Source of the DNA: Croceicoccus sp.
Lineage (GTDB): Bacteria > Pseudomonadota > Alphaproteobacteria > Sphingomonadales > Sphingomonadaceae
Assembly (NCBI GenBank): GCA_002694745.1
Contig: NZMY01000016.1
Location: forward strand, 62,001-126,000
Length of the DNA stretch: 64,000 nt
Direction: 5' to 3'
The notes beneath the pieces are model-generated. The model had not been told where the DNA came from, made no database searches, and saw only the letters and a program-made list of their open reading frames with translations. Of the stretch, positions 1 to 64,000 are shown one piece after another; position 1 is the stretch's first letter, and every line of letters starts with the position of its first letter. A program made the position numbers and the translations under genes.

Positions 1-459
1 GATGCGGGCGCGTCGTCGCAGCACGAGGCGGCATTCGATGCAGGCCACGCCGCTCCGTCGGCGGGCGCGGTGTCGGCGCAGATGATGGAAGCGCTGCTCC
101 AGCTGTCGGCTGAACAGCCCGCGGCAGGCGACGCCGCCCAGCCCGCGAGTGACGCGGTGCGCGAGGCTCTGGCAGAAGTGACCGGAGAGGATGCGATCTC
201 TCAGCTCGTCGATCAGGTGATTGACAGCGCATCGGCGGACGCACAGGGCGCGGCTGCGAATACGCATGGATGGTGGGCCGGACAGGGGGCGGCCGTGCAT
301 GGTGCCGGGCATTCCGGTGGTGACGGCGTTGGGCACGACGGGGGTGCCAGCGATCTAGCGGCCTTGCTGAACGGGCTTGTCGCCGGAACGGGCCATGGCG
401 GCGCCATGCCTGCGGATAATGGCGACGAAGCCGCGCTGATGGCCGCCGCAAGCCAGTAG
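1..459 (+). CDS. C-terminal part of a probable type I secreted protein (partial)
   Basis: The reading frame is already open at base 1 and runs 152 codons to a TAG at 457-459, so this is the C-terminus of a longer protein that starts outside the window. A GTG at 70 is possible, but there is no reason to prefer it over read-in from upstream. The visible part is very rich in Ala, Gly, Asp and His, with a Gly/His cluster around residues 85-125 and no recognisable enzyme domain. It lies directly upstream of OmpA-like, TolC, ABC exporter and HlyD genes on the same strand, so the likely role is the large substrate (adhesin or RTX/VCBS type) of that secretion system. Such substrates carry their export signal at the C-terminus. 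The function is inferred from context only. Confidence 0.55.
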   Translation, partial: DAGASSQHEAAFDAGHAAPSAGAVSAQMMEALLQLSAEQPAAGDAAQPASDAVREALAEVTGEDAISQLVDQVIDSASADAQGAAANTHGWWAGQGAAVHGAGHSGGDGVGHDGGASDLAALLNGLVAGTGHGGAMPADNGDEAALMAAASQ

Positions 460-528
460 GCGGCAACAGGGTAATCACAGGGGGCGGATCGGCGAAAGCG
501 ATCCGGCCGCATAATGGGGGCATTGGAA

Positions 529-1263
529 ATGGAAGTTCGTACCGTCCGCAAGCTGGCGGCAGGCGTGGCCTCGGCCTCGCTCGCCATGCTGCTGGCCTGC
601 CCGGCAAATGCGCAGACAGCTCCGCAAGCGGATCAGGACCTGATGGGCCTGAACGATGGCGAGCTGCGCGACGCGCTGGACATGCGGTACGATGCTGCGC
701 TGGCCGCCACGCTGGACCCTGCGATCATCAACGCGACCGATGCCCGCTTTCACTGGGCGTCCGAAGCCAAAGTGCAATGCGCGATCGCCATCGGCTTTAC
801 AAAGAACGATCTGCGGGACGAGGATTCGATCCGCAAATGCGATGCCGCCTATCGCCGCCTGATGGCGCCGCCCCCGGCACCGCCGCCGCCCCCGCCCCCC
901 CCGCCGATTCCAGTTCGCCCGGCGATCTGCGACCAGGCGGTCAATACGGTGTTCTTCGACTTCGACAGCCGCGCCGCGCCGCAATCGACTGCAGCGACCG
1001 CGCAATTCCTGCGTTCGAACACGCAGACCTGCGGCTGGACCGGCTTCGACGTGGTCGGCCACACCGACCGCGCGGGCAGCGACGCGTATAACGACACGCT
1101 GTCGATGGCCCGCGCGCGGTCGGTCGCCGACATCATGGTCGCACAAGGCATTCCCGAAACAATGATCACCGTCGCCGGACGGGGAGAGCACGATCTCGCC
1201 GTCCAGACGGTCGATGGTGAGCGCAATCCCCAGAACCGCCGCGTGGTCATCACGGTCCGCTAA
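529..1263 (+). CDS. OmpA-family protein with polyproline linker
   Basis: 244 residues if translation starts at ATG 529, which has a GGGGG ribosome site eight bases upstream; ATG 514 is the alternative. Residues 1-29 form a Sec signal peptide ending ANA-Q. A short unclassified N-terminal region is followed by a proline tract at about 114-129 and an OmpA C-terminal peptidoglycan-binding domain at about 138-244. The domain shows FFDFDS, GHTDRAGS and NRRVVI, including the Asp and Arg expected to hold diaminopimelate. It probably tethers the outer membrane or the secretion apparatus to the cell wall. TolC begins 12 bases after its stop, so the two are likely cotranscribed. The C-rich linker DNA is prone to slippage. 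Confidence 0.88.
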   Translation: MEVRTVRKLAAGVASASLAMLLACPANAQTAPQADQDLMGLNDGELRDALDMRYDAALAATLDPAIINATDARFHWASEAKVQCAIAIGFTKNDLRDEDSIRKCDAAYRRLMAPPPAPPPPPPPPPIPVRPAICDQAVNTVFFDFDSRAAPQSTAATAQFLRSNTQTCGWTGFDVVGHTDRAGSDAYNDTLSMARARSVADIMVAQGIPETMITVAGRGEHDLAVQTVDGERNPQNRRVVITVR

Positions 1264-1275
1264 GGGACGAAACAC

Positions 1276-2712
1276 ATGAAGAAGCTTCGCAAACTCACCC
1301 TGATCGCCAGCGTCATGGTCGCCGGCGTTTCGACGCTGGCCATCGGCCAATCCGCTGCCGCACAGGAAGCCATCGGCGCACAGGAGACATCCGGCGCGAT
1401 CTCGATGGCCGAGGCGGTGGCCGTGGGCGTCGATTCGCACCCGCAGATCAGCCAGGCGCAGATGAACAAGGAAGCCATCCAGTTCGAGCGCAAGCAGGCG
1501 CAGGGGCTCTATGGCCCGCGTGTCGAGGTGGAGGCCGGCGTGGGCGTGCGGCGGCTCGACAATCCGACGCGCAGTTCGCTCGGTATTTCGAACGACTGGC
1601 TCAACCCGCTCGACGCGCAGGTTCGCGCCGACTGGACCGTGTTCGATTTCGGACGCCGCCGCGGCGAATTGCTGCGCCAGGCCGCACGCGTCGATGGCGC
1701 GTCGCTGCGCGTTCTTGAACGCAGCGAGTTCATCGGCCTGCAGATCGCGCGCCAGTATCTCGACGTTCTGCTGCAGGAACGCGTCGTCGCGGCCAGCATG
1801 GACAACACCGCCTTCCACCGCACGCTGGTCGGCAACCTCAGCGAAGGCGTGCAGCAGGGTTCGATCTCCATCGCCGACCGCCAGCAGGCGGAGGAACGTC
1901 TGCAGGCCGCGCTGGTGCGCGAGGCCGAGGCCAGCGAAACGCTGCAGAACGCGCGCATCCGGCTGCAGAGCCTGACCGGCCTGCCGATCCAGAGTGTGAT
2001 GCTGCCGCCGGACCTCGGCGCGATGCTACCCGCCAGCGAAGCGCAGGCGATCGGTCTTGCCCGCACCCAGAACCCGCTGGTGCGCGAAGCGCAGGCCGAT
2101 GTCGACGCCGCCAATGCGCTGGCGAAGAGCGCCAAGGGCGACCTCTATCCGACCGTCGGCGTCGAGGCCTATGCCCGCGCGGGCGACGAGATCGACGGGT
2201 TCCAGGGCGAAACCACCGATGTTCTGGCCCGCGCCTATGTGCGCTGGCAAATCTTCGACAGCGGGATCAACGCGGCGAAATATCAGGAAATGGTCCGCCG
2301 TTCGAGCGAGGCGCGCTTCGCCATGCATGCCCAGCAGCGCGAGGCGGAGGAAGACGTTCGCACTGCATGGAACGGACTTGAGACGCAGAAGCGCGTCGTG
2401 CAGGAACTGGCCACGCAAAGCACCGTGACCGACGGTCTGATCAATTCCTATCAGGAACAGTTCAATATCGGCCGCCGCTCGCTGCTCGACGTGCTGGATG
2501 CGCAGAACACGCGCTATAACGTGCAGGTCCGGCTGGAAAGCGCCCGCTTCTCCGAGATTTTTGCGCAGTATCAGGTGCTCGCGGCGACGAACCGCTTCCT
2601 TCAGGCCCTGTCGGTCGAACCGCACTACGGCGCGGGCGAGGCGGAGCGCGAGCGCTTCGACTATGGCCCGTCGGTTGCGGCGGAACGCCAGGGCCGCGTT
2701 TACCCCAAGTAA
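1276..2712 (+). CDS. TolC-family outer-membrane channel of a type I secretion system
   Basis: 478 residues with a signal peptide (about 1-30, ending AAAQ), then two repeats of long amphipathic helices typical of outer-membrane factors. The motif DAQVRADWTVFDFGRR in the first half and YVRWQIFDSG in the second are the paired beta-strand regions of the TolC fold. Length fits the family (430-490). It should form the trimeric outer-membrane duct used by the ABC exporter and HlyD adaptor encoded just downstream. There is no lipobox, unlike the NodT-type lipoprotein at 23-24.5 kb, which supports a secretion rather than a drug-efflux role. The ABC gene follows after 47 bases on the same strand. Confidence 0.92.
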   Translation: MKKLRKLTLIASVMVAGVSTLAIGQSAAAQEAIGAQETSGAISMAEAVAVGVDSHPQISQAQMNKEAIQFERKQAQGLYGPRVEVEAGVGVRRLDNPTRSSLGISNDWLNPLDAQVRADWTVFDFGRRRGELLRQAARVDGASLRVLERSEFIGLQIARQYLDVLLQERVVAASMDNTAFHRTLVGNLSEGVQQGSISIADRQQAEERLQAALVREAEASETLQNARIRLQSLTGLPIQSVMLPPDLGAMLPASEAQAIGLARTQNPLVREAQADVDAANALAKSAKGDLYPTVGVEAYARAGDEIDGFQGETTDVLARAYVRWQIFDSGINAAKYQEMVRRSSEARFAMHAQQREAEEDVRTAWNGLETQKRVVQELATQSTVTDGLINSYQEQFNIGRRSLLDVLDAQNTRYNVQVRLESARFSEIFAQYQVLAATNRFLQALSVEPHYGAGEAERERFDYGPSVAAERQGRVYPK

Positions 2713-2759
2713 GCGCCTCCATGGCTATGCCGAGCATATGAACGACAGGCGATTGCCCC

Positions 2760-4937
2760 ATGGACATGGCTGACGGCCCGGCAGCGGATATGCGCGAACG
2801 CCCCGCAGGCGGCAATGTCCCTTCGGCGCGCGCGGGCGATCCGCTGGCCGAATGCCTTGCACGGGTGGCGCGCCACTTCGACACGCCCTTCGCGCCCGCG
2901 ATGCTGCACAGCTCGCTAGCGATGGGCGCGGATGGCCTGCTGCCATGGCACCAGTCCGGCCCCGCGCTCGAACTGCTCGGCCTGAATTACGAGGAACGCC
3001 GCGCCCGGAAGCTGCCGCTCGATGCCTCGCTCTATCCGATGATCGTGCGGACGGCGGACGATTCGATCGTCCTGCTGCTCGATCGCAACGACAGCGATGT
3101 CCTCGCATGGCATCCCGGCACCGAACAGGAGCACTGGACCCCGGCGGACGGCTTCGCGGACAAGCAGGGTCTCACCCTGCTGTCGGTCGAGGGAGACCCG
3201 ACCGCCATGCGCGACGCGGGCCAGCCATGGCACCGCAAGGCCCGCCAGCACTGGTTCTGGTCCGAGATTACCAAGCGCCGCCGCGAATTCTGGCCGGTCC
3301 TGCTGGCATCGGTGGTGATCAACTTGCTGGCGGTCGCGCTGCCGATCTTCACGATGAATGTCTATGACCGCGTGATCCCGAACCGCGCGGACGCCAGCCT
3401 GTGGGTGCTGGCCATCGGCGTGCTGATCGCCTTCGCGCTGGAATTCGCGCTGCGGCGCGCGCGCACCGATGTGCTCGACGGGATCAGCCGCGACCTCGAC
3501 ATCTCGCTTTCGCAAAAGATCTATTCGCGCGTGATGGCGACGCCGCTGGCCGAAAAATCGGGCCATACCGGCAATCTGGTGGCGCGGGTCAGCGAATATG
3601 CGGTGCTGCGCGACTTCTTCGCCTCCACCACGGTGGTGCTGGTCGTAGACGTGGCGTTCCTTGTCATCTTCGTCGGTTTTATCGCGATCATCGCGGGGCC
3701 GCTGGCCTTCGTGCCGCTGCTTGCGATCACCGGCATGGCGCTGCTCGGCCTCTATCTTCAGCGCAAGGCGGGCGATGCCGCGCGCGACGCGCAGGCGGAT
3801 TACGGGCTGCAGCAGACGCAGCTGGTCGAAAGCATCACCGGCCTCGAAACGCTAAAGAGCATCGCGGGCGAAGGCGAGATGCTGGGCCGCTGGCGCCGCC
3901 TGTCCGACATGGCGAGCCGCTCGCAAAAACGTCTGCGCGAGGTGAATTCAACCGCCATCGGCGCGGCTTCCACGTTTCAGCAGTTCAGCACCATCGCGCT
4001 GGTCATCGGCGGCTATTATCTGTTCGACGCGGGCATTATCACCATGGGCGCGATCATCGCGATCGTGATGCTGTCGAGCCGCGCGCTCGCACCCGCGGGG
4101 CAGCTGGCCTATCTGCTCACCCGCTGGCGGCAGGCGCGGGAGACGCTCGATTCGATCGAGCGCCTGTGGGACCAGCCCGACGAACGCCGCATGGGCTCCG
4201 CCTCGCTGCCGCCGCAGGTGCGCAGCGCCAGCGTGGAACTGCGCGATGTCAGCTTTGCCTATCCGGGCGCGAACACCGCCTCGCTGTCGAACATCAACCT
4301 CACCATCCGCCCCGGCGAGCGGATCGCGATCATCGGCCGCGTGGCGGCGGGCAAGTCGACGCTGGGCCGCGTCATCTCCGGCCTGTTCGAACCCAGCAGC
4401 GGCGCGATGCTGGTCGACGGGATCGACAGCAAGCAGTACCGCCCGCACGATCTGCGCCGCGAATTCCGCTTCGTCGCGCAGGATTCCAACCTGTTTTCCG
4501 GCAGCATCAAGGACAATCTCTCGCTCGCCTCCTCACGCGCCAGCGAGGAGCAGCTGATCGCCGCGCTGCGCAAGGTCGGTGCGGACCGCTATCTCTCGCG
4601 CGATGCTGGCGGTTTCGACCGCGTCGTGGGCGAAGGCGGACGTCAATTGTCGGGCGGGCAGCGCAATTTCCTTGCCCTCGCCCGCGCTTTCGTCGCGCCG
4701 TCCAAGCTGCTGTTCCTCGACGAACCGAGCGGCGCGATGGATGCGCAGACCGAGCGGCTGTTCATCCAGTGCCTGTCACAGAATCTGACAACGGATCAGA
4801 CCCTGATTGTCTCCACCCACCGACCCGCATTATTCCAGCTTTGCGAGCGGGTTATCGTGATCGACGGCGGACGGATCGCCGCCGACGGCCCGAAGGACGA
4901 GGTGATCAGGAACGTGGGCATGCGCACCGATGGCTAA
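2760..4937 (+). CDS. Type I secretion ABC exporter, LapB/HlyB-like
   Basis: 725 residues. Residues about 25-150 resemble the C39 peptidase-like domain of exporters such as LapB and HlyB but lack a catalytic Cys, so the domain would bind substrate rather than cleave it. A six-helix ABC membrane domain follows (first helix near 180). The ATPase domain has Walker [10 protein letters not shown] at about 526-534, signature LSGGQ at 630-634, Walker B LLFLDE at 650-655 and an STHR H-loop near 685, so it should be active. It is the inner-membrane motor of the secretion system. Its last 8 bases overlap the cell-wall hydrolase gene, which implies coupled translation. ATG codons at 2766 and 2790 are alternative starts. 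Confidence 0.93.
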
Positions 4938-5910
4938 TATGCCCTCCCGCACACTGGCGGCGGCAGCGGTGCTGTGCGCCGGTTTCGCCCTGTCCGCGCC
5001 CGTGCCGCTCCCCGCGCCCGCACAACCGGTCGATGCGCCCGTCGTCATGTCGGTTCAGCAGCAACGCGAGGTCGCCGCCCTGACCGAGGGCAAGCGCGCC
5101 GAGCTGGTGGCCAAGGGCGATAACGCCAAGGCCCGCAACGCGCTGATCGCGGTCACCCGCGCCCCTGCCGAAGCGATGCGCGGCTTCACCGCCAGCGGCC
5201 CTGCGCGCGCCGCCGCGCAGCAATGCCTGGCACAGGCCATCTATTACGAGGCCGGTTACGAGCCCGAGAGCGGCAAACGCGCGGTCGCGCAGGTCGTGCT
5301 CAATCGCATGCGCCATCCCGCCTATCCCAATTCGGTCTGCGGCGTCGTCTATCAGGGCGCGAACGACCCGGTGTGCCAGTTCAGCTTTACCTGCGACGGT
5401 TCGCTCGCCCGCCGCCCCTCGGCGCGCGCATGGGCCGATGCGCAGGCAGTCGCGCGCGACGCGCTGGCAGGCCATGTCGAGAACAGCGTCGGCTCCGCCA
5501 CCCACTACCACGCCGACTACGTCGTGCCGCGCTGGGCCTATTCGCTGGGCAAGGTGCGGCAGATCGGCACGCATATCTTCTATCGCTTCAATGGAGGCGC
5601 TGGCCGCGCGCGCGCCTTTACGCAGCTTTATGCCGGGGTCGAACGCATTCCCGAACTGACCCGCCCTGCCGCCGACATTCAGCTGGCAGGCGGCCCCGAT
5701 CCGGTCACGGGCCGCTTCGACAACGGGCTGACCGTCGCGCCCAGCAGCGCCGATCGCCACGCGCCTGCCGACATCGGCGGACGGCTCGACACGACCAAGG
5801 GCTGGAAACTGGAATTGCCCGCGCCCACGCAAGGCCATTATCGCCAGCTCGTCGCCGGTCAGGCGGGCGACACTCATTTGGCCGAATTGGCAGAGGCGCA
5901 GGCGCAATGA
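4930..5910 (+). CDS. SleB-type cell wall hydrolase inside the secretion operon
   Basis: 326 residues with an N-terminal signal segment (about 1-35). Residues about 95-215 match the Hydrolase_2/SleB family: AIYYEAG with the presumed catalytic Glu near 107, then VAQVVLNR and CQFSFTCDG. These enzymes cut peptidoglycan, usually as lytic transglycosylases or N-acetylmuramyl hydrolases. The gene overlaps the ABC exporter by 8 bases and its TGA overlaps the ATG of the HlyD gene, so it is translationally embedded in the type I secretion operon. A plausible job is opening the wall locally for assembly of the trans-periplasmic conduit, but this is inference. The C-terminal 100 residues are unassigned. 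Confidence 0.85.
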
Positions 5911-7178
5911 TCGCACAGGCACGACAGGGCTGGGAAAAGCTCGACGGCGCGCGCCGCCTGATCGTGGTGGCGGCGGTCGGCGTGCTGCTGCTGCTGATCT
6001 GGGCCAGCCTCGCCCCGCTCGACGATATCACGCGCGGTCAGGGGCGTGTCATTCCGTCGAGCAAGGTGCAGGTGGTGCAGGCCGCCGATCCCGCCACGGT
6101 CGAGGAAATCCTGATCCAGAACGGCCAGCAGGTGAAGCGCGGCGAATTGCTCGTCCGCCTGAACGACAGCGAAAGCGCCAGCCAGCTGGGCCAGCTCGAG
6201 ACCGAGACGGAGCGGCTGTCCGCACGCGCCGACCGTCTGAACCGCGAGGCCAGCGGCACCAGCGCAGGCTGCGAACCCGGCAGCGTCTGCGCCGAGGAAG
6301 CGCGCCTGCAAAGCGTCCGCGCCGCCGCCAACCGCAGCCGAGAGGCCGCACTGGCCGCTGCCGTCGAGCAGCGCCGCCGCGACCTGCGCGAAGGCGAGGC
6401 GACCGTCACCGCGCTTGAGGAAAGCACTCGGCTGGCGCAGGAACAGGTAAACATGCTGGCGCCGCTGGCGGCCAAGAACATCGTGCCGCAGACCGAATTG
6501 CTCAGCGCGCAGCGCGAGCTTGCCGATCTGCGCGGACGGCTCAGCGGTGCGCGGCAGGGCGTGCAGCGCGCCAGCGCGGGCGTGCGCGAGGCGCAGGCCG
6601 AACTCGCGAGCGCGCGGCTGGATTTCCAGCAGCAGGCGCTGAACGAACGCAGCGAGATCACCACCCGCATCGCGGTGAACGAACAATCGATCCGCGGCGC
6701 CGAAGCGCGGGTGCAGCGCAACGAATTGCGCTCACCGGTCGACGGCATCGTCAACGATCTGCAGATTACCTCGGTCGGCGGCTTCGTGTCGCCAGGCGAG
6801 ACGATCATGCAGATCGTACCCACCGGCGAACGCCTGCTGGTCGAGGCGCGGATCAAGCCTTCGGACATCGCCTTCATCAAGGTGGGCGACCGTGCGAACG
6901 TGAAAGTCACCGCCTATGATTTCTCGATCTATGGCGGGCTTGCGGGCACGGTGCGCCAGATCAGCGCCGACAGCGTCTATGACGAGAACGAGCGCGAGAG
7001 CTATTACCTCGTGCAGGTCGAGACGAGCCGCGCCTTCATGGAGCGGGCGGGTCAGAGGCTGGCCATCATGCCGGGAATGATCTGCGACGTGGAAATCATC
7101 ACCGGCCGCAAAAGCGTGCTGGCATATCTTCTGACGCCGTTCACCCGCGGCCTCTCGACCGCGCTGACGGAGCAGTAA
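5907..7178 (+). CDS. HlyD-family periplasmic adaptor of type I secretion
   Basis: 423 residues from ATG 5907, which overlaps the previous stop (ATGA). A short cytoplasmic N-terminus is followed by one membrane helix (about 18-36), a lipoyl-type half-motif near 55-90, a long Glu/Arg/Ala-rich coiled coil (about 90-290) and a C-terminal beta-barrel region with [14 protein letters not shown] and [17 protein letters not shown]. This is the HlyD/LapC architecture. It should link the ABC exporter in the inner membrane to TolC. It is the last gene of the plus-strand operon and ends six bases before the convergent protease gene. Confidence 0.93.
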
Positions 7179-7184
7179 GACCCG

Positions 7185-8081
7185 TCAGAATCCGTGCAGG
7201 AAGCGCCGGTTGCCGCTGAAGGAATAGACCGGGCGGAAATCATTGGCGACCGACCCGTCGAGCAGCGCGTCGCTGCCATTGTCGAGCACCAGCGGCTGGC
7301 CATCCAGCCTGACCACCAGCACCGCGTGATCGGCGCGGCGGATCGTGTCGCGTGCCAGCGTCAGGAACATGTCCTCGCGCGGGATGCCCAGTTCGGACAG
7401 GATCTGCATCTTGGCGATCGCATAATCCTCGCAGTCGCCCTTGCCGCGCCGCAGGGTTTCGCCCGCATCGGCCCAATAGTCGCGCTTGCCGTAATTGACG
7501 CTGTCCTCGGCGAACTGCACCCGCCCGTTCACCCAGCGGTTGACCGCGGCCACCATGTCCCGTCGCGACGGCTGCGCGCCCGCGCTCAGCATGGCGGAGC
7601 GCACATTGGCCTGCCCCGCGCCGCGCGCGCTGACCCGCGCCCATTGCGCGTCGAAACCGGTGTGACGGATCGGCACGATGCGGCTGGCAAGAAAATCGCT
7701 GCTGCGCCCGCTGGCTGCCTGCCCCCGCCCCTCGGACGGCGCGAAGGAGGCGCAGCCGATGCTGGCCGCAGCAGGTTCCATCTTGACGGGAACGGCAGCG
7801 ATTGCCGGAAGATAGGATGCCCTGCGATGCGCCGGTCCATTGCCATCCGACATGCCCGCCTGCTGCCTGCGGATGCGGTCCAGCGCCGACATCTGTTCGC
7901 CGGAGCCATCGCGCGCCGCAACGGTCATGCATCCGACCGGAGCCTCCACCGCTTGCTGCCACGCGGTAAAGGCGACGGCATTCCAGGGCGCGGCATGGGC
8001 GGAAGGCGCAATCAGCGCCGCCGCCCCCGCAGCATGAAGGGCTATCCGGCGGCACAGGCGCAAAGGCGTGGATCTCACCAT
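7185..8081 (-). CDS. LapG-like transglutaminase-type cysteine protease (BTLCP family)
   Basis: 298 residues from ATG 8081; a GTG at 8099 in frame would add six residues. A signal peptide (about 1-30, ending SAHA) indicates a periplasmic protein. The C-terminal half carries the bacterial transglutaminase-like cysteine protease triad: Cys217 in GKGDCEDYA, His252 in ADHAVLVV and Asp267 in LDNGSD. In Pseudomonas the family member LapG cuts the N-terminal anchor of the LapA adhesin exported by LapBCE and so releases cells from biofilms. The gene converges on the HlyD gene six bases away, fitting control of the substrate of this secretion system. No LapD-type receptor is seen nearby. The middle (about 60-130) is low-complexity and not conserved-looking. 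Confidence 0.85.
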   Translation of the reverse strand: MVRSTPLRLCRRIALHAAGAAALIAPSAHAAPWNAVAFTAWQQAVEAPVGCMTVAARDGSGEQMSALDRIRRQQAGMSDGNGPAHRRASYLPAIAAVPVKMEPAAASIGCASFAPSEGRGQAASGRSSDFLASRIVPIRHTGFDAQWARVSARGAGQANVRSAMLSAGAQPSRRDMVAAVNRWVNGRVQFAEDSVNYGKRDYWADAGETLRRGKGDCEDYAIAKMQILSELGIPREDMFLTLARDTIRRADHAVLVVRLDGQPLVLDNGSDALLDGSVANDFRPVYSFSGNRRFLHGF

Positions 8082-8315
8082 GCACGGAGCATGGCGCACG
8101 GAACTTCAAGAAAGCCTTTGCAGCTTTAGTTAACGGCGCGTGCACCAAAGCATTGCGGGCTCTACGTAGAAATACCTAGCGTACCGCGCCTGACCGTTCA
8201 GAAACCGCGCAATCGCGCGCCATCTGCCAGCCCTCGGCCAGGCGGGCAAGTTTCCGTATTGTCTGGACGGCGCACAGCGCCAGCCTTGCGCAAAAGGGTT
8301 AAGCGGCGCGCTCCG

Positions 8316-8648
8316 TCAGCGGCGCATCATGTCATGCGCGGTATCGGGCACGCGCACCACCACCCCATCGAGATCCTGATCGACCAAGATCTGGCAGGCC
8401 AGCCGACTGGTCGGCCCCGCTCCGGCGGCAAGGTCCAGCATGTCCTCCTCGTCATCGCTGGCGACGGACAGGCGTGAGAACCAGTCTCCGGCGACGATAA
8501 CGTGACAGGTCGAGCAGGCCATCTGGCCCTCGCACGTCCCTTCCAGCGGCATCCCCGCGGCCTGCCCGATCTCGAGCAGGGTCGAACCCGCCTTGCCGTT
8601 GGCTTCGACCTTGTCGCCCTTGGGCGTAACGAATGTAACGCGGACCAT
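8316..8648 (-). CDS. [2Fe-2S] ferredoxin, ISC/adrenodoxin type
   Basis: 110 residues. Cys39, Cys45, Cys48 and Cys85 match the C-x5-C-x2-C...C spacing of vertebrate-type or ISC ferredoxins, inside GTCEGQMACSTCHV and SRLACQ. It should carry single electrons, either to cluster assembly or to a redox enzyme. Its ATG overlaps the stop of the cysteine desulfurase upstream by one base, and that gene in turn overlaps another desulfurase, so all three are probably one operon devoted to Fe-S cluster biogenesis. It has no signal peptide and is cytoplasmic. Confidence 0.92.
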   Translation of the reverse strand: MVRVTFVTPKGDKVEANGKAGSTLLEIGQAAGMPLEGTCEGQMACSTCHVIVAGDWFSRLSVASDDEEDMLDLAAGAGPTSRLACQILVDQDLDGVVVRVPDTAHDMMRR

Positions 8649-9736
8649 CAGCCAGCACCTTGCGCCTGCGCCGCCGCGTTGATCGCGGCAGCGGCTTCCT
8701 CCAGGTCCTCTCCGGTCGTATATCGGCCAAATCCCAGCCGTATCGTGTTTTTTGCCAGCTTGGCAGGCAATCCGATCGCCTGCAAGACCCGGCTGGGCTT
8801 GCCCGACCCCGATGCGCAGGCGGATCCGGCGGAAAAGGCGATGCCGCGCGCATCGCTCATCAATCGCGACACGTCGATGCCGTCCTTGCGCAGGCTGAGA
8901 TTGCCGTGCCAGCGCGCCTCCGCGCTGCCGTTCAGGGTCCAGCCGTCGAACAACTCCAGCGCGCGGTCCCACAGCGATTCGACATGCGCCGCATCCGCTT
9001 CCATCCGTTCCGCCGCCAGCTTTGCTGCCGCACCGAAACCCGCGATCAGCGCGGGGCTGAGCGTGCCGGACCGCAACCCGTCCTCCTGCCCGCCGCCCGT
9101 GATGATCGGGTCGAGTTTCACGCCCTGACGCAGCCAGAGCGCGCCGATGCCTTTCGGCCCGTGCAGCTTGTGCGCGCTGATCGCGACCGCATCGGCCATG
9201 GCGACCGGCATCTTGCCCGCCGCCTGCACCGCATCGCAGACGAGGAACGCGCCCGCCTGCTTCGCCAGCCGCGCAACCTCGACCATCGGCTGAATGGTGC
9301 CGATCTCGTTATTGACCTGCATGACCGCGACGACGCCGGTTCCGTCTGGCAGCGCATCGGCCCACAGCAGGCCATCCTCGCCCACGGGGAGCACATGCCG
9401 CCCTCCCTTCAGCCGCTCGGCGGTGTCGAAGACCGCGCTATGCTCAATCGCGCTGACGGAAGCGGCCTTGCCCGCCCGCGCCTGTTCATTGCCCAGCAGC
9501 GCCATGTTCAGCGCCTCGGTCGCGGTGCCGGTAAAGATTACGCGACCGCCCGGCGGAAACAGCGCCGCCACGCGCTCGCGTGCCAGTTCGACGGCGGCCT
9601 CCGCCTGCCTGCCATAGCGGTGCGGACTGTGCGGATTGCCGAAACCGGTTCCGCCCGGCCCATCCAGCCAGCGCAGCATCGCCTCACGCGCTTCGGGCGC
9701 CAAAGGAGTCGTCGCCTGATAATCGAGATAGATCAT
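8648..9736 (-). CDS. Cysteine desulfurase, NifS/IscS-type (second of a tandem pair)
   Basis: 362 residues, a class V PLP aminotransferase. Start MIYLDYQATTP is the usual family start. The PLP lysine is Lys190 in AISAHKLHG, and the persulfide-forming Cys is Cys307 in GSACASG. These enzymes take sulfur from cysteine, giving alanine and an enzyme persulfide used for Fe-S clusters or tRNA thiolation. Its ATG lies within a 4-base ATGA overlap with the preceding desulfurase gene, and its stop overlaps the ferredoxin start. It is clearly diverged from its neighbour, so this is not a recent tandem duplication. Which of the two feeds which acceptor cannot be told. Confidence 0.92.
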   Translation of the reverse strand: MIYLDYQATTPLAPEAREAMLRWLDGPGGTGFGNPHSPHRYGRQAEAAVELARERVAALFPPGGRVIFTGTATEALNMALLGNEQARAGKAASVSAIEHSAVFDTAERLKGGRHVLPVGEDGLLWADALPDGTGVVAVMQVNNEIGTIQPMVEVARLAKQAGAFLVCDAVQAAGKMPVAMADAVAISAHKLHGPKGIGALWLRQGVKLDPIITGGGQEDGLRSGTLSPALIAGFGAAAKLAAERMEADAAHVESLWDRALELFDGWTLNGSAEARWHGNLSLRKDGIDVSRLMSDARGIAFSAGSACASGSGKPSRVLQAIGLPAKLAKNTIRLGFGRYTTGEDLEEAAAAINAAAQAQGAG

Positions 9737-10833
9737 GCGCCCGCGCCCGCCCCGACCCCGGCCCCGGCCTGCGCCCGTCCGCGAGCCTGTGCCGCCAGTT
9801 CGCGCCACACCGCAAGGAAGGCGTCGATATCCGCCTCGCTCGTCTCGCGCCCGATCGACACGCGGATGACCTCGCCAGCGGCCTTTTCGTCCAGCCCCAG
9901 CGCCATCAGCACGCGGCTGGGCTTCAGCGAACCGGACGAGCAGGCGCTGCCCGCCGACACCGCGATCCCCGCGCCGTCCAGCCGGATCAGTTGCACCATG
10001 CTCGCCAGCCCCGGCAAGCGATAGGAGCCGATGGTCGCGATGCGCGGCGAAGCAGCCGCGACGACTTCGCCGCCTGCATCGATGATCGCGTCCTCCAGCT
10101 TGGCGCGCAGCCGCGCCGCGCGCTGCATCCAGTCGTCCCCCGCTTCCAGCGCGGCGGCCATCGCCATCGCGCCCGCCACGTTCTCTGTCCCGCCGCGATA
10201 GCCGCGCTCCTGCCCGCCCGTCGGCGCGATCAGGCCCAGATCGCGCAGCAGCAGCGCGCCGATCCCCATCGGTCCGCCGAACTTGTGCGCGCTGATCACC
10301 GCCATGTCGCAGGCCAATCCACTGGCCGGCAATGCGATCTTGCCCGCCCCTTGCGCGCAATCGGCCAGCAATATGCCGCCGCCAGCACGCACCGCGTCAT
10401 GAATGGCGGCCAAAGGCTGGATCACGCCCGTCTCGTTATTCACCTGCTGAACCGCGACCAGCGTGTCCGCCGGATCGCCCAGCGCGCCGATCTCGACCAG
10501 CCCGTGCGATCCGACCGGCAGCACCGCCGCGCCCGGCACATGGCGCATCACCGCGTCATGTTCGACCGCGGAAACGGCACGGCGGGCCGCATGGCTTCGG
10601 GTCAGCGCGATTTCCAGCGCCTCGCTCGCCCCGCTGGTGAAGATCAGCTCGCCGCTCCAGCCCAGCGCCGCCTTCACCCGTGCGCGCGCATCTTCCAGCG
10701 CTGCCTTGGCCGCGCGGCCCGCCCGGTGCGGGCTCGACGCATTGGCATCCAGCGCCAACCCTTCCAGCATCGCGTCGCGCGCCTGTGGCAAAAGGGGGGC
10801 GCTGGCGGCGTGGTCGAGATAGACAGGGGTCAA
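9733..10833 (-). CDS. Cysteine desulfurase, NifS/IscS-type (first of a tandem pair)
   Basis: 366 residues if the TTG at 10833 is used, which places VYLDHAASAP at the usual N-terminus; a GTG at 10893 would add 20 residues with no family resemblance. The PLP lysine is Lys184 in VISAHKFGG and the catalytic Cys is Cys298 in GSACSSG, followed by LKPSRVLMALG. The frame is intact and all key residues are present. It is first in the order desulfurase-desulfurase-ferredoxin. It ends in an unusual Ala/Gly-rich tail (about the last 15 residues), which may be a non-functional extension. A divergent hydrolase gene begins about 170 bases upstream, so the promoter lies between them. Confidence 0.88.
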   Translation of the reverse strand: MTPVYLDHAASAPLLPQARDAMLEGLALDANASSPHRAGRAAKAALEDARARVKAALGWSGELIFTSGASEALEIALTRSHAARRAVSAVEHDAVMRHVPGAAVLPVGSHGLVEIGALGDPADTLVAVQQVNNETGVIQPLAAIHDAVRAGGGILLADCAQGAGKIALPASGLACDMAVISAHKFGGPMGIGALLLRDLGLIAPTGGQERGYRGGTENVAGAMAMAAALEAGDDWMQRAARLRAKLEDAIIDAGGEVVAAASPRIATIGSYRLPGLASMVQLIRLDGAGIAVSAGSACSSGSLKPSRVLMALGLDEKAAGEVIRVSIGRETSEADIDAFLAVWRELAAQARGRAQAGAGVGAGAGA

Positions 10834-11000
10834 GGCGGGCCTCGATTGCTTGGCTGTAGGGTTGTGCGCCGCATCGGCACGGCATTGCAGCACAAGATTG
10901 CGCTCTTGCGCGTGCTATCTATATAGGCACGAACTCCATATCACACCCCCGCGCACCGCAAAGGATTCCCGCGGGGCACTAACAGGTGCCATTTCCACCG

Positions 11001-11657
11001 ATGCCTTCCGTTATATTCCCCGGACCCGAAGGCCGCCTAGAAGGCCGCTACCACCCCGCGCCGCGCCCGCGCGCGCCCCTGGCGCTGATCCTGCATCCGC
11101 ACCCGCAAGGCGGCGGCACGATGAACGAGCGGATCACGCAGGCGCTCTACAAGGATTTCGCCGCGCGCGGTTTCGCCGTGCTGCGTTTCAACTTTCGCGG
11201 CGTGGGCCGCAGCCAGGGCAGCTTCGACAATGGCATCGGCGAATTGTCCGACGCCGCCGCCGCGCTGGATTGGGTGCAGACGATCCATCCCGAAGCGCAG
11301 GTGACATGGGTCGCGGGCGTATCGTTCGGCGCGCTGATCGGCATGCAGTTGCTGATGCGCCGGCCCGAGATTCGCGGCTTCATCTCGATCGCGCCGCCCG
11401 CGAACATGTACGATTTCTCGTTCCTGGCCCCCTGCCCCGCCAGCGGCATCATCATCCAGGGCGCGGCCGATACGGTGGTGACGCCGAACGCGGTGCAAAA
11501 GCTGGTCGACAAGCTGCGCACGCAAAAGCACATCACGATCCACCACGACGAAATCCCGCGCGCGAACCATTTCTTCGAGCACGAGTTCGACGACCTGATG
11601 CGATCGGTCGACAATTACCTGAATTTCCGGCTGAGCCCGGACTGCCCGATCCGCTGA
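11001..11657 (+). CDS. Small alpha/beta hydrolase (COG2945-like)
   Basis: 218 residues from ATG 11001; a GTG at 10986 is a weaker option. The fold signatures are LHPHPQGGGTM (oxyanion region), FNFRGVGRSQG, nucleophile elbow GVSFGA with Ser108, and late Asp (GAADTVV) and His (ANHFFEHE). Length and motifs match the family of short alpha/beta hydrolases often annotated as esterase or dienelactone-hydrolase-like. It is cytoplasmic, with no signal peptide. The substrate is unknown. It is divergent from the cysteine desulfurase operon and followed by a tRNA gene on the other strand. Confidence 0.85.
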   Translation: MPSVIFPGPEGRLEGRYHPAPRPRAPLALILHPHPQGGGTMNERITQALYKDFAARGFAVLRFNFRGVGRSQGSFDNGIGELSDAAAALDWVQTIHPEAQVTWVAGVSFGALIGMQLLMRRPEIRGFISIAPPANMYDFSFLAPCPASGIIIQGAADTVVTPNAVQKLVDKLRTQKHITIHHDEIPRANHFFEHEFDDLMRSVDNYLNFRLSPDCPIR

Positions 11658-11701
11658 TCGATAAAGGGGCCTGCGTCCTGGACGCGGTCCCGACAAGCGG
11701 C

Positions 11702-11775
11702 TGGAGCGGGTGAAGGGAATCGAACCCTCGTCGTCAGCTTGGGAAGCTGCTGCTCTACCATTGAGCTACACCCGC
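11702..11775 (-). tRNA. tRNA-Gly (anticodon CCC)
   Basis: A 74-base cloverleaf reads on the minus strand. It has a 7-bp acceptor GCGGGTG/CACCCGC, D-arm GCTC/GAGC, anticodon loop TTCCCAA, T-arm GAGGG/CCCTT with loop TTCGATT, discriminator T and an encoded CCA. Loop positions 34-36 are CCC, which reads GGG glycine codons; U73 fits glycine identity. Position 27-43 of the anticodon stem is a G-A mismatch. It stands alone between a hydrolase and pabB. Confidence 0.96.
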
Positions 11776-11909
11776 AAAGCATCGCTGCAAGGCGGAGCAG
11801 GCGGTTGGCAGATTTCGCGCGAGCGGTCAATCCGGATCGCGCGGCGGCGGATCCAAGCGGCGGCGCTGTTCCGGTTTGTCTGCGCCGCGCCGCTCGGTTA
11901 AGGGCGGCC

Positions 11910-13058
11910 ATGCTCTCTCCCTTCGCCCTGATAGAGGATCTGGAAACCGGCACCGCACGCCTGTTCGAAGACCCGCAGGACGTGTTCGCGCCGCGCGATC
12001 ATGCCGATGTTCCTGCCGCGCTGAAACGGCTGGAATCGCTGCGCCGGGAGGGCAGGCGACTGGCAGGATGGCTGGGTTACGAGGCAGGCTTCGCACTCGA
12101 CCCGCGCCTTGCCCCGCTGTGCCGGCCATCGGGTGAGCCGCTGATGTGGATGGCCGCATTTGGCGACGCCGCCACGATGCCCGTCGCCGCGGTCGACCAC
12201 TGGCTGGCAGGGCGCAGCAGCGGCACCGGTACGCTCGGCCCGATGGAGCCGCGGATCGGCAAGCATGAGTACCTCGCCCGCTTCGACCGGATCATCGAGG
12301 CGATCCGCGCGGGCGATATCTATCAGGCCAATCTCACCATCCCGCTGGGCGGCACATGGCAGGGCGATCCCGTCGCCGTCTACCGCGCGATCCGCCCGCG
12401 CGCGGCGGCGCGGTTCGGGGCGCTGCTGTTCGACGGTACGCAATGGCTGCTCAGCTTTTCGCCCGAGCTGTTCTTCCGGGCCAGGGGCGCGGACATCGAA
12501 ACCCGCCCGATGAAGGGCACCCGCCCGCGCGGCCATGACGCCGACGCCGACAGCGCGCTGAAGGCGGACCTCGCCGCCAGCCGCAAGGACCGGGCCGAGA
12601 ACCTGATGATCACCGATCTGATGCGCAACGACCTTTCGCGCCTCGCGCTGCCGGGATCGGTGCGCGTCGAGGACCCGTTCCGGATCGAGGCCTATCCCAC
12701 CGTCTTCCAGATGACGAGCACGGTGCGCGCCACGCTGGCGAAAGGCTTCGACGCGGCCGAGGTGCTGCGCGCCATGTTCCCCTGCGGATCGATCACCGGC
12801 GCGCCCAAATTGCGCGCGATGGAAATCATCGAAGCGATCGAGGGCTGGCGGCGCGGCCCCTATTGCGGCGCGATCGGGCAGATGGACGCGGACGAGGCCT
12901 GCTTCAACGTGGCGATCCGCACGCTGCGGCTGACGCCGGACGGGCGCGCGACATTCGGCGTCGGATCGGGCGTGGTTGCCGACAGCGAGGGCGAGGACGA
13001 ATGGCGCGAATGCCTGTCGAAGGCCCGCTTCCTTTCCCGGATCATTTCGTCAGATTGA
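11910..13058 (+). CDS. pabB: Aminodeoxychorismate synthase component I
   Basis: 382 residues of the chorismate-binding family. The signatures are IYQANLTIPL, ETRPMKGTRPRG, ENLMITDLMRNDL and PCGSITGAPKLRAMEIIEAIE. It converts chorismate plus ammonia (from a PabA glutaminase) to 4-amino-4-deoxychorismate for folate synthesis. The length matches stand-alone PabB; no PabC lyase is fused at the C-terminus and no pabA or pabC is nearby. The short N-terminus and the spacing of motifs favour PabB over anthranilate synthase TrpE. The last 17 bases overlap the end of the convergent oxygenase gene. The start at ATG 11910 follows AGGGCGG. Confidence 0.9.
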   Translation: MLSPFALIEDLETGTARLFEDPQDVFAPRDHADVPAALKRLESLRREGRRLAGWLGYEAGFALDPRLAPLCRPSGEPLMWMAAFGDAATMPVAAVDHWLAGRSSGTGTLGPMEPRIGKHEYLARFDRIIEAIRAGDIYQANLTIPLGGTWQGDPVAVYRAIRPRAAARFGALLFDGTQWLLSFSPELFFRARGADIETRPMKGTRPRGHDADADSALKADLAASRKDRAENLMITDLMRNDLSRLALPGSVRVEDPFRIEAYPTVFQMTSTVRATLAKGFDAAEVLRAMFPCGSITGAPKLRAMEIIEAIEGWRRGPYCGAIGQMDADEACFNVAIRTLRLTPDGRATFGVGSGVVADSEGEDEWRECLSKARFLSRIISSD

Positions 13059-13983
13059 TCTCGCGCAGCCGCTGCAACAGGAAATCGTGGCTGGGCAGCG
13101 GTTCGTACTGGTCGGGGTGATCCGCATCGACGCACTCCGGCAGCGTTTCGATCACGAAATCGGGCCGGAAATGCAGGAAGAACGGCATCGAGAACCGGCT
13201 GCGGCGCGATGCCTCGCCCTGCGGATTGACGACGCGGTGCACGGTCGAGCGCAAACGGTCGTTCGTCAGGCGCGAAAGCATGTCGCCGATGTTCACCGCC
13301 AGCGCGCCGGGGGGCGGCGACACCGGGATCCATTTGCCCTGACGCGACAGCAGTTCCAGCCCCGCCTCTTCCGCGCCCAGCAGCAGGGTGATCGTGTTGA
13401 TGTCGCCATGCGGTGCCGCCCGCACCGCACCCTCGGCATTCTCTACCGGAGGATAATGCAGCAGGCGCAGCACCGAATTGCCCTGGTCCACCGTGGCGTC
13501 GAACCAGTCGGGTGCCAGCCCCAGATGGACCGCGATGGCCGACAGGATCTTCAGCCCCGCCTTGTCGAATTCGGCATAAAGCGTCTCGAAAATCTCGCGG
13601 AATTCGGGAAGCTCGCCCGGCCAGACATTGGCGGGCATGAATTCCTCAAGCGGATCGCCGGCGGGCAGGCTGCGCCCGACGTGCCAGAATTCCTTCAGGT
13701 CGCTGACATCCGCGCCCACCGCCTTTTCGGTGCGATAGGGCGTATATCCGCGCGCGCCGCCGCCGCCCTCGATGAAATAGGCGCGCTTGGTATCGTCCGG
13801 CAGCGCAAAGAATTCGCGGCTCAGCCTTTCGGCCCGCGCGATCAGGTCCTGATCGATCCCGTGGTCCGACACGACCGCAAAGCCGAATTCGGAAAAGCTG
13901 CGTCCGAGCTCATCCGCCAGCACCTCAACCGGCTGCGTCAGCGAAACATGGGCGATAGTGTCGGTCATGCCAATTCCAGTCAT
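13042..13983 (-). CDS. 2-oxoglutarate/Fe(II)-dependent dioxygenase, isopenicillin N synthase-like
   Basis: 313 residues. An N-terminal DIOX_N region (FGFAVVSDHGID) is followed by the double-stranded beta-helix core. The iron ligands are His192 and Asp194 in PHGDIN and His249 in STVHRVVNP, and the co-substrate Arg is in RSRFSMPFF. The fold covers hydroxylases, oxidases and ring-forming enzymes, so the substrate is open. ATG 13983 has AAGGG at good spacing; ATG 13968 is an alternative. The nucleoside transporter gene ends 10 bases upstream on the same strand, so a role in oxidising an imported nucleoside or base is possible but unproven. Confidence 0.88.
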   Translation of the reverse strand: MTGIGMTDTIAHVSLTQPVEVLADELGRSFSEFGFAVVSDHGIDQDLIARAERLSREFFALPDDTKRAYFIEGGGGARGYTPYRTEKAVGADVSDLKEFWHVGRSLPAGDPLEEFMPANVWPGELPEFREIFETLYAEFDKAGLKILSAIAVHLGLAPDWFDATVDQGNSVLRLLHYPPVENAEGAVRAAPHGDINTITLLLGAEEAGLELLSRQGKWIPVSPPPGALAVNIGDMLSRLTNDRLRSTVHRVVNPQGEASRRSRFSMPFFLHFRPDFVIETLPECVDADHPDQYEPLPSHDFLLQRLREINLTK

Positions 13984-13993
13984 GGAGCCGCCC

Positions 13994-15265
13994 TTACATC
14001 GGCAGCATGAGTCCCGCCAGAGCCGCGCTCATAAGGTTCGACAGCGAACCCGCCGCCAGCGCCTTTGGCCCCAGCCGCGCGACCACCGGCCGCTGGTTGG
14101 GGGCCAGCCCGCCGATCACCGCGATCTGGATCGCGATGGATGAGACATTGGCGAACCCGCACAGCGAGAACGTGACGATGGCGCGGCTGCGCTCGCTCAG
14201 CACGCCGGGGTCGAAACCGCCCAGTTCGATGAAGGCGACAAATTCGTTGAGCACGATCTTGGTGCCGAACAGCCCGCCCGCGACCTGCGCCTCGTTCCAC
14301 GGAATGCCCAGCAGATACATCACGGGCGAGAAGATCCAGCCCAGCACGGACTGGAAGGTCAGCCCCTCGACCCCCAGCAATTCGCCCACACCAGACAGCA
14401 AGCCGTTGGCGAGCGCCACCAGCGCCACGAAGGCCAGCAGCATCGCGCCGACCGCGACCGCCAGCTTCACGCCGGTCTGCGCGCCCTGCGCGGCGGCCAT
14501 GATGACATTGGCAGGCTTTTCCTCGTCGTCATGCGCGCCGGGAATATCGTCGCCCGTCTCACCGGCCACTGTCTCGCCCTCCGCCACGGGCGAGGGTTCG
14601 ATGGTGTCGGGCATGATGATCTTGGCCATCAATATGCCGCCGGGCGCGCTCATGAACGCGGCGGCCAGCAGATAAGGTAGATATTGCGCGCCCAGCAGGC
14701 TGGCATAGGCGGCCAGGATCGTGCCCGCGACGCCCGCCATGCCCACGCTCATCAATGTGAACAGCCGCGACGGCGCAAGGCCCGCCAGATAGGGCCGCAC
14801 CACCAGCGGGCTTTCAGACTGGCCGACGAAGATATTCGCCGCCGCCGCCAGCGATTCGACGCGGCTGATGCCCGTTACCCATGCGATCGCCCCGCCCACC
14901 CAACGGATGATCAGCTGCATCACGCCCAGATAATACAGCACCGACACAAGGCTGGCGAAGAAGATGATGACGGTCAGCGCCGCGATGGCAAAGCTGTTGC
15001 CGCCGATGTCCGGGCTGGCCAGCGGGCCGAAGATGAAGTTGGTCCCCTCTGCCGCATAGCCCAGCAGGTTCGACACGCCGCGCGACATCGTCGCGATCAC
15101 CGCCGCGCCCCACGGCGTGCGCAGCACCAGCACCGCCATCACCGCCTGCAGCGCAAAGGCCGCACCCACGACGCGCAGCCGGATCGATCGGCGATTGTTC
15201 GAAAGCGCAAGGGCGATCAGCAGGATCAGGCCGATGCCCAGAAGGCTGACGAAAGGCGTTTGCAT
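13994..15265 (-). CDS. NupC-type concentrative nucleoside transporter
   Basis: 423 residues from ATG 15265, with about ten membrane helices. Family motifs are GQSESPLVVRPYL, MSVGMAGVAGTILAAY and LNEFVAFIELGG, with a C-terminal SLCGFANVSSIAIQI. CNT transporters bring nucleosides into the cell with H+ or Na+. An acidic cytoplasmic loop near the middle is typical. It is followed at 10 bases by the 2-oxoglutarate oxygenase, and a cytidine deaminase and a secreted nuclease lie within 3 kb, so the area looks like a nucleoside salvage neighbourhood. The gene is divergent from yhhQ. Confidence 0.92.
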   Translation of the reverse strand: MQTPFVSLLGIGLILLIALALSNNRRSIRLRVVGAAFALQAVMAVLVLRTPWGAAVIATMSRGVSNLLGYAAEGTNFIFGPLASPDIGGNSFAIAALTVIIFFASLVSVLYYLGVMQLIIRWVGGAIAWVTGISRVESLAAAANIFVGQSESPLVVRPYLAGLAPSRLFTLMSVGMAGVAGTILAAYASLLGAQYLPYLLAAAFMSAPGGILMAKIIMPDTIEPSPVAEGETVAGETGDDIPGAHDDEEKPANVIMAAAQGAQTGVKLAVAVGAMLLAFVALVALANGLLSGVGELLGVEGLTFQSVLGWIFSPVMYLLGIPWNEAQVAGGLFGTKIVLNEFVAFIELGGFDPGVLSERSRAIVTFSLCGFANVSSIAIQIAVIGGLAPNQRPVVARLGPKALAAGSLSNLMSAALAGLMLPM

Positions 15266-15397
15266 GAAGGAGGCATACCGGCAGCGGCGGGAAACGGGCG
15301 ACTCCATGCCGCTATTGCAACAAGCCGCGCCCATGCTCAAGCGCGTTGCGCGGCGGGTCTCCGTTCCTATCCCCGTCGATGCCCCCGAATTTCGCAA

Positions 15398-15427
15398 GCC
15401 GGCGCTTTCCCGGCAGGCATTTTTGGC
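15398..15427 (+). promoter_or_regulatory. Small GC hairpin with T-run upstream of yhhQ
   Basis: GCCGG (15398-15402) pairs with CCGGC (15410-15414) across a 7-base loop. The next bases are AGGCATTTTTGG, ending 15 bases before the yhhQ start codon. It could be a weak terminator/attenuator. It does not match the preQ1-I riboswitch consensus as I know it. Confidence 0.3.
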
Positions 15428-15441
15428 GCTAGTGATGCGCG

Positions 15442-16113
15442 ATGATCGAATCCGCCCGCGAGATCGACCTCTCGCCCCAATATCCCCGCCCGCTGTTCCT
15501 CTATGCGCTGTTCTACGGCGGCATGACCTGCATCGCGGGCGTATTGGGCGCGAAACAGGTCGCGCTCGGCCCGCTGGCGGTGGAGGCGGGGATCTTCCCC
15601 TTCCTGTTGCTGGTGTCGATCTCCAGCAGCGTCGCGCAGCTCTATGGGCAGAAGACCGCGACGCAGATGGTGCGCTTCGGCTTCGTGCCGCTGGTAATGG
15701 CGATTTTGCTGACCTTTATCGTGCTGGCCCTTCCGACCGATCAGGGCATGTACGAACCCGCGAAAGAGGCGTTTCCCATCGTGCTGGGGCAAAGCTGGCG
15801 GCTGATGGCGGCGGGTATCATCGCCTATGGCATCTCGATGTCGCTCAACGTGCTGATCTTCTCGCGCCTTGCGGTGCTGGTGCGCGTGCCGATGCTGGCG
15901 CGCGGCGCGGTCGCCTCGATCGTCAGCCAGGTGATCGACACGCTGATCTTCATCACCGTCGCGTTCTATGGCGTGCGGCCCATCGCCGACCTGATCGCCG
16001 GACAGGCGCTGGCCAAGGTGGTGCTGTCGCTGGTGCTGGTGCCGCCGGTGATCGCGCTGCTGGTGCGACTGGCGCGCTGGATGGAGCCCGGAAACATCCA
16101 TCCGCGCGCCTGA
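15442..16113 (+). CDS. yhhQ: Queuosine precursor transporter, YhhQ/VUT family
   Basis: 223 residues with about six membrane helices. The family pattern is YALFYGGMTCIAGVLGAKQVALG near the N-terminus and ASIVSQVIDTLIFITVAFYG near the C-terminus, which holds the conserved Ser-Gln and Asp. YhhQ proteins import queuosine precursors (preQ0/preQ1) used to modify tRNA wobble guanosine. It sits alone, divergent from nupC. A small hairpin with a T-run lies in its leader (15398-15427). Confidence 0.88.
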   Translation: MIESAREIDLSPQYPRPLFLYALFYGGMTCIAGVLGAKQVALGPLAVEAGIFPFLLLVSISSSVAQLYGQKTATQMVRFGFVPLVMAILLTFIVLALPTDQGMYEPAKEAFPIVLGQSWRLMAAGIIAYGISMSLNVLIFSRLAVLVRVPMLARGAVASIVSQVIDTLIFITVAFYGVRPIADLIAGQALAKVVLSLVLVPPVIALLVRLARWMEPGNIHPRA

Positions 16114-16122
16114 ACGTGCGGC

Positions 16123-16926
16123 CTATTCGGGCGCGAACACACGGTTCAGATAAGCGGCCAGACGCAGCCCCCCCTTCTGCAGCCGTTCCTCCATCAACCC
16201 CTTGAACCGGTAGTTGTATTCATAGCCCAGATCGGGATCGGCGGGATACAGGCCGGGCCGCACCGCCGCGCTGTCGGCGATCCAAACCCTCGGATCGGGG
16301 CTGGCCCATTCGCGCATTTCCTGCGGCGTCAGGTCGGCGTTCAGCCATTCGGCATATTCGCTGTAGGACAATTCCTGGCTGTCGAGCAGACCCGAATCCC
16401 ACAGCGCATGCAGATTCGTCGGCTCGCCGAACCACGTCACCTTTACGTCATTGCCGCCACGGTCGGTGCCGTCGCCCGCATGCAGCGGCTGCTGCAGGTC
16501 GCCGACGATATGGACGATGAAGCGCAGCGCTGTCTGCCTGTCGGACAGGCTCGCCGACGGATCGCGCAGGGTCGCGGCAAAGCGGTCCAGCGCGGTCAGC
16601 GCATCGCCCTGCGGCGGAGCGCCTGCATCGTCATACGCCTGCCCTTCCGGCACGGTCACGTAATGCCATGGGCTGGCGGTCTGCTGCCAGAATTCGTCGG
16701 GATCCGAACGCATGAAATCGGGCCACGGCCCGGCTTCGGCCAAGGTTTCGCTGCCCAGTATCTCCAGCATGGCGGCATGCGCCTGCGGAGAGAGATATTC
16801 CTGCGCGATCGCGCCCACGATGCGGTGCCCGTTCGCGCCCCACGCCATCGCGGGCGGGCTGGCGGCAAGCGTGCAGGCCATGGCGGCGAGGGCGCAAAGG
16901 CTGCGGGCGATGCGGTTGTTCTTCAC
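16123..16926 (-). CDS. Secreted S1/P1-type zinc nuclease
   Basis: 267 residues from GTG 16926; an upstream ATG at 16995 would add 23 residues that look like no signal peptide. A Sec signal ends at PAMA, so Trp29 becomes the mature N-terminus (WGANGHRIVG), as needed for a zinc ligand in the S1/P1 family. Further ligands lie in FIVHIVGDLQQPLHAG and LHALWDSGLL. These trinuclear-zinc enzymes cut single-stranded DNA and RNA and often dephosphorylate 3'-nucleotides. Export plus neighbouring nupC and cdd suggest feeding on extracellular nucleic acid. It converges on yhhQ with a 9-base gap. Confidence 0.9.
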   Translation of the reverse strand: MKNNRIARSLCALAAMACTLAASPPAMAWGANGHRIVGAIAQEYLSPQAHAAMLEILGSETLAEAGPWPDFMRSDPDEFWQQTASPWHYVTVPEGQAYDDAGAPPQGDALTALDRFAATLRDPSASLSDRQTALRFIVHIVGDLQQPLHAGDGTDRGGNDVKVTWFGEPTNLHALWDSGLLDSQELSYSEYAEWLNADLTPQEMREWASPDPRVWIADSAAVRPGLYPADPDLGYEYNYRFKGLMEERLQKGGLRLAAYLNRVFAPE

Positions 16927-17166
16927 TCTCGGCGACACTCCGGACGGGCTGATATTCAAAGACGGCTTCGTGACGAGCCACTGCCGCAAGCGCAAGGGCC
17001 TGCCCCGAGGGGCACCCTGACAAAACGGCAGGGATAGTCTCCATTGCGTCGGGCGCTATGCCCGCGTTATGCGACAAATTGAAGGAAAGCCGCCATTCGG
17101 TTTCGGCAATCCGCTCCGCCTGTCCTTTGCCCGGCCACATACGGGCCAGCCATTTACGGGAATGCC

Positions 17167-18030
17167 ATGAATTACGTAGAAACGATCAACAAGGAAGTCA
17201 TGGGCATGGCCGAAGGGCTGGTCGCCTCGCTGCCCAGCCTGGCCATCGGGCTGGTCATCATCCTCGTCACATGGCTGGTCGCCAAGATCGTCGTGCGCAT
17301 CACCGGGCGGATCGCCGCCAAGGCCAATCTGCGCGAAAGCCTGCGCAATCTGATCGCGACCGTCACCCATGTCGCGGTGTGGATCATCGGCCTGATGATC
17401 GCCGCGACCGTCGTGCTGCCCGGTCTGGAACCGGCAGGCCTTATCGCGGGGCTCGGCATCGGCACGGTGGCGATCGGCTTTGCGTTTCAGGACATTTTCG
17501 AGAATTTCCTCGCCGGCGTCCTCATCATGCTGCGCGAGAACATGCAGATCGGCGATCTGATCGAGGTCGAGGGCGTGCTGGGCAAGGTCGAGAAGATCAC
17601 CTTGCGCGAGACCCATATCCGCCAGCTCACCAACGAGCTGACGATCATGCCCAATTCGATGCTGTTCAAGAACCCGGTCCAGATCCTGACCGACGCGCAT
17701 ATCCGCCGCGACGAGCTGATGGTGGGCGTGTCCTACGACACCGATCTCGACCGTGCGATGAAGGTGATCGAGGGCGCTATGGTGGGGATCGAGGCGATCG
17801 ACACCGAAAAGCCGGTCTCGGTCTTCGCATGGTCCTATGGCGCAAGTTCGGTCGATTTCCTCGTCCAGTGGTGGTCCGACGCCCGCCCGCGCGACCGGCG
17901 CGAGACGAAGAGCGACGTGGTGCGCGCGATCAAGCGGGCGCTGGACGATGCGGGGATCGAGATTCCGTTCCCCTATGTCACCCACACCTTCAAGGAGCCG
18001 GTGCCCCTGCTGCGCGATGCGGCCGAGTAA
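17167..18030 (+). CDS. Small MscS-family mechanosensitive channel
   Basis: 287 residues, the minimal MscS length. Three N-terminal membrane helices (about 15-40, 60-85 and 90-115) lead into the pore helix and the GFAFQDIFENFLAG motif, then the beta domain (IGDLIEVEGVLGKVEKI) and the C-terminal alpha/beta domain. It opens under membrane tension during osmotic downshock to release solutes. cdd starts six bases after the stop, so the two may share a transcript, although no functional link is obvious. A second, much larger MscS homologue is at 59-61.6 kb. Confidence 0.93.
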   Translation: MNYVETINKEVMGMAEGLVASLPSLAIGLVIILVTWLVAKIVVRITGRIAAKANLRESLRNLIATVTHVAVWIIGLMIAATVVLPGLEPAGLIAGLGIGTVAIGFAFQDIFENFLAGVLIMLRENMQIGDLIEVEGVLGKVEKITLRETHIRQLTNELTIMPNSMLFKNPVQILTDAHIRRDELMVGVSYDTDLDRAMKVIEGAMVGIEAIDTEKPVSVFAWSYGASSVDFLVQWWSDARPRDRRETKSDVVRAIKRALDDAGIEIPFPYVTHTFKEPVPLLRDAAE

Positions 18031-18036
18031 GCCTGC

Positions 18037-18483
18037 ATGGACAGCACCACTAAGGCCCGCCTGATCGCCCTCGCCCGCGAGGCGGCGGGCAAGGCCCATG
18101 CGCCCTATTCGCGATTCCACGTCGGCTGCGCGGTGATGGCCGAGGACGGTTCGGTCGTGACCGGCGCCAACATGGAGAACGCCTGCTACCGGCTGGGCCT
18201 GTGTGCCGAGCAATCGGCGTTGACCGCCGCGCAGCACGCGTTCGGTCTGGCCGCGATCACCCATGTGGTCGTGGCGGGCGGTCCGATGGCCGACGGCGCC
18301 ATCTCGGGCGAGGATGTCGTCACCCCATGCGGCGGCTGCCGTCAGGCGATTGCCGAGGCGGCTTCGCTATCGGGCCGCGACATCGTGGTGATCTCCGCCA
18401 GCGCCACGGGTAGCGAGATGCTGGAGACTACGATCTCGCAGCTTCTCCCGCACGGGTTCGGCGCGGACGTCCTGCCCGGTTAG
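18037..18483 (+). CDS. cdd: Cytidine deaminase
   Basis: 148 residues, the homotetrameric short form. The zinc site is Cys56 with catalytic Glu58 in GLCAEQSA, and Cys98 and Cys101 in PCGGCRQ. YSRFHVGCAV and GANMENACY are the substrate-binding segments. It deaminates cytidine and deoxycytidine to the uridine forms. With the NupC transporter 3 kb away and the secreted nuclease, it fits pyrimidine nucleoside salvage. Its last four bases overlap the end of the convergent GGDEF-EAL gene. Confidence 0.93.
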   Translation: MDSTTKARLIALAREAAGKAHAPYSRFHVGCAVMAEDGSVVTGANMENACYRLGLCAEQSALTAAQHAFGLAAITHVVVAGGPMADGAISGEDVVTPCGGCRQAIAEAASLSGRDIVVISASATGSEMLETTISQLLPHGFGADVLPG

Positions 18484-20870
18484 GCGATCCGACGCTCGGC
18501 CCGCTGGTCGAGCAGCGCATTAGCCTCAAGCGCGCCCATCGGACGGCCGAACAGAAAGCCCTGGATCTTCGAGCAGCCGAGCTGGCGGATGCGTTCCAGC
18601 TCGCGCTCGCTCTCCACGCCCTCGGCCGTCGTTTCCATGCCCAGCGCGTCGCACATGGCGACCACGGCGCGGATGATGGCCAGCGATTCGGGGCTGTCCT
18701 TGGCCGCGCCGGTGACAAAGCTGCGGTCGATCTTGATCGTGTTGAACCGGTTGTTGCGCAGATAGCCCAGCGAGGAATAGCCGGTCCCGAAATCGTCCAG
18801 CGCCAGCTTGCAGCCCAGCGACTGGATCTGGTTCAGCGTCGATTGCGCCGCCCCGCCGTCGCGCAGGAAGATCGATTCGGTCACTTCCAGCTCCAGCCGT
18901 TCAGGCGCGAGCCCGCTGGCGGCCAGCGCCGACACGACCGTGCTGGCGAAATTGGCGTCGAGCATCTGCTCTGCCGAGACGTTGACCGCCACCTTCACAT
19001 GGCCCGGCCAGTGCGCCGCCTCGTCACAGGCGCGGCGCAGCGCCCATTCGCCGATGGGGACGATCAGCCGCGTATCCTCGGCAATGGGGATGAACTTGGC
19101 GGGGCTGACGCGGCCGAACTCCACGCTGTTCCAGCGCATCAGTGCCTCGAAGCTCAGGATCTCCTCTGTCACCGCGTCGACCACCGGCTGGAAGTTCAAC
19201 TCCAGCTCGTCACGCTCAAGCGCGTGGCGCAACGCGAATTCCAGCTTGCGCCGCTCCTCGGCATGGGCGTGCATCTGCGGCTCATAGGCGAAATGGCTGC
19301 CGCCGCCCTCGTCCTTCGACCGATAGAGCGCAAGGTCGGCGTTGCGCATCAAAGTTTCCACCGTGCGCGCATCGCGCGGGCCCACGGCGGATCCCACCGA
19401 CGCGCCCACGAACAGCGTGTGGTGATCGACGTCATAGGGCTTCGACAGCACGTCGATGATCGCATGCGCCATGCGGTCCACCGCCTCGCGGTCGTTGACG
19501 TCGGCCATGACGACCGCGAACTCGTCGCCGCCCAGACGGCCGCAGGTGTCGTGCTGACCCATCAGCACGCGCAGGCGGCGCGAGACCTGTGCCAGCAGCT
19601 TGTCGCCGATCTGGTGGCCCAAAGTATCGTTGACCGCCTTGAACCGGTCGAGGTCGATCATCAGGAACGCGCAGCGCGTGCGCCACTGCTCGGCCCGCTG
19701 CAGCGCAGTGCCCAGCGCCTCGGTCAGCATCATGCGGTTGGGCAGGCCGGTCAGCTGGTCATAGCGGGCAAGCTGCGCGATCTTCTCGGCGCTCTCGCGC
19801 TGTTCGGTGACGTCGGATCCCACGCCGCGAAAGCCCGCGAACTGGCCGTGCTCGTCATGCTTGGGCGTGCCCGACAATTCCCACCAGCGGGTGCGCCCGT
19901 TCATCGACACGCGCACCATCATATTGGAAAAGCTTTCGCGCCGCTTCAGCCGCTCGGCCAGATCGCGCAGCGACGACGGCAGCGCGCCCGAATCCCAGCC
20001 CTCGCCCGCGATCAGGCGCAATAGGGGCTGACCGTCGGCCTCGCGCGGTTCCATGCCCAGCGCGTGGGCGAACCGGGGCGACACGCCGCGCACCCGGCGC
20101 GAGGCATCGACCTGCCACAGCCAGTCGGCCGAATTTTCCTCGAACTCGTGCAGCAGCAGCGAGACGGTTTCCTGTTTCTCGGCCAAGTTCGCCTCGGTCA
20201 GGCGCAGCCGCAGATACAGGCGCGACAGCGACACCGCGCCCGCCGCGACCACCACGGCAAAGGCGATCTGCGCCAGCACGCCGCCGAAATCGCCCGCCAG
20301 CACCATCGACAGCGCGCCGGCGATGCCGAAGATCGCGATGAAGGTCATCGCTGCGGTCGGCACGGCGGACAGCGCCAGCACGAACACGCCGATCAGCAGC
20401 GCCATGACCGCATATTGCGGCGCATTGCCGCTGGCCATCGCATCGGGGAACGCCAGCATCGGCCCTGCCCACAGCAGCCCCGCCATGCCGACGGTGGCGA
20501 GATGGGTGCGCTGCTCCTCGACCGCCATCTGGCGGCGTTCGGCATCGATAAAACCGCGCTCCATGCGCAGCAGCGCCGCCGCGATCATCACGACCAGCAG
20601 GAACCAGCCGCCCGCCAGGATCATCCCGGCGCTTTCCATCCAGAAGGTGATGGCCGGAACCGCCGCGCCGATGAACACCGCAAAGCGCAGCGCCGCGGTG
20701 CGCGCCAGCGCCGCATATTGCAGGCCCAGCAGTTTCTGCGTCTTGGCCCCCGCGATCCCCAGCCTCTGCATGAAGCCGCCGCCCAGCGGACCGCTCGCCG
20801 GTTGGGAGGACGGCCGGTCGTCGACCGCGGCTGGCCCGTTACGGGCATTTTTTCGAGCAAGCGCGAACAT
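18480..20870 (-). CDS. Membrane-bound PAS-GGDEF-EAL cyclic-di-GMP enzyme
   Basis: 796 residues. Several membrane helices (about 60-210) are followed by a PAS sensor region (about 235-360), a GGDEF domain with intact RLGGDEF near 446, and an EAL domain with FEALMRW near 573, DDFGTGYSSLGYL, KIDRSF and AEGVE. Both catalytic motifs look complete, so it may make and/or degrade cyclic di-GMP. No RxxD inhibitory site is seen five residues before GGDEF. The input signal is probably sensed in the membrane or by PAS. The topology (multi-helix, no HAMP and no large periplasmic loop) differs from LapD, so it is not an obvious partner of the LapG-like protease. Confidence 0.93.
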   Translation of the reverse strand: MFALARKNARNGPAAVDDRPSSQPASGPLGGGFMQRLGIAGAKTQKLLGLQYAALARTAALRFAVFIGAAVPAITFWMESAGMILAGGWFLLVVMIAAALLRMERGFIDAERRQMAVEEQRTHLATVGMAGLLWAGPMLAFPDAMASGNAPQYAVMALLIGVFVLALSAVPTAAMTFIAIFGIAGALSMVLAGDFGGVLAQIAFAVVVAAGAVSLSRLYLRLRLTEANLAEKQETVSLLLHEFEENSADWLWQVDASRRVRGVSPRFAHALGMEPREADGQPLLRLIAGEGWDSGALPSSLRDLAERLKRRESFSNMMVRVSMNGRTRWWELSGTPKHDEHGQFAGFRGVGSDVTEQRESAEKIAQLARYDQLTGLPNRMMLTEALGTALQRAEQWRTRCAFLMIDLDRFKAVNDTLGHQIGDKLLAQVSRRLRVLMGQHDTCGRLGGDEFAVVMADVNDREAVDRMAHAIIDVLSKPYDVDHHTLFVGASVGSAVGPRDARTVETLMRNADLALYRSKDEGGGSHFAYEPQMHAHAEERRKLEFALRHALERDELELNFQPVVDAVTEEILSFEALMRWNSVEFGRVSPAKFIPIAEDTRLIVPIGEWALRRACDEAAHWPGHVKVAVNVSAEQMLDANFASTVVSALAASGLAPERLELEVTESIFLRDGGAAQSTLNQIQSLGCKLALDDFGTGYSSLGYLRNNRFNTIKIDRSFVTGAAKDSPESLAIIRAVVAMCDALGMETTAEGVESERELERIRQLGCSKIQGFLFGRPMGALEANALLDQRAERRIA

Positions 20871-20994
20871 GGCAAAAGCCTACGCGAGGCTTGGTAATCT
20901 TTTCGTTAATGGCCACCCCGCGACCGCGCGGAATTATTCGAAGTTAAAGCATTAGTCCTTGGCGGATGGCGCGGCGCGGCTATGATCGCGGCCC

Positions 20995-21816
20995 GTGGCC
21001 GAACTCGCGACCTCGCTCCTGCCCTATCTTGCGCTGCTGGCGGCGGGGCTTGGCGCCGGTTTCGCCGGCGGGCTGTTCGGCATCGGCGGCGGATTCGTGG
21101 TCGTCCCGGCGCTGACGCTGATCCTGCCATTGCTGGGCACATCGCGCGAACAGGTCATGCATGTCGCGATCGGCACCTCGCTGGCGACCATCATCTTCAC
21201 CTCGCTGCGTTCCGTCCATTCGCATGCCAAGCGTGGTGCGGTCGATGTTCCCTTCATCAAGGGTTGGGCGCCGTGGCTGGTCGCGGGGACGATCGCGGGC
21301 ACGCTGATCGCCGACGGCGTGTCCAGCAGCACGCTGGCGCTGATCTTCGGGATCGGCGTGCTGATCTTCGCCGCCTATTTTCTGCTGCCGATCCGCCCCG
21401 AAAAACAGCGACTGGCCAGCGCCATGCCGACCGGGATCGTGCGCGCGGGGCTGGCCGGGTTCCTCGGCCTGATCTCGGCTTTGCTGGGGATCGGCGGCGG
21501 CACGATCACCACGCTGACGATGACCAGCTGCGGCGCGCCGATCCACCGCGCCATCGGCACCGCATCGGGCATCGGCGCGATCATCGCGGTGCCTGCCGCC
21601 GTCGGGTTCGCCATCGCCGGATACGGGGAAAGCGGCCTGCCGCCCTTTTCCGCCGGATATGTCAACCTGCCCGCCGCGCTGGCCATCGTCGCCACCGCCA
21701 TGATCACCGCCCCGCTGGGCGTCGCGGCAGCCCACAGGCTCAGCCCCCGCTTGCTGCGGCGCGTTTTCGGGGTTTATCTGGTGGTCACCGGCATAACCAT
21801 GATCGCAAAGGCTTGA
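20995..21816 (+). CDS. TauE/SafE-family sulfite/organosulfonate exporter-like permease
   Basis: 273 residues with eight predicted helices in two repeats. Each begins with a Gly-rich motif: GGLFGIGGGFVVVPAL in the first half and LLGIGGGTITT in the second, the hallmark of the TauE/SafE (DUF81) family. These permeases move sulfite, sulfonates or other small anions; the substrate cannot be deduced here. The GTG start at 20995 fits, since no upstream ATG is in frame nearby. The NHL-repeat gene follows after 20 bases with its own strong ribosome site, so the two are probably cotranscribed. Confidence 0.88.
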   Translation: MAELATSLLPYLALLAAGLGAGFAGGLFGIGGGFVVVPALTLILPLLGTSREQVMHVAIGTSLATIIFTSLRSVHSHAKRGAVDVPFIKGWAPWLVAGTIAGTLIADGVSSSTLALIFGIGVLIFAAYFLLPIRPEKQRLASAMPTGIVRAGLAGFLGLISALLGIGGGTITTLTMTSCGAPIHRAIGTASGIGAIIAVPAAVGFAIAGYGESGLPPFSAGYVNLPAALAIVATAMITAPLGVAAAHRLSPRLLRRVFGVYLVVTGITMIAKA

Positions 21817-21836
21817 TAATCCACGGGAGAAGACAG

Positions 21837-23024
21837 ATGCGCACACCGTTCCATTTGCTTGCCGCCGCCGCCGCGCTGACGGCTCCGCTGCCTGCCATGG
21901 CCGACACGCTGGTCGATATCGTGAGCGAGCGGGTGGACGAAAGCGTGCCCATGCCGCTGTTCAAGGCCGATGCCGCATGGCCCCGCCTGCCCGAGGATAT
22001 CATCCTGGGCCAGTCTCCCGGCCTTGCCGTCGATTCGCAGGACACGATCTGGGTGCTGACCCGGCCCAATTCGCTCGACCCTACCGAATCCGGCCTCGCG
22101 CAGGATCCGCCCATCGCGCTCGCCTGCTGCAAGCTGCCGCCGCATGTGCTGCGCTTCGATCAGGAGGGGAATCTGCTGTCCGGATGGGGCGGCCCACAGC
22201 TAGCCCCCGGCGACGGGGACGCAGAGCAATGGCCTGCCAATGTCCACGGCCTCTATGTCGATGACGAGGGCACGGTCTGGATCGGCGGCAATGGCGACGG
22301 CGACCATGTCGTCCTGAACTTCCCCGCCGACGGGCAATTCATCCGCCAGTTCGGCACGCGCGGCGAGACGGCGGGCAATGAATCGCGCACCACGCTGGGC
22401 AATCCTGCCGACATCGCGGCGAATGACGAATCGGTGCTGGTCGCCGACGGCTACATCAACAAGCGCATCGTCGAATTGTCGGACGCCGACTTGGCCATGA
22501 CCCATCTGTTCGGCGCCTATGGCGAGGTTCCCGGCGGCGGCACGCGCGACGAACCCTTCGACCAGAGCCAGGCCAGCAGCACCGCGGACGGCGGCGCGAA
22601 CCCCGAATCGCGCATCTTCGGCGATATCGTGCACTGCGTGGTGCGCGGCCCCGACAGCACGATCTATGTCTGCGACCGGCGCAACAACCGGCTGCAACTG
22701 TTCCGCGAAACCGCGGACGGGGCCGAGTTCCTGCAGGACATCGTGATCGGCGCTGGCACCGGCGGCACGCGTTCGGCCAGCGATGTCGCGTTCAGCCCCG
22801 ATGGCACCTATGTCTATGTCGCCGACATGATGAACGGGCGCATCTGGGTCTTGCTGCGCGAAACGCACGAGGTGGTCGGCAGCTTTGGCCGCAACGGGCG
22901 CTATCCGGGGCAGTTCATCTGGCTGCACAGCGTCGATGTCGACAGCATGGGCAATGTCTATACGACAGAGGTCGGCAGCGGCCGCCGCGTGCAGCGCTTC
23001 GTGTTCCAGGGCCTGTCGGACTGA
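21837..23024 (+). CDS. Secreted NHL-repeat beta-propeller protein
   Basis: 395 residues from ATG 21837, with GGGAGAAGA just upstream. A signal peptide ends at PAMA. The rest is built of NHL-type repeats (LAVDSQDTIWVLTRP, HGLYVDDEGTVWIGGNG, IYVCDRRNNRLQLF, VYVADMMNGRIWVL, SVDVDSMGNVYTTEV), giving a six-bladed propeller. It resembles peptidyl-alpha-hydroxyglycine amidating-lyase-like proteins, but catalysis is not established. Two adjacent Cys (ACCKLPPH) and a few others could form disulfides in the periplasm. It lies directly behind the TauE/SafE permease; no functional tie is proven. Confidence 0.85.
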   Translation: MRTPFHLLAAAAALTAPLPAMADTLVDIVSERVDESVPMPLFKADAAWPRLPEDIILGQSPGLAVDSQDTIWVLTRPNSLDPTESGLAQDPPIALACCKLPPHVLRFDQEGNLLSGWGGPQLAPGDGDAEQWPANVHGLYVDDEGTVWIGGNGDGDHVVLNFPADGQFIRQFGTRGETAGNESRTTLGNPADIAANDESVLVADGYINKRIVELSDADLAMTHLFGAYGEVPGGGTRDEPFDQSQASSTADGGANPESRIFGDIVHCVVRGPDSTIYVCDRRNNRLQLFRETADGAEFLQDIVIGAGTGGTRSASDVAFSPDGTYVYVADMMNGRIWVLLRETHEVVGSFGRNGRYPGQFIWLHSVDVDSMGNVYTTEVGSGRRVQRFVFQGLSD

Positions 23025-23046
23025 TCGGCGACGGGCGGCCTTCCGG

Positions 23047-24516
23047 TCATTCCCCGACCGGCATGCCCCCCGCACCCTCGATCTCGCCGCCGTCAGCCTC
23101 GAACCCGCCGCCCAGCGCGACATAGAGCGTCGCACCATTCTGCAGCAGCGCCCGCCGCGTCGCGAGCAGGTCCTGCTGCGCACTGAACAGATTGCGCTCG
23201 GCGTCCAGCACCTCGAGGTAATCGGTCACGCCCTCGCGGTACCGCAGGGTCGAGATGCGGTCGATCTCCTCCTGCGCGGCGACGGTGCGTTCAAGAACCG
23301 CGACCTGCTCCGCCAGCCAGCGGCGACCCGCCAGCGAGTCCGACACCTCGCGGAAAGCCGTCTGCACCGCCTTGTCGTAATTGGCGATCTCCTCGACCTC
23401 CAGCGCCTGCGCATAGTCGAGGTCGGCTTCCCGCGCGCCCCAGTCAAAGATCGGCAGGCTGATGCCGGGACCGAAACTCCATGCAAAACCGCTTTCGTTG
23501 AACAGGCTGCCCAGCGAATCCGACGCAAGACCGACGCTGCCAGTCAGCGAGATCGTCGGGAAGAACGCCGCCCGCGCCGCGCCGATATTGGCACGCGCGG
23601 CGCGCAGATTGGCCTCTGCCGCGGCGATGTCGGGCCGCGCCAGCAACAGGCTGGACGGCAGGCCGGGATCCAGCCGCATGCCGTTGCCCTGCTGGTCCAG
23701 CGGAACCCCGGCAGGCAACCCCTCGGGCATACGGCCGCCGATCAGCACCATCAGCTGGTTGCGCAGCCGCGCCTCGGCCAGCCTTTCGCTCGCCAATTGC
23801 TGCTGCGCGGCGGTCAGCAGCGTTTCGGCCTGCCGCATCGGCAGTGCCGAGGTCACCCCGATATCCAGCCGCCGCCTCGCGATGATGAGCGAATCGCTAC
23901 GGCTGCTGACCGTCGCCTCGGCCAGTTCGACCTGCGCCTCGGTCTCCAGCAATTCGTAATAGGTCGTCGCCACATCGGCGATCAGCGAGAGATAGAACGC
24001 CCGCTGCGCCGAGATCGAGGCAAGATACTGCGCCCGCGCCGCATCGCTCAGGTTCGCGAGCCGCCCCCAGAAATCCAGCTCGAACGCGCTGACCCCGACG
24101 CCCAGTTGGTAGTTGTCGATCGTGATCGCGTCGATATCGCCGCTTGCCTGCGCGGCGAAACCCGTCAGCGGCGTGCGGCTGCGATTGGCGCTGGCGCTGG
24201 CGACCACGGCGGGCAAGCGGCGGCTGTCCTGTATGCGATATTGCGCGCGCGCCTGCTCGATCCGCGCGGTGGCGGCGACGAGATCGCGATTATTCTGCAG
24301 CGCCGTCCCGATCAGTGCATCCAGCCGCGGATCGGCGAACCATTCGCGGTACGACAGGCTGGTCGCGACGACCGTGCCGTCGGGCCGGATGCTGTCATCG
24401 TAACTCGCGGGCACCGGCAGGTCGGGCGTGACATGGTCGGGCGCCATGTTGATACATCCCGGCAGGGCCAGCGCCATGGCCAGCGCGGCCAGCGGAGCGG
24501 TATGCCTGGCACTCAT
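23047..24516 (-). CDS. NodT/OprM-type outer-membrane lipoprotein of RND efflux
   Basis: 489 residues with a lipoprotein signal (LALPGC, Cys near 21). The two outer-membrane-efflux repeats span about 60-265 and 270-460, with family segments such as WWADPRLD-like REWFADPRLDALI and LLARPDIAAAEANLRAARANIG. It forms the outer-membrane exit duct of the adjacent RND pump. Its start overlaps the pump gene's stop by four bases, so translation is coupled. It is third in the order adaptor-pump-duct, all on the minus strand. Confidence 0.94.
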   Translation of the reverse strand: MSARHTAPLAALAMALALPGCINMAPDHVTPDLPVPASYDDSIRPDGTVVATSLSYREWFADPRLDALIGTALQNNRDLVAATARIEQARAQYRIQDSRRLPAVVASASANRSRTPLTGFAAQASGDIDAITIDNYQLGVGVSAFELDFWGRLANLSDAARAQYLASISAQRAFYLSLIADVATTYYELLETEAQVELAEATVSSRSDSLIIARRRLDIGVTSALPMRQAETLLTAAQQQLASERLAEARLRNQLMVLIGGRMPEGLPAGVPLDQQGNGMRLDPGLPSSLLLARPDIAAAEANLRAARANIGAARAAFFPTISLTGSVGLASDSLGSLFNESGFAWSFGPGISLPIFDWGAREADLDYAQALEVEEIANYDKAVQTAFREVSDSLAGRRWLAEQVAVLERTVAAQEEIDRISTLRYREGVTDYLEVLDAERNLFSAQQDLLATRRALLQNGATLYVALGGGFEADGGEIEGAGGMPVGE

Positions 24517-27500
24517 CGCGCGGCCTCCTGTTCGTTTCCTTCGTCCAGATGCCCCGCCGCAGACGGCTGCTTGCGGCTCAGCCAGCTGCGCGTCAGCAGA
24601 TAGAGCAGCGGGATCACGAAAATGCCCAGCACGGTCGCGGCGATCATGCCGCCCATCACGCCAGTGCCCACCGCGATCCGGCTGGCAGCACCCGCGCCGC
24701 TGGCCAGCACCAGCGGCACCATGCCCAGGATAAAGGCGAGCGAGGTCATGATGATCGGCCGCAGCCGCAGCCGCGCCGCCGACTTGACCGCTTCCATCGG
24801 GGACAATCCGCGTTCCTCTTCCTCGATCGCGAATTCCACGATCAGGATCGCGTTCTTCGCCGCAAGGCCGATGATGGTAATGAGGCCCACGTTGAAATAG
24901 ACGTCTGCCGACAACCCGCGCAGCATCGAGAACAACACCGCCCCCAGCACGCCCATCGGCACCACCAGCAACACCGACAGCGGCACCGCCCAGCTTTCGT
25001 AAAGCGCCGCCAGCACAAGGAACACGACCACGACCGACAGGCCCAGCAGCAGGCCGATCTGCCCGCCCGCCTGCTTCTCCTCATAGCTGAGGCCGGTCCA
25101 TTCGAACTCGATCCCCGGCGGCAGCTGCGAGGCAAGCTGTTCCATCTCGGCCAGCGCATCGCCCGACGACTTGCCCGGAGCGGCGGTGCCCGACAAGGTC
25201 ATCGACGGATAGCCGTTATAGCGGCCAAGGCTGGGCGGCGCGGCCGACCAGTCGGCGGTGGCAAAGGCGCTGAACGGCACCAGTTCGCCGTTATTATTGG
25301 GAATGCGCAGCGACATGATGTCTTCGGGCGTCATGCGATAGGGCGCATCGGCCTGCACCATCACGCGCAGCACGCGGCCCTGGTAGGTGAAATCGTTCAC
25401 ATAGGCCGAGCCATTGTTGATCGACAGCGCATTGTTCACATCGTCGATCGACAGCCCCAAGGCGCGCGCCTGCACGCGGTCGACTTCCAGCTCCAGTTCG
25501 GGCGCGGGGGCCTGATCCTCGGGCCGGATATTGGCGATCAGCGGACTCTGCGAGGCGAGGCCCATCAGCTGGTTGCGCGCATCGATCAGCGCCTGCCGGC
25601 CAAGACCGGCGCGGTCCTGCAGCTTCATGGTAAAGCCGCTGGCGGTGCCCAGCGAACGGATCGCCGGCGGCTGGATCGGGAAGACCATGGCGTTGTCGAC
25701 CGCTTGGAACCGCTGCGCCGCGCGCGCCAGGATGGACGATGCCTCGCTCTCGACATCGGTGCGTTCGTCCCACGGTTCCAGCGATGCGAACATCATGGCA
25801 TTGTTCTGGCCGCGACCGAAGAAGCTGAAGCCGCGCACGACGATCAGATCCTCGGTTTCGGGCTGCGACATCCACCATTCCTCGATCGGAGCGAGAGCCT
25901 CGTCGGTGCGTTCCATCGTCGCGCCGGGCGGGGTCTGGACGACTGTCATCAGGCTGCCCTGGTCCTCGGTCGGCAGGAACGCGGTCGGCAGGCGCGTGAA
26001 CAGCAGCGCCGTCACGACGCCGAGCACCAAAAACACCGCCAGCCCGCGCATCGGGCGCGACAATATGCGCTCGTTGCCGCGTGCATAACGCTCGGTCATG
26101 CGGGCGAACCACTGGTTGAACCGCGCGAACAACAATGCGGCGCGATATTGCACTTTGGCCAGCGTGCCGCGCCAGCCCGGCTCGCCCATCGCGGCGGGCG
26201 GAACGGGATCGCCGGCGCCATGCGGATCGGCGCCTTCCTCGTCCTTCTCGATCGGCTTCAGGAAATTGGCGCATAATGCGGGCGTCAGCGTCAGTGCCAG
26301 CAGGGCGGAGAAGAAGATCGACACCGACAAGGTGACCGAGAACTGGCGATAGATACCGCCTGTCGATCCGGGGAAGAACGCCATCGGCACGAACACCGCG
26401 ATCAGCACCAGCGTGATGCCGATGATCGCGCCGGTGATCTGGTCCATCGCCTTGCGAGTCGCCTCCAGCGGCGGCAGGCCTTCCTCGCGCATGATGCGCT
26501 CGACATTTTCGATCACCACGATCGCGTCGTCGACCAGGATGCCGATCGCCAGCACCATCGCGAACAGCGACAGCACGTTGATCGAAAAACCGAACAGCCA
26601 AAGGCCGAGACACGCACCCATCAGCGCGATGGGCACGACCAGCGTGGGAATGATCGTCGCGCGCCAGCTCTGCAGGAACAGGAACATGACAAGGAAGACC
26701 AGCGCCATCGCCTCGACCAGCGTCTTGACCACTTCCTCGACCGATATGCGCACGAAAGGCGTGGTGTCGTAGGGCACGGCCCATGCGACATCCTCGGGCA
26801 GTGTTTCCGACAGTTCTTCCAGTCGTTCCTTCACCGCATCGGCGGTGGCCAGCGCATTCGCGCCGGTCGCCAGCTGGATCGCCATGCCCGCCATCGGCTT
26901 GCCGTTGATCGATGCGACAAAGCCGTAATTCTCGGCCCCCAGTTCCACGCGGGCCACATCGGCAAGACGCACGGTGGCGCCGCCGGTCTCGGCGCGCAGG
27001 ATGATCTGGCGGAATTCCTCGGCCGACTGAAACCGGCCCTGCGTGGTGATTGTCGCGGTCAGCTGCTGGTCGTCGACGAAGGGCTGCGCGCCCAATGCGC
27101 CGCCCGCCGTCTGGCTGTTCTGTTCGCGCACCGCCGCCAGCACCGCGGTGGGCGACAGATTATAAGATGCCAGCTTTTCGGGATCGAGCCAGATGCGCAT
27201 CGCATAGGACGAGCCGAACAACGTCACGTCGCCCACGCCTTGCACGCGGCGCAATTCGTCGACCACCTGATTGCTTGCGATATTGCCAAGGTCGATGGCG
27301 TCTAGTTCGCCAGAGTTCGACGTCAGCGCCGCGATCATCAGAAATCCCGCGTTCGCCTGCCGGACCTGTATGCCCTGCTGGCGCACCTGCTCGGGCAGCC
27401 GCGCCTCGATCGTGGACAGCCGGTTCTGGACCTCGGTCTGCGCGATATCGATGTCGGTCCCCGCCTCGAAGGTCAGCGTGATCGTCGCCGCGCCGGTCGA

Positions 27501-27749
27501 GGTGCTGGACGAATCCATGTAGAGAAAGCCGTCCACCCCGTTCAGCGATTGCTCGATAACCTGCGTGACGTTCTGCTCCAGCGTCTCGGCATCGGCACCC
27601 GGATAGGCGACGCTGATGCTCAGCGATGGCGGCGCGACCTCGGGATATTGCTCGATCGGCAAGGCGCGCAGGGCCAGCAGTCCCGCCAGCACGATGCCGA
27701 GCGATATCACCCATGCGAAGATGGGCCTGTCGATGAAATAGCGGGCCAT
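24513..27749 (-). CDS. RND (HAE1/AcrB-type) multidrug efflux pump
   Basis: 1078 residues, full AcrB size. The protein starts MARYFIDRPIFAWVISL and shows periplasmic loops, LAIGILVDDAIVVIENVERIM in helix 4 with the proton-relay acidic residues, and LTPALCANFLKP. The C-terminal half repeats the pattern with LTIIGLAAKNAILIVEFA and FVIPLLYLL. A linker near 500-540 is longer and more acidic than in AcrB. It exports hydrophobic drugs or toxic metabolites using the proton gradient. It lies four bases from the adaptor gene. The operon is read divergently from a TetR gene. Confidence 0.96.
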   Translation of the reverse strand: MARYFIDRPIFAWVISLGIVLAGLLALRALPIEQYPEVAPPSLSISVAYPGADAETLEQNVTQVIEQSLNGVDGFLYMDSSSTSTGAATITLTFEAGTDIDIAQTEVQNRLSTIEARLPEQVRQQGIQVRQANAGFLMIAALTSNSGELDAIDLGNIASNQVVDELRRVQGVGDVTLFGSSYAMRIWLDPEKLASYNLSPTAVLAAVREQNSQTAGGALGAQPFVDDQQLTATITTQGRFQSAEEFRQIILRAETGGATVRLADVARVELGAENYGFVASINGKPMAGMAIQLATGANALATADAVKERLEELSETLPEDVAWAVPYDTTPFVRISVEEVVKTLVEAMALVFLVMFLFLQSWRATIIPTLVVPIALMGACLGLWLFGFSINVLSLFAMVLAIGILVDDAIVVIENVERIMREEGLPPLEATRKAMDQITGAIIGITLVLIAVFVPMAFFPGSTGGIYRQFSVTLSVSIFFSALLALTLTPALCANFLKPIEKDEEGADPHGAGDPVPPAAMGEPGWRGTLAKVQYRAALLFARFNQWFARMTERYARGNERILSRPMRGLAVFLVLGVVTALLFTRLPTAFLPTEDQGSLMTVVQTPPGATMERTDEALAPIEEWWMSQPETEDLIVVRGFSFFGRGQNNAMMFASLEPWDERTDVESEASSILARAAQRFQAVDNAMVFPIQPPAIRSLGTASGFTMKLQDRAGLGRQALIDARNQLMGLASQSPLIANIRPEDQAPAPELELEVDRVQARALGLSIDDVNNALSINNGSAYVNDFTYQGRVLRVMVQADAPYRMTPEDIMSLRIPNNNGELVPFSAFATADWSAAPPSLGRYNGYPSMTLSGTAAPGKSSGDALAEMEQLASQLPPGIEFEWTGLSYEEKQAGGQIGLLLGLSVVVVFLVLAALYESWAVPLSVLLVVPMGVLGAVLFSMLRGLSADVYFNVGLITIIGLAAKNAILIVEFAIEEEERGLSPMEAVKSAARLRLRPIIMTSLAFILGMVPLVLASGAGAASRIAVGTGVMGGMIAATVLGIFVIPLLYLLTRSWLSRKQPSAAGHLDEGNEQEAAR

Positions 27750-27753
27750 GGGC

Positions 27754-28956
27754 TTACTCGGCCCCCTCGTCCGACTTCGGCACGGCTTTCGCGGCTGGGG
27801 ACTTCGCGGCGGGCGCCTGCTGGCCGGTCGGTGTGTTGGCGACGGTCACCGGCATACCGGGGCGCAGCGTCTGCAGGCGGCTGACGATCACCTCGTCGCC
27901 GGGGCGCAGACCGCTTTCGACGATCCAGCGGCCCTCGACCATCTCGCCCAGCGTGACCTTGCGCGCCTCGACCATGCCGTCCTTGCCCACGACATAGACG
28001 CTGCCCCCGTCATCTGCCAGCATCACCGCAGCCTGCGGCACGCTCACCGCATTGCGGCGCGTGCCCACCGTGACCCGGCCGCGCACGAATTCGCCCGGCA
28101 GCAGCTGATAGTTGGGATTGGGCACCTCGGCGCGAACCTCGACCGTGCCGGTGGTTTCCTGCACCGACACCGCCAGGAAGTCGATCTTGCCGGTAATGGG
28201 ATAGGCGCTGCCGTCGGGGAACAGGATCTGCACGTCAATCGCATTGCGGTCGGGCAGGTCGATCTCACCCGACGCGATCGCGCGCTGGGTGCGCAGCAAT
28301 TCGGTCGCGGACTGGTTAAAGGTGACATAGACGCGGTCGATCTGCTCCACCGTGGTCAGCAGCGTGCCTTCCGGCTGGCTGACCAGCGCACCCTCGGTCA
28401 CCTGCGCGCGGCCCGCGCGGCCCGAAATCGGCGCGCGCACCGTGGTATAGCCCAGCTGCAGCCCCGCCGCGCGCAGCTGCGCGCGCAGCTGCGCCACATT
28501 GGCATCCGCTTCGCGCATGGCGGCGACGGCGGCGTCATATTCCTGCCGGCTGATCGCATTCTCGTCGACCAGCGGGCGATAGCGCTCCACCACGGCGCGG
28601 GCGTTGGCGGCGGTCGCCTTGGCCCGGTCGAGGCTCGCCTCGCTCTGCGCATAGCTGGCCTGCAGTTCGGACGGGTCGATGCGGAACAGGGGCTGCCCCT
28701 CGCCAACATCGGTGCCCTCGGTGTACAAGCGGCGCTGCACTATGCCGGTGACGCGGGCGCGCACCTCGGCGGTGCGGATCGCCGCGACGCGGCCGGGCAG
28801 TTCGACGATATTGGGCATGTCCCCGGCCGTGACCGTATAGGTCCTGACCGGCACCGCCGACGGCGCCGCCGCTTCCTCGACGCCCGAATCGCAACCGGCC
28901 GCAAGGGTCAGCGGCGCAAGGGCCGACAGGACGAGGGTAAGCGTTTTAAGTCGCAT
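27754..28956 (-). CDS. Membrane-fusion (AcrA-type) adaptor of RND efflux
   Basis: 400 residues. A lipoprotein signal (LTLAAGC) is followed by a lipoyl half-site (VRARVTGIVQRRLYTEG), a helical hairpin rich in Ala/Glu/Arg (about 105-175), a second lipoyl half (TTVRAPISGRAGRAQV), a beta-barrel and a C-terminal Ala/Lys/Pro tail. It bridges the RND pump and the outer-membrane duct. First gene of the efflux operon; its ATG is 89 bases from the TetR start, with a palindrome between them at 28989-29002. Confidence 0.95.
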   Translation of the reverse strand: MRLKTLTLVLSALAPLTLAAGCDSGVEEAAAPSAVPVRTYTVTAGDMPNIVELPGRVAAIRTAEVRARVTGIVQRRLYTEGTDVGEGQPLFRIDPSELQASYAQSEASLDRAKATAANARAVVERYRPLVDENAISRQEYDAAVAAMREADANVAQLRAQLRAAGLQLGYTTVRAPISGRAGRAQVTEGALVSQPEGTLLTTVEQIDRVYVTFNQSATELLRTQRAIASGEIDLPDRNAIDVQILFPDGSAYPITGKIDFLAVSVQETTGTVEVRAEVPNPNYQLLPGEFVRGRVTVGTRRNAVSVPQAAVMLADDGGSVYVVGKDGMVEARKVTLGEMVEGRWIVESGLRPGDEVIVSRLQTLRPGMPVTVANTPTGQQAPAAKSPAAKAVPKSDEGAE

Positions 28957-28988
28957 GCGCCGAATTCCGATTTTGCAGTTGCGAAGGC

Positions 28989-29002
28989 GTAATAGGTATT
29001 AC
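28989..29002. promoter_or_regulatory. Candidate TetR operator between efflux operon and its regulator
   Basis: GTAATAGGTATTAC is a 14-base inverted repeat (GTAATA / TATTAC arms, GG centre) in the 88-base divergent spacer. Its position between adaptor and regulator starts is typical for a TetR repressor acting on both. Confidence 0.55.
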
Positions 29003-29044
29003 ACAAGAGACTTCAAGACCGAAAAAGCTATTGGAGCAGGATTA

Positions 29045-29674
29045 TTGACCGAGGCAGGATCGACGGAGGGCCTCCAGCAGGAAAGGCTCGACAAGCGGCG
29101 GCTGGCTTTTCAGCAGGCGGCCCGCGAACTTTTTATCGAGCAAGGTTACGAACGCACGACGCTTGCCGAAGTGGTCGACCGCGCCGGCGGGTCGCTGGCG
29201 ACGCTGTACAAGCTGTTCGGCAACAAGGAGGGTTTGCTTGACGCGGTTTTAGCGCAATCGCGCGATCTCGGCCATAGCGTCGTCGAAAGGGTCGCGGCGC
29301 AGGGCCTGCCCCCTGCCGAAACGCTACACCGGCTGGGGGCAGAGCTGAACGCGATCTATCTCGATCCGCCGAACCTGTCGGTGGTCCGCATCGTTATCGG
29401 GCGCAGCATCTGCGATGTCGATTTTGCCCGCAGCTTCTTCGACCTGTCGCAGATGAAGGCAAAGCTAGCCATGCGCGCCCTGTTCCGGCGCTGGGCGGAC
29501 CAGGGCATCGCGCTCAATGGCGATCCCGAAATGCTGGCCGACCTATTCCTCAGCCTGCTGGTGTTCGACTTCCAGATCCAGGCGGTCAGCCACGGCTTCA
29601 TGGCGCCGCCCACCGAGGCGCAGGTGCGCGAACGCACCGATTTCTTCCTGCGCGGCGCAGGCTTGGCAGGCTAG
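29045..29674 (+). CDS. TetR-family regulator of the RND efflux operon
   Basis: 209 residues from TTG 29045, preceded by GGAG nine bases upstream; any earlier start would run into the efflux gene's own start region. The N-terminal TetR helix-turn-helix spans about residues 14-60 (RRLAFQQAARELFIEQGYERTTL split around AEVVDRAGGSLATLYKLFGN). The C-terminal ligand-binding domain has the AefR-like C-terminal pattern (AELNAIYLDPPN ... ADLFLSLLVFDFQ). It is divergent from the pump operon and probably represses it and itself through the 28989-29002 palindrome. Confidence 0.88.
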   Translation: MTEAGSTEGLQQERLDKRRLAFQQAARELFIEQGYERTTLAEVVDRAGGSLATLYKLFGNKEGLLDAVLAQSRDLGHSVVERVAAQGLPPAETLHRLGAELNAIYLDPPNLSVVRIVIGRSICDVDFARSFFDLSQMKAKLAMRALFRRWADQGIALNGDPEMLADLFLSLLVFDFQIQAVSHGFMAPPTEAQVRERTDFFLRGAGLAG

Positions 29675-29707
29675 CCGCGCCACGCAGCCTGTCGGCAGGT
29701 GGCCCGA

Positions 29708-30493
29708 TCAGGCGGTAATCAGGGCCGAAACCGATCCCGCGCCTTCGAAACGCGCCTCGACCGACTGGCCGACCGTCACGTCATGCACGCCCGTGACCGC
29801 GCCCGAGGATACCCAGCCGGGCGCCTGTGCCATCAGGCCGCGCTGATCCAGATTGGCCAGCAGGAAACGCACCGCGCCGAATGGGCCGTCCAGCATGGAT
29901 GCGGTCGTGGCCTTGCCGACGCTCGCGCCGTCGATGATCGTCTCGACCGCAATGTCGTTGATGCGGTCCCAGCGTTCGCGCGGCAGCACCGGGCCCAGCA
30001 CCAGCCCGGCATTATTGCCATGGTCCGACACGGTCACGCAGGGACCGTCGGCGTTGATGCCCGGATAGGGCGATGAAGCGATCTCGATGGCGATGCGGAT
30101 TTCCTCGACCCAGTCATAGGTCTCGGCGTCGTTCGTGGGCAGCTTCGCGCCTTGGGGCACGCGGATGCGGATCGCGAATTCGGCCTCCGCCGCCGCAAAG
30201 CCCTTCTCGAACACGGGCATCGCTATGGGGCTGCCGACCTGTTCGTAAATCGTGTCGGCCATGATCGGCCCGATCAGCCGGTTCGCGCCCAGCTCGCCAT
30301 CCACCGGCGGCGGGATCTTGCCGACCTTCCAGCCGCCCACCGGACGGTCCCACAGCCGCAGCGCATGGTCCTGCACTTCATAGGCCTCGGCCAGCGTTCG
30401 CGGCCGCTCTCCGGGATAGTCGGGCAGCGCCTTGCCTTCGGTGCGCGCGGTAACGAATGCCTGCGCGATGCGCTCTATTGCGTGGCCGTCCAT
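29708..30493 (-). CDS. FAH/MhpD-family hydratase (2-keto-4-pentenoate hydratase-like) in the uronate regulon
   Basis: 261 residues matching the 2-oxopent-4-enoate hydratase / fumarylacetoacetase C-terminal fold. RPRTLAEAYEVQDHALRL is the N-terminal helix, VGGWKVGK the substrate loop, AAAEAEFAIRI carries metal-binding Glu residues, and the C-terminus has GVHDVTVGQSVEARF. Related enzymes hydrate or cleave 2-oxo acids, including 2-keto-3-deoxy sugar acids in oxidative sugar pathways. A copy of the island's LacI-type motif lies 31 bases before its ATG, so it is probably coregulated with pectin genes, although no known galacturonate step needs it. Its real substrate is unknown. Confidence 0.85.
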   Translation of the reverse strand: MDGHAIERIAQAFVTARTEGKALPDYPGERPRTLAEAYEVQDHALRLWDRPVGGWKVGKIPPPVDGELGANRLIGPIMADTIYEQVGSPIAMPVFEKGFAAAEAEFAIRIRVPQGAKLPTNDAETYDWVEEIRIAIEIASSPYPGINADGPCVTVSDHGNNAGLVLGPVLPRERWDRINDIAVETIIDGASVGKATTASMLDGPFGAVRFLLANLDQRGLMAQAPGWVSSGAVTGVHDVTVGQSVEARFEGAGSVSALITA

Positions 30494-30523
30494 GATCCCC
30501 TCGACGTTTCTGCTTCACAACTA

Positions 30524-30538
30524 GGAAACCGGTGTCAT
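30524..30538 (-). promoter_or_regulatory. Uronate-regulon operator copy 1 (hydratase / lacI intergenic)
   Basis: Minus-strand ATGACACCGGTTTCC, one mismatch to the island consensus WTGACACCGGTTACC. It lies between the divergent hydratase (start 30493) and LacI regulator (start 30708), so it may control both. Confidence 0.75.
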
Positions 30539-30707
30539 AATGAAGACAGCCGGGAAAGCAAGACCTTCCCGGAACAAGGTCCGGTACCGGGCCATGAACA
30601 GGGAACGGGAGGGGGCAACGCCGACGATGGCGCTTCATGCGTCAGACCTTACGGCTTTTGTCACTCTGCGCTAAGGCCTGAAAGACCAGGGGTCTGCGGA
30701 GTTTGGA

Positions 30708-31739
30708 ATGGGAAGTGAACGAAGGAACGAGCGGCAGCCGACGATCAACGACGTCGCCCGCGTGGCGGGTGTATCGAAAAAGACCGTCAGCCGGGTCATC
30801 AACCGCTCGCCCCTGCTCAAGGACGATACGCGGCAAAAGGTCGAAAGCGTCATTGCGGAACTGGGCTATGTCCCCAATCCGCAGGCCCGCGCGCTGGCGC
30901 TGCGCCGCAATTTCCTGCTGGGCCTGCTGCACGACAACCCGAACGCGCAGACCGTGCTGAATTTCCAGATCGGCGTGCTCGACGCGATCCGCGACACCAA
31001 TTTCGCGCTGGTGGTCCGTCCGGTGAACCGTCACTCGCCCAACATGCTCGACGACATCCGCGACTTCCTCGAAAAGCAGCGGCTCTACGGCGTATTCATC
31101 CTGCCCCCGATTTCCGAGAACGAGGAACTGGCCGCGCTCTGCCGCGAGCTTGACTGCGCCTATGTCCGCATGGGGTCGACCCAGCTCGACAGCCCGCAAT
31201 ATCTGGTCGAATCGAACGACCGCGAGATCGTGGCCAGCGCGGTCGACCATTTGGTCGAGATGGGGCACCGCCGCATCGGCCTGATCGAGGGGCCCGAAGG
31301 CTTCCGCTCCGCCTTCGAACGGCGCGAGGGTTTTCTCGACGGCATCCGCCGCCACGGGTTGGAATATCGCGCCGAATGGCACGCACCCGGCCAGTACACC
31401 TTCGATTCGGGGATCGAGGCGGCGGAGCGCATCCTCTCCCTCCCCGACCGTCCCAGCGCAATCTTCGTTTCGAACGACGAGATGGCGGCCGCCTCGATGC
31501 ATGTCGCACGAAACAAGGGCCTGCTGGTGCCCGACGACTTGTCGATCATCGGCTTCGACGACAGCCCCATCGCCTCGCATATCTGGCCGCCGCTCACCAC
31601 CGTGCGCTGGCCCATCCGCGAGATGGCAAGCGTCGCGGCGCACAAGCTGATCGATTCCGAAGATGCCGATCAACTGCCCTCGCGCCTGCCGTCGCAGCTG
31701 ATCCGCCGGTCCTCGGTCGCGCCGCCGCGCGAAAAATGA
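30708..31739 (+). CDS. LacI-family regulator of the pectin/galacturonate island
   Basis: 343 residues. The N-terminal LacI helix-turn-helix is TINDVARVAGVSKKTVSRV at about 11-29, followed by the hinge helix with NPQARALALRR. The C-terminal periplasmic-binding-like domain has the usual FVSNDEMAAASMHVA and DDLSIIGFDDSPIA motifs and would bind a sugar-acid ligand. It sits among the uronate genes, and six copies of a motif with the CCGG centre typical of LacI operators flank them, so it is the obvious candidate regulator. The inducer (galacturonate, KDG or a related compound) cannot be deduced. Confidence 0.9.
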   Translation: MGSERRNERQPTINDVARVAGVSKKTVSRVINRSPLLKDDTRQKVESVIAELGYVPNPQARALALRRNFLLGLLHDNPNAQTVLNFQIGVLDAIRDTNFALVVRPVNRHSPNMLDDIRDFLEKQRLYGVFILPPISENEELAALCRELDCAYVRMGSTQLDSPQYLVESNDREIVASAVDHLVEMGHRRIGLIEGPEGFRSAFERREGFLDGIRRHGLEYRAEWHAPGQYTFDSGIEAAERILSLPDRPSAIFVSNDEMAAASMHVARNKGLLVPDDLSIIGFDDSPIASHIWPPLTTVRWPIREMASVAAHKLIDSEDADQLPSRLPSQLIRRSSVAPPREK

Positions 31740-31787
31740 TCGTCCCTGCCGGTTGAAATACCCCCCCTATGTCGTCTATCTAGGCTT

Positions 31788-31802
31788 TTGACACCGGTTA
31801 CC
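31788..31802 (+). promoter_or_regulatory. Uronate-regulon operator copy 2 (dhuI-kduD-kdgK operon)
   Basis: TTGACACCGGTTACC, perfect match to the island consensus, 67 bases before the ATG of the isomerase gene and after the LacI gene. Confidence 0.8.
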
Positions 31803-31869
31803 TAAATCCAGCCCGCATCGGGCGGAATACGAAAATTCGGCTCGGACAGAGCCAGACAGCGAGGATGTT

Positions 31870-32502
31870 ATGAAGATTGCAATCATCACCGAGAACAGCC
31901 AGGCCGCGAAGAACTGCATCATCGAGGAAGCGCTGAAGTCCACGGTCGAGCCGATGGGCCACGAAGTCGTGAACTATGGCATGTACACGCCCGAGGACAA
32001 GGCGCACCTGACCTATCCGATGGTCGGCCTGCTGACCGGCATCCTGCTCAATTCCAAGGCGGTCGATTTCGTCGTCACCGGCTGCGGCACGGGTTCGGGA
32101 TCTATGCTGGCGGCCAATGCCATGCCGGGCGTGTTCTGCGGCCTCGTCATCGATCCGACCGACGCGTTCCTGTTCGCGCAGATCAACGACGGCAACGCGG
32201 TCGCCATGCCCTATGCCAAGGGCTTCGGCTGGGCTGCCGAACTCAATCTGCAGGACTGCTATCGCAAGCTGTTCGAGGGTGAGAGCGGCGTCGGCTATCC
32301 CAAGGAACGCGCCGAGGTCATGGCCAAGAACCGCGGCGTCCTTGCCGATCTCAAGGCCGCCAGCTGCAAGGACATGCTGACCGTGCTCAAGAGCGTGGAC
32401 CAAGACCTGCTCAAGACCGCCATTTCGGGCGAACGTTTCGAAGAGCATTTCTACCCCGCGTCGAAGGACGAGCAGATCAGCGCCTATCTGAAGAGTCTGT
32501 AA
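31870..32502 (+). CDS. RpiB/LacA-fold sugar isomerase, DhuI-like
   Basis: 210 residues with the RpiB/LacA/LacB fold: MKIAIITENSQAAKN at the N-terminus, a YPMVG segment and VTGCGTGSGSMLAAN, which resembles the phosphate-free catalytic loop, plus PTDAFLFAQINDGNAVAMP. It is longer than RpiB (about 150). In streptococci an RpiB-fold enzyme, DhuI, isomerises 4-deoxy-L-threo-5-hexosulose uronate, doing the job of the unrelated cupin KduI, and is paired with a reductase DhuD. Here the gene lies one gene before a KduD/DhuD-type reductase and a KDG kinase, no KduI is present, and an operator copy precedes it. DhuI activity is therefore a strong inference. Confidence 0.8.
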   Translation: MKIAIITENSQAAKNCIIEEALKSTVEPMGHEVVNYGMYTPEDKAHLTYPMVGLLTGILLNSKAVDFVVTGCGTGSGSMLAANAMPGVFCGLVIDPTDAFLFAQINDGNAVAMPYAKGFGWAAELNLQDCYRKLFEGESGVGYPKERAEVMAKNRGVLADLKAASCKDMLTVLKSVDQDLLKTAISGERFEEHFYPASKDEQISAYLKSL

Positions 32503-32630
32503 GCGCCGATCCATCGCGGGGGTGGCGCGGCCATCCCCGCCGATACGACATGAACGACCGCCTTGCGCATGCAGGGGCCGACCGCGACAAACATCGTCCG
32601 GCGGCGACGAAACCCCGAGAGGACGACCCG

Positions 32631-33401
32631 ATGAACAGCCCCTTCGACCTTACCGGCCGCGTCGCGGTCGTCACCGGCGCCAACACCGGCATCGGACAGG
32701 GAATCGCCCTCGCTCTGGCCCAGGCCGGGGCGGATATCGCCGCCGTAGGCCGCAGCGAAGCCACCGAAACCGCCGACAAGGTGCGCGCCCTTGGCCGCAA
32801 GTGCGAGTTGGTCTCCGCCGATCTCTCCTCCATCGCGTCGGTCAAGGATGTCGTGGAAAGCGTCGTCTCCTCGCTCGGCTCGCTCGACATTCTGGTCAAT
32901 AATGCGGGCATCATCCGGCGCGAGGACGCGCTGGACTTCTCGGAAGAGGACTGGGATGCCGTGATGGACACCAATCTGAAGTCGCTGTTCTTCCTGTGTC
33001 AGGCGGCCGCGCGGCACATGACCGGCTGGTCCAGCCAGTCGGGCAAGCGCGGCAAGATCATCAATATCGCATCCATGCTGACCTTTCAGGGCGGTATCCG
33101 CGTGCCCAGCTATACCGCCAGCAAGTCGGGTGTCGGCGGCCTCACCAAGCTGATGGCCAACGAATGGGCGGCCAGGGGCGTCAATGTGAACGCCATCGCG
33201 CCGGGCTATATCGCCACCAACAACACCGCGGCGCTGCAGGCGGACGAAGCCCGCAACCGCCAGATCATGGAACGCATCCCCGAAGGCCGCTGGGGCGATC
33301 CCAAGGACATCGGCGGCGCGGCGGTCTTCCTCGCCAGCAACGCGGCGGACTATGTGCAAGGCCATATCCTCGCCGTCGACGGCGGCTGGCTTGCCCGCTG
33401 A
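32631..33401 (+). CDS. kduD: 2-dehydro-3-deoxy-D-gluconate 5-dehydrogenase (KduD/DhuD-type SDR)
   Basis: 256 residues from ATG 32631 (GAGAGGA upstream); an in-frame ATG at 32550 adds 27 unlikely residues. Classical short-chain dehydrogenase: cofactor motif TGANTGIGQG at about 15-24, NNAGI, catalytic Tyr161 and Lys165 in YTASK, preceded by Ser in NIASMLTFQGG, which resembles KduD. It should reduce 3-deoxy-D-glycero-2,5-hexodiulosonate to KDG with NAD(P)H. It lies after the DhuI-like isomerase and before KdgK, completing the arm that uses unsaturated galacturonate from the pectate lyase. Confidence 0.88.
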   Translation: MNSPFDLTGRVAVVTGANTGIGQGIALALAQAGADIAAVGRSEATETADKVRALGRKCELVSADLSSIASVKDVVESVVSSLGSLDILVNNAGIIRREDALDFSEEDWDAVMDTNLKSLFFLCQAAARHMTGWSSQSGKRGKIINIASMLTFQGGIRVPSYTASKSGVGGLTKLMANEWAARGVNVNAIAPGYIATNNTAALQADEARNRQIMERIPEGRWGDPKDIGGAAVFLASNAADYVQGHILAVDGGWLAR

Positions 33402-33411
33402 GGACGCCGCG

Positions 33412-34446
33412 GTGAGCGAACGCCGCACCGGACCAGTCGTATGCTTCGGGGAAATGCTTCTGCGGCTGAGCCCGCAGAGCCATATCCCGCTGGCACAAGC
33501 AGGCAGCGTCGCCATCGACGTCGGCGGGGCGGAGGCGAATGTCGCCGCGGCGCTTTCCAGCCTTGGCGTGCCCACGCGCATGATGTCGGTCGTCCCCGAC
33601 AATCCGCTGGGCTGCAAGGCGATCGCCGCGATGGGCGCAGCGGGCAGCGACACTCGCTTTATCGTGAAGCAGCCGGCCAAAACACCTGGACGCATCGGCC
33701 TCTATTTCTTCGAACCGCCTGCCGGGCCCATCGCGGGCCGCGTCACCTATGACCGCGCGGGTAGCAGCTTTGCGCTGGCCGATCCCTCCGCCCTGCCCTT
33801 CGCCGAGGCGCTCGACGGGGCCAGCCTGCTCCACATGTCGGGCATCACCCCCGCGCTTGGCCCCGATGGGGTGGCGCTGGCGCGCGCCGCCGTGGCGGCG
33901 GCCAAGGCGGCGGACGTGCCGATCTGCTTCGACGGCAATTACCGCGCGAATTTGTGGGACGCATGGGACAGCGACCCGCGCGCGATCCTGACCGAGCTGA
34001 TGTCCGAAGCCACGCTGATGATCGGCAACCACCGCGACATTTCGTTGCTCTTGGGCACAACATTCTCGGGCGACGGCCCCGACCGCCGCCGCGAGGCGAG
34101 CCAGGCCGCGTTCGAAGCCTTTCCCAAACTGCAATTGATCGCCAGCACCGCGCGCCATGTCGAGACCGCGGGCACACACCGCATCGCCGCGCGCATCGAT
34201 CTGCGCGATACCCATTGGCAGACCGAAGAAGTGCGGATCGAGAATATCGTCGACCGCATCGGCACCGGTGACGCCTATGCCGCGGGCATGTTGCGCAGCT
34301 GGCTGGCGGGCGGTTCGGCGCAGGACATGGCGAAGTCCGGTCTCGCGCTCGCGGCGCTGAAACACGGCGTTCCGGGCGACATGATCCTCGTGACCGCGGA
34401 CGATCTTGACAGCTTCGATCCGGCGGGCGGCGATGTCCGGCGCTGA
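33412..34446 (+). CDS. kdgK: 2-keto-3-deoxygluconate kinase
   Basis: 344 residues from GTG 33412, preceded by GAGGA that overlaps the stop of kduD. PfkB-family sugar kinase: VVCFGEMLLRLSP start, GGAEANVAAALSSLG, CFDGNYRANLWD and the catalytic IGTGDAYAAG loop with Asp287. It phosphorylates KDG to 2-keto-3-deoxy-6-phosphogluconate. Both uronate arms in this window meet at this step. The matching aldolase (Eda) is not in the window and must lie elsewhere, for example with Entner-Doudoroff genes. The carboxylesterase gene overlaps its last 14 bases. Confidence 0.93.
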   Translation: MSERRTGPVVCFGEMLLRLSPQSHIPLAQAGSVAIDVGGAEANVAAALSSLGVPTRMMSVVPDNPLGCKAIAAMGAAGSDTRFIVKQPAKTPGRIGLYFFEPPAGPIAGRVTYDRAGSSFALADPSALPFAEALDGASLLHMSGITPALGPDGVALARAAVAAAKAADVPICFDGNYRANLWDAWDSDPRAILTELMSEATLMIGNHRDISLLLGTTFSGDGPDRRREASQAAFEAFPKLQLIASTARHVETAGTHRIAARIDLRDTHWQTEEVRIENIVDRIGTGDAYAAGMLRSWLAGGSAQDMAKSGLALAALKHGVPGDMILVTADDLDSFDPAGGDVRR

Positions 34447-35989
34447 TTCCGCAAACCGCCGCAGCGTCCTGAAAACCGGGCTGATCGGCTCCGGCCTGCT
34501 GGCCGCGCCCGCCTTCGGCCAGTCCCGCACCCCGCGTGTCGGCGGCTATGAAGGCATCCGGCAAGCGGGCGTGAACGCCTTCCTCGGCATCCGATATGCG
34601 ACAGCGCAGCGCTTCGCCCGCCCCGTTCGCCTGCCCTTCGCCAGCGCGCCGACGCCCGCCAAGGCGTTCGGCCCGATCTGCCCCCAGCGCGGCAGTCCGG
34701 ACGAGCCGGTGAGCGAGGACTGCCTGTTCCTCAATGTCTGGACACCCGACCTCAGCCCCGCCGCGAAAAAGCCCGTCATGGTCTATTTCCACGGCGGCGC
34801 CTACAATGGCGGCACAGTCACCGATCCGGTCACCCACGGCCAGCATCTGGCGGGGCAAGGCGATGTCGTGGTGGTCTCGGTCAACCAGCGCCTCAACGTG
34901 TTCGGCTATCCGTGGCTCGCACCCTTCGATGCGCGCTATGCCGACAGCGGCAATCTGGGGCAGCTCGACCTGATCGCCGCGCTCGAATGGGTGCGCGACC
35001 ACGCCGCGAAATTCGGCGGCGATCCGTCGCGCGTGATGGTGTTCGGCCAGTCGGGCGGCGGCGCCAAGATCGCGACGCTGATGGCCATGCCCGCCGCCAA
35101 CGGCCTGTTCCATTCCGCCGCGACAATGAGCGGGCAGCAGGTCACCGCCAGCGGCCCGACCAATGCGCTGAAACGCATCACGGCCTTCTTCGAACAGGTC
35201 GGCGTCCCCGTCGGCGACGTGGACGGATTGAAGGTGCTCTCGACCGAGCAGATGGTCGCCGGACTCGACGCCACCGATCCGGTGCTGGGCGGCAGCCTCT
35301 ATTTCGGGCCGGTGCTCGACATGGTGAACCTGCCGCGCCACCCTTTCTGGCCCGACGCCGCGCCGCAGTCTCTCGCGATTCCGATGATCCTGGGCAATAC
35401 GACAGACGAAACGCGCGCCTTCATCAGCCCGGACGGTCCCTTCCTGCAGGGCATCGACTGGTCCAATATCGCCGAGCGCATCCGGCCCAACATCAAGATC
35501 GACCTGCGCCCCGATTACGTGGTGCAGCAATATCGCGAACATTTCCCCGACTGGTCGCCCGAGCAAGTGTTCTATGCCGCCACGACCGACGGACGCAGCT
35601 GGCCGGGCCAGTGGATCGAGGCGGACGAGCGCGCAAAGGCGGGTGCGGACAAGACCTGGGTCTATCAGCTCGACCGCGAATCCCCGGTCGATCCGCAGCG
35701 CGGGGCGGCGCATACCGACGACCTGCCCTATGTGTTCGGCACGCTGGACGCACCGGGCAGCTACTCCGGCACGGGCAAGCGGGCGCGGGACATCAGCGCG
35801 GCGATGATCAGGGCCTTCACTGGCCTTGCCCGCACTGGCACGCCGGGCCTGACCGACTGGGCACCTTACACCCTGCCCGACCGCGCCACGCTGATGGTGG
35901 CGCAAGACCGCATCGCGATTGAGAACGACCCGCGCGGCTGGCAGCGCGAAATGTGGTCGACCGCGCCCTATATCCAGCCGGGGATCTGA
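34433..35989 (+). CDS. Exported type B carboxylesterase
   Basis: 518 residues from ATG 34433, overlapping kdgK by 14 bases. A Tat-like signal (ANRRSVLKTGLIGSG) suggests export. Type B carboxylesterase fold: FLGIRYATAQRFARP, SEDCLFLNVWTP, oxyanion segment YFHGGAY, nucleophile elbow FGQSGGGAK with Ser207 where the family usually has GESAG, and a late HTDDLPYVFG His. The likely role is removing ester groups (methyl, acetyl or feruloyl) from pectin fragments, judging from its neighbours; the actual ester is unknown. It is the fourth gene of the dhuI-kduD-kdgK operon. Confidence 0.88.
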   Translation: MSGADSANRRSVLKTGLIGSGLLAAPAFGQSRTPRVGGYEGIRQAGVNAFLGIRYATAQRFARPVRLPFASAPTPAKAFGPICPQRGSPDEPVSEDCLFLNVWTPDLSPAAKKPVMVYFHGGAYNGGTVTDPVTHGQHLAGQGDVVVVSVNQRLNVFGYPWLAPFDARYADSGNLGQLDLIAALEWVRDHAAKFGGDPSRVMVFGQSGGGAKIATLMAMPAANGLFHSAATMSGQQVTASGPTNALKRITAFFEQVGVPVGDVDGLKVLSTEQMVAGLDATDPVLGGSLYFGPVLDMVNLPRHPFWPDAAPQSLAIPMILGNTTDETRAFISPDGPFLQGIDWSNIAERIRPNIKIDLRPDYVVQQYREHFPDWSPEQVFYAATTDGRSWPGQWIEADERAKAGADKTWVYQLDRESPVDPQRGAAHTDDLPYVFGTLDAPGSYSGTGKRARDISAAMIRAFTGLARTGTPGLTDWAPYTLPDRATLMVAQDRIAIENDPRGWQREMWSTAPYIQPGI

Positions 35990-35992
35990 ACC

Positions 35993-36433
35993 TTATTTCG
36001 CCGCCACCGGATAGGCGATGATGATCGACAGCGGCGCATCGCCGGTCTGCCGCATGCCCACGACCGCGCCTTCGTACAGATAGGCCGCCATGCCGGGTTT
36101 TAGCGCCGCCTCCACCCCGTCCGAAATCACCACGCCCTCGCCCTCGGTGACGTAATAGACCTCGTCATGGCTGATCGGATGCTCGCCGATGGCCGCGCCA
36201 ACGTCGAGCACGCGGCGGCGGAATTCCATCGTGCGCGGCTGCGGCGCGGCGTCGCTGATGCGGTACGCGGTCGACATGCCGATCGCGCCATGGGGCGGCG
36301 CCTCGCGCACCATCACCTCGCTTTCGCTGACCACCACCATCGGCGGCGCGGTGCCGCTGGTCGGCTCCTGTGCCGTGGCGCAGGCGGAGCAGGCCAGCAG
36401 CGACACGCCCAATATGGCGCGCCCCGCGATCAC
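35993..36433 (-). CDS. Lipoprotein cupin, possibly KdgF-like
   Basis: 146 residues from GTG 36433, which overlaps the pectate lyase stop by four bases (GTGA), so it is translationally coupled. Residues 12-15 (LLAC) form a lipobox, so it is probably anchored in the envelope facing the periplasm. The rest is one cupin domain: HPISHDEVYYVTEGEG, with candidate metal-binding His, His and Glu, then a second strand set LKPGMAAYLYEGAVVG. Small cupins of the KdgF type speed ring-opening of unsaturated uronates from lyases. The usual second-motif His is not evident here, and KdgF is normally cytoplasmic, so the assignment is tentative. Confidence 0.7.
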   Translation of the reverse strand: MIAGRAILGVSLLACSACATAQEPTSGTAPPMVVVSESEVMVREAPPHGAIGMSTAYRISDAAPQPRTMEFRRRVLDVGAAIGEHPISHDEVYYVTEGEGVVISDGVEAALKPGMAAYLYEGAVVGMRQTGDAPLSIIIAYPVAAK

Positions 36434-37776
36434 CGGGCCTGCTCGCGCATGGCCCGGTCGCGCGCGCTCAGGAATTCCTGCGCCTCGACGGTCTGACCGG
36501 GATAGAGCCCCGATTTGGGCGTCATCGTCGCCAGATCCCACTGCGCCGGATCGAACGCCGCGCGGGTCGCGGGGAACGTCGGATAGCCGCCGACCTCGTC
36601 CTGCGAATCGATGATCTCGCCGCGCCCTTCGGCGATATAGAACAGCACGCGGATCTCCTCGTCCGTGCGGTCCCACGGCCGCGCACCGGCCTGCCGCAGC
36701 AGCGTCGTCTCCACGTCCTTGGCGGGCATCACGTCGTAACCGTCCGGGCTGTGCAGCGGTGCATCGACCTCGATCAACTCCGCCTCGGTCTGGCCATAGG
36801 TGCCGAACATGGGCAGCGGCTCGCCGTGGCGGGCCACCGCGATATTGTCGGCCCCGTAATATTTGAGGTCGCCCACACCGCCCAGCATCAGGAACGGCAG
36901 ATCTTCCGACGTCGAATTGCCGCCGCGCATCACATTGCCGACCGCGGTGATCTCGCCCGCCACATGCGGATGACCCATCCATTCGAGGTCCATCAGATTA
37001 TAATGCACCGCGCGCAGGCCGGGGTCATAGATGAAATTATTGACCATCAGCACCTGCGCCCCGCCCTTCACCAACGGCGAGCGTTCGACATTATGCGCCC
37101 AGATATTGCGGTCGAACACGATATTGGTCGCATTGTCGTGGATCAGCGAGCCCTTGGAATGCTCGCCCTTGGGATGGCTCGAATCGGCCAGCCCCTCGGC
37201 GGCGAAGTTCAGGCGGAAGGTAATGTCGTGGCTGGTGCCCTCGCGCCATTCCTCGACCGTGTCGCCGGTAAAGCGCGGGCCGCTGGCCGACATATTCTCG
37301 TCCACCGCCCACATGAAACTGTTGTTCTCGACCACGACATTATGCGCCGCCACGGTCGAGAAGGCGTCGGCCTCCCAGCCGCTGCGCTTGGGTTCGCCCG
37401 CGTCACCCATCATCACGCGCAAATGGCTGATCTTGACGTCATGGGTCTTCACGTCGATCCCGCCGCGCAGGATGGTGATGCCCGGCGACGGCGCGGTCTG
37501 GCCCGCGATGGTGACGAACGGTTCCTCGATGACAAGGCCCGATTTCTCCAGATCGATCGCGCCGCCGACTTCGAACACGATGATACGCGGCCCCTTCATG
37601 GCCAGCGCGGCGGCCAGGCTGCCCGGCCCGTCCTTCGCCAGCGTCGTCACCTTGAGGATCTTGCCGCCCTTGCCGCCCTCGGTCGGGTCTCCGGGCTGTG
37701 CCATCGAAGGCACACTCGTCGCCGCAAGGATCAGGGTCGCGGCTGCCAAGCCGCTGAAATAGGCGCTTTTCAACAT
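36430..37776 (-). CDS. Secreted pectate lyase (polysaccharide lyase family 1-like)
   Basis: 448 residues from ATG 37776, with GGGAGAA upstream. A signal peptide ends at SMAQ. The parallel beta-helix is read from the stacked pattern IIVFEVGGAIDLEKSG, PFVTIAGQTAPSPGITILRGG, VKISHLRVMMGD, VVVENNSFMWAVDEN and IVFDRNIWAHNVERSPLVKGG, as in the pectate lyase superfamily. It cuts polygalacturonate by beta-elimination, leaving unsaturated ends that the DhuI/KduD arm can use. An operator copy lies 59 bases upstream. The spacer to the divergent TonB receptor gene is shared. No pectin methylesterase or GH28/GH105 is in the window. Confidence 0.88.
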   Translation of the reverse strand: MLKSAYFSGLAAATLILAATSVPSMAQPGDPTEGGKGGKILKVTTLAKDGPGSLAAALAMKGPRIIVFEVGGAIDLEKSGLVIEEPFVTIAGQTAPSPGITILRGGIDVKTHDVKISHLRVMMGDAGEPKRSGWEADAFSTVAAHNVVVENNSFMWAVDENMSASGPRFTGDTVEEWREGTSHDITFRLNFAAEGLADSSHPKGEHSKGSLIHDNATNIVFDRNIWAHNVERSPLVKGGAQVLMVNNFIYDPGLRAVHYNLMDLEWMGHPHVAGEITAVGNVMRGGNSTSEDLPFLMLGGVGDLKYYGADNIAVARHGEPLPMFGTYGQTEAELIEVDAPLHSPDGYDVMPAKDVETTLLRQAGARPWDRTDEEIRVLFYIAEGRGEIIDSQDEVGGYPTFPATRAAFDPAQWDLATMTPKSGLYPGQTVEAQEFLSARDRAMREQAR

Positions 37777-37834
37777 CAATCATTCTCCCAACTGCTTGTT
37801 TCTTGACAGACCGTGGCGGCGGCGGCAATAGATA

Positions 37835-37849
37835 ATGACACCGGTTACC
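37835..37849 (+). promoter_or_regulatory. Uronate-regulon operator copy 3 (pectate lyase side)
   Basis: ATGACACCGGTTACC, full match to the consensus, 59 bases upstream of the pectate lyase ATG in the divergent spacer. Confidence 0.82.
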
Positions 37850-37902
37850 AAAAACCGGGCGGGAGATTCGGATTGCCAGGGGCGCGTTTGCTGCCTTCCT
37901 CA

Positions 37903-37917
37903 GGTAACCGGTGTCAT
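37903..37917 (-). promoter_or_regulatory. Uronate-regulon operator copy 4 (TonB receptor side)
   Basis: Minus-strand ATGACACCGGTTACC, identical to copy 3 and inverted to it, 29 bases upstream of the TonB receptor ATG. The two copies are 68 bases apart, which would allow looping. Confidence 0.82.
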
Positions 37918-37946
37918 CTCGTTCGGAGCATGATGGGGAGGATACC

Positions 37947-40721
37947 ATGAGGACCAACCGCAATTTTCTGAATTTCAAGAGCACGCTGCTGATCGGCAGC
38001 GCGCTGCTGCTGCCGCAGATGGCCCATGCGCAGGATGCCGCCAGCATGGACGCCGAAGAGGCTGCCGAGCAAGCGGTCGAGCAGGTCGAGGACGTCACCT
38101 CGCCCGGCGACAACGCCATCGTCGTCACCGGCTTCCGCGCCTCGCTGAACGCTGCGATCTCCGCCAAGCGCGAGTCGGTCGGTCAGGTCGATGTGATCGT
38201 CGCTGAGGATATCGCCAAGTTCCCCGACACCAACCTTGCCGAATCGCTGCAGCGCATTCCCGGCGTCGCGATCGAACGCGATGCGGGCGAAGGGCGCGCG
38301 ATCACCGTGCGCGGCCTTGGCGCGCAGTTCACCCGCGTCCGCGTCAACGGGATGGAGACCATCGCGACCTCCACCGACGGCGCCTCGTCCAACCGCGACC
38401 GCGCGTTCGACTTCAACGTGTTCGCATCCGAACTGTTCAACTCGATCGTGGTCCACAAGACCGCCTCGGCCTCGCTCGACGAAGGTTCGCTTGGCGCAGT
38501 GATCGACCTGACCACGGGCAACCCGCTGGCCTATGGCGCGGGCACCAAGCTCGTCGGCTCGGTCCAGGGCCGCTACAACGATCTCAACGACGATCTCGCC
38601 CCGCGCCTTGCCGGTCTTGCCGCATGGGTCAACGATGACGAGACGCTGGGCGTGTCGGCCTCGGTCGCATGGTCGGAATACGAGACTCCGGAACTGGGCA
38701 ACAACTCGGTGCGCTGGGCCAATAATGCCCAGTTCAACTCGGTCGGCGGCGTAAGCTGCGTCGACAATCCCGCCGATGCGGGCTGTTCGGAAGTCACCGC
38801 CGCCTTCCACCCGCGCATTCCGCGCTATGGTCTGGTGAACCATGACCGCGAACGCCTTGGCGCGACCGGCGCGATCCAGTTCCAGCCCAGCGATCGCACC
38901 AATATCGAGATCGACGGCCTTTATTCGCGCTTCTCGGAAGACCGCGACGAATATTGGGGCGAGGTCCTGCTGCGTTCGAACGAGCGGACCATCGACGTCG
39001 CGAATTATGCGATCGACGGCGACAACAACATGATCAGCGCGGACCTGACCAACGCGTGGATCCGCAACGAACGCTATCACCGCGAAAGCGAGACCGAGTT
39101 CTACCAGATCTCTGGCAAGCTGGAGCAGTATTTCACCGATACGCTGATGGCGCGCTTGTCGGGCGGCTTCTCGGAATCCGACGCCTCGATCCCGGTCGAG
39201 ACGACGATCATCTTCGATGACCGCGACGGCGTATATTCCTACGACTACACCGACATGAAGAGCCCGCTGCTCTCGTTCGGCACCGATGTCACCGATCCCA
39301 CCAACTTCCAGCTGGCCGAATTCCGTGATCGTCCGTCCGAAGTGAACAACAAGTTCAAGACCGTCGCACTCGACCTGGAATTCGAAGCCACCGACGGGCT
39401 GACCTTCAAGACCGGCCCGTTCTGGCGCGAGTTCGACTTCTTCACCACCGGCGCGCGCCGTGACAGCCAGTATTGCTCGGCCTTCACCTGCCCCGAGGGA
39501 GCCTATGGCGCCCCCGTCACCGCCGACCTGGCCGAACTCTTCGAACTGGGCGATGCGGGCCAGCCTTCGGGCAACACCAACAGCTGGGTCGTGCCCGACC
39601 TCGACGCGACCACCGATTTCCTCGATCTCTACAACCGCCCCGCCGTCACCCAGCAGGGCGACGAGCGCGGCGTGACCGAGGAAGTGTGGGGCGGCTATTT
39701 CGAGACCGGCTTCGAACTGGATCCGGGCGTGCGCATCAACGGCAATTTCGGCATGCGCTTCGCCCACACCAACCAGACGTCCAGCGGCTTCAACAGCGGC
39801 CAGTTCGTGACCGTGAAGCGCAGCTATGACGACCTGCTGCCCGCCATCAACGTCAATGTCTTCCCCGCGGACAATTTCATCATCCGCGGCGCCGTCGCCA
39901 AGGTGCTTACCCGCCCCAGCCTCGGTTCGCTGACGCCGGGCGGTTCGGTCGACCAGTTCAACTTCGGCATCTCGTCGGGCAATCCGTTCATCGATCCGTA
40001 TCGGGCATGGAACTACGACGTCGCGTTCGAATACTACTTCGCTCCGGGCGCGATCGCGTCGGTGGCGCTGTTCCGCAAGGATGTCGAAAGCTTCCCGATC
40101 AGCGACGTGCAGACCATCACCTATGCGCAGAGCGGCCTGCCGCTCTCGCTGCTGACGGACGGCACGCCTGCCTATGACGCGGTCGTCAACGGCACCGATC
40201 CGGGTCGCGAATTCATCGCCCGCACGACGGTCAACGGCGAAGGCGCGACGATCCAGGGTATCGAGGTCGGCTTCAACCTGCCCTTCTCGGCCTTCGCCGA
40301 CGGCTTCGTCAGCGACTTCGGCGTGCTGGGCAATGTCACCTATGTCGACAGCTCGCAGGATGTGACAACAGACTCCGGCGACATCCGCACGGTCACCTTC
40401 CCGGGCGTGTCGGAATATTCGGCCAATGGCACGGTATATTACGACAATGGCACCTTCTCGGTCCGCGTGTCGGGCGCCTATCGCGACGGCTATCACACCG
40501 GGGCGAGCGGCAACGGCAACTTCCTCGAAGGGTTCAACTCCACCTTCAACCTCGACGCGGCGGTCCGCTACCAGCTGACCGACAATGTCGAACTGATGCT
40601 GGACGGCACCAATCTGACCGACGATTACCGCTATCGCTGGACCGATATCGACGTGAAGCGCAACTACGAGAACAACCATTTCGGCCGGATCATCATGTTC
40701 GGTGCGCGGTTCGAAATGTGA
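37947..40721 (+). CDS. TonB-dependent receptor (Caulobacter type) for pectin oligomers
   Basis: 924 residues from ATG 37947 (GGGGAGG upstream). A signal peptide ends at AHAQ. An IVVTGFRASL TonB-box/plug start is followed by the plug (VIVAEDIAKFPDTNLAESL, RIPGV, RVRVNGMET) and a long C-terminal 22-stranded barrel with alternating aromatic strands. These receptors use TonB energy to import large solutes such as oligosaccharides. Being divergent from the pectate lyase and sharing its operators, it most likely takes up oligogalacturonides. It starts a plus-strand run with two esterase/GH43 genes and a TRAP transporter. Confidence 0.93.
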   Translation: MRTNRNFLNFKSTLLIGSALLLPQMAHAQDAASMDAEEAAEQAVEQVEDVTSPGDNAIVVTGFRASLNAAISAKRESVGQVDVIVAEDIAKFPDTNLAESLQRIPGVAIERDAGEGRAITVRGLGAQFTRVRVNGMETIATSTDGASSNRDRAFDFNVFASELFNSIVVHKTASASLDEGSLGAVIDLTTGNPLAYGAGTKLVGSVQGRYNDLNDDLAPRLAGLAAWVNDDETLGVSASVAWSEYETPELGNNSVRWANNAQFNSVGGVSCVDNPADAGCSEVTAAFHPRIPRYGLVNHDRERLGATGAIQFQPSDRTNIEIDGLYSRFSEDRDEYWGEVLLRSNERTIDVANYAIDGDNNMISADLTNAWIRNERYHRESETEFYQISGKLEQYFTDTLMARLSGGFSESDASIPVETTIIFDDRDGVYSYDYTDMKSPLLSFGTDVTDPTNFQLAEFRDRPSEVNNKFKTVALDLEFEATDGLTFKTGPFWREFDFFTTGARRDSQYCSAFTCPEGAYGAPVTADLAELFELGDAGQPSGNTNSWVVPDLDATTDFLDLYNRPAVTQQGDERGVTEEVWGGYFETGFELDPGVRINGNFGMRFAHTNQTSSGFNSGQFVTVKRSYDDLLPAINVNVFPADNFIIRGAVAKVLTRPSLGSLTPGGSVDQFNFGISSGNPFIDPYRAWNYDVAFEYYFAPGAIASVALFRKDVESFPISDVQTITYAQSGLPLSLLTDGTPAYDAVVNGTDPGREFIARTTVNGEGATIQGIEVGFNLPFSAFADGFVSDFGVLGNVTYVDSSQDVTTDSGDIRTVTFPGVSEYSANGTVYYDNGTFSVRVSGAYRDGYHTGASGNGNFLEGFNSTFNLDAAVRYQLTDNVELMLDGTNLTDDYRYRWTDIDVKRNYENNHFGRIIMFGARFEM

Positions 40722-40749
40722 TCAAAGGGAGAGGGCAGGGTTTTAAGCG

Positions 40750-41766
40750 ATGAAATCTGATCGAAGATCGGTTATTGCCGCTGGCCTTGCCTTCTCCACC
40801 TTGATTCATACTCGCGGTGAGGCGCAAACAGCACCGCCGAGCGCGGGAGGCCCAAGCTCTCCGGGCCTCCCGCAACCTCTTGAAACGATTGACTTGTGGC
40901 CCGGCAGGCTGTGGCCAAAGGGCGCGCCCGGTGCACCCGGCTCCCTCCCCGACGAAGTGACGACGGAACGCTCCGCCGATCCGCTCGTCTCCGACCGCGC
41001 CGTCCTCGGCATTTCCGTGCCGCGGCTTGCCGTGTTCCGCCCCGATCGACCGAACGGGGCGGCGCTCCTCCTGACCCCCGGCGGCGGCTATCGCCATGTC
41101 GTCGTGGACAAGGAAGGGTACGAATTCGCGCGTTGGGCCACGGCGCGCGGATTCACCTGTTTCGTCCTGTTCTACCGGCTGCCCTATGACGGCTGGGCGA
41201 ACCGGGCCGACGTTCCGCTGCAGGATGCGCAGCGCGCCATGCGCGTCATCCGCCGCCGCCACCGCGACTTTGCCATCGACCCCGAACGCGTCGGTGCGAT
41301 GGGCTTCTCCGCAGGCGGGCATTTGTGCGCCGACCTCGCCGCGCGCTTTGCCGCGCGCACCTACGAACCGGCGGACGAGGCGGATGCGCTGTCGGCAAAG
41401 CCGTTCTGCGCCGCGCCGATCTATCCCGTTATCTCGATGGACCCGCAATTCGCGCACCCCGGCTCGCGCGAACTTCTGCTGGGCGAGAACCCGACCAAGG
41501 CGATGGAAGCAGCCCATTCGCCCGACCGCAACGTCCCCGAAAATGCGCCCCCGCACTGGATCCTCCATGCCGAGGATGACGATGTCGTGCCGGTCAAGAA
41601 CGCGCTCCTGCTGCGCGCGGCGCTGAAGGCGCGCGGCATTCCGGTCGAGACCCATCTGTTCCAGAACGGCGGCCACGGCTTTGGCTTGCGCAAGGCCATC
41701 GGCAAGCCGGTCGGCCACTGGCCCGAACTGTGGCGCGACTGGGCCCAGAGCGTGGGGTTCGCGTGA
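40750..41766 (+). CDS. Exported alpha/beta hydrolase, acetyl-esterase-like
   Basis: 338 residues. A signal peptide-like N-terminus has an arginine pair (SDRRSVIAAGLAFS). The core is an alpha/beta hydrolase of the acetyl esterase/BD-FAE group: LLLTPGGGYRHVV (oxyanion), nucleophile elbow GFSAGGH, and late Asp (HAEDDDVVPV) and His (NGGHGFG). Such enzymes often de-acetylate hemicellulose or pectin. It lies between the TonB receptor and a GH43 enzyme, which supports a role in trimming pectin side groups. Its TGA overlaps the next ATG by one base, so the two are coupled. The substrate is inferred. Confidence 0.85.
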   Translation: MKSDRRSVIAAGLAFSTLIHTRGEAQTAPPSAGGPSSPGLPQPLETIDLWPGRLWPKGAPGAPGSLPDEVTTERSADPLVSDRAVLGISVPRLAVFRPDRPNGAALLLTPGGGYRHVVVDKEGYEFARWATARGFTCFVLFYRLPYDGWANRADVPLQDAQRAMRVIRRRHRDFAIDPERVGAMGFSAGGHLCADLAARFAARTYEPADEADALSAKPFCAAPIYPVISMDPQFAHPGSRELLLGENPTKAMEAAHSPDRNVPENAPPHWILHAEDDDVVPVKNALLLRAALKARGIPVETHLFQNGGHGFGLRKAIGKPVGHWPELWRDWAQSVGFA

Positions 41767-43427
41767 TGAAATCGGGTCGCCGGGACATCTTCCGCGGAGC
41801 CGCGCTCCTCTCCCTGACCGGACTGATGGGGGTGCCCGGCGCGTCGGCACTGGCACAGTCGCCCCCTGCCCCAGCCCCGCGCGCCCCCGGCCCGCGCGCC
41901 CCCGCACCCCGCGCCACCAACTGGCGCCGCGACGGCGAAGGCAAGCGCATCGCCGATCTGGGCAATGGGCGCTTCCTCAATCCGCTGATCTCGGGTGATC
42001 GCCCCGATCCGGCGATCCTGAGGGACGGCGACGATTATTACGTCACCTTCTCCACCTTCGACGCCTATCCGGGCCTGCTGATCTGGCATTCGCGCGATCT
42101 GGTGAACTGGCAGCCGCTGAAGCCCGCGCTGCACAGGAACATCGGATCGGTCTGGGCCCCCAGCCTGCACAAGGACAGGGGGAAATATCTCCTCTACATC
42201 CCGGTGAAGGCCCAGCCGAGGAACGACATCTTCGTCGCATGGGCCGACAATATCACCGGCCCTTGGAGCGACCCGATCCCGCTCGGCCTGCACGATCATA
42301 TCGACCCCTGTCACGCCGTCGCCGAAGACGGTTCGCGCTGGCTGTTCCTGTCGGGCGGCGACCGGGTGCGCCTGTCGGACGACAATCTGGCCCTCGCCGG
42401 AGAGGTCGAGCATGTCTACGACCCATGGCGCTATCCCGCCGACTGGATCGTCGAGGGTTTCTCGCCCGAAGGCCCCAAGATCCATCATGTCGGCGACTGG
42501 TACTACATGATCACCGCAGTCGGCGGCACCGCCGGTCCGCCCACCGGCCACATGGTGATCGCCGCGCGTTCGAAGTCGCTGCACGGCCCGTGGGAGGATC
42601 ACCCCGGCAATCCCATCGTGCGCACCACCGACATCCGCGAAGCATGGTGGTCGCGCGGCCACGCCTCGCTGGTGCAGGCGCCCGACGACAGCTGGTGGTC
42701 GCTCTATCACGGATATGAGAACGGTTTCTGGACGCTGGGCCGCCAGTGCCTGATGGACCCGGTGCGCTTTACCGATGACGGCTGGTTCGAAATGACCGGC
42801 GGCGATCTGTCGCAGCCGATCGCCAGTCCCACGGGCGGCGAAGCGCTGCCGCACGGCATGGCGCTGTCCGATGATTTTTCGCAGCCTCTCGCGCTCGGCA
42901 CCAAGTGGTCGTTCTTCAAACCCGCCGATGACGAGGAAGCGCGCATCCGCGTGGCCGAAAACACGCTGCATCTGAAGGGCAAGGGCGATGCGCCCTCTTC
43001 GGGCTCGCCGCTGCTCATCACCGCGGGCGACCGCAGCTACAGGTTCGAATGCGATATCGAGATCGAGCCGGGCGGCCGCGCCGGGCTGATCCTGTTCTAC
43101 GACGACAGGCTCTATGCCGGGCTCGGTTTCGACGAGGACCGCTTCGTCACCCATCAATACGGGATAGAACGCGCCCGCCCCTTGAACCCGCATGGCCGAA
43201 GGATGAGGATGCGGGTCACCAACGATCGCCATATCGTCACCTTCGACACCAGCGGCGACGGCGGCCGGACATGGCTGCGTTTCGACCGGGGGATGGAAGT
43301 GTCGGGCTATCATCACAATGTGCGCGGCGATTTCCTGATGCTGCGCCCCGGCCTCTATTCGGCGCGCGGCGGCACCGCGACATTCCGCGACTTCACCTTC
43401 CGCGCCTTCGATCCGGACGCTGCATGA
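41766..43427 (+). CDS. Glycoside hydrolase family 43 enzyme with C-terminal lectin-like domain
   Basis: 553 residues from ATG 41766 (TGATG overlap with the esterase). A signal peptide (FRGAALLSLTGLM) is followed by a low-complexity Ala/Pro/Arg linker. The catalytic five-bladed propeller (about 75-360) shows RPDPAILRDGDDYYVTFST with the general-base Asp, YLLYIPVKA, and IVEGFSPEGPKIHHVGDWYY with the candidate acid Glu. The C-terminal region (about 375-553) resembles the DUF1349-type concanavalin domain often found on GH43. It probably removes arabinose or xylose from pectin side chains; the exact bond is unknown. Its end overlaps the TRAP binding-protein gene by four bases. Confidence 0.88.
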   Translation: MKSGRRDIFRGAALLSLTGLMGVPGASALAQSPPAPAPRAPGPRAPAPRATNWRRDGEGKRIADLGNGRFLNPLISGDRPDPAILRDGDDYYVTFSTFDAYPGLLIWHSRDLVNWQPLKPALHRNIGSVWAPSLHKDRGKYLLYIPVKAQPRNDIFVAWADNITGPWSDPIPLGLHDHIDPCHAVAEDGSRWLFLSGGDRVRLSDDNLALAGEVEHVYDPWRYPADWIVEGFSPEGPKIHHVGDWYYMITAVGGTAGPPTGHMVIAARSKSLHGPWEDHPGNPIVRTTDIREAWWSRGHASLVQAPDDSWWSLYHGYENGFWTLGRQCLMDPVRFTDDGWFEMTGGDLSQPIASPTGGEALPHGMALSDDFSQPLALGTKWSFFKPADDEEARIRVAENTLHLKGKGDAPSSGSPLLITAGDRSYRFECDIEIEPGGRAGLILFYDDRLYAGLGFDEDRFVTHQYGIERARPLNPHGRRMRMRVTNDRHIVTFDTSGDGGRTWLRFDRGMEVSGYHHNVRGDFLMLRPGLYSARGGTATFRDFTFRAFDPDAA

Positions 43428-44452
43428 CCCAACGCTTTTCCCTCTCACGCCGCAGGCTGATCGCGGGCGGCACGGCTTTTGCCGGTCTCGCGCTCACCGG
43501 CTGCCAGCCGCGCCTGTCGGGCCTGTTCACCGGGGCCGACACGCATCCTGGCGATTATCCCACCGTGCAGGCGGTCGAATATATGGGCCGGCTGCTGGGC
43601 GAACGCACGGGCGGACGGCTGGGCATCAAGGTGTTCGCCGGTTCGCAGCTGGGCAATGAACGCGACACGCTGGAGATTACCAGCTTTGGCGGCATCGACT
43701 TCAACCGCGTCAATCTCGCCCCGCTCAATTCGGTCGAGCCGATGACGATCCCGCCCTCGCTGCCCTTCATCTTCAGATCGGTGGCGCATATGCGCCGCGC
43801 GCTGGACGGCGACATCGGGGACGAGATCCTGGCCGCGATGGAAAAGCAGGGGCTGATCGGCCTGTGCTTCTACGATTCCGGGGCGCGCAGCGTCTATAAC
43901 ACCCGCCGCGCGATCTTCACGCCGGACGACATGCGCGGGCTGAAACTGCGCGTCCCCTCGTCCGATCTCTATCTCGCCATGGTCAATGCGCTGGGCGCGA
44001 ACGCCGTCCCCATGCCCTTTGACGAGGTGTACCAGTCGCTCGCGCAGGGCGTGATCGACGGGGCGGAGAACAACTGGCCCAGCTTCGAAAGCGCGCGCCA
44101 CTACGAAGTGGCCCGCTACATGAGCCTGACGCAGCACCTCTTCACCCCCGAAATCCTGCTGATGTCGAAAATCAGCTGGGACAAGCTTTCGGCCGAAGAC
44201 CAGCAACTGGTGCGGCAGGCGGCACGCGAATCCGTGCCCTTCATGCGCGACCTGTGGGACGCGCGCGTCGAAAGCAGCCGCGCCAATATCGTCGCCTCGG
44301 GCGTCGAGGTGAACGACGTCGACACCGCTCCCTTCGCGCAGCAGATGCGCCCGGTGTGGGACCAGTTCCTCGTCACCCCGCAGCAGCAGGACATCGCCAG
44401 CCGCATCGTCGCGCTGGGCGAGCAAATGGCCAAACAGGAGAAGCCGTCGTGA
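43424..44452 (+). CDS. TRAP transporter solute-binding protein (DctP family)
   Basis: 342 residues from ATG 43424 (ATGA overlap with GH43). A twin-arginine/lipoprotein signal (SRRRLIAGG ... LTGC) anchors or exports it. DctP/TeaA pattern: VFAGSQLGNERDTLE, GGIDFNRVNLAPL, LPFIFRS, LKLRVPSSDLYLAMVNALGANAVPMPFDEVYQSLAQGVIDGAENN, ending in QQMRPVWDQF. The conserved Arg (LKLRV) should bind a carboxylate. In this island the likely ligand is galacturonate or an oligogalacturonide. It is cotranscribed with the DctQ and DctM membrane subunits that follow. Confidence 0.92.
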   Translation: MTQRFSLSRRRLIAGGTAFAGLALTGCQPRLSGLFTGADTHPGDYPTVQAVEYMGRLLGERTGGRLGIKVFAGSQLGNERDTLEITSFGGIDFNRVNLAPLNSVEPMTIPPSLPFIFRSVAHMRRALDGDIGDEILAAMEKQGLIGLCFYDSGARSVYNTRRAIFTPDDMRGLKLRVPSSDLYLAMVNALGANAVPMPFDEVYQSLAQGVIDGAENNWPSFESARHYEVARYMSLTQHLFTPEILLMSKISWDKLSAEDQQLVRQAARESVPFMRDLWDARVESSRANIVASGVEVNDVDTAPFAQQMRPVWDQFLVTPQQQDIASRIVALGEQMAKQEKPS

Positions 44453-44937
44453 AATTCATCTCCGACTGGCTCGCCCGCCTCGGCGCATTCGGCCTTGTCG
44501 TCATGACCGCCGTGGTCGGCTGGCAGGTGTTCGGCCGCTTCATCCTCGATTCCAGCCCATCATGGACCGAGCAGACCGCGCTGCTGCTGATGATCTGGTA
44601 CGTCCTCTTCGCCGCCGCCGCGGGAGTGCGAGAGGGCTTCCATATCCGCATCGCGTTGCTCGACGATCTGGTGGGCGAACGATCCGTCGCCGTCCTGCAC
44701 CGCATCATCAATGTGCTGGTCGCGCTCATGGGCCTCGCCATCGCGGTCTATGGCGCGCAATTGCTGTGGGCGGTGCGCGATCACGTGATCCCCTCGCTCG
44801 GCCTCAGCCGCTGGGTCGCCTATGCGCCGCTGCCGATCAGCGGCCTGCTGATGGCGATCTTCGCGGTCGAAAACATGGTCCGCCCGCCCAGCGACGACGG
44901 GCTGGAAGACAGCCCGATTCCGGGGAGCGCCGACTGA
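44449..44937 (+). CDS. TRAP transporter small membrane subunit (DctQ family)
   Basis: 162 residues from GTG 44449, overlapping the DctP stop (GTGA). Four membrane helices with the family motif WTEQTALLLMIWYVLFAAAAGVREGFHIRI, split here as SWTEQTALLL and REGFHIRIALLDD. It joins the large DctM subunit to make the Na+-coupled TRAP permease. Its stop overlaps the DctM start by one base. The whole DctPQM set is tightly coupled to the GH43 gene. Confidence 0.92.
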   Translation: MKFISDWLARLGAFGLVVMTAVVGWQVFGRFILDSSPSWTEQTALLLMIWYVLFAAAAGVREGFHIRIALLDDLVGERSVAVLHRIINVLVALMGLAIAVYGAQLLWAVRDHVIPSLGLSRWVAYAPLPISGLLMAIFAVENMVRPPSDDGLEDSPIPGSAD

Positions 44938-46217
44938 TGGAACTGCTCGTCCTTTTCGGGGTGCTCTTCGCCCTGCTCGCCATCGGCGTCCCCGTGGCCT
45001 TCGCCTTGTTCGGCGCGGCGCTCGCCTGCTTTGCGGTGATCGACATCCCGCTGGTGGTCGCGGTGCAGCGCATGGCATCGGGCATCAGCGTCTTCACCCT
45101 GATGGCGATCCCCTTCTTCATCTTCGCCGGAGACCTGATGTACCGCGCCGGCATCGCCGACCGGCTGGTCAAGGTCGCCGACGCCGCGCTGGGCCGCGTG
45201 CGCGGCGGGCTGGGGCTGGTCGACGTGGGGGCCTCGATGATGTTCGGCGCCGTATCGGGCAGCGCCATCGCCAGCGCGTCCGCCATTGGGTCCAGCCTGG
45301 TCCCGCTGATGCGCGACAAGGGCTATCCCGGCGATTACGCGGTGAACGTGACGGTGACGGCGGCCATCGTCGGCCTGCTGATCCCGCCTTCGCACAACAT
45401 GATCATCTATTCCGCCGCATCGGGCATCGGCGTGTCGATCGGCGACTTGTTCGTGGCGGGCATCGTGCCTGGCCTGCTGACCGGCTTCCTGCTGATGCTG
45501 GTGGCATGGCTGGTGGCCCGCCGCCGCAATCTGCCGAAGGGCAGCTTCCCCGGCTGGCGCAACTTCGTCGTCGCCGCGATCTACGCGATCCCCGGCCTGA
45601 TGACCGCGGTCATCATCATGGGCGGCATATTGTCGGGCTATTTCACCGCCACCGAAAGCTCGGCCATCGCGGTGATCTATACCATCGTGATCGGCGTATT
45701 CGTCTATCGCAGCCTCGGCTGGGCGGCGTTCTGGGACGCGGCGGGCAAGTCGGTGCGCACCGCGGCCATGGTGCTGTTCATCATCGCGGCGGCCACGGCC
45801 TTCGGCTTCGCGCTTGCCCTGCTGGAAGTTCCCGCCGCACTCGCCAGCCTGATCGCGGTCATCACCGACGATCCGTTTCTGACGCTGCTGATCATCAACA
45901 TCATGCTTCTGCTACTGGGCACCTTCATGGACATGGCGCCGCTGATCGTGATCACCACGCCGATCTTCCTGCCCGTCGCGATGGGCATGGGCGTCGACCC
46001 GGTGCATTTCGGCATCATCATGATGCTGAACCTCGGCATCGGACTGGTGACGCCGCCGGTGGGCTCGGTGCTGTTCGTGGGCTCCGCGGTGGGCAAGATC
46101 CCGGTGACCACGCTGGTGAAGACGATCTGGCCGTTCTACGGCACGCTGATCTTCGCGCTCGCGCTGATCACCTATATTCCGTGGCTGTCGCTGGGCTTGC
46201 TGGGCATGTGGAACTGA
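44937..46217 (+). CDS. TRAP transporter large permease (DctM family)
   Basis: 426 residues from ATG 44937 (TGATG overlap). About twelve membrane helices in the DctM pattern: VPVAFALFGAAL, FFIFAGDLMYRAGIADRLV, GAVSGSAIASASAIGSSLVPLM, PPSHNMIIYS, GYFTATESSAIAVIY, LGTFMDMAPLIVITTPIFLPVA and GLVTPPVGSVLF. This is the transport subunit. With DctP and DctQ it forms a high-affinity, binding-protein-dependent secondary importer, here most likely for uronic acids. It is the last gene of the receptor-esterase-GH43-TRAP run. Confidence 0.94.
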   Translation: MELLVLFGVLFALLAIGVPVAFALFGAALACFAVIDIPLVVAVQRMASGISVFTLMAIPFFIFAGDLMYRAGIADRLVKVADAALGRVRGGLGLVDVGASMMFGAVSGSAIASASAIGSSLVPLMRDKGYPGDYAVNVTVTAAIVGLLIPPSHNMIIYSAASGIGVSIGDLFVAGIVPGLLTGFLLMLVAWLVARRRNLPKGSFPGWRNFVVAAIYAIPGLMTAVIIMGGILSGYFTATESSAIAVIYTIVIGVFVYRSLGWAAFWDAAGKSVRTAAMVLFIIAAATAFGFALALLEVPAALASLIAVITDDPFLTLLIINIMLLLLGTFMDMAPLIVITTPIFLPVAMGMGVDPVHFGIIMMLNLGIGLVTPPVGSVLFVGSAVGKIPVTTLVKTIWPFYGTLIFALALITYIPWLSLGLLGMWN

Positions 46218-46221
46218 CGCG

Positions 46222-46818
46222 TCACGCCCCGGCGGCCTCGACCATCGCGTCCCATTCATCCCACGGGATCTCGCGCCCCGGATAGGCCACGTTGTCAAAC
46301 GGCCATTCCGCCGCGACCCAGCCCCTGACCCAGTCGTAAAGCGCGGCATCGAAACCGGCGTCATATTCCGCCTTGGTCACCCACAGCATGACCACCGCAT
46401 CATAGCCCTCGACCGGGCTGGGCCGCACATAGACGCTGCCCCGCTCGCGGCTGCCATCGGGCGTCAGCACGCCATAGGCGAAGGATTCGCGCCCTTCGAA
46501 CCGCGCCTGCTCCGTGAGCATGTCCTGCATCGCATCTTCGTCGGTCAGCCCCTCGTGCGGCCATCCGGTGCTGCGCGTGAAAGTCTGCTGCAGATGCTCG
46601 ATAGAGGACATGTAGGCGTCGTAATCCACCTTCACGAGCTCCGGCCCCAGCGGCACCAGCTTGAACCCGTCCCCCTCGGCCAGCACCGGCACGTCGAACC
46701 CGGCAGGAACGAAAGCATCCTCCGCCGCAGCGGCACCCGCCTCCTGCGCCAGCACGGCCCCGCCCGCCACCGGCCCGGCGGCCAGCAGCAATCCGGCCAA
46801 AGCAATCGCGATCCTCAT
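46222..46818 (-). CDS. Exported protein with GNAT-like pattern
   Basis: 198 residues with a clear signal peptide (IALAGLLLAAGPVAGGAVLAQ-like, cleaved near 25). The mature part runs VKVDYDAYMSSIEHLQQTF, GWPHEGLTDEDAMQDML, SFAYGVLTPDGSRERGSVYVRP and VVMLWVTKAEYDAG, which recalls a group of GNAT N-acetyltransferase-like proteins (WP..DFT...D..., FTYTVL.PDG..CLGCVYI.P). Normal GNATs are cytoplasmic because they need acetyl-CoA, so an exported one is odd and may have another function. The four-base gap to the TRAP permease is convergent. The family match is by memory of motifs, not a search. Confidence 0.6.
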   Translation of the reverse strand: MRIAIALAGLLLAAGPVAGGAVLAQEAGAAAAEDAFVPAGFDVPVLAEGDGFKLVPLGPELVKVDYDAYMSSIEHLQQTFTRSTGWPHEGLTDEDAMQDMLTEQARFEGRESFAYGVLTPDGSRERGSVYVRPSPVEGYDAVVMLWVTKAEYDAGFDAALYDWVRGWVAAEWPFDNVAYPGREIPWDEWDAMVEAAGA

Positions 46819-47003
46819 TCAGCAACCCCCCTCGAAAACGCACGTCCTGGCCGCGTTGCACATCCTATCAAGAGCAGGCCCAGAGTTGTTCGGCCAACAG
46901 CCGGATCCACATCCAGAACCGGTAGAAAAAGCTCCTACCGACAACACTGCGAACCGTTGTATTGTGATCGTGGATCGACAATTTGACAACGGGGCGATCA
47001 TCG

Positions 47004-47798
47004 ATGCGAACATTCAGCAGCTTTCCTCGCCTGCCAGCCGCCTTCGCCGCATTGATGGGCGCATCCTGTCTCGGAATGATCGCCTCGCCCGCCATGAGCT
47101 GCATGATGGCGCCCCCGCCATTCGATCCCGCCTTCACTCCGTCGGATGCTATCGTGGTGGCGCAAATCGTGGGGGAAGACGCTGTCAGGAAAGGATGGCC
47201 CAGCATCTTTCGTCTAAAGCCTATTCGTCAGGTCTACGGCGCTGGCGCGCCGGATGTCGTAAAGATTGGCGGTGTCCCGCCATGTCCTTCCGACATGGGG
47301 CCGGCGTTCAGCACGTCCGACCGTTTGCTCTTGTATCTGCGTCAGGACCAGAGGGGAGGATACTTCCTGCTTGGCTGGCGAATAGCCGGAACTGAATCCG
47401 ACTTCTCGTCGGTCCTCGAAACCAATCGAGTGGCAGAACGGCGCGAATTGCGCCGAACCCAGTATTATCCGGTCAATCGATCCTGGCGATATGGCCGGAC
47501 CGTCGCGCTGTCCGCCAACGACCCGAACGCATGGTTACGGGATGACGATTTTCCGCCCGGCTTCTTTGATCCGCCGAACAACGATCGATTGATGGTCGTT
47601 GCATTCGACGTGACCAAGGACGGCAACATGGCCAATTGTCTCGTCGCTCAGCCCTCGGGCTTCGCGGATTTCGACGCCAAGGTGTGCGCCCTCATCGAAG
47701 AGAGGGCGAAGCTCGTCGCCCCATTGTTTCCGGAGGAGCGCTCCGGCCGCTACACCATTTCACGAGAGCGCAGACCGAGCGAACGATTGCACCGATGA
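47004..47798 (+). CDS. Exported protein of unknown function
   Basis: 264 residues from ATG 47004 (a TTG at 46983 is an unlikely alternative). A signal peptide ends near PAMS; the next residues carry Cys and Met (SCMMAPPPFDPAF). I do not recognise the family. Visible parts are an N-terminal domain with PSDAIVVAQIVGED and a Cys-containing GGVPPCPSDMGPAF, a strand-rich DRLLLYLRQDQRGGYFLLGW, and a C-terminal segment LMVVAFDVTKDGNMANCLVAQPSG that recalls the TonB C-terminal (energy-transducing) fold, where such FDVTKDG..NC.V..SG runs occur. Codon use is a little less GC-biased than that of its neighbours, which may hint at transfer. Confidence 0.7.
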   Translation: MRTFSSFPRLPAAFAALMGASCLGMIASPAMSCMMAPPPFDPAFTPSDAIVVAQIVGEDAVRKGWPSIFRLKPIRQVYGAGAPDVVKIGGVPPCPSDMGPAFSTSDRLLLYLRQDQRGGYFLLGWRIAGTESDFSSVLETNRVAERRELRRTQYYPVNRSWRYGRTVALSANDPNAWLRDDDFPPGFFDPPNNDRLMVVAFDVTKDGNMANCLVAQPSGFADFDAKVCALIEERAKLVAPLFPEERSGRYTISRERRPSERLHR

Positions 47799-47956
47799 TC
47801 GATCACTTCGCATCTATCCCGCCACTCACCGCTCAGCCTTCTTCCCGAATCGGCCGAGACCGAGAGCAATCCTGCGGCCGCCCCTCCAATCCACCCGAGC
47901 ACGCCCCGCCCCACGGACAGGTTTGCGCGGGCTCACGCTTCGATCTATGACGGGTC

Positions 47957-48442
47957 ATGGGTTTTCCAATCTGGTTCGCCGTTATCTGGGCGCTCGTCCT
48001 GCTGGTGGGGGGCGGATTGCTGACCACGATCGGCGAATGGTACGAACGCCTCGCCAAACCATCCTGGCAGCCGCCCGACTGGCTGTTCGGCCCGGCATGG
48101 ACGGTGATCCTCGGGCTTGCCGCATGGGCGTTCGTGCTATGCTGGGATGCGGCGGCGGACAGCGGCGATACGGGCTGGCTGATCGCGCTCTATCTGGTGA
48201 ACGGCGTGTGCCATTTCCTGTGGTCCCCGCTGTTCTTCAACATCAGAAGACCCGACTGGGCGCTGATAGAGGTGCCCTTTCTGTGGCTGTCGGTGCTGTC
48301 GCTGTGCATCGTGCTGCGCGAATGGTCGGTCTTCGCAAGCTGGCTGATCGTGCCCTATCTCGCATGGGTCAGCTTCGCGGCCATACTGAACTGGAAGATC
48401 GTCGCGCTGAACGGCCCCTTCACGGGCCGCCGCGCGACCTGA
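47957..48442 (+). CDS. tspO: TspO/MBR-family membrane protein
   Basis: 161 residues, five membrane helices rich in Trp. The diagnostic stretch is WYERLAKPSWQPPDWLFGPAWTVI, split here as WYERLAKPSWQP and PDWLFGPAW, then NGVCHFLWSPLFF and WVSFAAILNWKIVALN. TspO proteins bind porphyrins and tune tetrapyrrole levels or stress responses; in phototrophic or aerobic alphaproteobacteria they affect pigment genes. The start ATG 47957 is typical. It stands alone between two unrelated small genes. Confidence 0.92.
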   Translation: MGFPIWFAVIWALVLLVGGGLLTTIGEWYERLAKPSWQPPDWLFGPAWTVILGLAAWAFVLCWDAAADSGDTGWLIALYLVNGVCHFLWSPLFFNIRRPDWALIEVPFLWLSVLSLCIVLREWSVFASWLIVPYLAWVSFAAILNWKIVALNGPFTGRRAT

Positions 48443-48481
48443 GCCGGGGGGGTACCGCGCAACCACCGCTGACGAACGATT

Positions 48482-48847
48482 GTGAACGCCGGCGCACCAG
48501 ATATGATGACCATCATGGACCAAAGCGTTATTGCAGAGCTGGCAGCGGTGGCCTCAGTGCTTGCAGCCACTTTCTTCTTCCCGAAGTGGTTTTCGTTTCG
48601 ACAACGGGCGATAGCTGGCGCGATCCTGTTTCCTCTTGGGTCGCTAGGCATTTTCATAGGTCTGGCACTGGGCGATCAGCCCATCATGCGGTCTGAAACT
48701 TTCGCCAGCTTCTGGGTCGGTGCCTGCGGTTTTGCCCTGATCCTATCCATCACGCTCCTGGTCCCGGTTCTATTCGAGTGGCGCAGGAAAACCCGGCATC
48801 CCCGAGCCAGGAAGGAAAAATGGCCGGCTGGTCACTGGAAAGGCTAG
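48482..48847 (+). CDS. Small membrane protein of unknown function
   Basis: 121 residues from GTG 48482; ATG 48503 or 48506 are equally possible. Three to four hydrophobic helices (VIAELAAVASVLAATFF, AGAILFPLGSLGIFIGLAL, SFWVGACGFALILSITLLV) and a basic C-terminal tail (EWRRKTRHPRARKEKW). I do not recognise the family. Coding character is moderate (a compact frame with sensible helices), and it follows tspO on the same strand. Confidence that it is expressed is limited. Confidence 0.45.
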   Translation: MNAGAPDMMTIMDQSVIAELAAVASVLAATFFFPKWFSFRQRAIAGAILFPLGSLGIFIGLALGDQPIMRSETFASFWVGACGFALILSITLLVPVLFEWRRKTRHPRARKEKWPAGHWKG

Positions 48848-48868
48848 CCTCGGCGTTCCGACACCGCC

Positions 48869-48917
48869 GCCCCACATCTTCCCCGCATCCCCCGCCCCAC
48901 ATCTTCCCCGCATCCCC
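48869..48917. repeat. Two-copy 25-bp direct repeat
   Basis: A 24-base C-rich unit (starting GCCCCACATCTTCCCCGCAT) at 48869-48892 is repeated exactly at 48894-48917, giving a 25-base period. It is non-coding, in the 272-base spacer between a small membrane gene and uxaA. Confidence 0.8.
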
Positions 48918-49056
48918 ACTGTCCTACACACCCCCGATCCGCTATCGCCGAACCGCCGCCACCCTCTGGCACCGGCTCTTTGAAACCGTCCGATCTCTCC
49001 GCACCCCGCGCGTGTAAACTTTGGGCCGGAACGCCAGCATCTCCGCGGCCTTGCGC

Positions 49057-49097
49057 AAGGTGACAGCCCTTGTAGGATGTGTCACCTTTGTCACTTT
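49057..49097. repeat. Perfect 9-bp inverted repeat with an extra half-copy
   Basis: AAGGTGACA (49057-49065) is mirrored by TGTCACCTT (49080-49088) across 14 bases, followed at once by a near copy TGTCACTTT (49089-49097). It lies just past the uxaA stop on the minus strand and could be a terminator, regulator site or dispersed repeat. Confidence 0.6.
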
Positions 49098-49119
49098 TCA
49101 AACGCCTGAAAGGCCGCGC

Positions 49120-50649
49120 CTAAAGCGTGACGCCGCGCTTCCAGATCGAGATGACGCGCTGGCCGCTGCGCTCGCTGGCGGTCTGGCGGCCACTCGCGAT
49201 GGCCAGCAATTCCTGCGCGAAATCGGCGTCCACCTCCCCGGCGGGTTCGCTCAACATGCGGCCCGCGTCGAAGTCGATCCAGCCCGCTTTGCTGGCCGCC
49301 AGCTTCGAATTGGACGCGATCTTCACCGTGGGCACCGGAAAGCCCAAAGGCGTGCCGCGGCCCGTGGTGAACAGGATCATGGTCGCCCCCGCCGCCGCCA
49401 GCGCGGTCGAGGACACGGCATCGTTGCCCGGCGCTTCCAGCAAGGTCATGCCCGCCATGTCCGCCGTGCCGCCATAATCGATCACGTCGACCAGCGGCGC
49501 CTTGCCGCCCTTCTGCACCGCGCCCAGCGATTTCTCCTCCAGCGTGGTGATCCCGCCCTCGATATTGCCGGGAGAGGGATTTTCCGAAACCGGCTGCCCC
49601 TGCTCAAGGAAATAGCGTTTGAACCGGTTGAGCAGCCCCGTCGCCTTGTCGTGAACCTCGCCCGAGACGCTGCGCGCGAACAGCGATCCTTCCGCGCCGA
49701 ATATCTCGGGGATTTCGGTCAACACCAGCCGCCCGCCGCTGGCCGCAACCCGGTCGCTGAACCGGCCAAGCAGCGGATTGGCCGTCACGCCCGAAAGCGC
49801 GTCCGACCCCCCGCATTTCAGCCCGACCGCCAATGCCGAGGCAGGCGCTTTCACCCGCGTCTCGCCGGACAATTCCCCGACCAGCGCGTCGATCAGCGCA
49901 TTGGCGCGGTCATATTCGTCGCCCGGATCCTGCGCACGCATCACCCGCAGCTTGGACCGGCTGCGTTCGGGCACACGCTCGATCAGCGCGTCCAGCTGGT
50001 TGCTCTCGCACCCAAGGCCGATCAGCACCACCCCGCCCGCATTGGGATTGTCGCACAGCGCCGCCAGAACATCGCGCGTCCCCGACAGATCGTCGCCCAG
50101 CTGCGAACAGCCATGCGGATGGCCAAAGCCGACGATCCCGTCGATCTTGCCCGCCGCGATCGCATCGCCGTGGCGCATCTCCGCCTCGCGCGCCAGCATC
50201 TCGCACATCGGCGCGACGCAGCCGACCGTCGGGATCAGCCAGATCTCGTTTCGCGTGGCATAGCGGCCATCCTCGCGCCGGTATCCAAGCCAGCTGCCCA
50301 GCGGCTCGGCCCCGGTGTCATTTTCAGGCCCCGCGAAATCGCCATAGGCCACCTCGCCCGACAGCGCGGTCTTCAGATTATGCGAATGCACATGATCGCC
50401 GGCCGAAATCGGCGCACTGGCCAGCCCGATCTGCTCGCCATAGCGGATCACCGGATCGCCCAGCGCATGATCCCGCAGCGCAATCTTGTGACCCGAACAA
50501 ATTGCGGTATTCGCCGTGATCGCGGCGCCGTTTGCCTCGACCGCCTCGCCCGCCGCGATATCGCGCAAGGCCACCAGCACGGTATCATCGGCATGGCAGC
50601 GCATGGCTGTCGGCATGCGGGTCTGTTCGATCGTGCCTGTTGTTGTCAT
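49120..50649 (-). CDS. uxaA: Altronate dehydratase
   Basis: 509 residues, the fused form. An N-terminal SAF domain (DDTVLVALRDIAAGEAV, near 20-90) is followed by the large altronate/galactarate dehydratase domain with PTVGCVAPMCEM, GFGHPHGCSQLGDD, GLGCESNQLD, VGLKCGGSDALSGVTANP and GTPLGFPVPTVKIASN. It is an iron-dependent enzyme that removes water from D-altronate to give KDG, the last step of the isomerase arm of galacturonate breakdown. It is divergent from uxaC across a 132-base spacer that holds two operator copies. Confidence 0.94.
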   Translation of the reverse strand: MTTTGTIEQTRMPTAMRCHADDTVLVALRDIAAGEAVEANGAAITANTAICSGHKIALRDHALGDPVIRYGEQIGLASAPISAGDHVHSHNLKTALSGEVAYGDFAGPENDTGAEPLGSWLGYRREDGRYATRNEIWLIPTVGCVAPMCEMLAREAEMRHGDAIAAGKIDGIVGFGHPHGCSQLGDDLSGTRDVLAALCDNPNAGGVVLIGLGCESNQLDALIERVPERSRSKLRVMRAQDPGDEYDRANALIDALVGELSGETRVKAPASALAVGLKCGGSDALSGVTANPLLGRFSDRVAASGGRLVLTEIPEIFGAEGSLFARSVSGEVHDKATGLLNRFKRYFLEQGQPVSENPSPGNIEGGITTLEEKSLGAVQKGGKAPLVDVIDYGGTADMAGMTLLEAPGNDAVSSTALAAAGATMILFTTGRGTPLGFPVPTVKIASNSKLAASKAGWIDFDAGRMLSEPAGEVDADFAQELLAIASGRQTASERSGQRVISIWKRGVTL

Positions 50650-50658
50650 ATCGTTCTT

Positions 50659-50673
50659 TCGACACCGGTATCT
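50659..50673 (+). promoter_or_regulatory. Uronate-regulon operator copy 5 (uxaA side, weaker)
   Basis: TCGACACCGGTATCT, core CGACACCGGT kept but the right arm diverges from the consensus. It starts 10 bases upstream of the uxaA ATG. A partial half-site (TTGACCGGTTGA) follows at 50680-50691. Confidence 0.6.
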
Positions 50674-50721
50674 ATCGGATTGACCGGTTGATTCTGGTCG
50701 GCACCCATTGCATGAGCGCCT

Positions 50722-50736
50722 TTGACACCGGTTACC
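50722..50736 (+). promoter_or_regulatory. Uronate-regulon operator copy 6 (uxaC side)
   Basis: TTGACACCGGTTACC, identical to copy 2, 45 bases upstream of the uxaC ATG and in the spacer shared with uxaA. Confidence 0.82.
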
Positions 50737-50781
50737 AGAACGCAGCGGTCACAGCAATCGGCCGAGTTACAGGAGAGTGAA

Positions 50782-52182
50782 ATGACCCGCCCCCTCAACC
50801 TCCATCCCGACCGCCTGCTACCCAGCGACCCCGCCGTCCGCGCCGTCGCCCGCGAACTCTACGCCAGCGTCAAGGATCTGCCGATTGTCAGCCCGCACGG
50901 TCACACCGATCCCAGCTGGTTCGCCAGTAACGAAAGCTTCGGCAATGCGACCGAACTGCTGCTGGTGCCCGACCATTACATCTTCCGCATGCTGTATTCG
51001 CAGGGCGTGCGGCTCGAAGACCTCGGCATCGCGGGGCACAAGGCGGACCCGCGCAAGGCATGGCGTATTCTGGCCGAGAATTATTACCTGTTCCGCGGCA
51101 CGCCCTCGCGCATGTGGCTCGACTGGGTGTTTACCGAGGCTTTCGGAATGGAAGTCCAGTTGTCGGGGGAAACGGCGGACCTGTATTACGATACGATCAC
51201 CGAAAAGCTGGCGACCGAAGATTTCCGGCCACGCGCCCTGTTCGACCGCTATGGCATCGAGGTGATCGCCACCACCGAAGGTCCGCTGGATACGCTGGAA
51301 CACCATGCGGCGATCAGGGACAGCGACTGGAATGGCCGGGTGGTCACCGCCTATCGCCCCGATCCCGTGGTGGACCCGGAGTTCGAGGGTTTCAGCGCCA
51401 ATCTCGACCGCTTTTCCGAACTGACCGGAGAGAATTGCCGGACGTGGCAGGGCTACCTCAACGCCCATCGCCAGCGCCGTGAATTCTTCAAGACGATGGG
51501 CGCGACCAGCAGCGATCATGGCCATCCGACCGCCGCCACCGCGAACCTGTCGGCTGCCGAGGCCGCGCTGCTGTTCGATCGTGTCAAGGACGGCAAGGCC
51601 AGCAAGGACGACGCCGAACTGTTCCGCGCGCAAATGCTGACCGAAATGGCGGCGATGAGCATCGATGACGGGCTGGTCATGCAGATCCACCCCGGCAGCT
51701 TCCGCAACCACAACGGCTGGCTGTTCGAGAATTTCGGCCGCGACAAGGGCGCCGACATCCCGACGCGCACAGATTACGTCCATGCGCTCAAGCCGCTGCT
51801 CGACCGCTTCGGCAACAGCCGCGACCTTTCGATCATCCTCTTCACGCTGGACGAAAGCGTCTACGCCCGCGAGCTTGCCCCGCTGGCCGGGCATTATCCG
51901 GTCCTCAAACTTGGCCCCGCATGGTGGTTCCACGACAGCCCCGAGGGCATGCGCCGCTTCCGCCACAACACGACCGAGACGGCGGGTTTCTACAACACCG
52001 TCGGCTTCAACGACGACACGCGCGCCTTCCTGTCGATCCCGGCCCGCCACGATGTCGCTCGCCGTATCGATTGCGGCTTCCTGGCCCAGCTTGTCGCCGA
52101 ACACCGGATCGAGGACTGGGAAGCGGCAGAACTGGCACAGGACCTGTCGTATAACCTCGTGAAGAAGGCCTACCGGCTGTGA
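50782..52182 (+). CDS. uxaC: Glucuronate/galacturonate isomerase
   Basis: 466 residues from ATG 50782 (GGAGAGTG upstream); a TTG at 50722 would translate the operator itself and is rejected. Amidohydrolase-superfamily uronate isomerase: LPIVSPHGHTDPSWFA with the His-x-His metal motif, NYYLFRGTPSRMWLDW, QIHPGSFRNHN, and PAWWFHDSPEGMRRFR. It converts D-galacturonate to D-tagaturonate, the entry step of the isomerase pathway. The uxaB gene overlaps its last four bases (GTGA), so the two are coupled. Confidence 0.95.
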   Translation: MTRPLNLHPDRLLPSDPAVRAVARELYASVKDLPIVSPHGHTDPSWFASNESFGNATELLLVPDHYIFRMLYSQGVRLEDLGIAGHKADPRKAWRILAENYYLFRGTPSRMWLDWVFTEAFGMEVQLSGETADLYYDTITEKLATEDFRPRALFDRYGIEVIATTEGPLDTLEHHAAIRDSDWNGRVVTAYRPDPVVDPEFEGFSANLDRFSELTGENCRTWQGYLNAHRQRREFFKTMGATSSDHGHPTAATANLSAAEAALLFDRVKDGKASKDDAELFRAQMLTEMAAMSIDDGLVMQIHPGSFRNHNGWLFENFGRDKGADIPTRTDYVHALKPLLDRFGNSRDLSIILFTLDESVYARELAPLAGHYPVLKLGPAWWFHDSPEGMRRFRHNTTETAGFYNTVGFNDDTRAFLSIPARHDVARRIDCGFLAQLVAEHRIEDWEAAELAQDLSYNLVKKAYRL

Positions 52183-53498
52183 GGCTGTCGCCCGACACAC
52201 TCGCCTCGCTGCCCGGCGATATCGCGGTCCCCTCCTATGACCGCGAAGCGCAGGCGATCGGCATCGTCCACTTCGGGATCGGTGCGTTCCACCGCGCGCA
52301 TCAGGCCTGGTATACCGATCTTGCCCTGAATGCGGGCGAACAGGGTTGGGCCATCAGCGGCGTGTCGCTGCGCTCGGCCAGCGTGGCCGAGCAGCTTAAC
52401 CCGCAGGACGGGCTCTATTCGGTAACGGCGCGCGGCGGAGGCACTTCCGCCACACGCATCGTGGGCGCGGTTCGCGAGGTGCTCTTCGCGCCGCAGGATC
52501 CCGAAGCCGTGGTCGCGCGCATCGCTTCGCCCGATTGCCGCATCGTCAGCTTCACCGTGACGGAAAAGGGCTATGCGCGCGCCGGCGACGGATCGCTAGA
52601 CATCGCGGCGGCCGAACACAGCTTCTACCCGCTGCTTGCCGAGGGACTGGCGCAGCGAAAGGCGGCGGAGCTGCCGGGCATAACCTTGTTGTCCTGCGAC
52701 AATCTGGCGGAAAACGGGCAGCAACTGACCCGGCTGATGCGCGAATGGCTGGCGGCGAAGGACCCTGCTCTGATCGACTGGTTCGCCGCGCATTGCACCT
52801 GCCCGCAGACCATGATCGACCGCATCGTGCCCGCCACCACCGAAGAAGACCGTGCCGCGCTGGAGGACAAGCTTGGCATGCGCGACGAGGGCGCGGTTCT
52901 GACCGAGGCGTTCAGCCAATGGGTGATCGAGGATCGTTTCGCCGGCCCCCGACCGAAATGGGAAGACCACGGCGCCCAGCTGGTGGCCGATGTCGCGCCC
53001 TACGAAACTGCCAAGCTGCGGATGCTGAACGGCGCGCATTCGATGCTCGCCTATTGCGGGCTGGAGCGTGGCTTCACCTTTGTGCACGAAGCCATCGCCG
53101 ACCCCCAACTTCAGGCTTTGACCCGACTACTGATGATCGAAGAAGCGGCCCCGACCATCGACGCCGCCCCCGATCAGGATCTTGCCGCCTATGCCGAAAG
53201 CCTGATCGAACGCTTCGCCGAACCGGCGGTGCGCCACCGGCTGGCGCAGATCGCGATGGACGGTTCGCAAAAGATCCCGCAGCGCTGGCTCGACACGGTG
53301 ACATGGCACAATGATCGCGGCCAAGAGTGCCCGGCCATTCGCACCGCTTTCCATGCGTGGATCGCTCATCTCGCCGACGGCGATCTCGTCAACGACCCGC
53401 AGGGCGACGAGCTGCGCGAATTGCTTGGGAGCGCCGGGCCAGAGGCTGTCGCACGGCGCATGGCAGACGGCCGTTTCCCGATCGAGGCGATCCTTTAG
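52179..53498 (+). CDS. uxaB: Mannitol-dehydrogenase-family uronate reductase, probable tagaturonate reductase
   Basis: 439 residues from GTG 52179. Long-chain mannitol dehydrogenase family: GIGAFHRAHQAWYTD at the N-terminal cofactor region, VSFTVTEKGY, LLSCDNLAENG, IDRIVPATTEE and KLRMLNGAHSMLAYCG with the catalytic Lys-Asn-His pattern. By sequence type it looks closer to fructuronate reductase (UxuB) or mannitol dehydrogenase than to the E. coli UxaB type, but its partners are UxaC and UxaA and there is no UxuA, so tagaturonate to altronate is the likely reaction. It may accept both keto-uronates. Confidence 0.85.
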   Translation: MRLSPDTLASLPGDIAVPSYDREAQAIGIVHFGIGAFHRAHQAWYTDLALNAGEQGWAISGVSLRSASVAEQLNPQDGLYSVTARGGGTSATRIVGAVREVLFAPQDPEAVVARIASPDCRIVSFTVTEKGYARAGDGSLDIAAAEHSFYPLLAEGLAQRKAAELPGITLLSCDNLAENGQQLTRLMREWLAAKDPALIDWFAAHCTCPQTMIDRIVPATTEEDRAALEDKLGMRDEGAVLTEAFSQWVIEDRFAGPRPKWEDHGAQLVADVAPYETAKLRMLNGAHSMLAYCGLERGFTFVHEAIADPQLQALTRLLMIEEAAPTIDAAPDQDLAAYAESLIERFAEPAVRHRLAQIAMDGSQKIPQRWLDTVTWHNDRGQECPAIRTAFHAWIAHLADGDLVNDPQGDELRELLGSAGPEAVARRMADGRFPIEAIL

Positions 53499-53745
53499 GC
53501 GTGGTCATTTCAAGGGTCTGGCATGGCCCCGGAAAATGGCGCAAATCCGCCATATTAAGGCGGAACAAAGGCAGAAAACGCGCGGCATTAAGGCAATAAA
53601 ATTAAGGGCCTCGCAAGGCAAATTGCGGTATCGTCAATTCATCATGGACGAGTGAACCGCGAAACCGGACGGGCGCGGGTCTTCAGGCAAAGGTCGGATC
53701 CCCGCAAGCGTCCATTTCGCCCCCATCGATGGAGGCGCAAACACG

Positions 53746-54591
53746 ATGGCCAGGCAGGCCCCGCAGCGAAGAAGATCGAGACGCCTCGTGGCGTTTGCAA
53801 TCGCAGGTGCGGGTCTGGTCGGATTGCTTGGCGGGGCTCTTGGCGGGGCCGCGGGGGCGTACTGGGTGCTGCAAACGATCGGCACGCCCAAGATCACGCC
53901 CGCCGCCCGGAACGCCGTGCTGGCCTATGACGACATGCCGGCCGATGGCATGCGGCCGGTCGATATCGCGGGGCTGCGCCGCAACGGTACCCCGCTCAAC
54001 CCCTGCGTCATTTCCTTTCTGCAAGAGAACGAGGAATTGTTCGGCTCCGCGGATTGGGCGAATGTCCGGTTCCACCCCGAATTCCGCAACGACGACATCA
54101 TTAACGAGGTCGCCTTTGCGCGCGGAGTGCTTGGTATCACGCGCCAGAACGACGTCTACATCGCCGTTCCCAAAGAGCCGTCAAACCTCAACCAGCTGAA
54201 CGAACGGTTGTTCTTCCACGAACTGGCCCATGTCGCCCAATATGCAGCCGGCCTCGACATCGGCGATTACGCCACCAGCGCTGCCGCGAGCTATGCCAAT
54301 GGGGCGCAACCGAAACAGAACTTCTACGAAGAGCAAGTGCGTGACAAGGAGCAGGCGATGCTGGATGCCTGGTATGCCAGCGACCAGCGCCGCGTCTGCC
54401 ATCCCGATCTGGAAGACGCCTCCCGCCGCGCGGAAAGCGAGCGTCCTGAGGTGCAATATGCATTCTTCGATACGGACAAGGGCGAATATGAAATCGTCAG
54501 GCACCGGCTGCATGTCGGCAAGGGCTTTGCGCTGCCCACCCATCCGGCGCCTGCTCCAAAAGCCATCGAGACCGAAGCGGATGCCGGTTGA
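53746..54591 (+). CDS. Membrane-anchored HELAH metallopeptidase-like protein
   Basis: 281 residues. A basic N-terminus (RQAPQRRRSRR) and one Gly/Ala-rich membrane helix (about 15-40) place the rest outside the cytoplasm. The core has FFHELAHVAQYAAG (His158, Glu159, His162), a zincin motif, with acidic residues in FYEEQVRDKEQA about 35 residues later that could give the third ligand. This resembles the DUF4157-type peptidase-like domain. The real activity is unknown. It stands alone 247 bases after uxaB, where the spacer shows three ATTAAGG repeats but no other clear site. Confidence 0.7.
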   Translation: MARQAPQRRRSRRLVAFAIAGAGLVGLLGGALGGAAGAYWVLQTIGTPKITPAARNAVLAYDDMPADGMRPVDIAGLRRNGTPLNPCVISFLQENEELFGSADWANVRFHPEFRNDDIINEVAFARGVLGITRQNDVYIAVPKEPSNLNQLNERLFFHELAHVAQYAAGLDIGDYATSAAASYANGAQPKQNFYEEQVRDKEQAMLDAWYASDQRRVCHPDLEDASRRAESERPEVQYAFFDTDKGEYEIVRHRLHVGKGFALPTHPAPAPKAIETEADAG

Positions 54592-54606
54592 AACCGCGCG
54601 CCCGGC

Positions 54607-54631
54607 AAATTTTCAGGGCTTGCGAAAATTT
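54607..54631. repeat. AT-rich perfect 8-bp inverted repeat
   Basis: AAATTTTC (54607-54614) pairs with GAAAATTT (54624-54631) across a 9-base loop, starting 16 bases after the metallopeptidase stop. It may be a terminator or a regulatory site. It is AT-rich in a GC-rich region. The rest of the 267-base spacer before the permease holds only a CTTTCG/CGAAAG hairpin (54826-54848). Confidence 0.5.
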
Positions 54632-54858
54632 CATTAGATAGCGCCTCGAATCTGTCGTAAATCATCGACCAGCACGTGCCGGATTCCAGTCAGGCGGCGG
54701 CTTCTATGCCTGTTTTTTCAAGGCGAAGTTTTCGTGCCATCATCCAGATATTCGCAATGACGATCAGCCTTTCGAACGCTCTGCAGTCGGGTCATGCTCC
54801 CTTCTGCCGATCGGAACGCTGAACGCTTTCGCGAGGTTTTTTCGAAAGACCACTATCC

Positions 54859-56421
54859 ATGCCCAGCAGGATCAAACCGCTCGACGCCATTTTGGCGACC
54901 GCGGAAAAGCATGCCCTTCCCCGCTCTCTCGGCCCCGTACAACTGATGCTGCTGGGCATCGGCGCCATCATTGGCACCGGCATTTTTGTCCTGACCGCCG
55001 CCGCTGCGCAAAAGGCGGGGCCCGGCATGATCTGGAGCTTCGTGATCGCTGGCGGCGTCTGCGCAGTCGCGGCGCTCTGCTATTCCGAACTGGCCTCGAT
55101 GGTGCCGGTTTCGGGATCGGCCTATACCTATTCCTACGCCGTGGTCGGCGAATTGCTGGCCTGGATGGTCGGCTGGGCGCTTATCCTCGAATATGCGGTG
55201 GCCGCCGCTGCCGTGTGCGTCGGCTGGTCCGGCTATTTCATGGGCCTGATCGAAAGCGCTACGGGATTTGCCCTGCCCACGGCCCTATCCGCGGGGCCTG
55301 CGTGGTCGCTGGCGGGCGTCGACTTCAGCCATGGCCTCATCAACCTTCCCGCGATCGGCGTGGCACTGGCGGTCACGGCCCTGCTGGTGGTCGGCACGAA
55401 GGAAAGCGCCACGTTCAACGCGGTGCTGGTCGCGATCAAGATCGCAGCGCTCACGCTTTTTATCGCGCTGACCGTTCCCGCGATGGATAGCGGGAATTTC
55501 ACGCCCTTCGCACCCAATGGCTGGTTCGGCCCCGAAGGCACGAGCGGGCTGGGCATCGTCGGCGCGGCGGCGTCGATCTTCTTCGCCTACGTGGGCTTCG
55601 ACGCCGTCTCGACCGCAGCCGAGGAGACCCGCGACCCGCAGCGCAACGTGCCGATCGGCCTGATCGGCAGTCTCGTGGTCTGTACCGCGTTCTACCTCCT
55701 CGTCACCATGGGCGCGATCGGCACCATCGGCGCACAGCCCACCTCGCTCGGTGTCCAGCCCGGATCGGCGGAATTCGCCCGCGAATGCGCGGCGCTGGCG
55801 GCGCAGGGCGCAGAGCCGCTGGTCTGTTCGGACGAAGCGCTGGCGCATGTTCTGCGTGCGATAAACCAGGGCTGGGCCGGCAATCTGGTCGGGATTGCCG
55901 CCAATCTGGCGCTGCCTTCGGTCATTCTTATGATGCTGTACGGTCAGACCCGCATCTTTTTCGTGATGGCGCGTGACGGCCTGCTTCCCGAAAAGCTGGC
56001 CACCATCCACCCGCGCTGGAAGACCCCGCATATCGTGACGATCATCACCGGCGTATGCGTCGCCATCGCTGCCGCGCTGCTCCCGGTGGGCCAGCTGGCC
56101 GATATCTCGAACTCGGGCACGCTTTTCGCCTTCTTCATGGTGGCGGTTGCGGTGATGATCCTGCGCAAGCGCGATCCGCACCGCAAACGCCCGTTCCGCA
56201 CGCCGGCGGTATGGGTCGTCGCCCCGGTTGCCGCCGCAGGATGCGTCGCGCTGTTCGTCAACTTGCCGTTCGAAGCGATGCTGGTGCTGCCGGTGTGGGG
56301 CGCGATCGGGCTGGCGGTCTATTTCCTGTATGGCCACCGCCACAGCCATGTCGGCCGCGGTTTAATCGAAGTTCACGAGCAGGATCCCGAGGCCCCGCAG
56401 CCGCCCATCGTCCATCCCTGA
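54859..56421 (+). CDS. APC-family amino acid permease (cationic type)
   Basis: 520 residues with about twelve to fourteen helices. Helix 1 has the unwound GIGAIIGTGIFVLTA motif of APC transporters, then CYSELASMVPVSGSAYTYSY, EYAVAAAAVCVGWS, FFAYVGFDAVSTAAEETRDPQRNVPIGLIG and VILMMLYGQTRIFFVMARDGLLP. The longer size and C-terminal helices fit the CAT (cationic amino acid) subgroup. It is an inner-membrane importer or exchanger; the exact amino acid is unknown. ATG 54859 lies 10 bases after a small CTTTCG/CGAAAG hairpin (54826-54848). Confidence 0.92.
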   Translation: MPSRIKPLDAILATAEKHALPRSLGPVQLMLLGIGAIIGTGIFVLTAAAAQKAGPGMIWSFVIAGGVCAVAALCYSELASMVPVSGSAYTYSYAVVGELLAWMVGWALILEYAVAAAAVCVGWSGYFMGLIESATGFALPTALSAGPAWSLAGVDFSHGLINLPAIGVALAVTALLVVGTKESATFNAVLVAIKIAALTLFIALTVPAMDSGNFTPFAPNGWFGPEGTSGLGIVGAAASIFFAYVGFDAVSTAAEETRDPQRNVPIGLIGSLVVCTAFYLLVTMGAIGTIGAQPTSLGVQPGSAEFARECAALAAQGAEPLVCSDEALAHVLRAINQGWAGNLVGIAANLALPSVILMMLYGQTRIFFVMARDGLLPEKLATIHPRWKTPHIVTIITGVCVAIAAALLPVGQLADISNSGTLFAFFMVAVAVMILRKRDPHRKRPFRTPAVWVVAPVAAAGCVALFVNLPFEAMLVLPVWGAIGLAVYFLYGHRHSHVGRGLIEVHEQDPEAPQPPIVHP

Positions 56422-56446
56422 TAGCGCCGAAAAATTTTATGGCGAC

Positions 56447-56479
56447 AATGTGGCAATAATATGGACAGTCCGCCACATT
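56447..56479. promoter_or_regulatory. Inverted repeat upstream of the acidic lipoprotein gene
   Basis: AATGTGGC (56447-56454) and GCCACATT (56472-56479) form a perfect 8-bp inverted repeat with an AT-rich centre (AATAATATGG), 57 bases before the ATG. It could be an operator around the promoter -10 or a leader hairpin. Confidence 0.5.
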
Positions 56480-56535
56480 CTCGTCTAAAGGATGCGCGTC
56501 GGCTCATCGTGAGTCGGCATTCGAGGATTTTGCAC

Positions 56536-56781
56536 ATGAAGAAGATTGCTCTCGTTCTCGCTGCCAGCAGCGCTGCTTTCGCGATGACCGCTTGCTCGGA
56601 ACCCACCGAAGAAGCGACGACCGAAGAAGTTGCGGCTGAAGAAGTTGCTGCTCCCGTCGTTGAAGAGCCCGTCGTCGAGGAAACCGACGTCGTGACCGAC
56701 GAAGCCGTTGCTCCGGTTGCTGAAGAAGCTGCTACGGACGCTGCCGTCGACGCCACCGTCGAAGCTGCTCCGGCCGAGTAA
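56536..56781 (+). CDS. Small acidic Glu/Ala/Val-rich lipoprotein
   Basis: 81 residues from ATG 56536. A lipoprotein signal ends at MTAC (Cys20), and the mature part is almost only Glu, Ala, Val, Thr, Asp and Pro (EEATTEEVAAEEVAAPVV and similar), very negatively charged. Similar tiny acidic lipoproteins are common and often abundant in sphingomonads; the function is unknown. GCT and GAA codons are used more than in neighbouring genes, which suggests strong expression. A good rho-independent terminator follows (56811-56848). Confidence 0.85.
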   Translation: MKKIALVLAASSAAFAMTACSEPTEEATTEEVAAEEVAAPVVEEPVVEETDVVTDEAVAPVAEEAATDAAVDATVEAAPAE

Positions 56782-56810
56782 TCGCGCCGCCGGATTTCCG
56801 GCAAGGATAC

Positions 56811-56848
56811 GGCCCGCCTCCCACTTGGGAAGCGGGCCGTTTTCTTTT
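56811..56848 (+). terminator. Rho-independent terminator after the acidic lipoprotein gene
   Basis: GGCCCGC (56811-56817) pairs with GCGGGCC (56832-56838), extended by CTCCC/GGGAA with one mismatch and loop ACTT, followed by GTTTTCTTTT. Confidence 0.88.
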
Positions 56849-56950
56849 GGTTGTTACCCTTCGGAAGAAGACGGGGTCGCGGGCGCATTGACCGCATCGC
56901 ATCGGCCGCTAAACACGTGCCAACCCAAGACCTTAACCCAAAGGATCACG

Positions 56951-59119
56951 ATGACCAGACTGGCCGCGCTGGGCGCTAGCCTATTCGCCCTCACGCTTGC
57001 CCTTTCGTCCCAGGCGGCTCTGGCCGTGCAGGACGAATCCACCGAGGTCTCGGCGAATACGCCGCCCGCCGCCTCCGCTTCGGCGCAGGGTAGCGAGCAG
57101 AGCGGGCCGAACCGCCGCTTTACCGGCGCAGACCTGTTCGACCTCTCCATCGCCGCCGATCCGCAGATCAGCCCAGACGGCAGGCGCATCGCCTATGTGC
57201 GAAAATCAAATGACATCATGACCGACCGGGCGCGCAGTTCGATCTGGCTGATCGATACGGCGACGGGATCGGAAATTCCGATCACCGGCATGATGAACGA
57301 CGCCTTCTCGCCCCGCTGGTCGCCCGACGGCAAGCGCCTGGCCTTCGTTTCGACCGAGGGCGGCAGCGCCCAGATGTGGGTGCGCTGGATCGACGCGGGG
57401 GAGAGCGTGCGCCTGACCGGCCTTCCCTCCAGCCCCGGCAGCATTGCATGGGCACCCGACGGCAATTCCATCGCCTACAGCATGACGGTCGAGGACAGCG
57501 GCCTGCAACTGGGCAGCCAGCCCGAGGGCAAGCCCGAAGGCGCGGAATGGGCCGAGCCGCTGGAGATCCACGACCTTGTCACCTATCGCGCCGACGGCGC
57601 CGGCTATCTCAAGCCCGGTTTCGAGAAGATCTTTCTGGTCCCTGCCACCGGCGGCGCGCCGCGCCAGCTGACCTTTGGGCCCTATCACGACGGCGGCCCT
57701 CTCAGCTGGTCGCGCGATGGCAGCACAATCTACTTCGGCGCCAACCGGAACGCAGACTGGCAGACCGATCCGGTGGAAGGCGACATATGGGCGCTCGACA
57801 TCGCAAGCGCAGCCCTTACGCAGCTCACCACGCGGGACGGTCCCGACAGCGGACCCGTCGTTTCGCCCGACGGACGCCTGATCGCCTATACCGGTTTCGA
57901 CGACGCGGGCCGCGCGTATGAGAATGCCGACATGTATGTCATGGACCGCGATGGCGGCAATATCCGCAATCTGACCACAGACTGGGACTACAGCCCGGAC
58001 GGGCTGCAATGGGACGCCGACGGCCGCGCGGTCTATGCGCAATATGACGTCGCGGGCGAAACCCGCGTCGCGCGCATCTCGCTCGACGGTTCGGTGCGCG
58101 ATGTGGCCAGCGGCCTGTCCGGCGGCGGCCTCGACCGCCCCTACACGGGCGGCAGCTTCTCGGTCGCGGACAATGACGCCATCGCCTTCACCGGCGGTAC
58201 GCCGAGCCGTCCGGCGGAGGTTCAATTGGCCAAGGGCGGCGACACGCGCTTCCTGACCGATCTCAACCGCTCCCTGCGCGAAGTGAAGGCGCTGGGCGAA
58301 GTGCGCAAGATCACCGCCAGCTCCAGTTTCGACGGGCAGCAGATCGACGGCTGGCTCACCCTCCCCCCCGGATACCGCGAGGGGCAGCGCGTGCCGCTAA
58401 TCCTGGAAATCCATGGCGGCCCCTTTGCGGCCTATGGCCCGCATTTCGCGACCGACAATCAGCTTTATGCCGCTTCGGGCTATGCCGTGCTGTCGGCCAA
58501 TCCGCGCGGATCGACCAGCTATGGCGAGGCCTTCGCGAATGGCATCGACAAGGCCTATCCCGGCAATGATTATTTCGACCTGATGAGCATCGTCGACCGC
58601 GCGGTCGAATTGGGTGTCGCGGACGAGAATGCGCTGTTCGTCACGGGCGGATCGGGCGGCGGCGCGCTGACCAGCTGGATCGTCGGCAAGACCAACCGGT
58701 TCAAGGCGGCGGCCACGCAAAAGCCGGTCATCAACTGGACGACGCAGGCGCTGACATCCGACGGCGCAGCATTCTTCGGGCCGTACTGGATCGGTGCGCA
58801 GCCGTGGGAAGATCCCGAGGCGTTCTGGAAGGTCTCACCGCTCTCGCTGGTCGGCAATGTCGAAACGCCGACGCTGGTCGTGGTGGGAAGCGAGGATTAC
58901 CGCACCCCCGTCAGCGAGTCCGAGCAATATTACACCGCGCTGCGCCTGCGCGGCGTGCCGACCGCGCTGGTCAAGGTGCCGGGTGCCAGCCATGGCGGCA
59001 TCGCGGCCCGCCCCTCGCAAAGCGCGGCCAAGGCGGCGGCGATCCTGGCATGGTTCGACAAGTACCGGACCGGCTGGACCCCGCCCGCAGCTGCGGCGAC
59101 GGCACCGGCCGCGAACTAG
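56951..59119 (+). CDS. Secreted S9-family prolyl oligopeptidase-like peptidase
   Basis: 722 residues from ATG 56951 (AAAGGATC upstream). A signal peptide ends near AALAV. A WD40-like propeller (about 60-430) with ISPDGRRIAYVRK, DAFSPRWSPDGKRLAFVS and VVSPDGRLIAY repeats is followed by an alpha/beta hydrolase domain: LEIHGGPFAAYGPHF, SANPRGSTSYGE, nucleophile GGSGGG with Ser568, Asp649 in SEDYRTPVSE and His681 in GASHGG. This is the dipeptidyl-peptidase/acylaminoacyl-peptidase architecture. It probably trims peptides in the periplasm. It ends in a four-base overlap with the convergent channel gene. Confidence 0.92.
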   Translation: MTRLAALGASLFALTLALSSQAALAVQDESTEVSANTPPAASASAQGSEQSGPNRRFTGADLFDLSIAADPQISPDGRRIAYVRKSNDIMTDRARSSIWLIDTATGSEIPITGMMNDAFSPRWSPDGKRLAFVSTEGGSAQMWVRWIDAGESVRLTGLPSSPGSIAWAPDGNSIAYSMTVEDSGLQLGSQPEGKPEGAEWAEPLEIHDLVTYRADGAGYLKPGFEKIFLVPATGGAPRQLTFGPYHDGGPLSWSRDGSTIYFGANRNADWQTDPVEGDIWALDIASAALTQLTTRDGPDSGPVVSPDGRLIAYTGFDDAGRAYENADMYVMDRDGGNIRNLTTDWDYSPDGLQWDADGRAVYAQYDVAGETRVARISLDGSVRDVASGLSGGGLDRPYTGGSFSVADNDAIAFTGGTPSRPAEVQLAKGGDTRFLTDLNRSLREVKALGEVRKITASSSFDGQQIDGWLTLPPGYREGQRVPLILEIHGGPFAAYGPHFATDNQLYAASGYAVLSANPRGSTSYGEAFANGIDKAYPGNDYFDLMSIVDRAVELGVADENALFVTGGSGGGALTSWIVGKTNRFKAAATQKPVINWTTQALTSDGAAFFGPYWIGAQPWEDPEAFWKVSPLSLVGNVETPTLVVVGSEDYRTPVSESEQYYTALRLRGVPTALVKVPGASHGGIAARPSQSAAKAAAILAWFDKYRTGWTPPAAAATAPAAN

Positions 59120-61629
59120 GCCGGTTGCGGCCCGGCGTCCTTGTCCCCGGACGGGGCGCCGGGCCGGAAGCCTTCGGGAATGGTGCGAAAGTGCAGGTCG
59201 CGCTGGGGGAAGGGAATCTCGATATTCTCTTCGGCAAAGCGGCGCGCGATTTCGAAATTGATCGCCGATGACGTGGGCGCGCCGTCGGTCGCCTGATGCA
59301 CGAAGGCGAGGATCTTCACATTGATCGAACTGTCGCCAAAGCCGTCCATCGCCACGGCGGGTTCGGGATCGCTCAGCACATCCTCGTTCGAATGGGCGAT
59401 CTCGAGCAGGATCTGGCGCACCCGCTCCAGATCCGTGCCATAGGCGACACCCACCGGCACGACGATGCGCGCCGGACCGGTGCTGAAGCTGCGGTTGATC
59501 ACGACGCCGGTAATCAGTTCCGAATTGGGCACGATGATCTGATGGCGATCGAATGTCTCGATATGGGTGGAGCGGACCGCGATCTTGCGCACGATGCCGG
59601 AATGCTCGCCGACCTGGATCCAGTCACCCACCTTCACCGGCCTTTCGATCAGCAGGATGATCCCGCTGGTGAAATTCTCCACCACCGACTGTAGGCCAAA
59701 GCCCAGACCGACCGACAGCGCACCCGCCACGAAAGCAAGGCTCGACAGGTCGAGGCCGGTGGTGGCGATGGCGATCAGCGCGGCGAGGAATATGCCGATA
59801 TAGCCGATGAAGGTCAGTATGGCGGCCTGTGCACCGGCCTCCATCCCGAACTCCGGCATGACCGATATTTTCAGGAACCGCTGCAGCCAGCGCGTCACGA
59901 AATAGCCGATGAAGAACACCGCCGCGAATGTCGCCACATCGCCTAGCGAAAGGCGCACCTCGCCAAAGGACACGCCTTCGCGCAGGAGGATGATGCCGTC
60001 GGTAATCTCGTTCGCGTCATATCCCCATATGATCGCCAGCAGGATCACCACCACGATCGTCTCGATCAGCCCCGTCAGCAAAGGCAGCAGATGCAGCCCC
60101 CGCCGGTAGCGCGAAAGCGACCCCGTCGCGATCGCGCTGATGACCAGCACGAACGAGCGGTGGAGATAGACCGCGATACCGATCAGCGAGAGCGAGAGCA
60201 GGCTGGCCGAGAAGAAGAACCGCGAGAGCAGTTCGTACCCCACAAGCACCGCGCCGATCGATATGATCGCGAACAGCTTGAGCAGCCGGGCGATCGGCGT
60301 CGAGAAGTCGATGCCTTTTTCCGCTCCGCTGGCGACCGCTTCGCTCCTGACGTGGTCCTCATAATAACGCCGTCCCTCGCGCAGGTAGTTCGCGAGACGC
60401 CACAGGAGCCAGGCCCCCAATATGACCATGACCGCCGACGCAAGACGAGCGAAATTGCTGCCAATCTGGCCGCCCTCTTCCAAGGAGCCGATGATTTGCT
60501 CGACGCCCAGAATGCCGGCCATGACGCGGATGGCATTGAGGGCATGTTGGGCACGGGCCGGCGGCAGGGTCACCAATCGCAGTTCGGGGAACGGCGAATT
60601 CAGTACGCCGCGTCCTATCCAATGCGCCACGGCCACAAATACGGCTGACGCCAGGACCGCCGCGACCAGACTGCCCAATGTTTCGATCGGTACGATGGGT
60701 AGAAGAAAGATCATCAGGGCGATGACACTGGCCAGCAGGGCAATGGCAAAAAACAGGCCCGCCGCCGCGTCGGCTACGACGGAAACGACGAGACGGCGAG
60801 CAATCGAGTTTTCGCCCATGTGCCACGCGGCCAGCTTCTGATTGATCTTTCGCCATGCGAAAAAACCGGCGAATGGGCCCACAATCAGCAGAAGCACGGC
60901 CACCGCCGCCGCACCCGCGATCTCTCCTGCATCATATTTTTCAAAGCTGGTGGCCATATGGGCCCTTGCCACCGTCATCGCATTGCCCAGTTCACCGGCG
61001 CTGCGAACCCAAAGCCTTGGATCGAGCGGAGAGAGGCCGCGCTGGGTGATGCGCTGCTGCTTGATCGCGGCGGAGCGGCTATCCAGTTCCGCGACCAGAA
61101 CCGACGCCCGTGCTCCAGCCTCTCGCAGCCTCAGCGCCGGGGCGGAGACTGCGCCGAGCTGCTCTTTCAACGCCTCGCGCCGCGCGGTCACGGTTTCGGG
61201 CTCGCTTTCTCCCTCCGCCGGTACCGGACCAAGGGCGTCGATCTGTGCTTCCAGAATACGCGAGGCGGTCGATCCCTCTTCGGCGAGGCGCGCGGCAAGA
61301 TCGCGGTCCGCAGCCAGCGCCTGCCGCAGTTCGTTGATCTGCGACTGCGCCGTGGCTGACAGATCGGTTGCCGGTGTTTGCAGCAGCGCGCGGGCTTTCC
61401 GGGCATTCGCCTCGAACCGGTCGAACAGGGCCCGCGTCCGCTCGCTTTCGCGGGGCTGCACGGCCTGTGTCGGCGCTGGCTCCGTCGTCGCGGCCGGCGC
61501 CGCCTTTGCGGATCCCGTCGGAATGGCAAGCGCCAGCAGCGCCGCCGCGAGCATCGACATGGCGAACGCCAGGCGGATCACACAAGCGAAAGCCCGATTA
61601 TGACTGCGATTTCTGGCCGTTGCGGACAT
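59116..61629 (-). CDS. Large MscK/YbdG-like mechanosensitive channel
   Basis: 837 residues from ATG 61629; a GTG at 61695 would add 22 residues. Signal peptide (ending SAKA), then a periplasmic coiled-coil domain (about 40-200), an array of about eight to eleven helices and a C-terminal MscS core with GLGFGLQSVVENFTSGIILLIERPVKVGDWIQVG, split here as GFGLQSVVENFTSGI and RPVKVGDWIQVG, and a soluble tail. It is much bigger than the 287-residue channel at 17 kb and resembles MscK- or MscM-like proteins whose periplasmic domain modulates gating. Convergent with the S9 peptidase. Confidence 0.9.
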   Translation of the reverse strand: MSATARNRSHNRAFACVIRLAFAMSMLAAALLALAIPTGSAKAAPAATTEPAPTQAVQPRESERTRALFDRFEANARKARALLQTPATDLSATAQSQINELRQALAADRDLAARLAEEGSTASRILEAQIDALGPVPAEGESEPETVTARREALKEQLGAVSAPALRLREAGARASVLVAELDSRSAAIKQQRITQRGLSPLDPRLWVRSAGELGNAMTVARAHMATSFEKYDAGEIAGAAAVAVLLLIVGPFAGFFAWRKINQKLAAWHMGENSIARRLVVSVVADAAAGLFFAIALLASVIALMIFLLPIVPIETLGSLVAAVLASAVFVAVAHWIGRGVLNSPFPELRLVTLPPARAQHALNAIRVMAGILGVEQIIGSLEEGGQIGSNFARLASAVMVILGAWLLWRLANYLREGRRYYEDHVRSEAVASGAEKGIDFSTPIARLLKLFAIISIGAVLVGYELLSRFFFSASLLSLSLIGIAVYLHRSFVLVISAIATGSLSRYRRGLHLLPLLTGLIETIVVVILLAIIWGYDANEITDGIILLREGVSFGEVRLSLGDVATFAAVFFIGYFVTRWLQRFLKISVMPEFGMEAGAQAAILTFIGYIGIFLAALIAIATTGLDLSSLAFVAGALSVGLGFGLQSVVENFTSGIILLIERPVKVGDWIQVGEHSGIVRKIAVRSTHIETFDRHQIIVPNSELITGVVINRSFSTGPARIVVPVGVAYGTDLERVRQILLEIAHSNEDVLSDPEPAVAMDGFGDSSINVKILAFVHQATDGAPTSSAINFEIARRFAEENIEIPFPQRDLHFRTIPEGFRPGAPSGDKDAGPQPA

Positions 61630-61772
61630 CTGCGGGTTACTGGCCGCGAAATCGGCGGGTTTCAACCCTGCGTGCCTGATCGAAAAGAAAGTCACCGGGC
61701 TGTTCCCACTCGCCGAATCGCGGGAATTCGGTTATGAAGATGACGGGTTCGGGAACGTTGATGGGGGTCTTT

Positions 61773-62084
61773 ATGTCCACCAATGCCACGCACACATCCG
61801 GGCAGGTCGAACCTTTCCCGAAAGCCGCGAACGACCGCTCGCTCAGCGAGCAGCTGGAGCAGCTGCGCAACATGCTTCACAATGAATTTCCCGATGCGGA
61901 AGGGATATCGCTCAGCTTCGACGGGCAGTTGAAGGCCCATATCGATATCCGCAAGGGCGAGCAGTTGCTGTTCGTCGAAACACGGCTGGCCGGACTGGCC
62001 GGCGGGATCTTCAGCCAGATCCACCGCGGACCCGCGCCGCATCACCCCTTTCTGCATCGCATCAGCGCGACGATCGCCCGATAG
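61773..62084 (+). CDS. Small conserved-looking protein of unknown function
   Basis: 103 residues from ATG 61773, with GGGGG seven bases upstream; in-frame ATGs at 61734 and 61761 are alternatives. A disordered N-terminus is followed by a helix (LSEQLEQLRNMLHNEF) and a strand-rich part (GISLSFDGQLKAHIDIRKGEQLLFVETRL) ending with a Pro/His-rich run. No signal peptide and no recognised domain. It is between two minus-strand genes. Confidence 0.6.
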   Translation: MSTNATHTSGQVEPFPKAANDRSLSEQLEQLRNMLHNEFPDAEGISLSFDGQLKAHIDIRKGEQLLFVETRLAGLAGGIFSQIHRGPAPHHPFLHRISATIAR

Positions 62085-62108
62085 GCTCTCGCCGGGGCGG
62101 GCGATGGG

Positions 62109-63119
62109 TCAATCGTTCGCGGCCAGCAGCGTCATGTTCTTCCCGCTGTTGTGCGCGCCGACGCTGGCAGAGGTGACCAGCACCGTCGTTCCCTCGACCA
62201 TTCTTTCACGCAGCATATCGCGAAATCCGTCTGGCAGGCGCAGCCGGTCCAGCGCGGAAGTATCGAGTTCACGGCCCGCCTCGTCCTCGTGACCCGGCAC
62301 CCCGATCAGCGTCCAGTGACGCGTTCCGTCGGCATCCTTGTGCAGCGTGGCCACATGGGTCCCGGCAAAACCGTCGATAAGCGCGCGCGCGCGGCCCACT
62401 TCCTGTCCGTTTCGCATCACGACGACCCGCTGGTCGCTGGTAGAAATGATGATCGACATCGGACCCGCATCGGGAACGGTATGATCCCATTCCCATTGCT
62501 CTTCCGCCGCCAGCGGGTGATGCCGCGCCGCATTGCCAATCTCGTCGATCGGCGCAAGCACGCCGCCCGCCGCCTGCCGCACCGGATCGCCCGCCCTTCC
62601 CGTCACGACGACGGTGCCGCCCATGCTGGTGATCTGGAACAGCTCCTTGGCGAAATTATAGGGCAGATGCACGCAGCCATGGCTTTCGGGATAGCCGGGC
62701 AAGCCGCCTGCATGCAGCGCCACCCCGTCCCAGGTAAGCCTCTCCTGATAGGGCATGGGCGCGTTGTTATAGGTGCTCGACCGGTGATCCGCATCCTTCT
62801 GCAGGATCTGGAACACGCCCGTCGGGGTTTCATGTCCAGGCTTTCCGGTCGATACGGTGGACACGCCGATGGCCACCCCGTTTCGGTACACGGTCGCCAA
62901 TTGCGCCGTCAGGTCGACAAGCACCGTCACCGGGCCGTCGGCGGCGATCTCGGGCGCCCAGACCCAGTCGCCCGGTTGCAAATTGGCGGCGGCTTCGGCC
63001 AGTTCGATCTGCGAGGACGTCTTCGCGCCCTGCATCGCCCCCGCAGCCGGAGCGAACGCGATGGCCAAGGCCGCGATTCCGATGGCGACCGATCGGGTTT
63101 GCGTAGTCGTAAAGCGCAT
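62109..63119 (-). CDS. L,D-transpeptidase (YkuD family), exported
   Basis: 336 residues from ATG 63119, with GAGGGAA upstream. A signal peptide ends near GAMQ. The YkuD domain (about 75-180) runs from VLVDLTAQLATVYRNG through GVSTVSTGKPGHETPTG to HAGGLPGYPESHGCVHLP, with catalytic Cys149 and its His-Gly neighbours. It links peptidoglycan stems by 3-3 bonds or attaches proteins. The C-terminal half repeats part of the strand pattern (IIISTSDQRVVVMRNGQEVGRARALIDG) without the Cys motif, which may be a degenerate second domain used for substrate binding. Confidence 0.9.
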   Translation of the reverse strand: MRFTTTQTRSVAIGIAALAIAFAPAAGAMQGAKTSSQIELAEAAANLQPGDWVWAPEIAADGPVTVLVDLTAQLATVYRNGVAIGVSTVSTGKPGHETPTGVFQILQKDADHRSSTYNNAPMPYQERLTWDGVALHAGGLPGYPESHGCVHLPYNFAKELFQITSMGGTVVVTGRAGDPVRQAAGGVLAPIDEIGNAARHHPLAAEEQWEWDHTVPDAGPMSIIISTSDQRVVVMRNGQEVGRARALIDGFAGTHVATLHKDADGTRHWTLIGVPGHEDEAGRELDTSALDRLRLPDGFRDMLRERMVEGTTVLVTSASVGAHNSGKNMTLLAAND

Positions 63120-63395
63120 GACCTGCCAATTCCCTCTTGGCTGAACCTTGACGGCGACAAATAACGCATGTCCTGGCGTTCCATCCAGTTTGCGCGCCGA
63201 ACCTATCAGACAATCGGTGAATTTCGAACGATTATCGGCCGCATCAATCACCTCGAATAGCCGCGCCGTCTCTCCCTTGGTTTCGAGCGGTGAGTTCTTG
63301 CGGCTGCGTCATGAAGTAGACACGATCGGGTCGTATATTCGCGTCGATCATCAAAGCCACTTTCGCGAATCATGCAAGACGTGTAACTTACAGCT

Positions 63396-63824
63396 ATGTC
63401 AGCAAATCCCTTCTCCATGCCGATCACGGTCGACCCCTCGGATATCGATTTCATGGGGCACGTGAACAATTCGCGCTATCTGGGGTGGGTGCAGGATGTC
63501 GTGCTGTCGCACTGGCGCGCGCATGCGCCGGCCGATGCGGTCGCCAGCCGCCTGTGGGTCGCGCTCAAGCATGAGATTACCTATCGCAGGCCCGCTTTCC
63601 TCGGTGATGAGGTTACGGCGCATACCGTACTGGAAAAGGTCCGCGGTGCGCGGGCCTATTACAGCACGATCATCGAACGCACCCGCGACAAGGGTGCCGA
63701 AATTCTCGCGGAGATCGAATCCAGCTGGTGCTGCGTCGATGCCGAAAGCCTGCGCCCCGCCCGCATCACCGAACAGCTGCAACAGATGTTCAACGCGAAC
63801 GTGGCCAGCAATCAGCCTGGCTGA
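63396..63824 (+). CDS. Hotdog-fold acyl-CoA thioesterase (4HBT family)
   Basis: 142 residues from ATG 63396. The hotdog motif DIDFMGHVNNSRYLGWVQD has the catalytic Asp18 position of 4-hydroxybenzoyl-CoA thioesterase-type enzymes, followed by EITYRRPAFLGDEVTAHTVL. It hydrolyses acyl-CoA thioesters; the preferred acyl group is unknown. Its last 12 bases overlap the end of the next, convergent ABC ATPase gene. Confidence 0.9.
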   Translation: MSANPFSMPITVDPSDIDFMGHVNNSRYLGWVQDVVLSHWRAHAPADAVASRLWVALKHEITYRRPAFLGDEVTAHTVLEKVRGARAYYSTIIERTRDKGAEILAEIESSWCCVDAESLRPARITEQLQQMFNANVASNQPG

Positions 63825-64000
63825 TCGGACAGCTGCTCGCGGGTCAGCTGGACAAAGACGTCTTCCAGATCAGGCTCACGTGTGGTGACATCCACGATGG
63901 CGCAGCCCTGCTGCTGGACAAGCGACAGAACCTCGCCCGCGGTCAGCTGATCCTTGTCGAAGGTAATCGCGACGCTGTTCTCGTCCGTCAGTTCGGACTT
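63813..64000 (-). CDS. ABC-2 type transporter ATP-binding protein (C-terminal part)
   Basis: Only the last 62 codons are in the window; the frame runs off the right edge. The minus-strand translation contains VAITFDKDQLTAGEVLSLV and ends VTTREPDLEDVFVQLTREQL before SDQPG and TGA. The DLEDVFxxLT tail is typical of ATPase subunits of ABC-2 (Daunorubicin/NodI/YadG-like) exporters. Walker motifs lie outside the window, so activity cannot be judged. Confidence 0.85.

Follow-up and report, generated by a model that had tools for sequence, protein, structure and literature searches.

A very likely operator set of one LacI-family regulator at pectin uptake and uronate breakdown genes of a Croceicoccus-like sphingomonad

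An island of pectin and uronate genes in Croceicoccus sp. carries a LacI-family gene together with a short CG-centred motif that recurs in the promoter spacers, which raises the question of whether these copies are the operators of that regulator and how such a site would be read. The window analysed here is the whole 64,000-nucleotide stretch of DNA that contains the island. It is very likely that the motif represents the operator set of one LacI-family regulator controlling pectin uptake and uronate breakdown in this Croceicoccus-like sphingomonad. The regulator–motif link, the targets, the asymmetry of the site, its prevailing direction and its preferred promoter offsets were computed, and we infer binding by the window LacI, repression and an effector. 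The features concerned are the following.

29708..30493, (-): hydratase/decarboxylase-like enzyme (PF01557 19.6 bits, below the cut-off of 23.9; PDB 8ih6, E=4e-9)
30524..30537, (-): predicted operator TGACACCGGTTTCC, oriented toward the hydratase, whose start lies 30 bases further on
30708..31739, (+): LacI-family regulator, 343 aa (PF00356 67.5 bits, PF13377 124.5 bits, both over cut-off)
31789..31802, (+): predicted operator TGACACCGGTTACC, assigned to the dhuI-kduD-kdgK operon and lying 67 bases upstream of dhuI
31870..32502, (+): DhuI-type isomerase (PDB 4u8e, gbs1892, E=1.8e-75; NF006753 314 bits)
32550..33401, (+): kduD, 2-dehydro-3-deoxy-D-gluconate 5-dehydrogenase (TIGR01832 401 bits, over cut-off)
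33454..34446, (+): PfkB sugar kinase and probable KDG kinase (PF00294 over cut-off; matches to KDG-kinase models fall short of the cut-offs)
34433..35989, (+): carboxylesterase-family protein (PF00135), at the downstream end of the dhuI operon
35993..36433, (-): cupin protein (PF07883 34.8 bits, over cut-off), following the pectate lyase gene
36430..37776, (-): pectate lyase-like protein (NF041900 PelZ 349 bits, below the equivalog cut-off of 840)
37836..37849, (+): predicted operator TGACACCGGTTACC, assigned by its direction to the TonB receptor operon
37903..37916, (-): predicted operator TGACACCGGTTACC, oriented toward the pectate lyase, 126 bases before its start
37947..40721, (+): TonB-dependent receptor (TIGR01782 587 bits, over cut-off)
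40750..46217, (+): pectin acetylesterase-like protein, GH43, TRAP transporter DctP, DctQ and DctM, downstream of the TonB receptor
49120..50649, (-): uxaA-like altronate/galactarate dehydratase (PF20629, PF04295, PF08666)
50659..50673, (-): weak operator-like sequence AGATACCGGTGTCGA, directly before uxaA; doubtful
50723..50736, (+): predicted operator TGACACCGGTTACC, 45 bases before uxaC
50782..53498, (+): uxaC (glucuronate isomerase family; NF002794 590 bits, over cut-off) and uxaB-like mannitol-dehydrogenase-family reductase (NF011611 312.8 bits, below cut-off)

The starts of the PfkB kinase (33454) and carboxylesterase (34433) genes were taken from a home-made, codon-usage-based gene caller, trained on ten window genes, which missed genes and which also underlies the direction, target, offset, symmetric-site, intragenic, branch and lacI-stretch counts given below. 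The regulator contains the helix-turn-helix and the periplasmic-binding-protein-like sensor domain of the LacI/GalR family, and the profile search agreed with an earlier note that it is the single LacI gene in the window, while the whole genome holds three above the Pfam cut-off. The same note had claimed six copies of a 15-base motif, all in promoter spacers. The window scan recovered WTGACACCGGTTACC exactly at 31788 (+), 37835 (+), 37903 (-) and 50722 (+), and at 30524 (-) with a single A-to-T mismatch at the variable base, each where it had been reported and all five intergenic. The sixth, at 50659 (TCGACACCGGTATCT), lies outside a scan allowing three mismatches and is doubtful, appearing to be a mere weak look-alike of the operator. 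The sole further match within three mismatches, at 46350, is intragenic; shuffled windows gave a mean of 1.05 matches, and none of 100 reached six.

The 14-mer TGACACCGGTTWCC occurs in five copies in the window, each preceding a pectin or uronate gene or operon, and in six copies in the 4.02 Mb genome, where its reversed pattern, used as a control, has none. The sixth copy is found off-island, upstream of an apiosidase-like glycosidase gene, and the regulon therefore extends past the island. A looser genome scan, with one mismatch and two free bases, returned 23 matches against 10 for the control, and these looser matches are therefore mostly background.

The predicted operators precede genes of uronate and pectin catabolism. 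The DhuI-type isomerase resembles gbs1892, which we take to be the DhuI protein, and the cupin may have a KdgF-like role. The TonB receptor and the genes downstream of it appear from their spacing to form one operon, with no further operator within 40750..46217; DctQ takes its name from lying between dctP and dctM, where relatives have homologues. Among relatives, the recurring targets were the hydratase, dhuI or kduI, kduD, uxaC, uxaA, pel, the TonB receptor and the apiosidase. Homologues of the hydratase/decarboxylase-like enzyme, a weak match to the FAA-hydrolase family for which no assigned role in uronate breakdown was found, are pointed at by 76 of 303 classified sites. The lacI gene is seldom an evident target: it is pointed at by one of these 303 sites, from 856 bases away, and G073 and G101 carry it as a later gene of an operon preceded by a site. 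Across the 39 genomes with an assigned target, sites served the unsaturated-uronate branch alone in 17, the uxa branch alone in one, both in 14 and neither in seven, counts that underestimate the targets.

The exact motif was found in 42 of 43 relatives with a LacI orthologue versus 7 of 106 without one (p=1.6e-28, a value that overstates independence since sites in relatives share descent). In 26 of 30 loci exact sites lay no more than about 1.5 kb from lacI, and the recognition stretch S-K-K-T-V-S-R-V was invariant in 115 of 115 orthologue sequences, some of them duplicates from two fetches. Outside the family, five of six genomes with a LacI 48-53% identical carried the exact motif, which in all five lies in the fetched lacI stretch, versus 13 of 231 genomes without such a LacI. 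The co-occurrence, the lacI-proximal sites, the recurring targets and the invariant recognition stretch together argue for the LacI-type pectin/uronate regulon that the earlier note had proposed; the 14-mer sites are very probably the operators of the window LacI, given the strength of this link, and the regulator is probably a repressor.

The exceptions bear on whether the motif could instead be bound by another factor travelling with the pectin island, which we consider improbable. G141 has pectin-locus sites with no LacI orthologue found, and G091 has the LacI with the exact motif absent, as would be expected of such a factor. However, the G141 pectin contig begins within kdgK, so that lacI may be lost at the contig end, and the near-perfect co-occurrence, the closeness of exact sites to lacI, the invariant recognition stretch and the CG centre, typical of LacI operators according to the main text of PMC4052901, all point to the window LacI. 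In G152, neither the motif nor recognised targets were seen around its LacI. In six of the seven motif-bearing genomes lacking the orthologue every copy is intragenic, and of the ten copies in all seven, three are the G141 pectin-locus sites; the other seven, like nine remote copies in G072, were rejected as operators and attributed to chance, all being intragenic by the gene caller used.

The earlier note had also pointed to the CG-centred pseudo-palindrome common among LacI-family operators. The operator is indeed an even-length 14-mer with a central CG (core CCGG), but its two halves differ. As some stretches had been fetched for carrying the motif, the count was repeated on 120 lacI-centred stretches, where the 446 ACCGGT sites in promoter regions comprised 294 that join a left to a right half-site (LR), one with two left half-sites (LL) and none with two right ones (RR), with one half-site only in 68 and neither in 83. 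Genome-wide, LR was present in 49 of 149 genomes (control 2), the LL palindrome in four (control 0; one under a stricter search demanding A or T on both sides) and RR in 13 (control 7). Two site tabulations accepted up to one mismatch, and the fixed letters there are partly due to selection; one of them also has a window row shifted by one base. More symmetric sites were few in the family, such as TGACACCGGTATCA (4) and TGGCACCGGTGTCT (8), and others lie near TonB-receptor genes in four outside-family genomes. The operator motif of LacI/GalR regulators is described in the main text of PMC4052901 as a palindrome of conserved inverted repeats, but a non-palindromic operator does not remove the protein from the family, since individual LacI operators need not be perfect palindromes.

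The asymmetry is accompanied by a prevailing direction. Once sites whose 54-base surroundings were identical had been removed, the exact sites between tandem genes numbered 153, of which 146 were oriented with their target; of the seven opposite ones, three were gene-calling failures (uncalled hydratase genes) and four were reversed before dctP, where both orientations occur. One-mismatch tandem sites were mixed (eight with, six against the target), the six reversed ones all lying before TonB receptors, and outside the family the site beside the hydratase in L263 is reversed. In the window, direction assigns the 37835 site to the TonB receptor and the 37903 site to the pectate lyase, each nearer the opposite gene. 

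Promoter boxes recur at preferred offsets from the site. Among 255 non-redundant sites pointing at a gene start (41 of 296 with flanks at least 70% alike were dropped), TTG-N20-[TC]A was observed 52 times at -13 (shuffled mean 1.9), 44 at -7 (0.4), 19 at -33 (0.3) and 15 at -31 (0.3), and more weakly at -1 (19 versus 6.1, shuffled maximum 14). The reverse-complement control gave 18 at -11, read as the same self-complementary pairs as offset -1, and at most three at any other offset. No promoter offset was fitted by 96 of the 255 sites, and outside the family four of ten fit neither -7 nor -13. TTGACA starts 31-33 bases upstream in 46 of 57 TonB-receptor sites. The window follows an enriched offset (-33) only at its TonB-receptor site, where TTGACA-N17-CAATAG lies directly upstream; the others have TTG at -24, -35/-43, -36 or -41, with TTGAAA-N18-TATCTA directly upstream of the 31789..31802 operator and TTGATT-N17-CATGAG upstream of 50723..50736. 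The variable base is T in 41 of 41 sites at -7 and A in 49 of 50 at -13 (outside the family, 3/3 and 3/3), and the A at -13 would fall on the second position of the predicted -10 box. An origin of the asymmetry solely in the operator doubling as a promoter box was rejected, as sites at -7 and at -31 to -33 overlap neither predicted hexamer and are still asymmetric.

These observations allow a tentative reading, quite possible in our estimate, in which the operator is one-way by design: identical subunits would read unequal half-sites, direction relative to RNA polymerase would be part of the mechanism, and the one 14-mer would serve promoters at several fixed offsets, its free base matched to each: at one offset the TA of the -10 box would come from the gene-side half-site, and at another the operator would fill the -35/-10 gap. 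A slightly more doubtful possibility is that the asymmetry is no recognition feature and that half-site differences and direction were inherited, unneeded, from a few ancestral promoter-operator cassettes, as the common ancestry of orthologous promoters, the two-way dctP sites, the reversed one-mismatch sites and, outside the family, the reversed hydratase site and the more symmetric sites would suggest. Yet direction agrees at unrelated tandem genes (dhuI 36, uxaC 36, hydratase 34 and TonB receptor 17, all with the target), promoter boxes lie upstream in the site direction at several offsets, and the LR excess over LL was obtained from the ACCGGT core alone. It is very improbable that the oriented 14-mer acts in messenger RNA, as a small RNA target or through an RNA-binding protein: a role of this kind would account for the orientation and the unequal halves, and it agrees with the position of the sites, which at the main targets precede the start codon by median distances of 26 to 190 bases. 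Against it, the motif at -7 and -13 sits at the predicted -10 box or before it, where it would be untranscribed, and it is linked to a DNA-binding regulator.

Returning to the LacI regulon, a LacI dimer would sit on the asymmetric 14-mer with the TGACACC half-site gene-distal and the GGTTWCC half-site gene-proximal. The operator, which would overlap or adjoin the core promoter at the spacer, the -10 box or the start site depending on the gene, would block RNA polymerase, and a catabolite common to both branches would release LacI, most likely 2-keto-3-deoxygluconate (KDG) or a precursor from the unsaturated-uronate branch.

Among the papers listed, judged by title and opening of the abstract, none described this pectin regulon in the full-text literature searched, which omits most subscription journals and bioRxiv, and a search for the motif letters gave, among the matches listed, no bacterial regulation paper by title. 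The analysis gives many sphingomonads at once a regulator of pectin use with its predicted operator and its targets, among which are an off-island glycosidase and the hydratase-like enzyme. If direction matters, the habit of treating LacI operators as symmetric is called into question, motif searches could improve on palindrome-assuming ones, and the sites offer a natural series for how operator position and direction set repression.

One system for comparison is the LacI paralogue encoded on contig C41 of this genome, a member of the same family with matches at E 1e-90 or better in 35 of 149 genomes. Unlike the asymmetric window operator, the perfect palindrome TGGTAGCGCTACCA ranks with the best-conserved 14-mers around this gene, within two mismatches in 9 of 30 loci, where some GC-rich 14-mers scored equally. 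It occurs exactly in 10 of the 35 genomes versus 2 of the 114 others, and the comparison is only supportive because the reversed-pattern control matched in 17 of 149. The LacI-type uronate regulators KdgR, UxaR, UxuR and ExuR of PMC4052901 likewise control glucuronate and galacturonate catabolism from CG-centred operators near their targets, but LacI motifs are described there as palindromes, and the word 'sphingomonad' has zero occurrences in the main text. According to PMC6375646, the E. coli lac repressor is likewise a homodimer preferring a slightly asymmetric operator; there a few positions break the symmetry in one operator set, whereas here an asymmetric consensus is found in dozens of genomes and is tied to transcription direction. 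CytR, as presented in PMC3454398, is also a LacI-family member with unusual operator layouts, but its half-sites are variably spaced, act with CRP and follow a weak consensus, in contrast to the fixed spacing and strong consensus observed here.

The motif positions claimed in the earlier note were confirmed by scanning, with good copies of the operator at 30524 (minus), 31788 (plus), 37835 (plus), 37903 (minus) and 50722 (plus); a sixth window copy, placed at 50659, failed a three-mismatch scan and is doubtful. A scan of the whole genome found six copies of the exact 14-mer TGACACCGGTTWCC in 4.02 Mb, five of them within the window, and none of its reversed control in the entire 4.02 Mb. The sixth exact copy lies on another contig of this genome (C42), 54 bases upstream of a reading frame that carries an Apiosidase domain (PF13204, 381.7 bits), and an exact site also precedes homologues of this apiosidase gene (80-81% identity) in two relatives (loci L106 and L107). 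Here, both the genes and the promoter boxes are predicted features, the whole evidence is computational, and relatives are non-independent samples. The genes found at the window sites are the following.

29708-30493, hydratase-like enzyme (weak FAA-hydrolase family match)
31870-32502, DhuI-type isomerase, at an operator together with KduD, a sugar kinase and an esterase
Pectate lyase-like protein and cupin, at an operator
TonB receptor, then pectin acetylesterase-like protein, GH43 and TRAP transporter, at an operator
uxaA, uxaC and uxaB-like genes, at an operator

The hydratase/decarboxylase-like enzyme (29708-30493 and homologues) is the top operator target by site count (76/303), and it is not known to have a role in uronate breakdown. 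Separately, a frame at 53746-54591 matches the eCIS_core domain (PF13699) barely above the cut-off (23.5 versus 22 bits).

The occurrence of the operator closely follows that of the window's LacI-family regulator (30708-31739, plus). Among the best 80 of 164 relatives, its nearest named counterparts belong to Croceicoccus sp. (89%) and Croceicoccus mobilis (79%), which marks the genome as Croceicoccus-like. In the family, 43 of 149 genomes carry a match that is 53-100% identical, with at most 43% for what follows among the matches listed. The exact site was found in 42 of these 43 genomes versus 7 of the 106 others. In six of these seven, every copy sits within genes; in the seventh, G141 (loci L119 and L120), the sites occupy the usual pectin places. 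No LacI orthologue was found in the G141 assembly (best match 32% identity), whose pectin contig starts inside kdgK. Outside the family, among 240 genomes drawn from the class, five of the six with a 48-53% identical LacI have the exact site, as do 13 of 231 class genomes without one. Additionally, the stretch S-K-K-T-V-S-R-V is unchanged in 115/115 orthologue sequences, the matching stretch of a paralogue from contig C41 being S-P-M-T-V-S-R-V in 30/30. In G052, the lacI match is split in two pieces (L111:10368-11400; 43% and 52% identity) and may represent a broken or diverged gene.

The operator is asymmetric. Every intergenic ACCGGT lying no more than 350 bases from a gene start was counted in 120 stretches picked by LacI rather than by motif, and, of 446 sites, 294 pair a TGAC half with a GGWA half, one carries TGAC twice and none GGWA twice, the remainder having one recognised half (68) or none (83); equally mixed half-sites would have made both symmetric classes numerous. 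Genome-wide, the TGAC/GGWA pairing was found in 49/149 genomes (reversed control, 2), TGAC twice in 4/149 (control, 0) and GGWA twice in 13/149 (control, 7). By comparison, the perfect palindrome TGGTAGCGCTACCA is among the best-conserved 14-mers near the C41 paralogue, occurring within two mismatches in 9/30 paralogue loci, where some GC-rich 14-mers score equally high; its exact form was found in 10/35 genomes with the paralogue versus 2/114 without, and its reversed control matched 17/149. More symmetric ACCGGT sites (TGACACCGGTGTCA, TGACACCGGTATCA, TGACACCGGTGACA, TGACACCGGTAACA) were observed outside the family near TonB-receptor genes.

L264:6176
L266:3220 and 3254
L267:13895
L263:15884

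The operator is also directional, since between tandem genes 146 exact sites were oriented with their target and 7 against it (162 stretches). Three of the seven were not truly reversed, as the gene caller had overlooked hydratase genes, and the four that were all lie upstream of dctP. One-mismatch sites were mixed (8 with the target, 6 against); all six precede TonB receptors and are perhaps second sites of paired operators.

Reversed operators
L187:1975, exact, dctP
L201:1963, exact, dctP
L218:1962, exact, dctP
L227:4307, exact, dctP
L186:12753, one mismatch, TonB receptor
L193:15050, one mismatch, TonB receptor
L196:12486, one mismatch, TonB receptor
L199:7386, one mismatch, TonB receptor
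L214:15038, one mismatch, TonB receptor
L226:14977, one mismatch, TonB receptor

In L263, outside the family, the exact hydratase-adjacent site is reversed and a further site aims at lacI. Sites in divergent regions were attributed by their own orientation, each to the gene it faces, and by themselves give no test of direction; lacI was the gene pointed at for 1 of 303 classified sites, at 856 bases.

In 255 non-redundant sites, TTG and [TC]A elements 23 bases apart show preferred offsets, given as the position of the pair's start relative to base 1 of the 14-mer, with shuffled and reverse-complement controls.

Preferred offsets (sites; shuffled mean)
-33: 19; 0.3
-32: 6; 0.3
-31: 15; 0.3
-13: 52; 1.9
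-7: 44; 0.4
-1: 19; 6.1, maximum 14 (weak)

None of these offsets was matched by 96/255 sites. The reverse-complement control gave 18 matches at -11 and at most 3 elsewhere; the TTG-N20-CAA form at -1 is self-complementary, and we take these 18 to be the same pairs. At -7, mainly in hydratase promoters, the operator would occupy the gap between the predicted boxes; at -13 (dhuI, kduI, uxaC) its own TA would begin the -10 box; and a placement at -31 to -33, as for the TonB receptor and some uxaA genes, would put it over the start site. The operator's variable base is T in 41/41 sites at -7 and A in 49/50 at -13, classes defined without use of that base. Outside the family, 10 exact sites in 5 genomes comprise three with T at -7, three with A at -13 and four that fit neither offset. 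The window sites fall at -33 (TonB receptor), -35 and -43 (uxaC), -36 (dhuI) and -41 (pectate lyase), and the hydratase site, like the apiosidase site on C42, at -24, these two with slightly unlike spacers.

Targets could be assigned in 39 genomes; sites stand on the unsaturated-uronate branch (dhuI, kduI, kduD) alone in 17 of them, on the uxa branch alone in one, on both in 14 and on neither in 7, which favours 2-keto-3-deoxygluconate or its precursors over galacturonate as the putative effector. The alternative targets dhuI (18/39) and kduI (11/39) encode nonhomologous isofunctional enzymes (PMC12838403), and these unrelated isomerases, KduI (L139:7120-7956, L176:9510-10343) and DhuI (31870-32502), share a common operator in different genomes.

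The LacI-type regulators KdgR, UxaR, UxuR and ExuR are listed in PMC4052901, where LacI motifs are given as palindromes; CytR is described in PMC3454398, and the lac repressor prefers a slightly asymmetric site (PMC6375646). A Xanthomonas pectin TonB-receptor locus is described in PMC1790865, in whose text ACCGGT was not found, and the literature search found no description of such a regulon in this lineage. A LacI pectin/uronate regulon as such is of an ordinary kind; the unusual part is the one-way operator.
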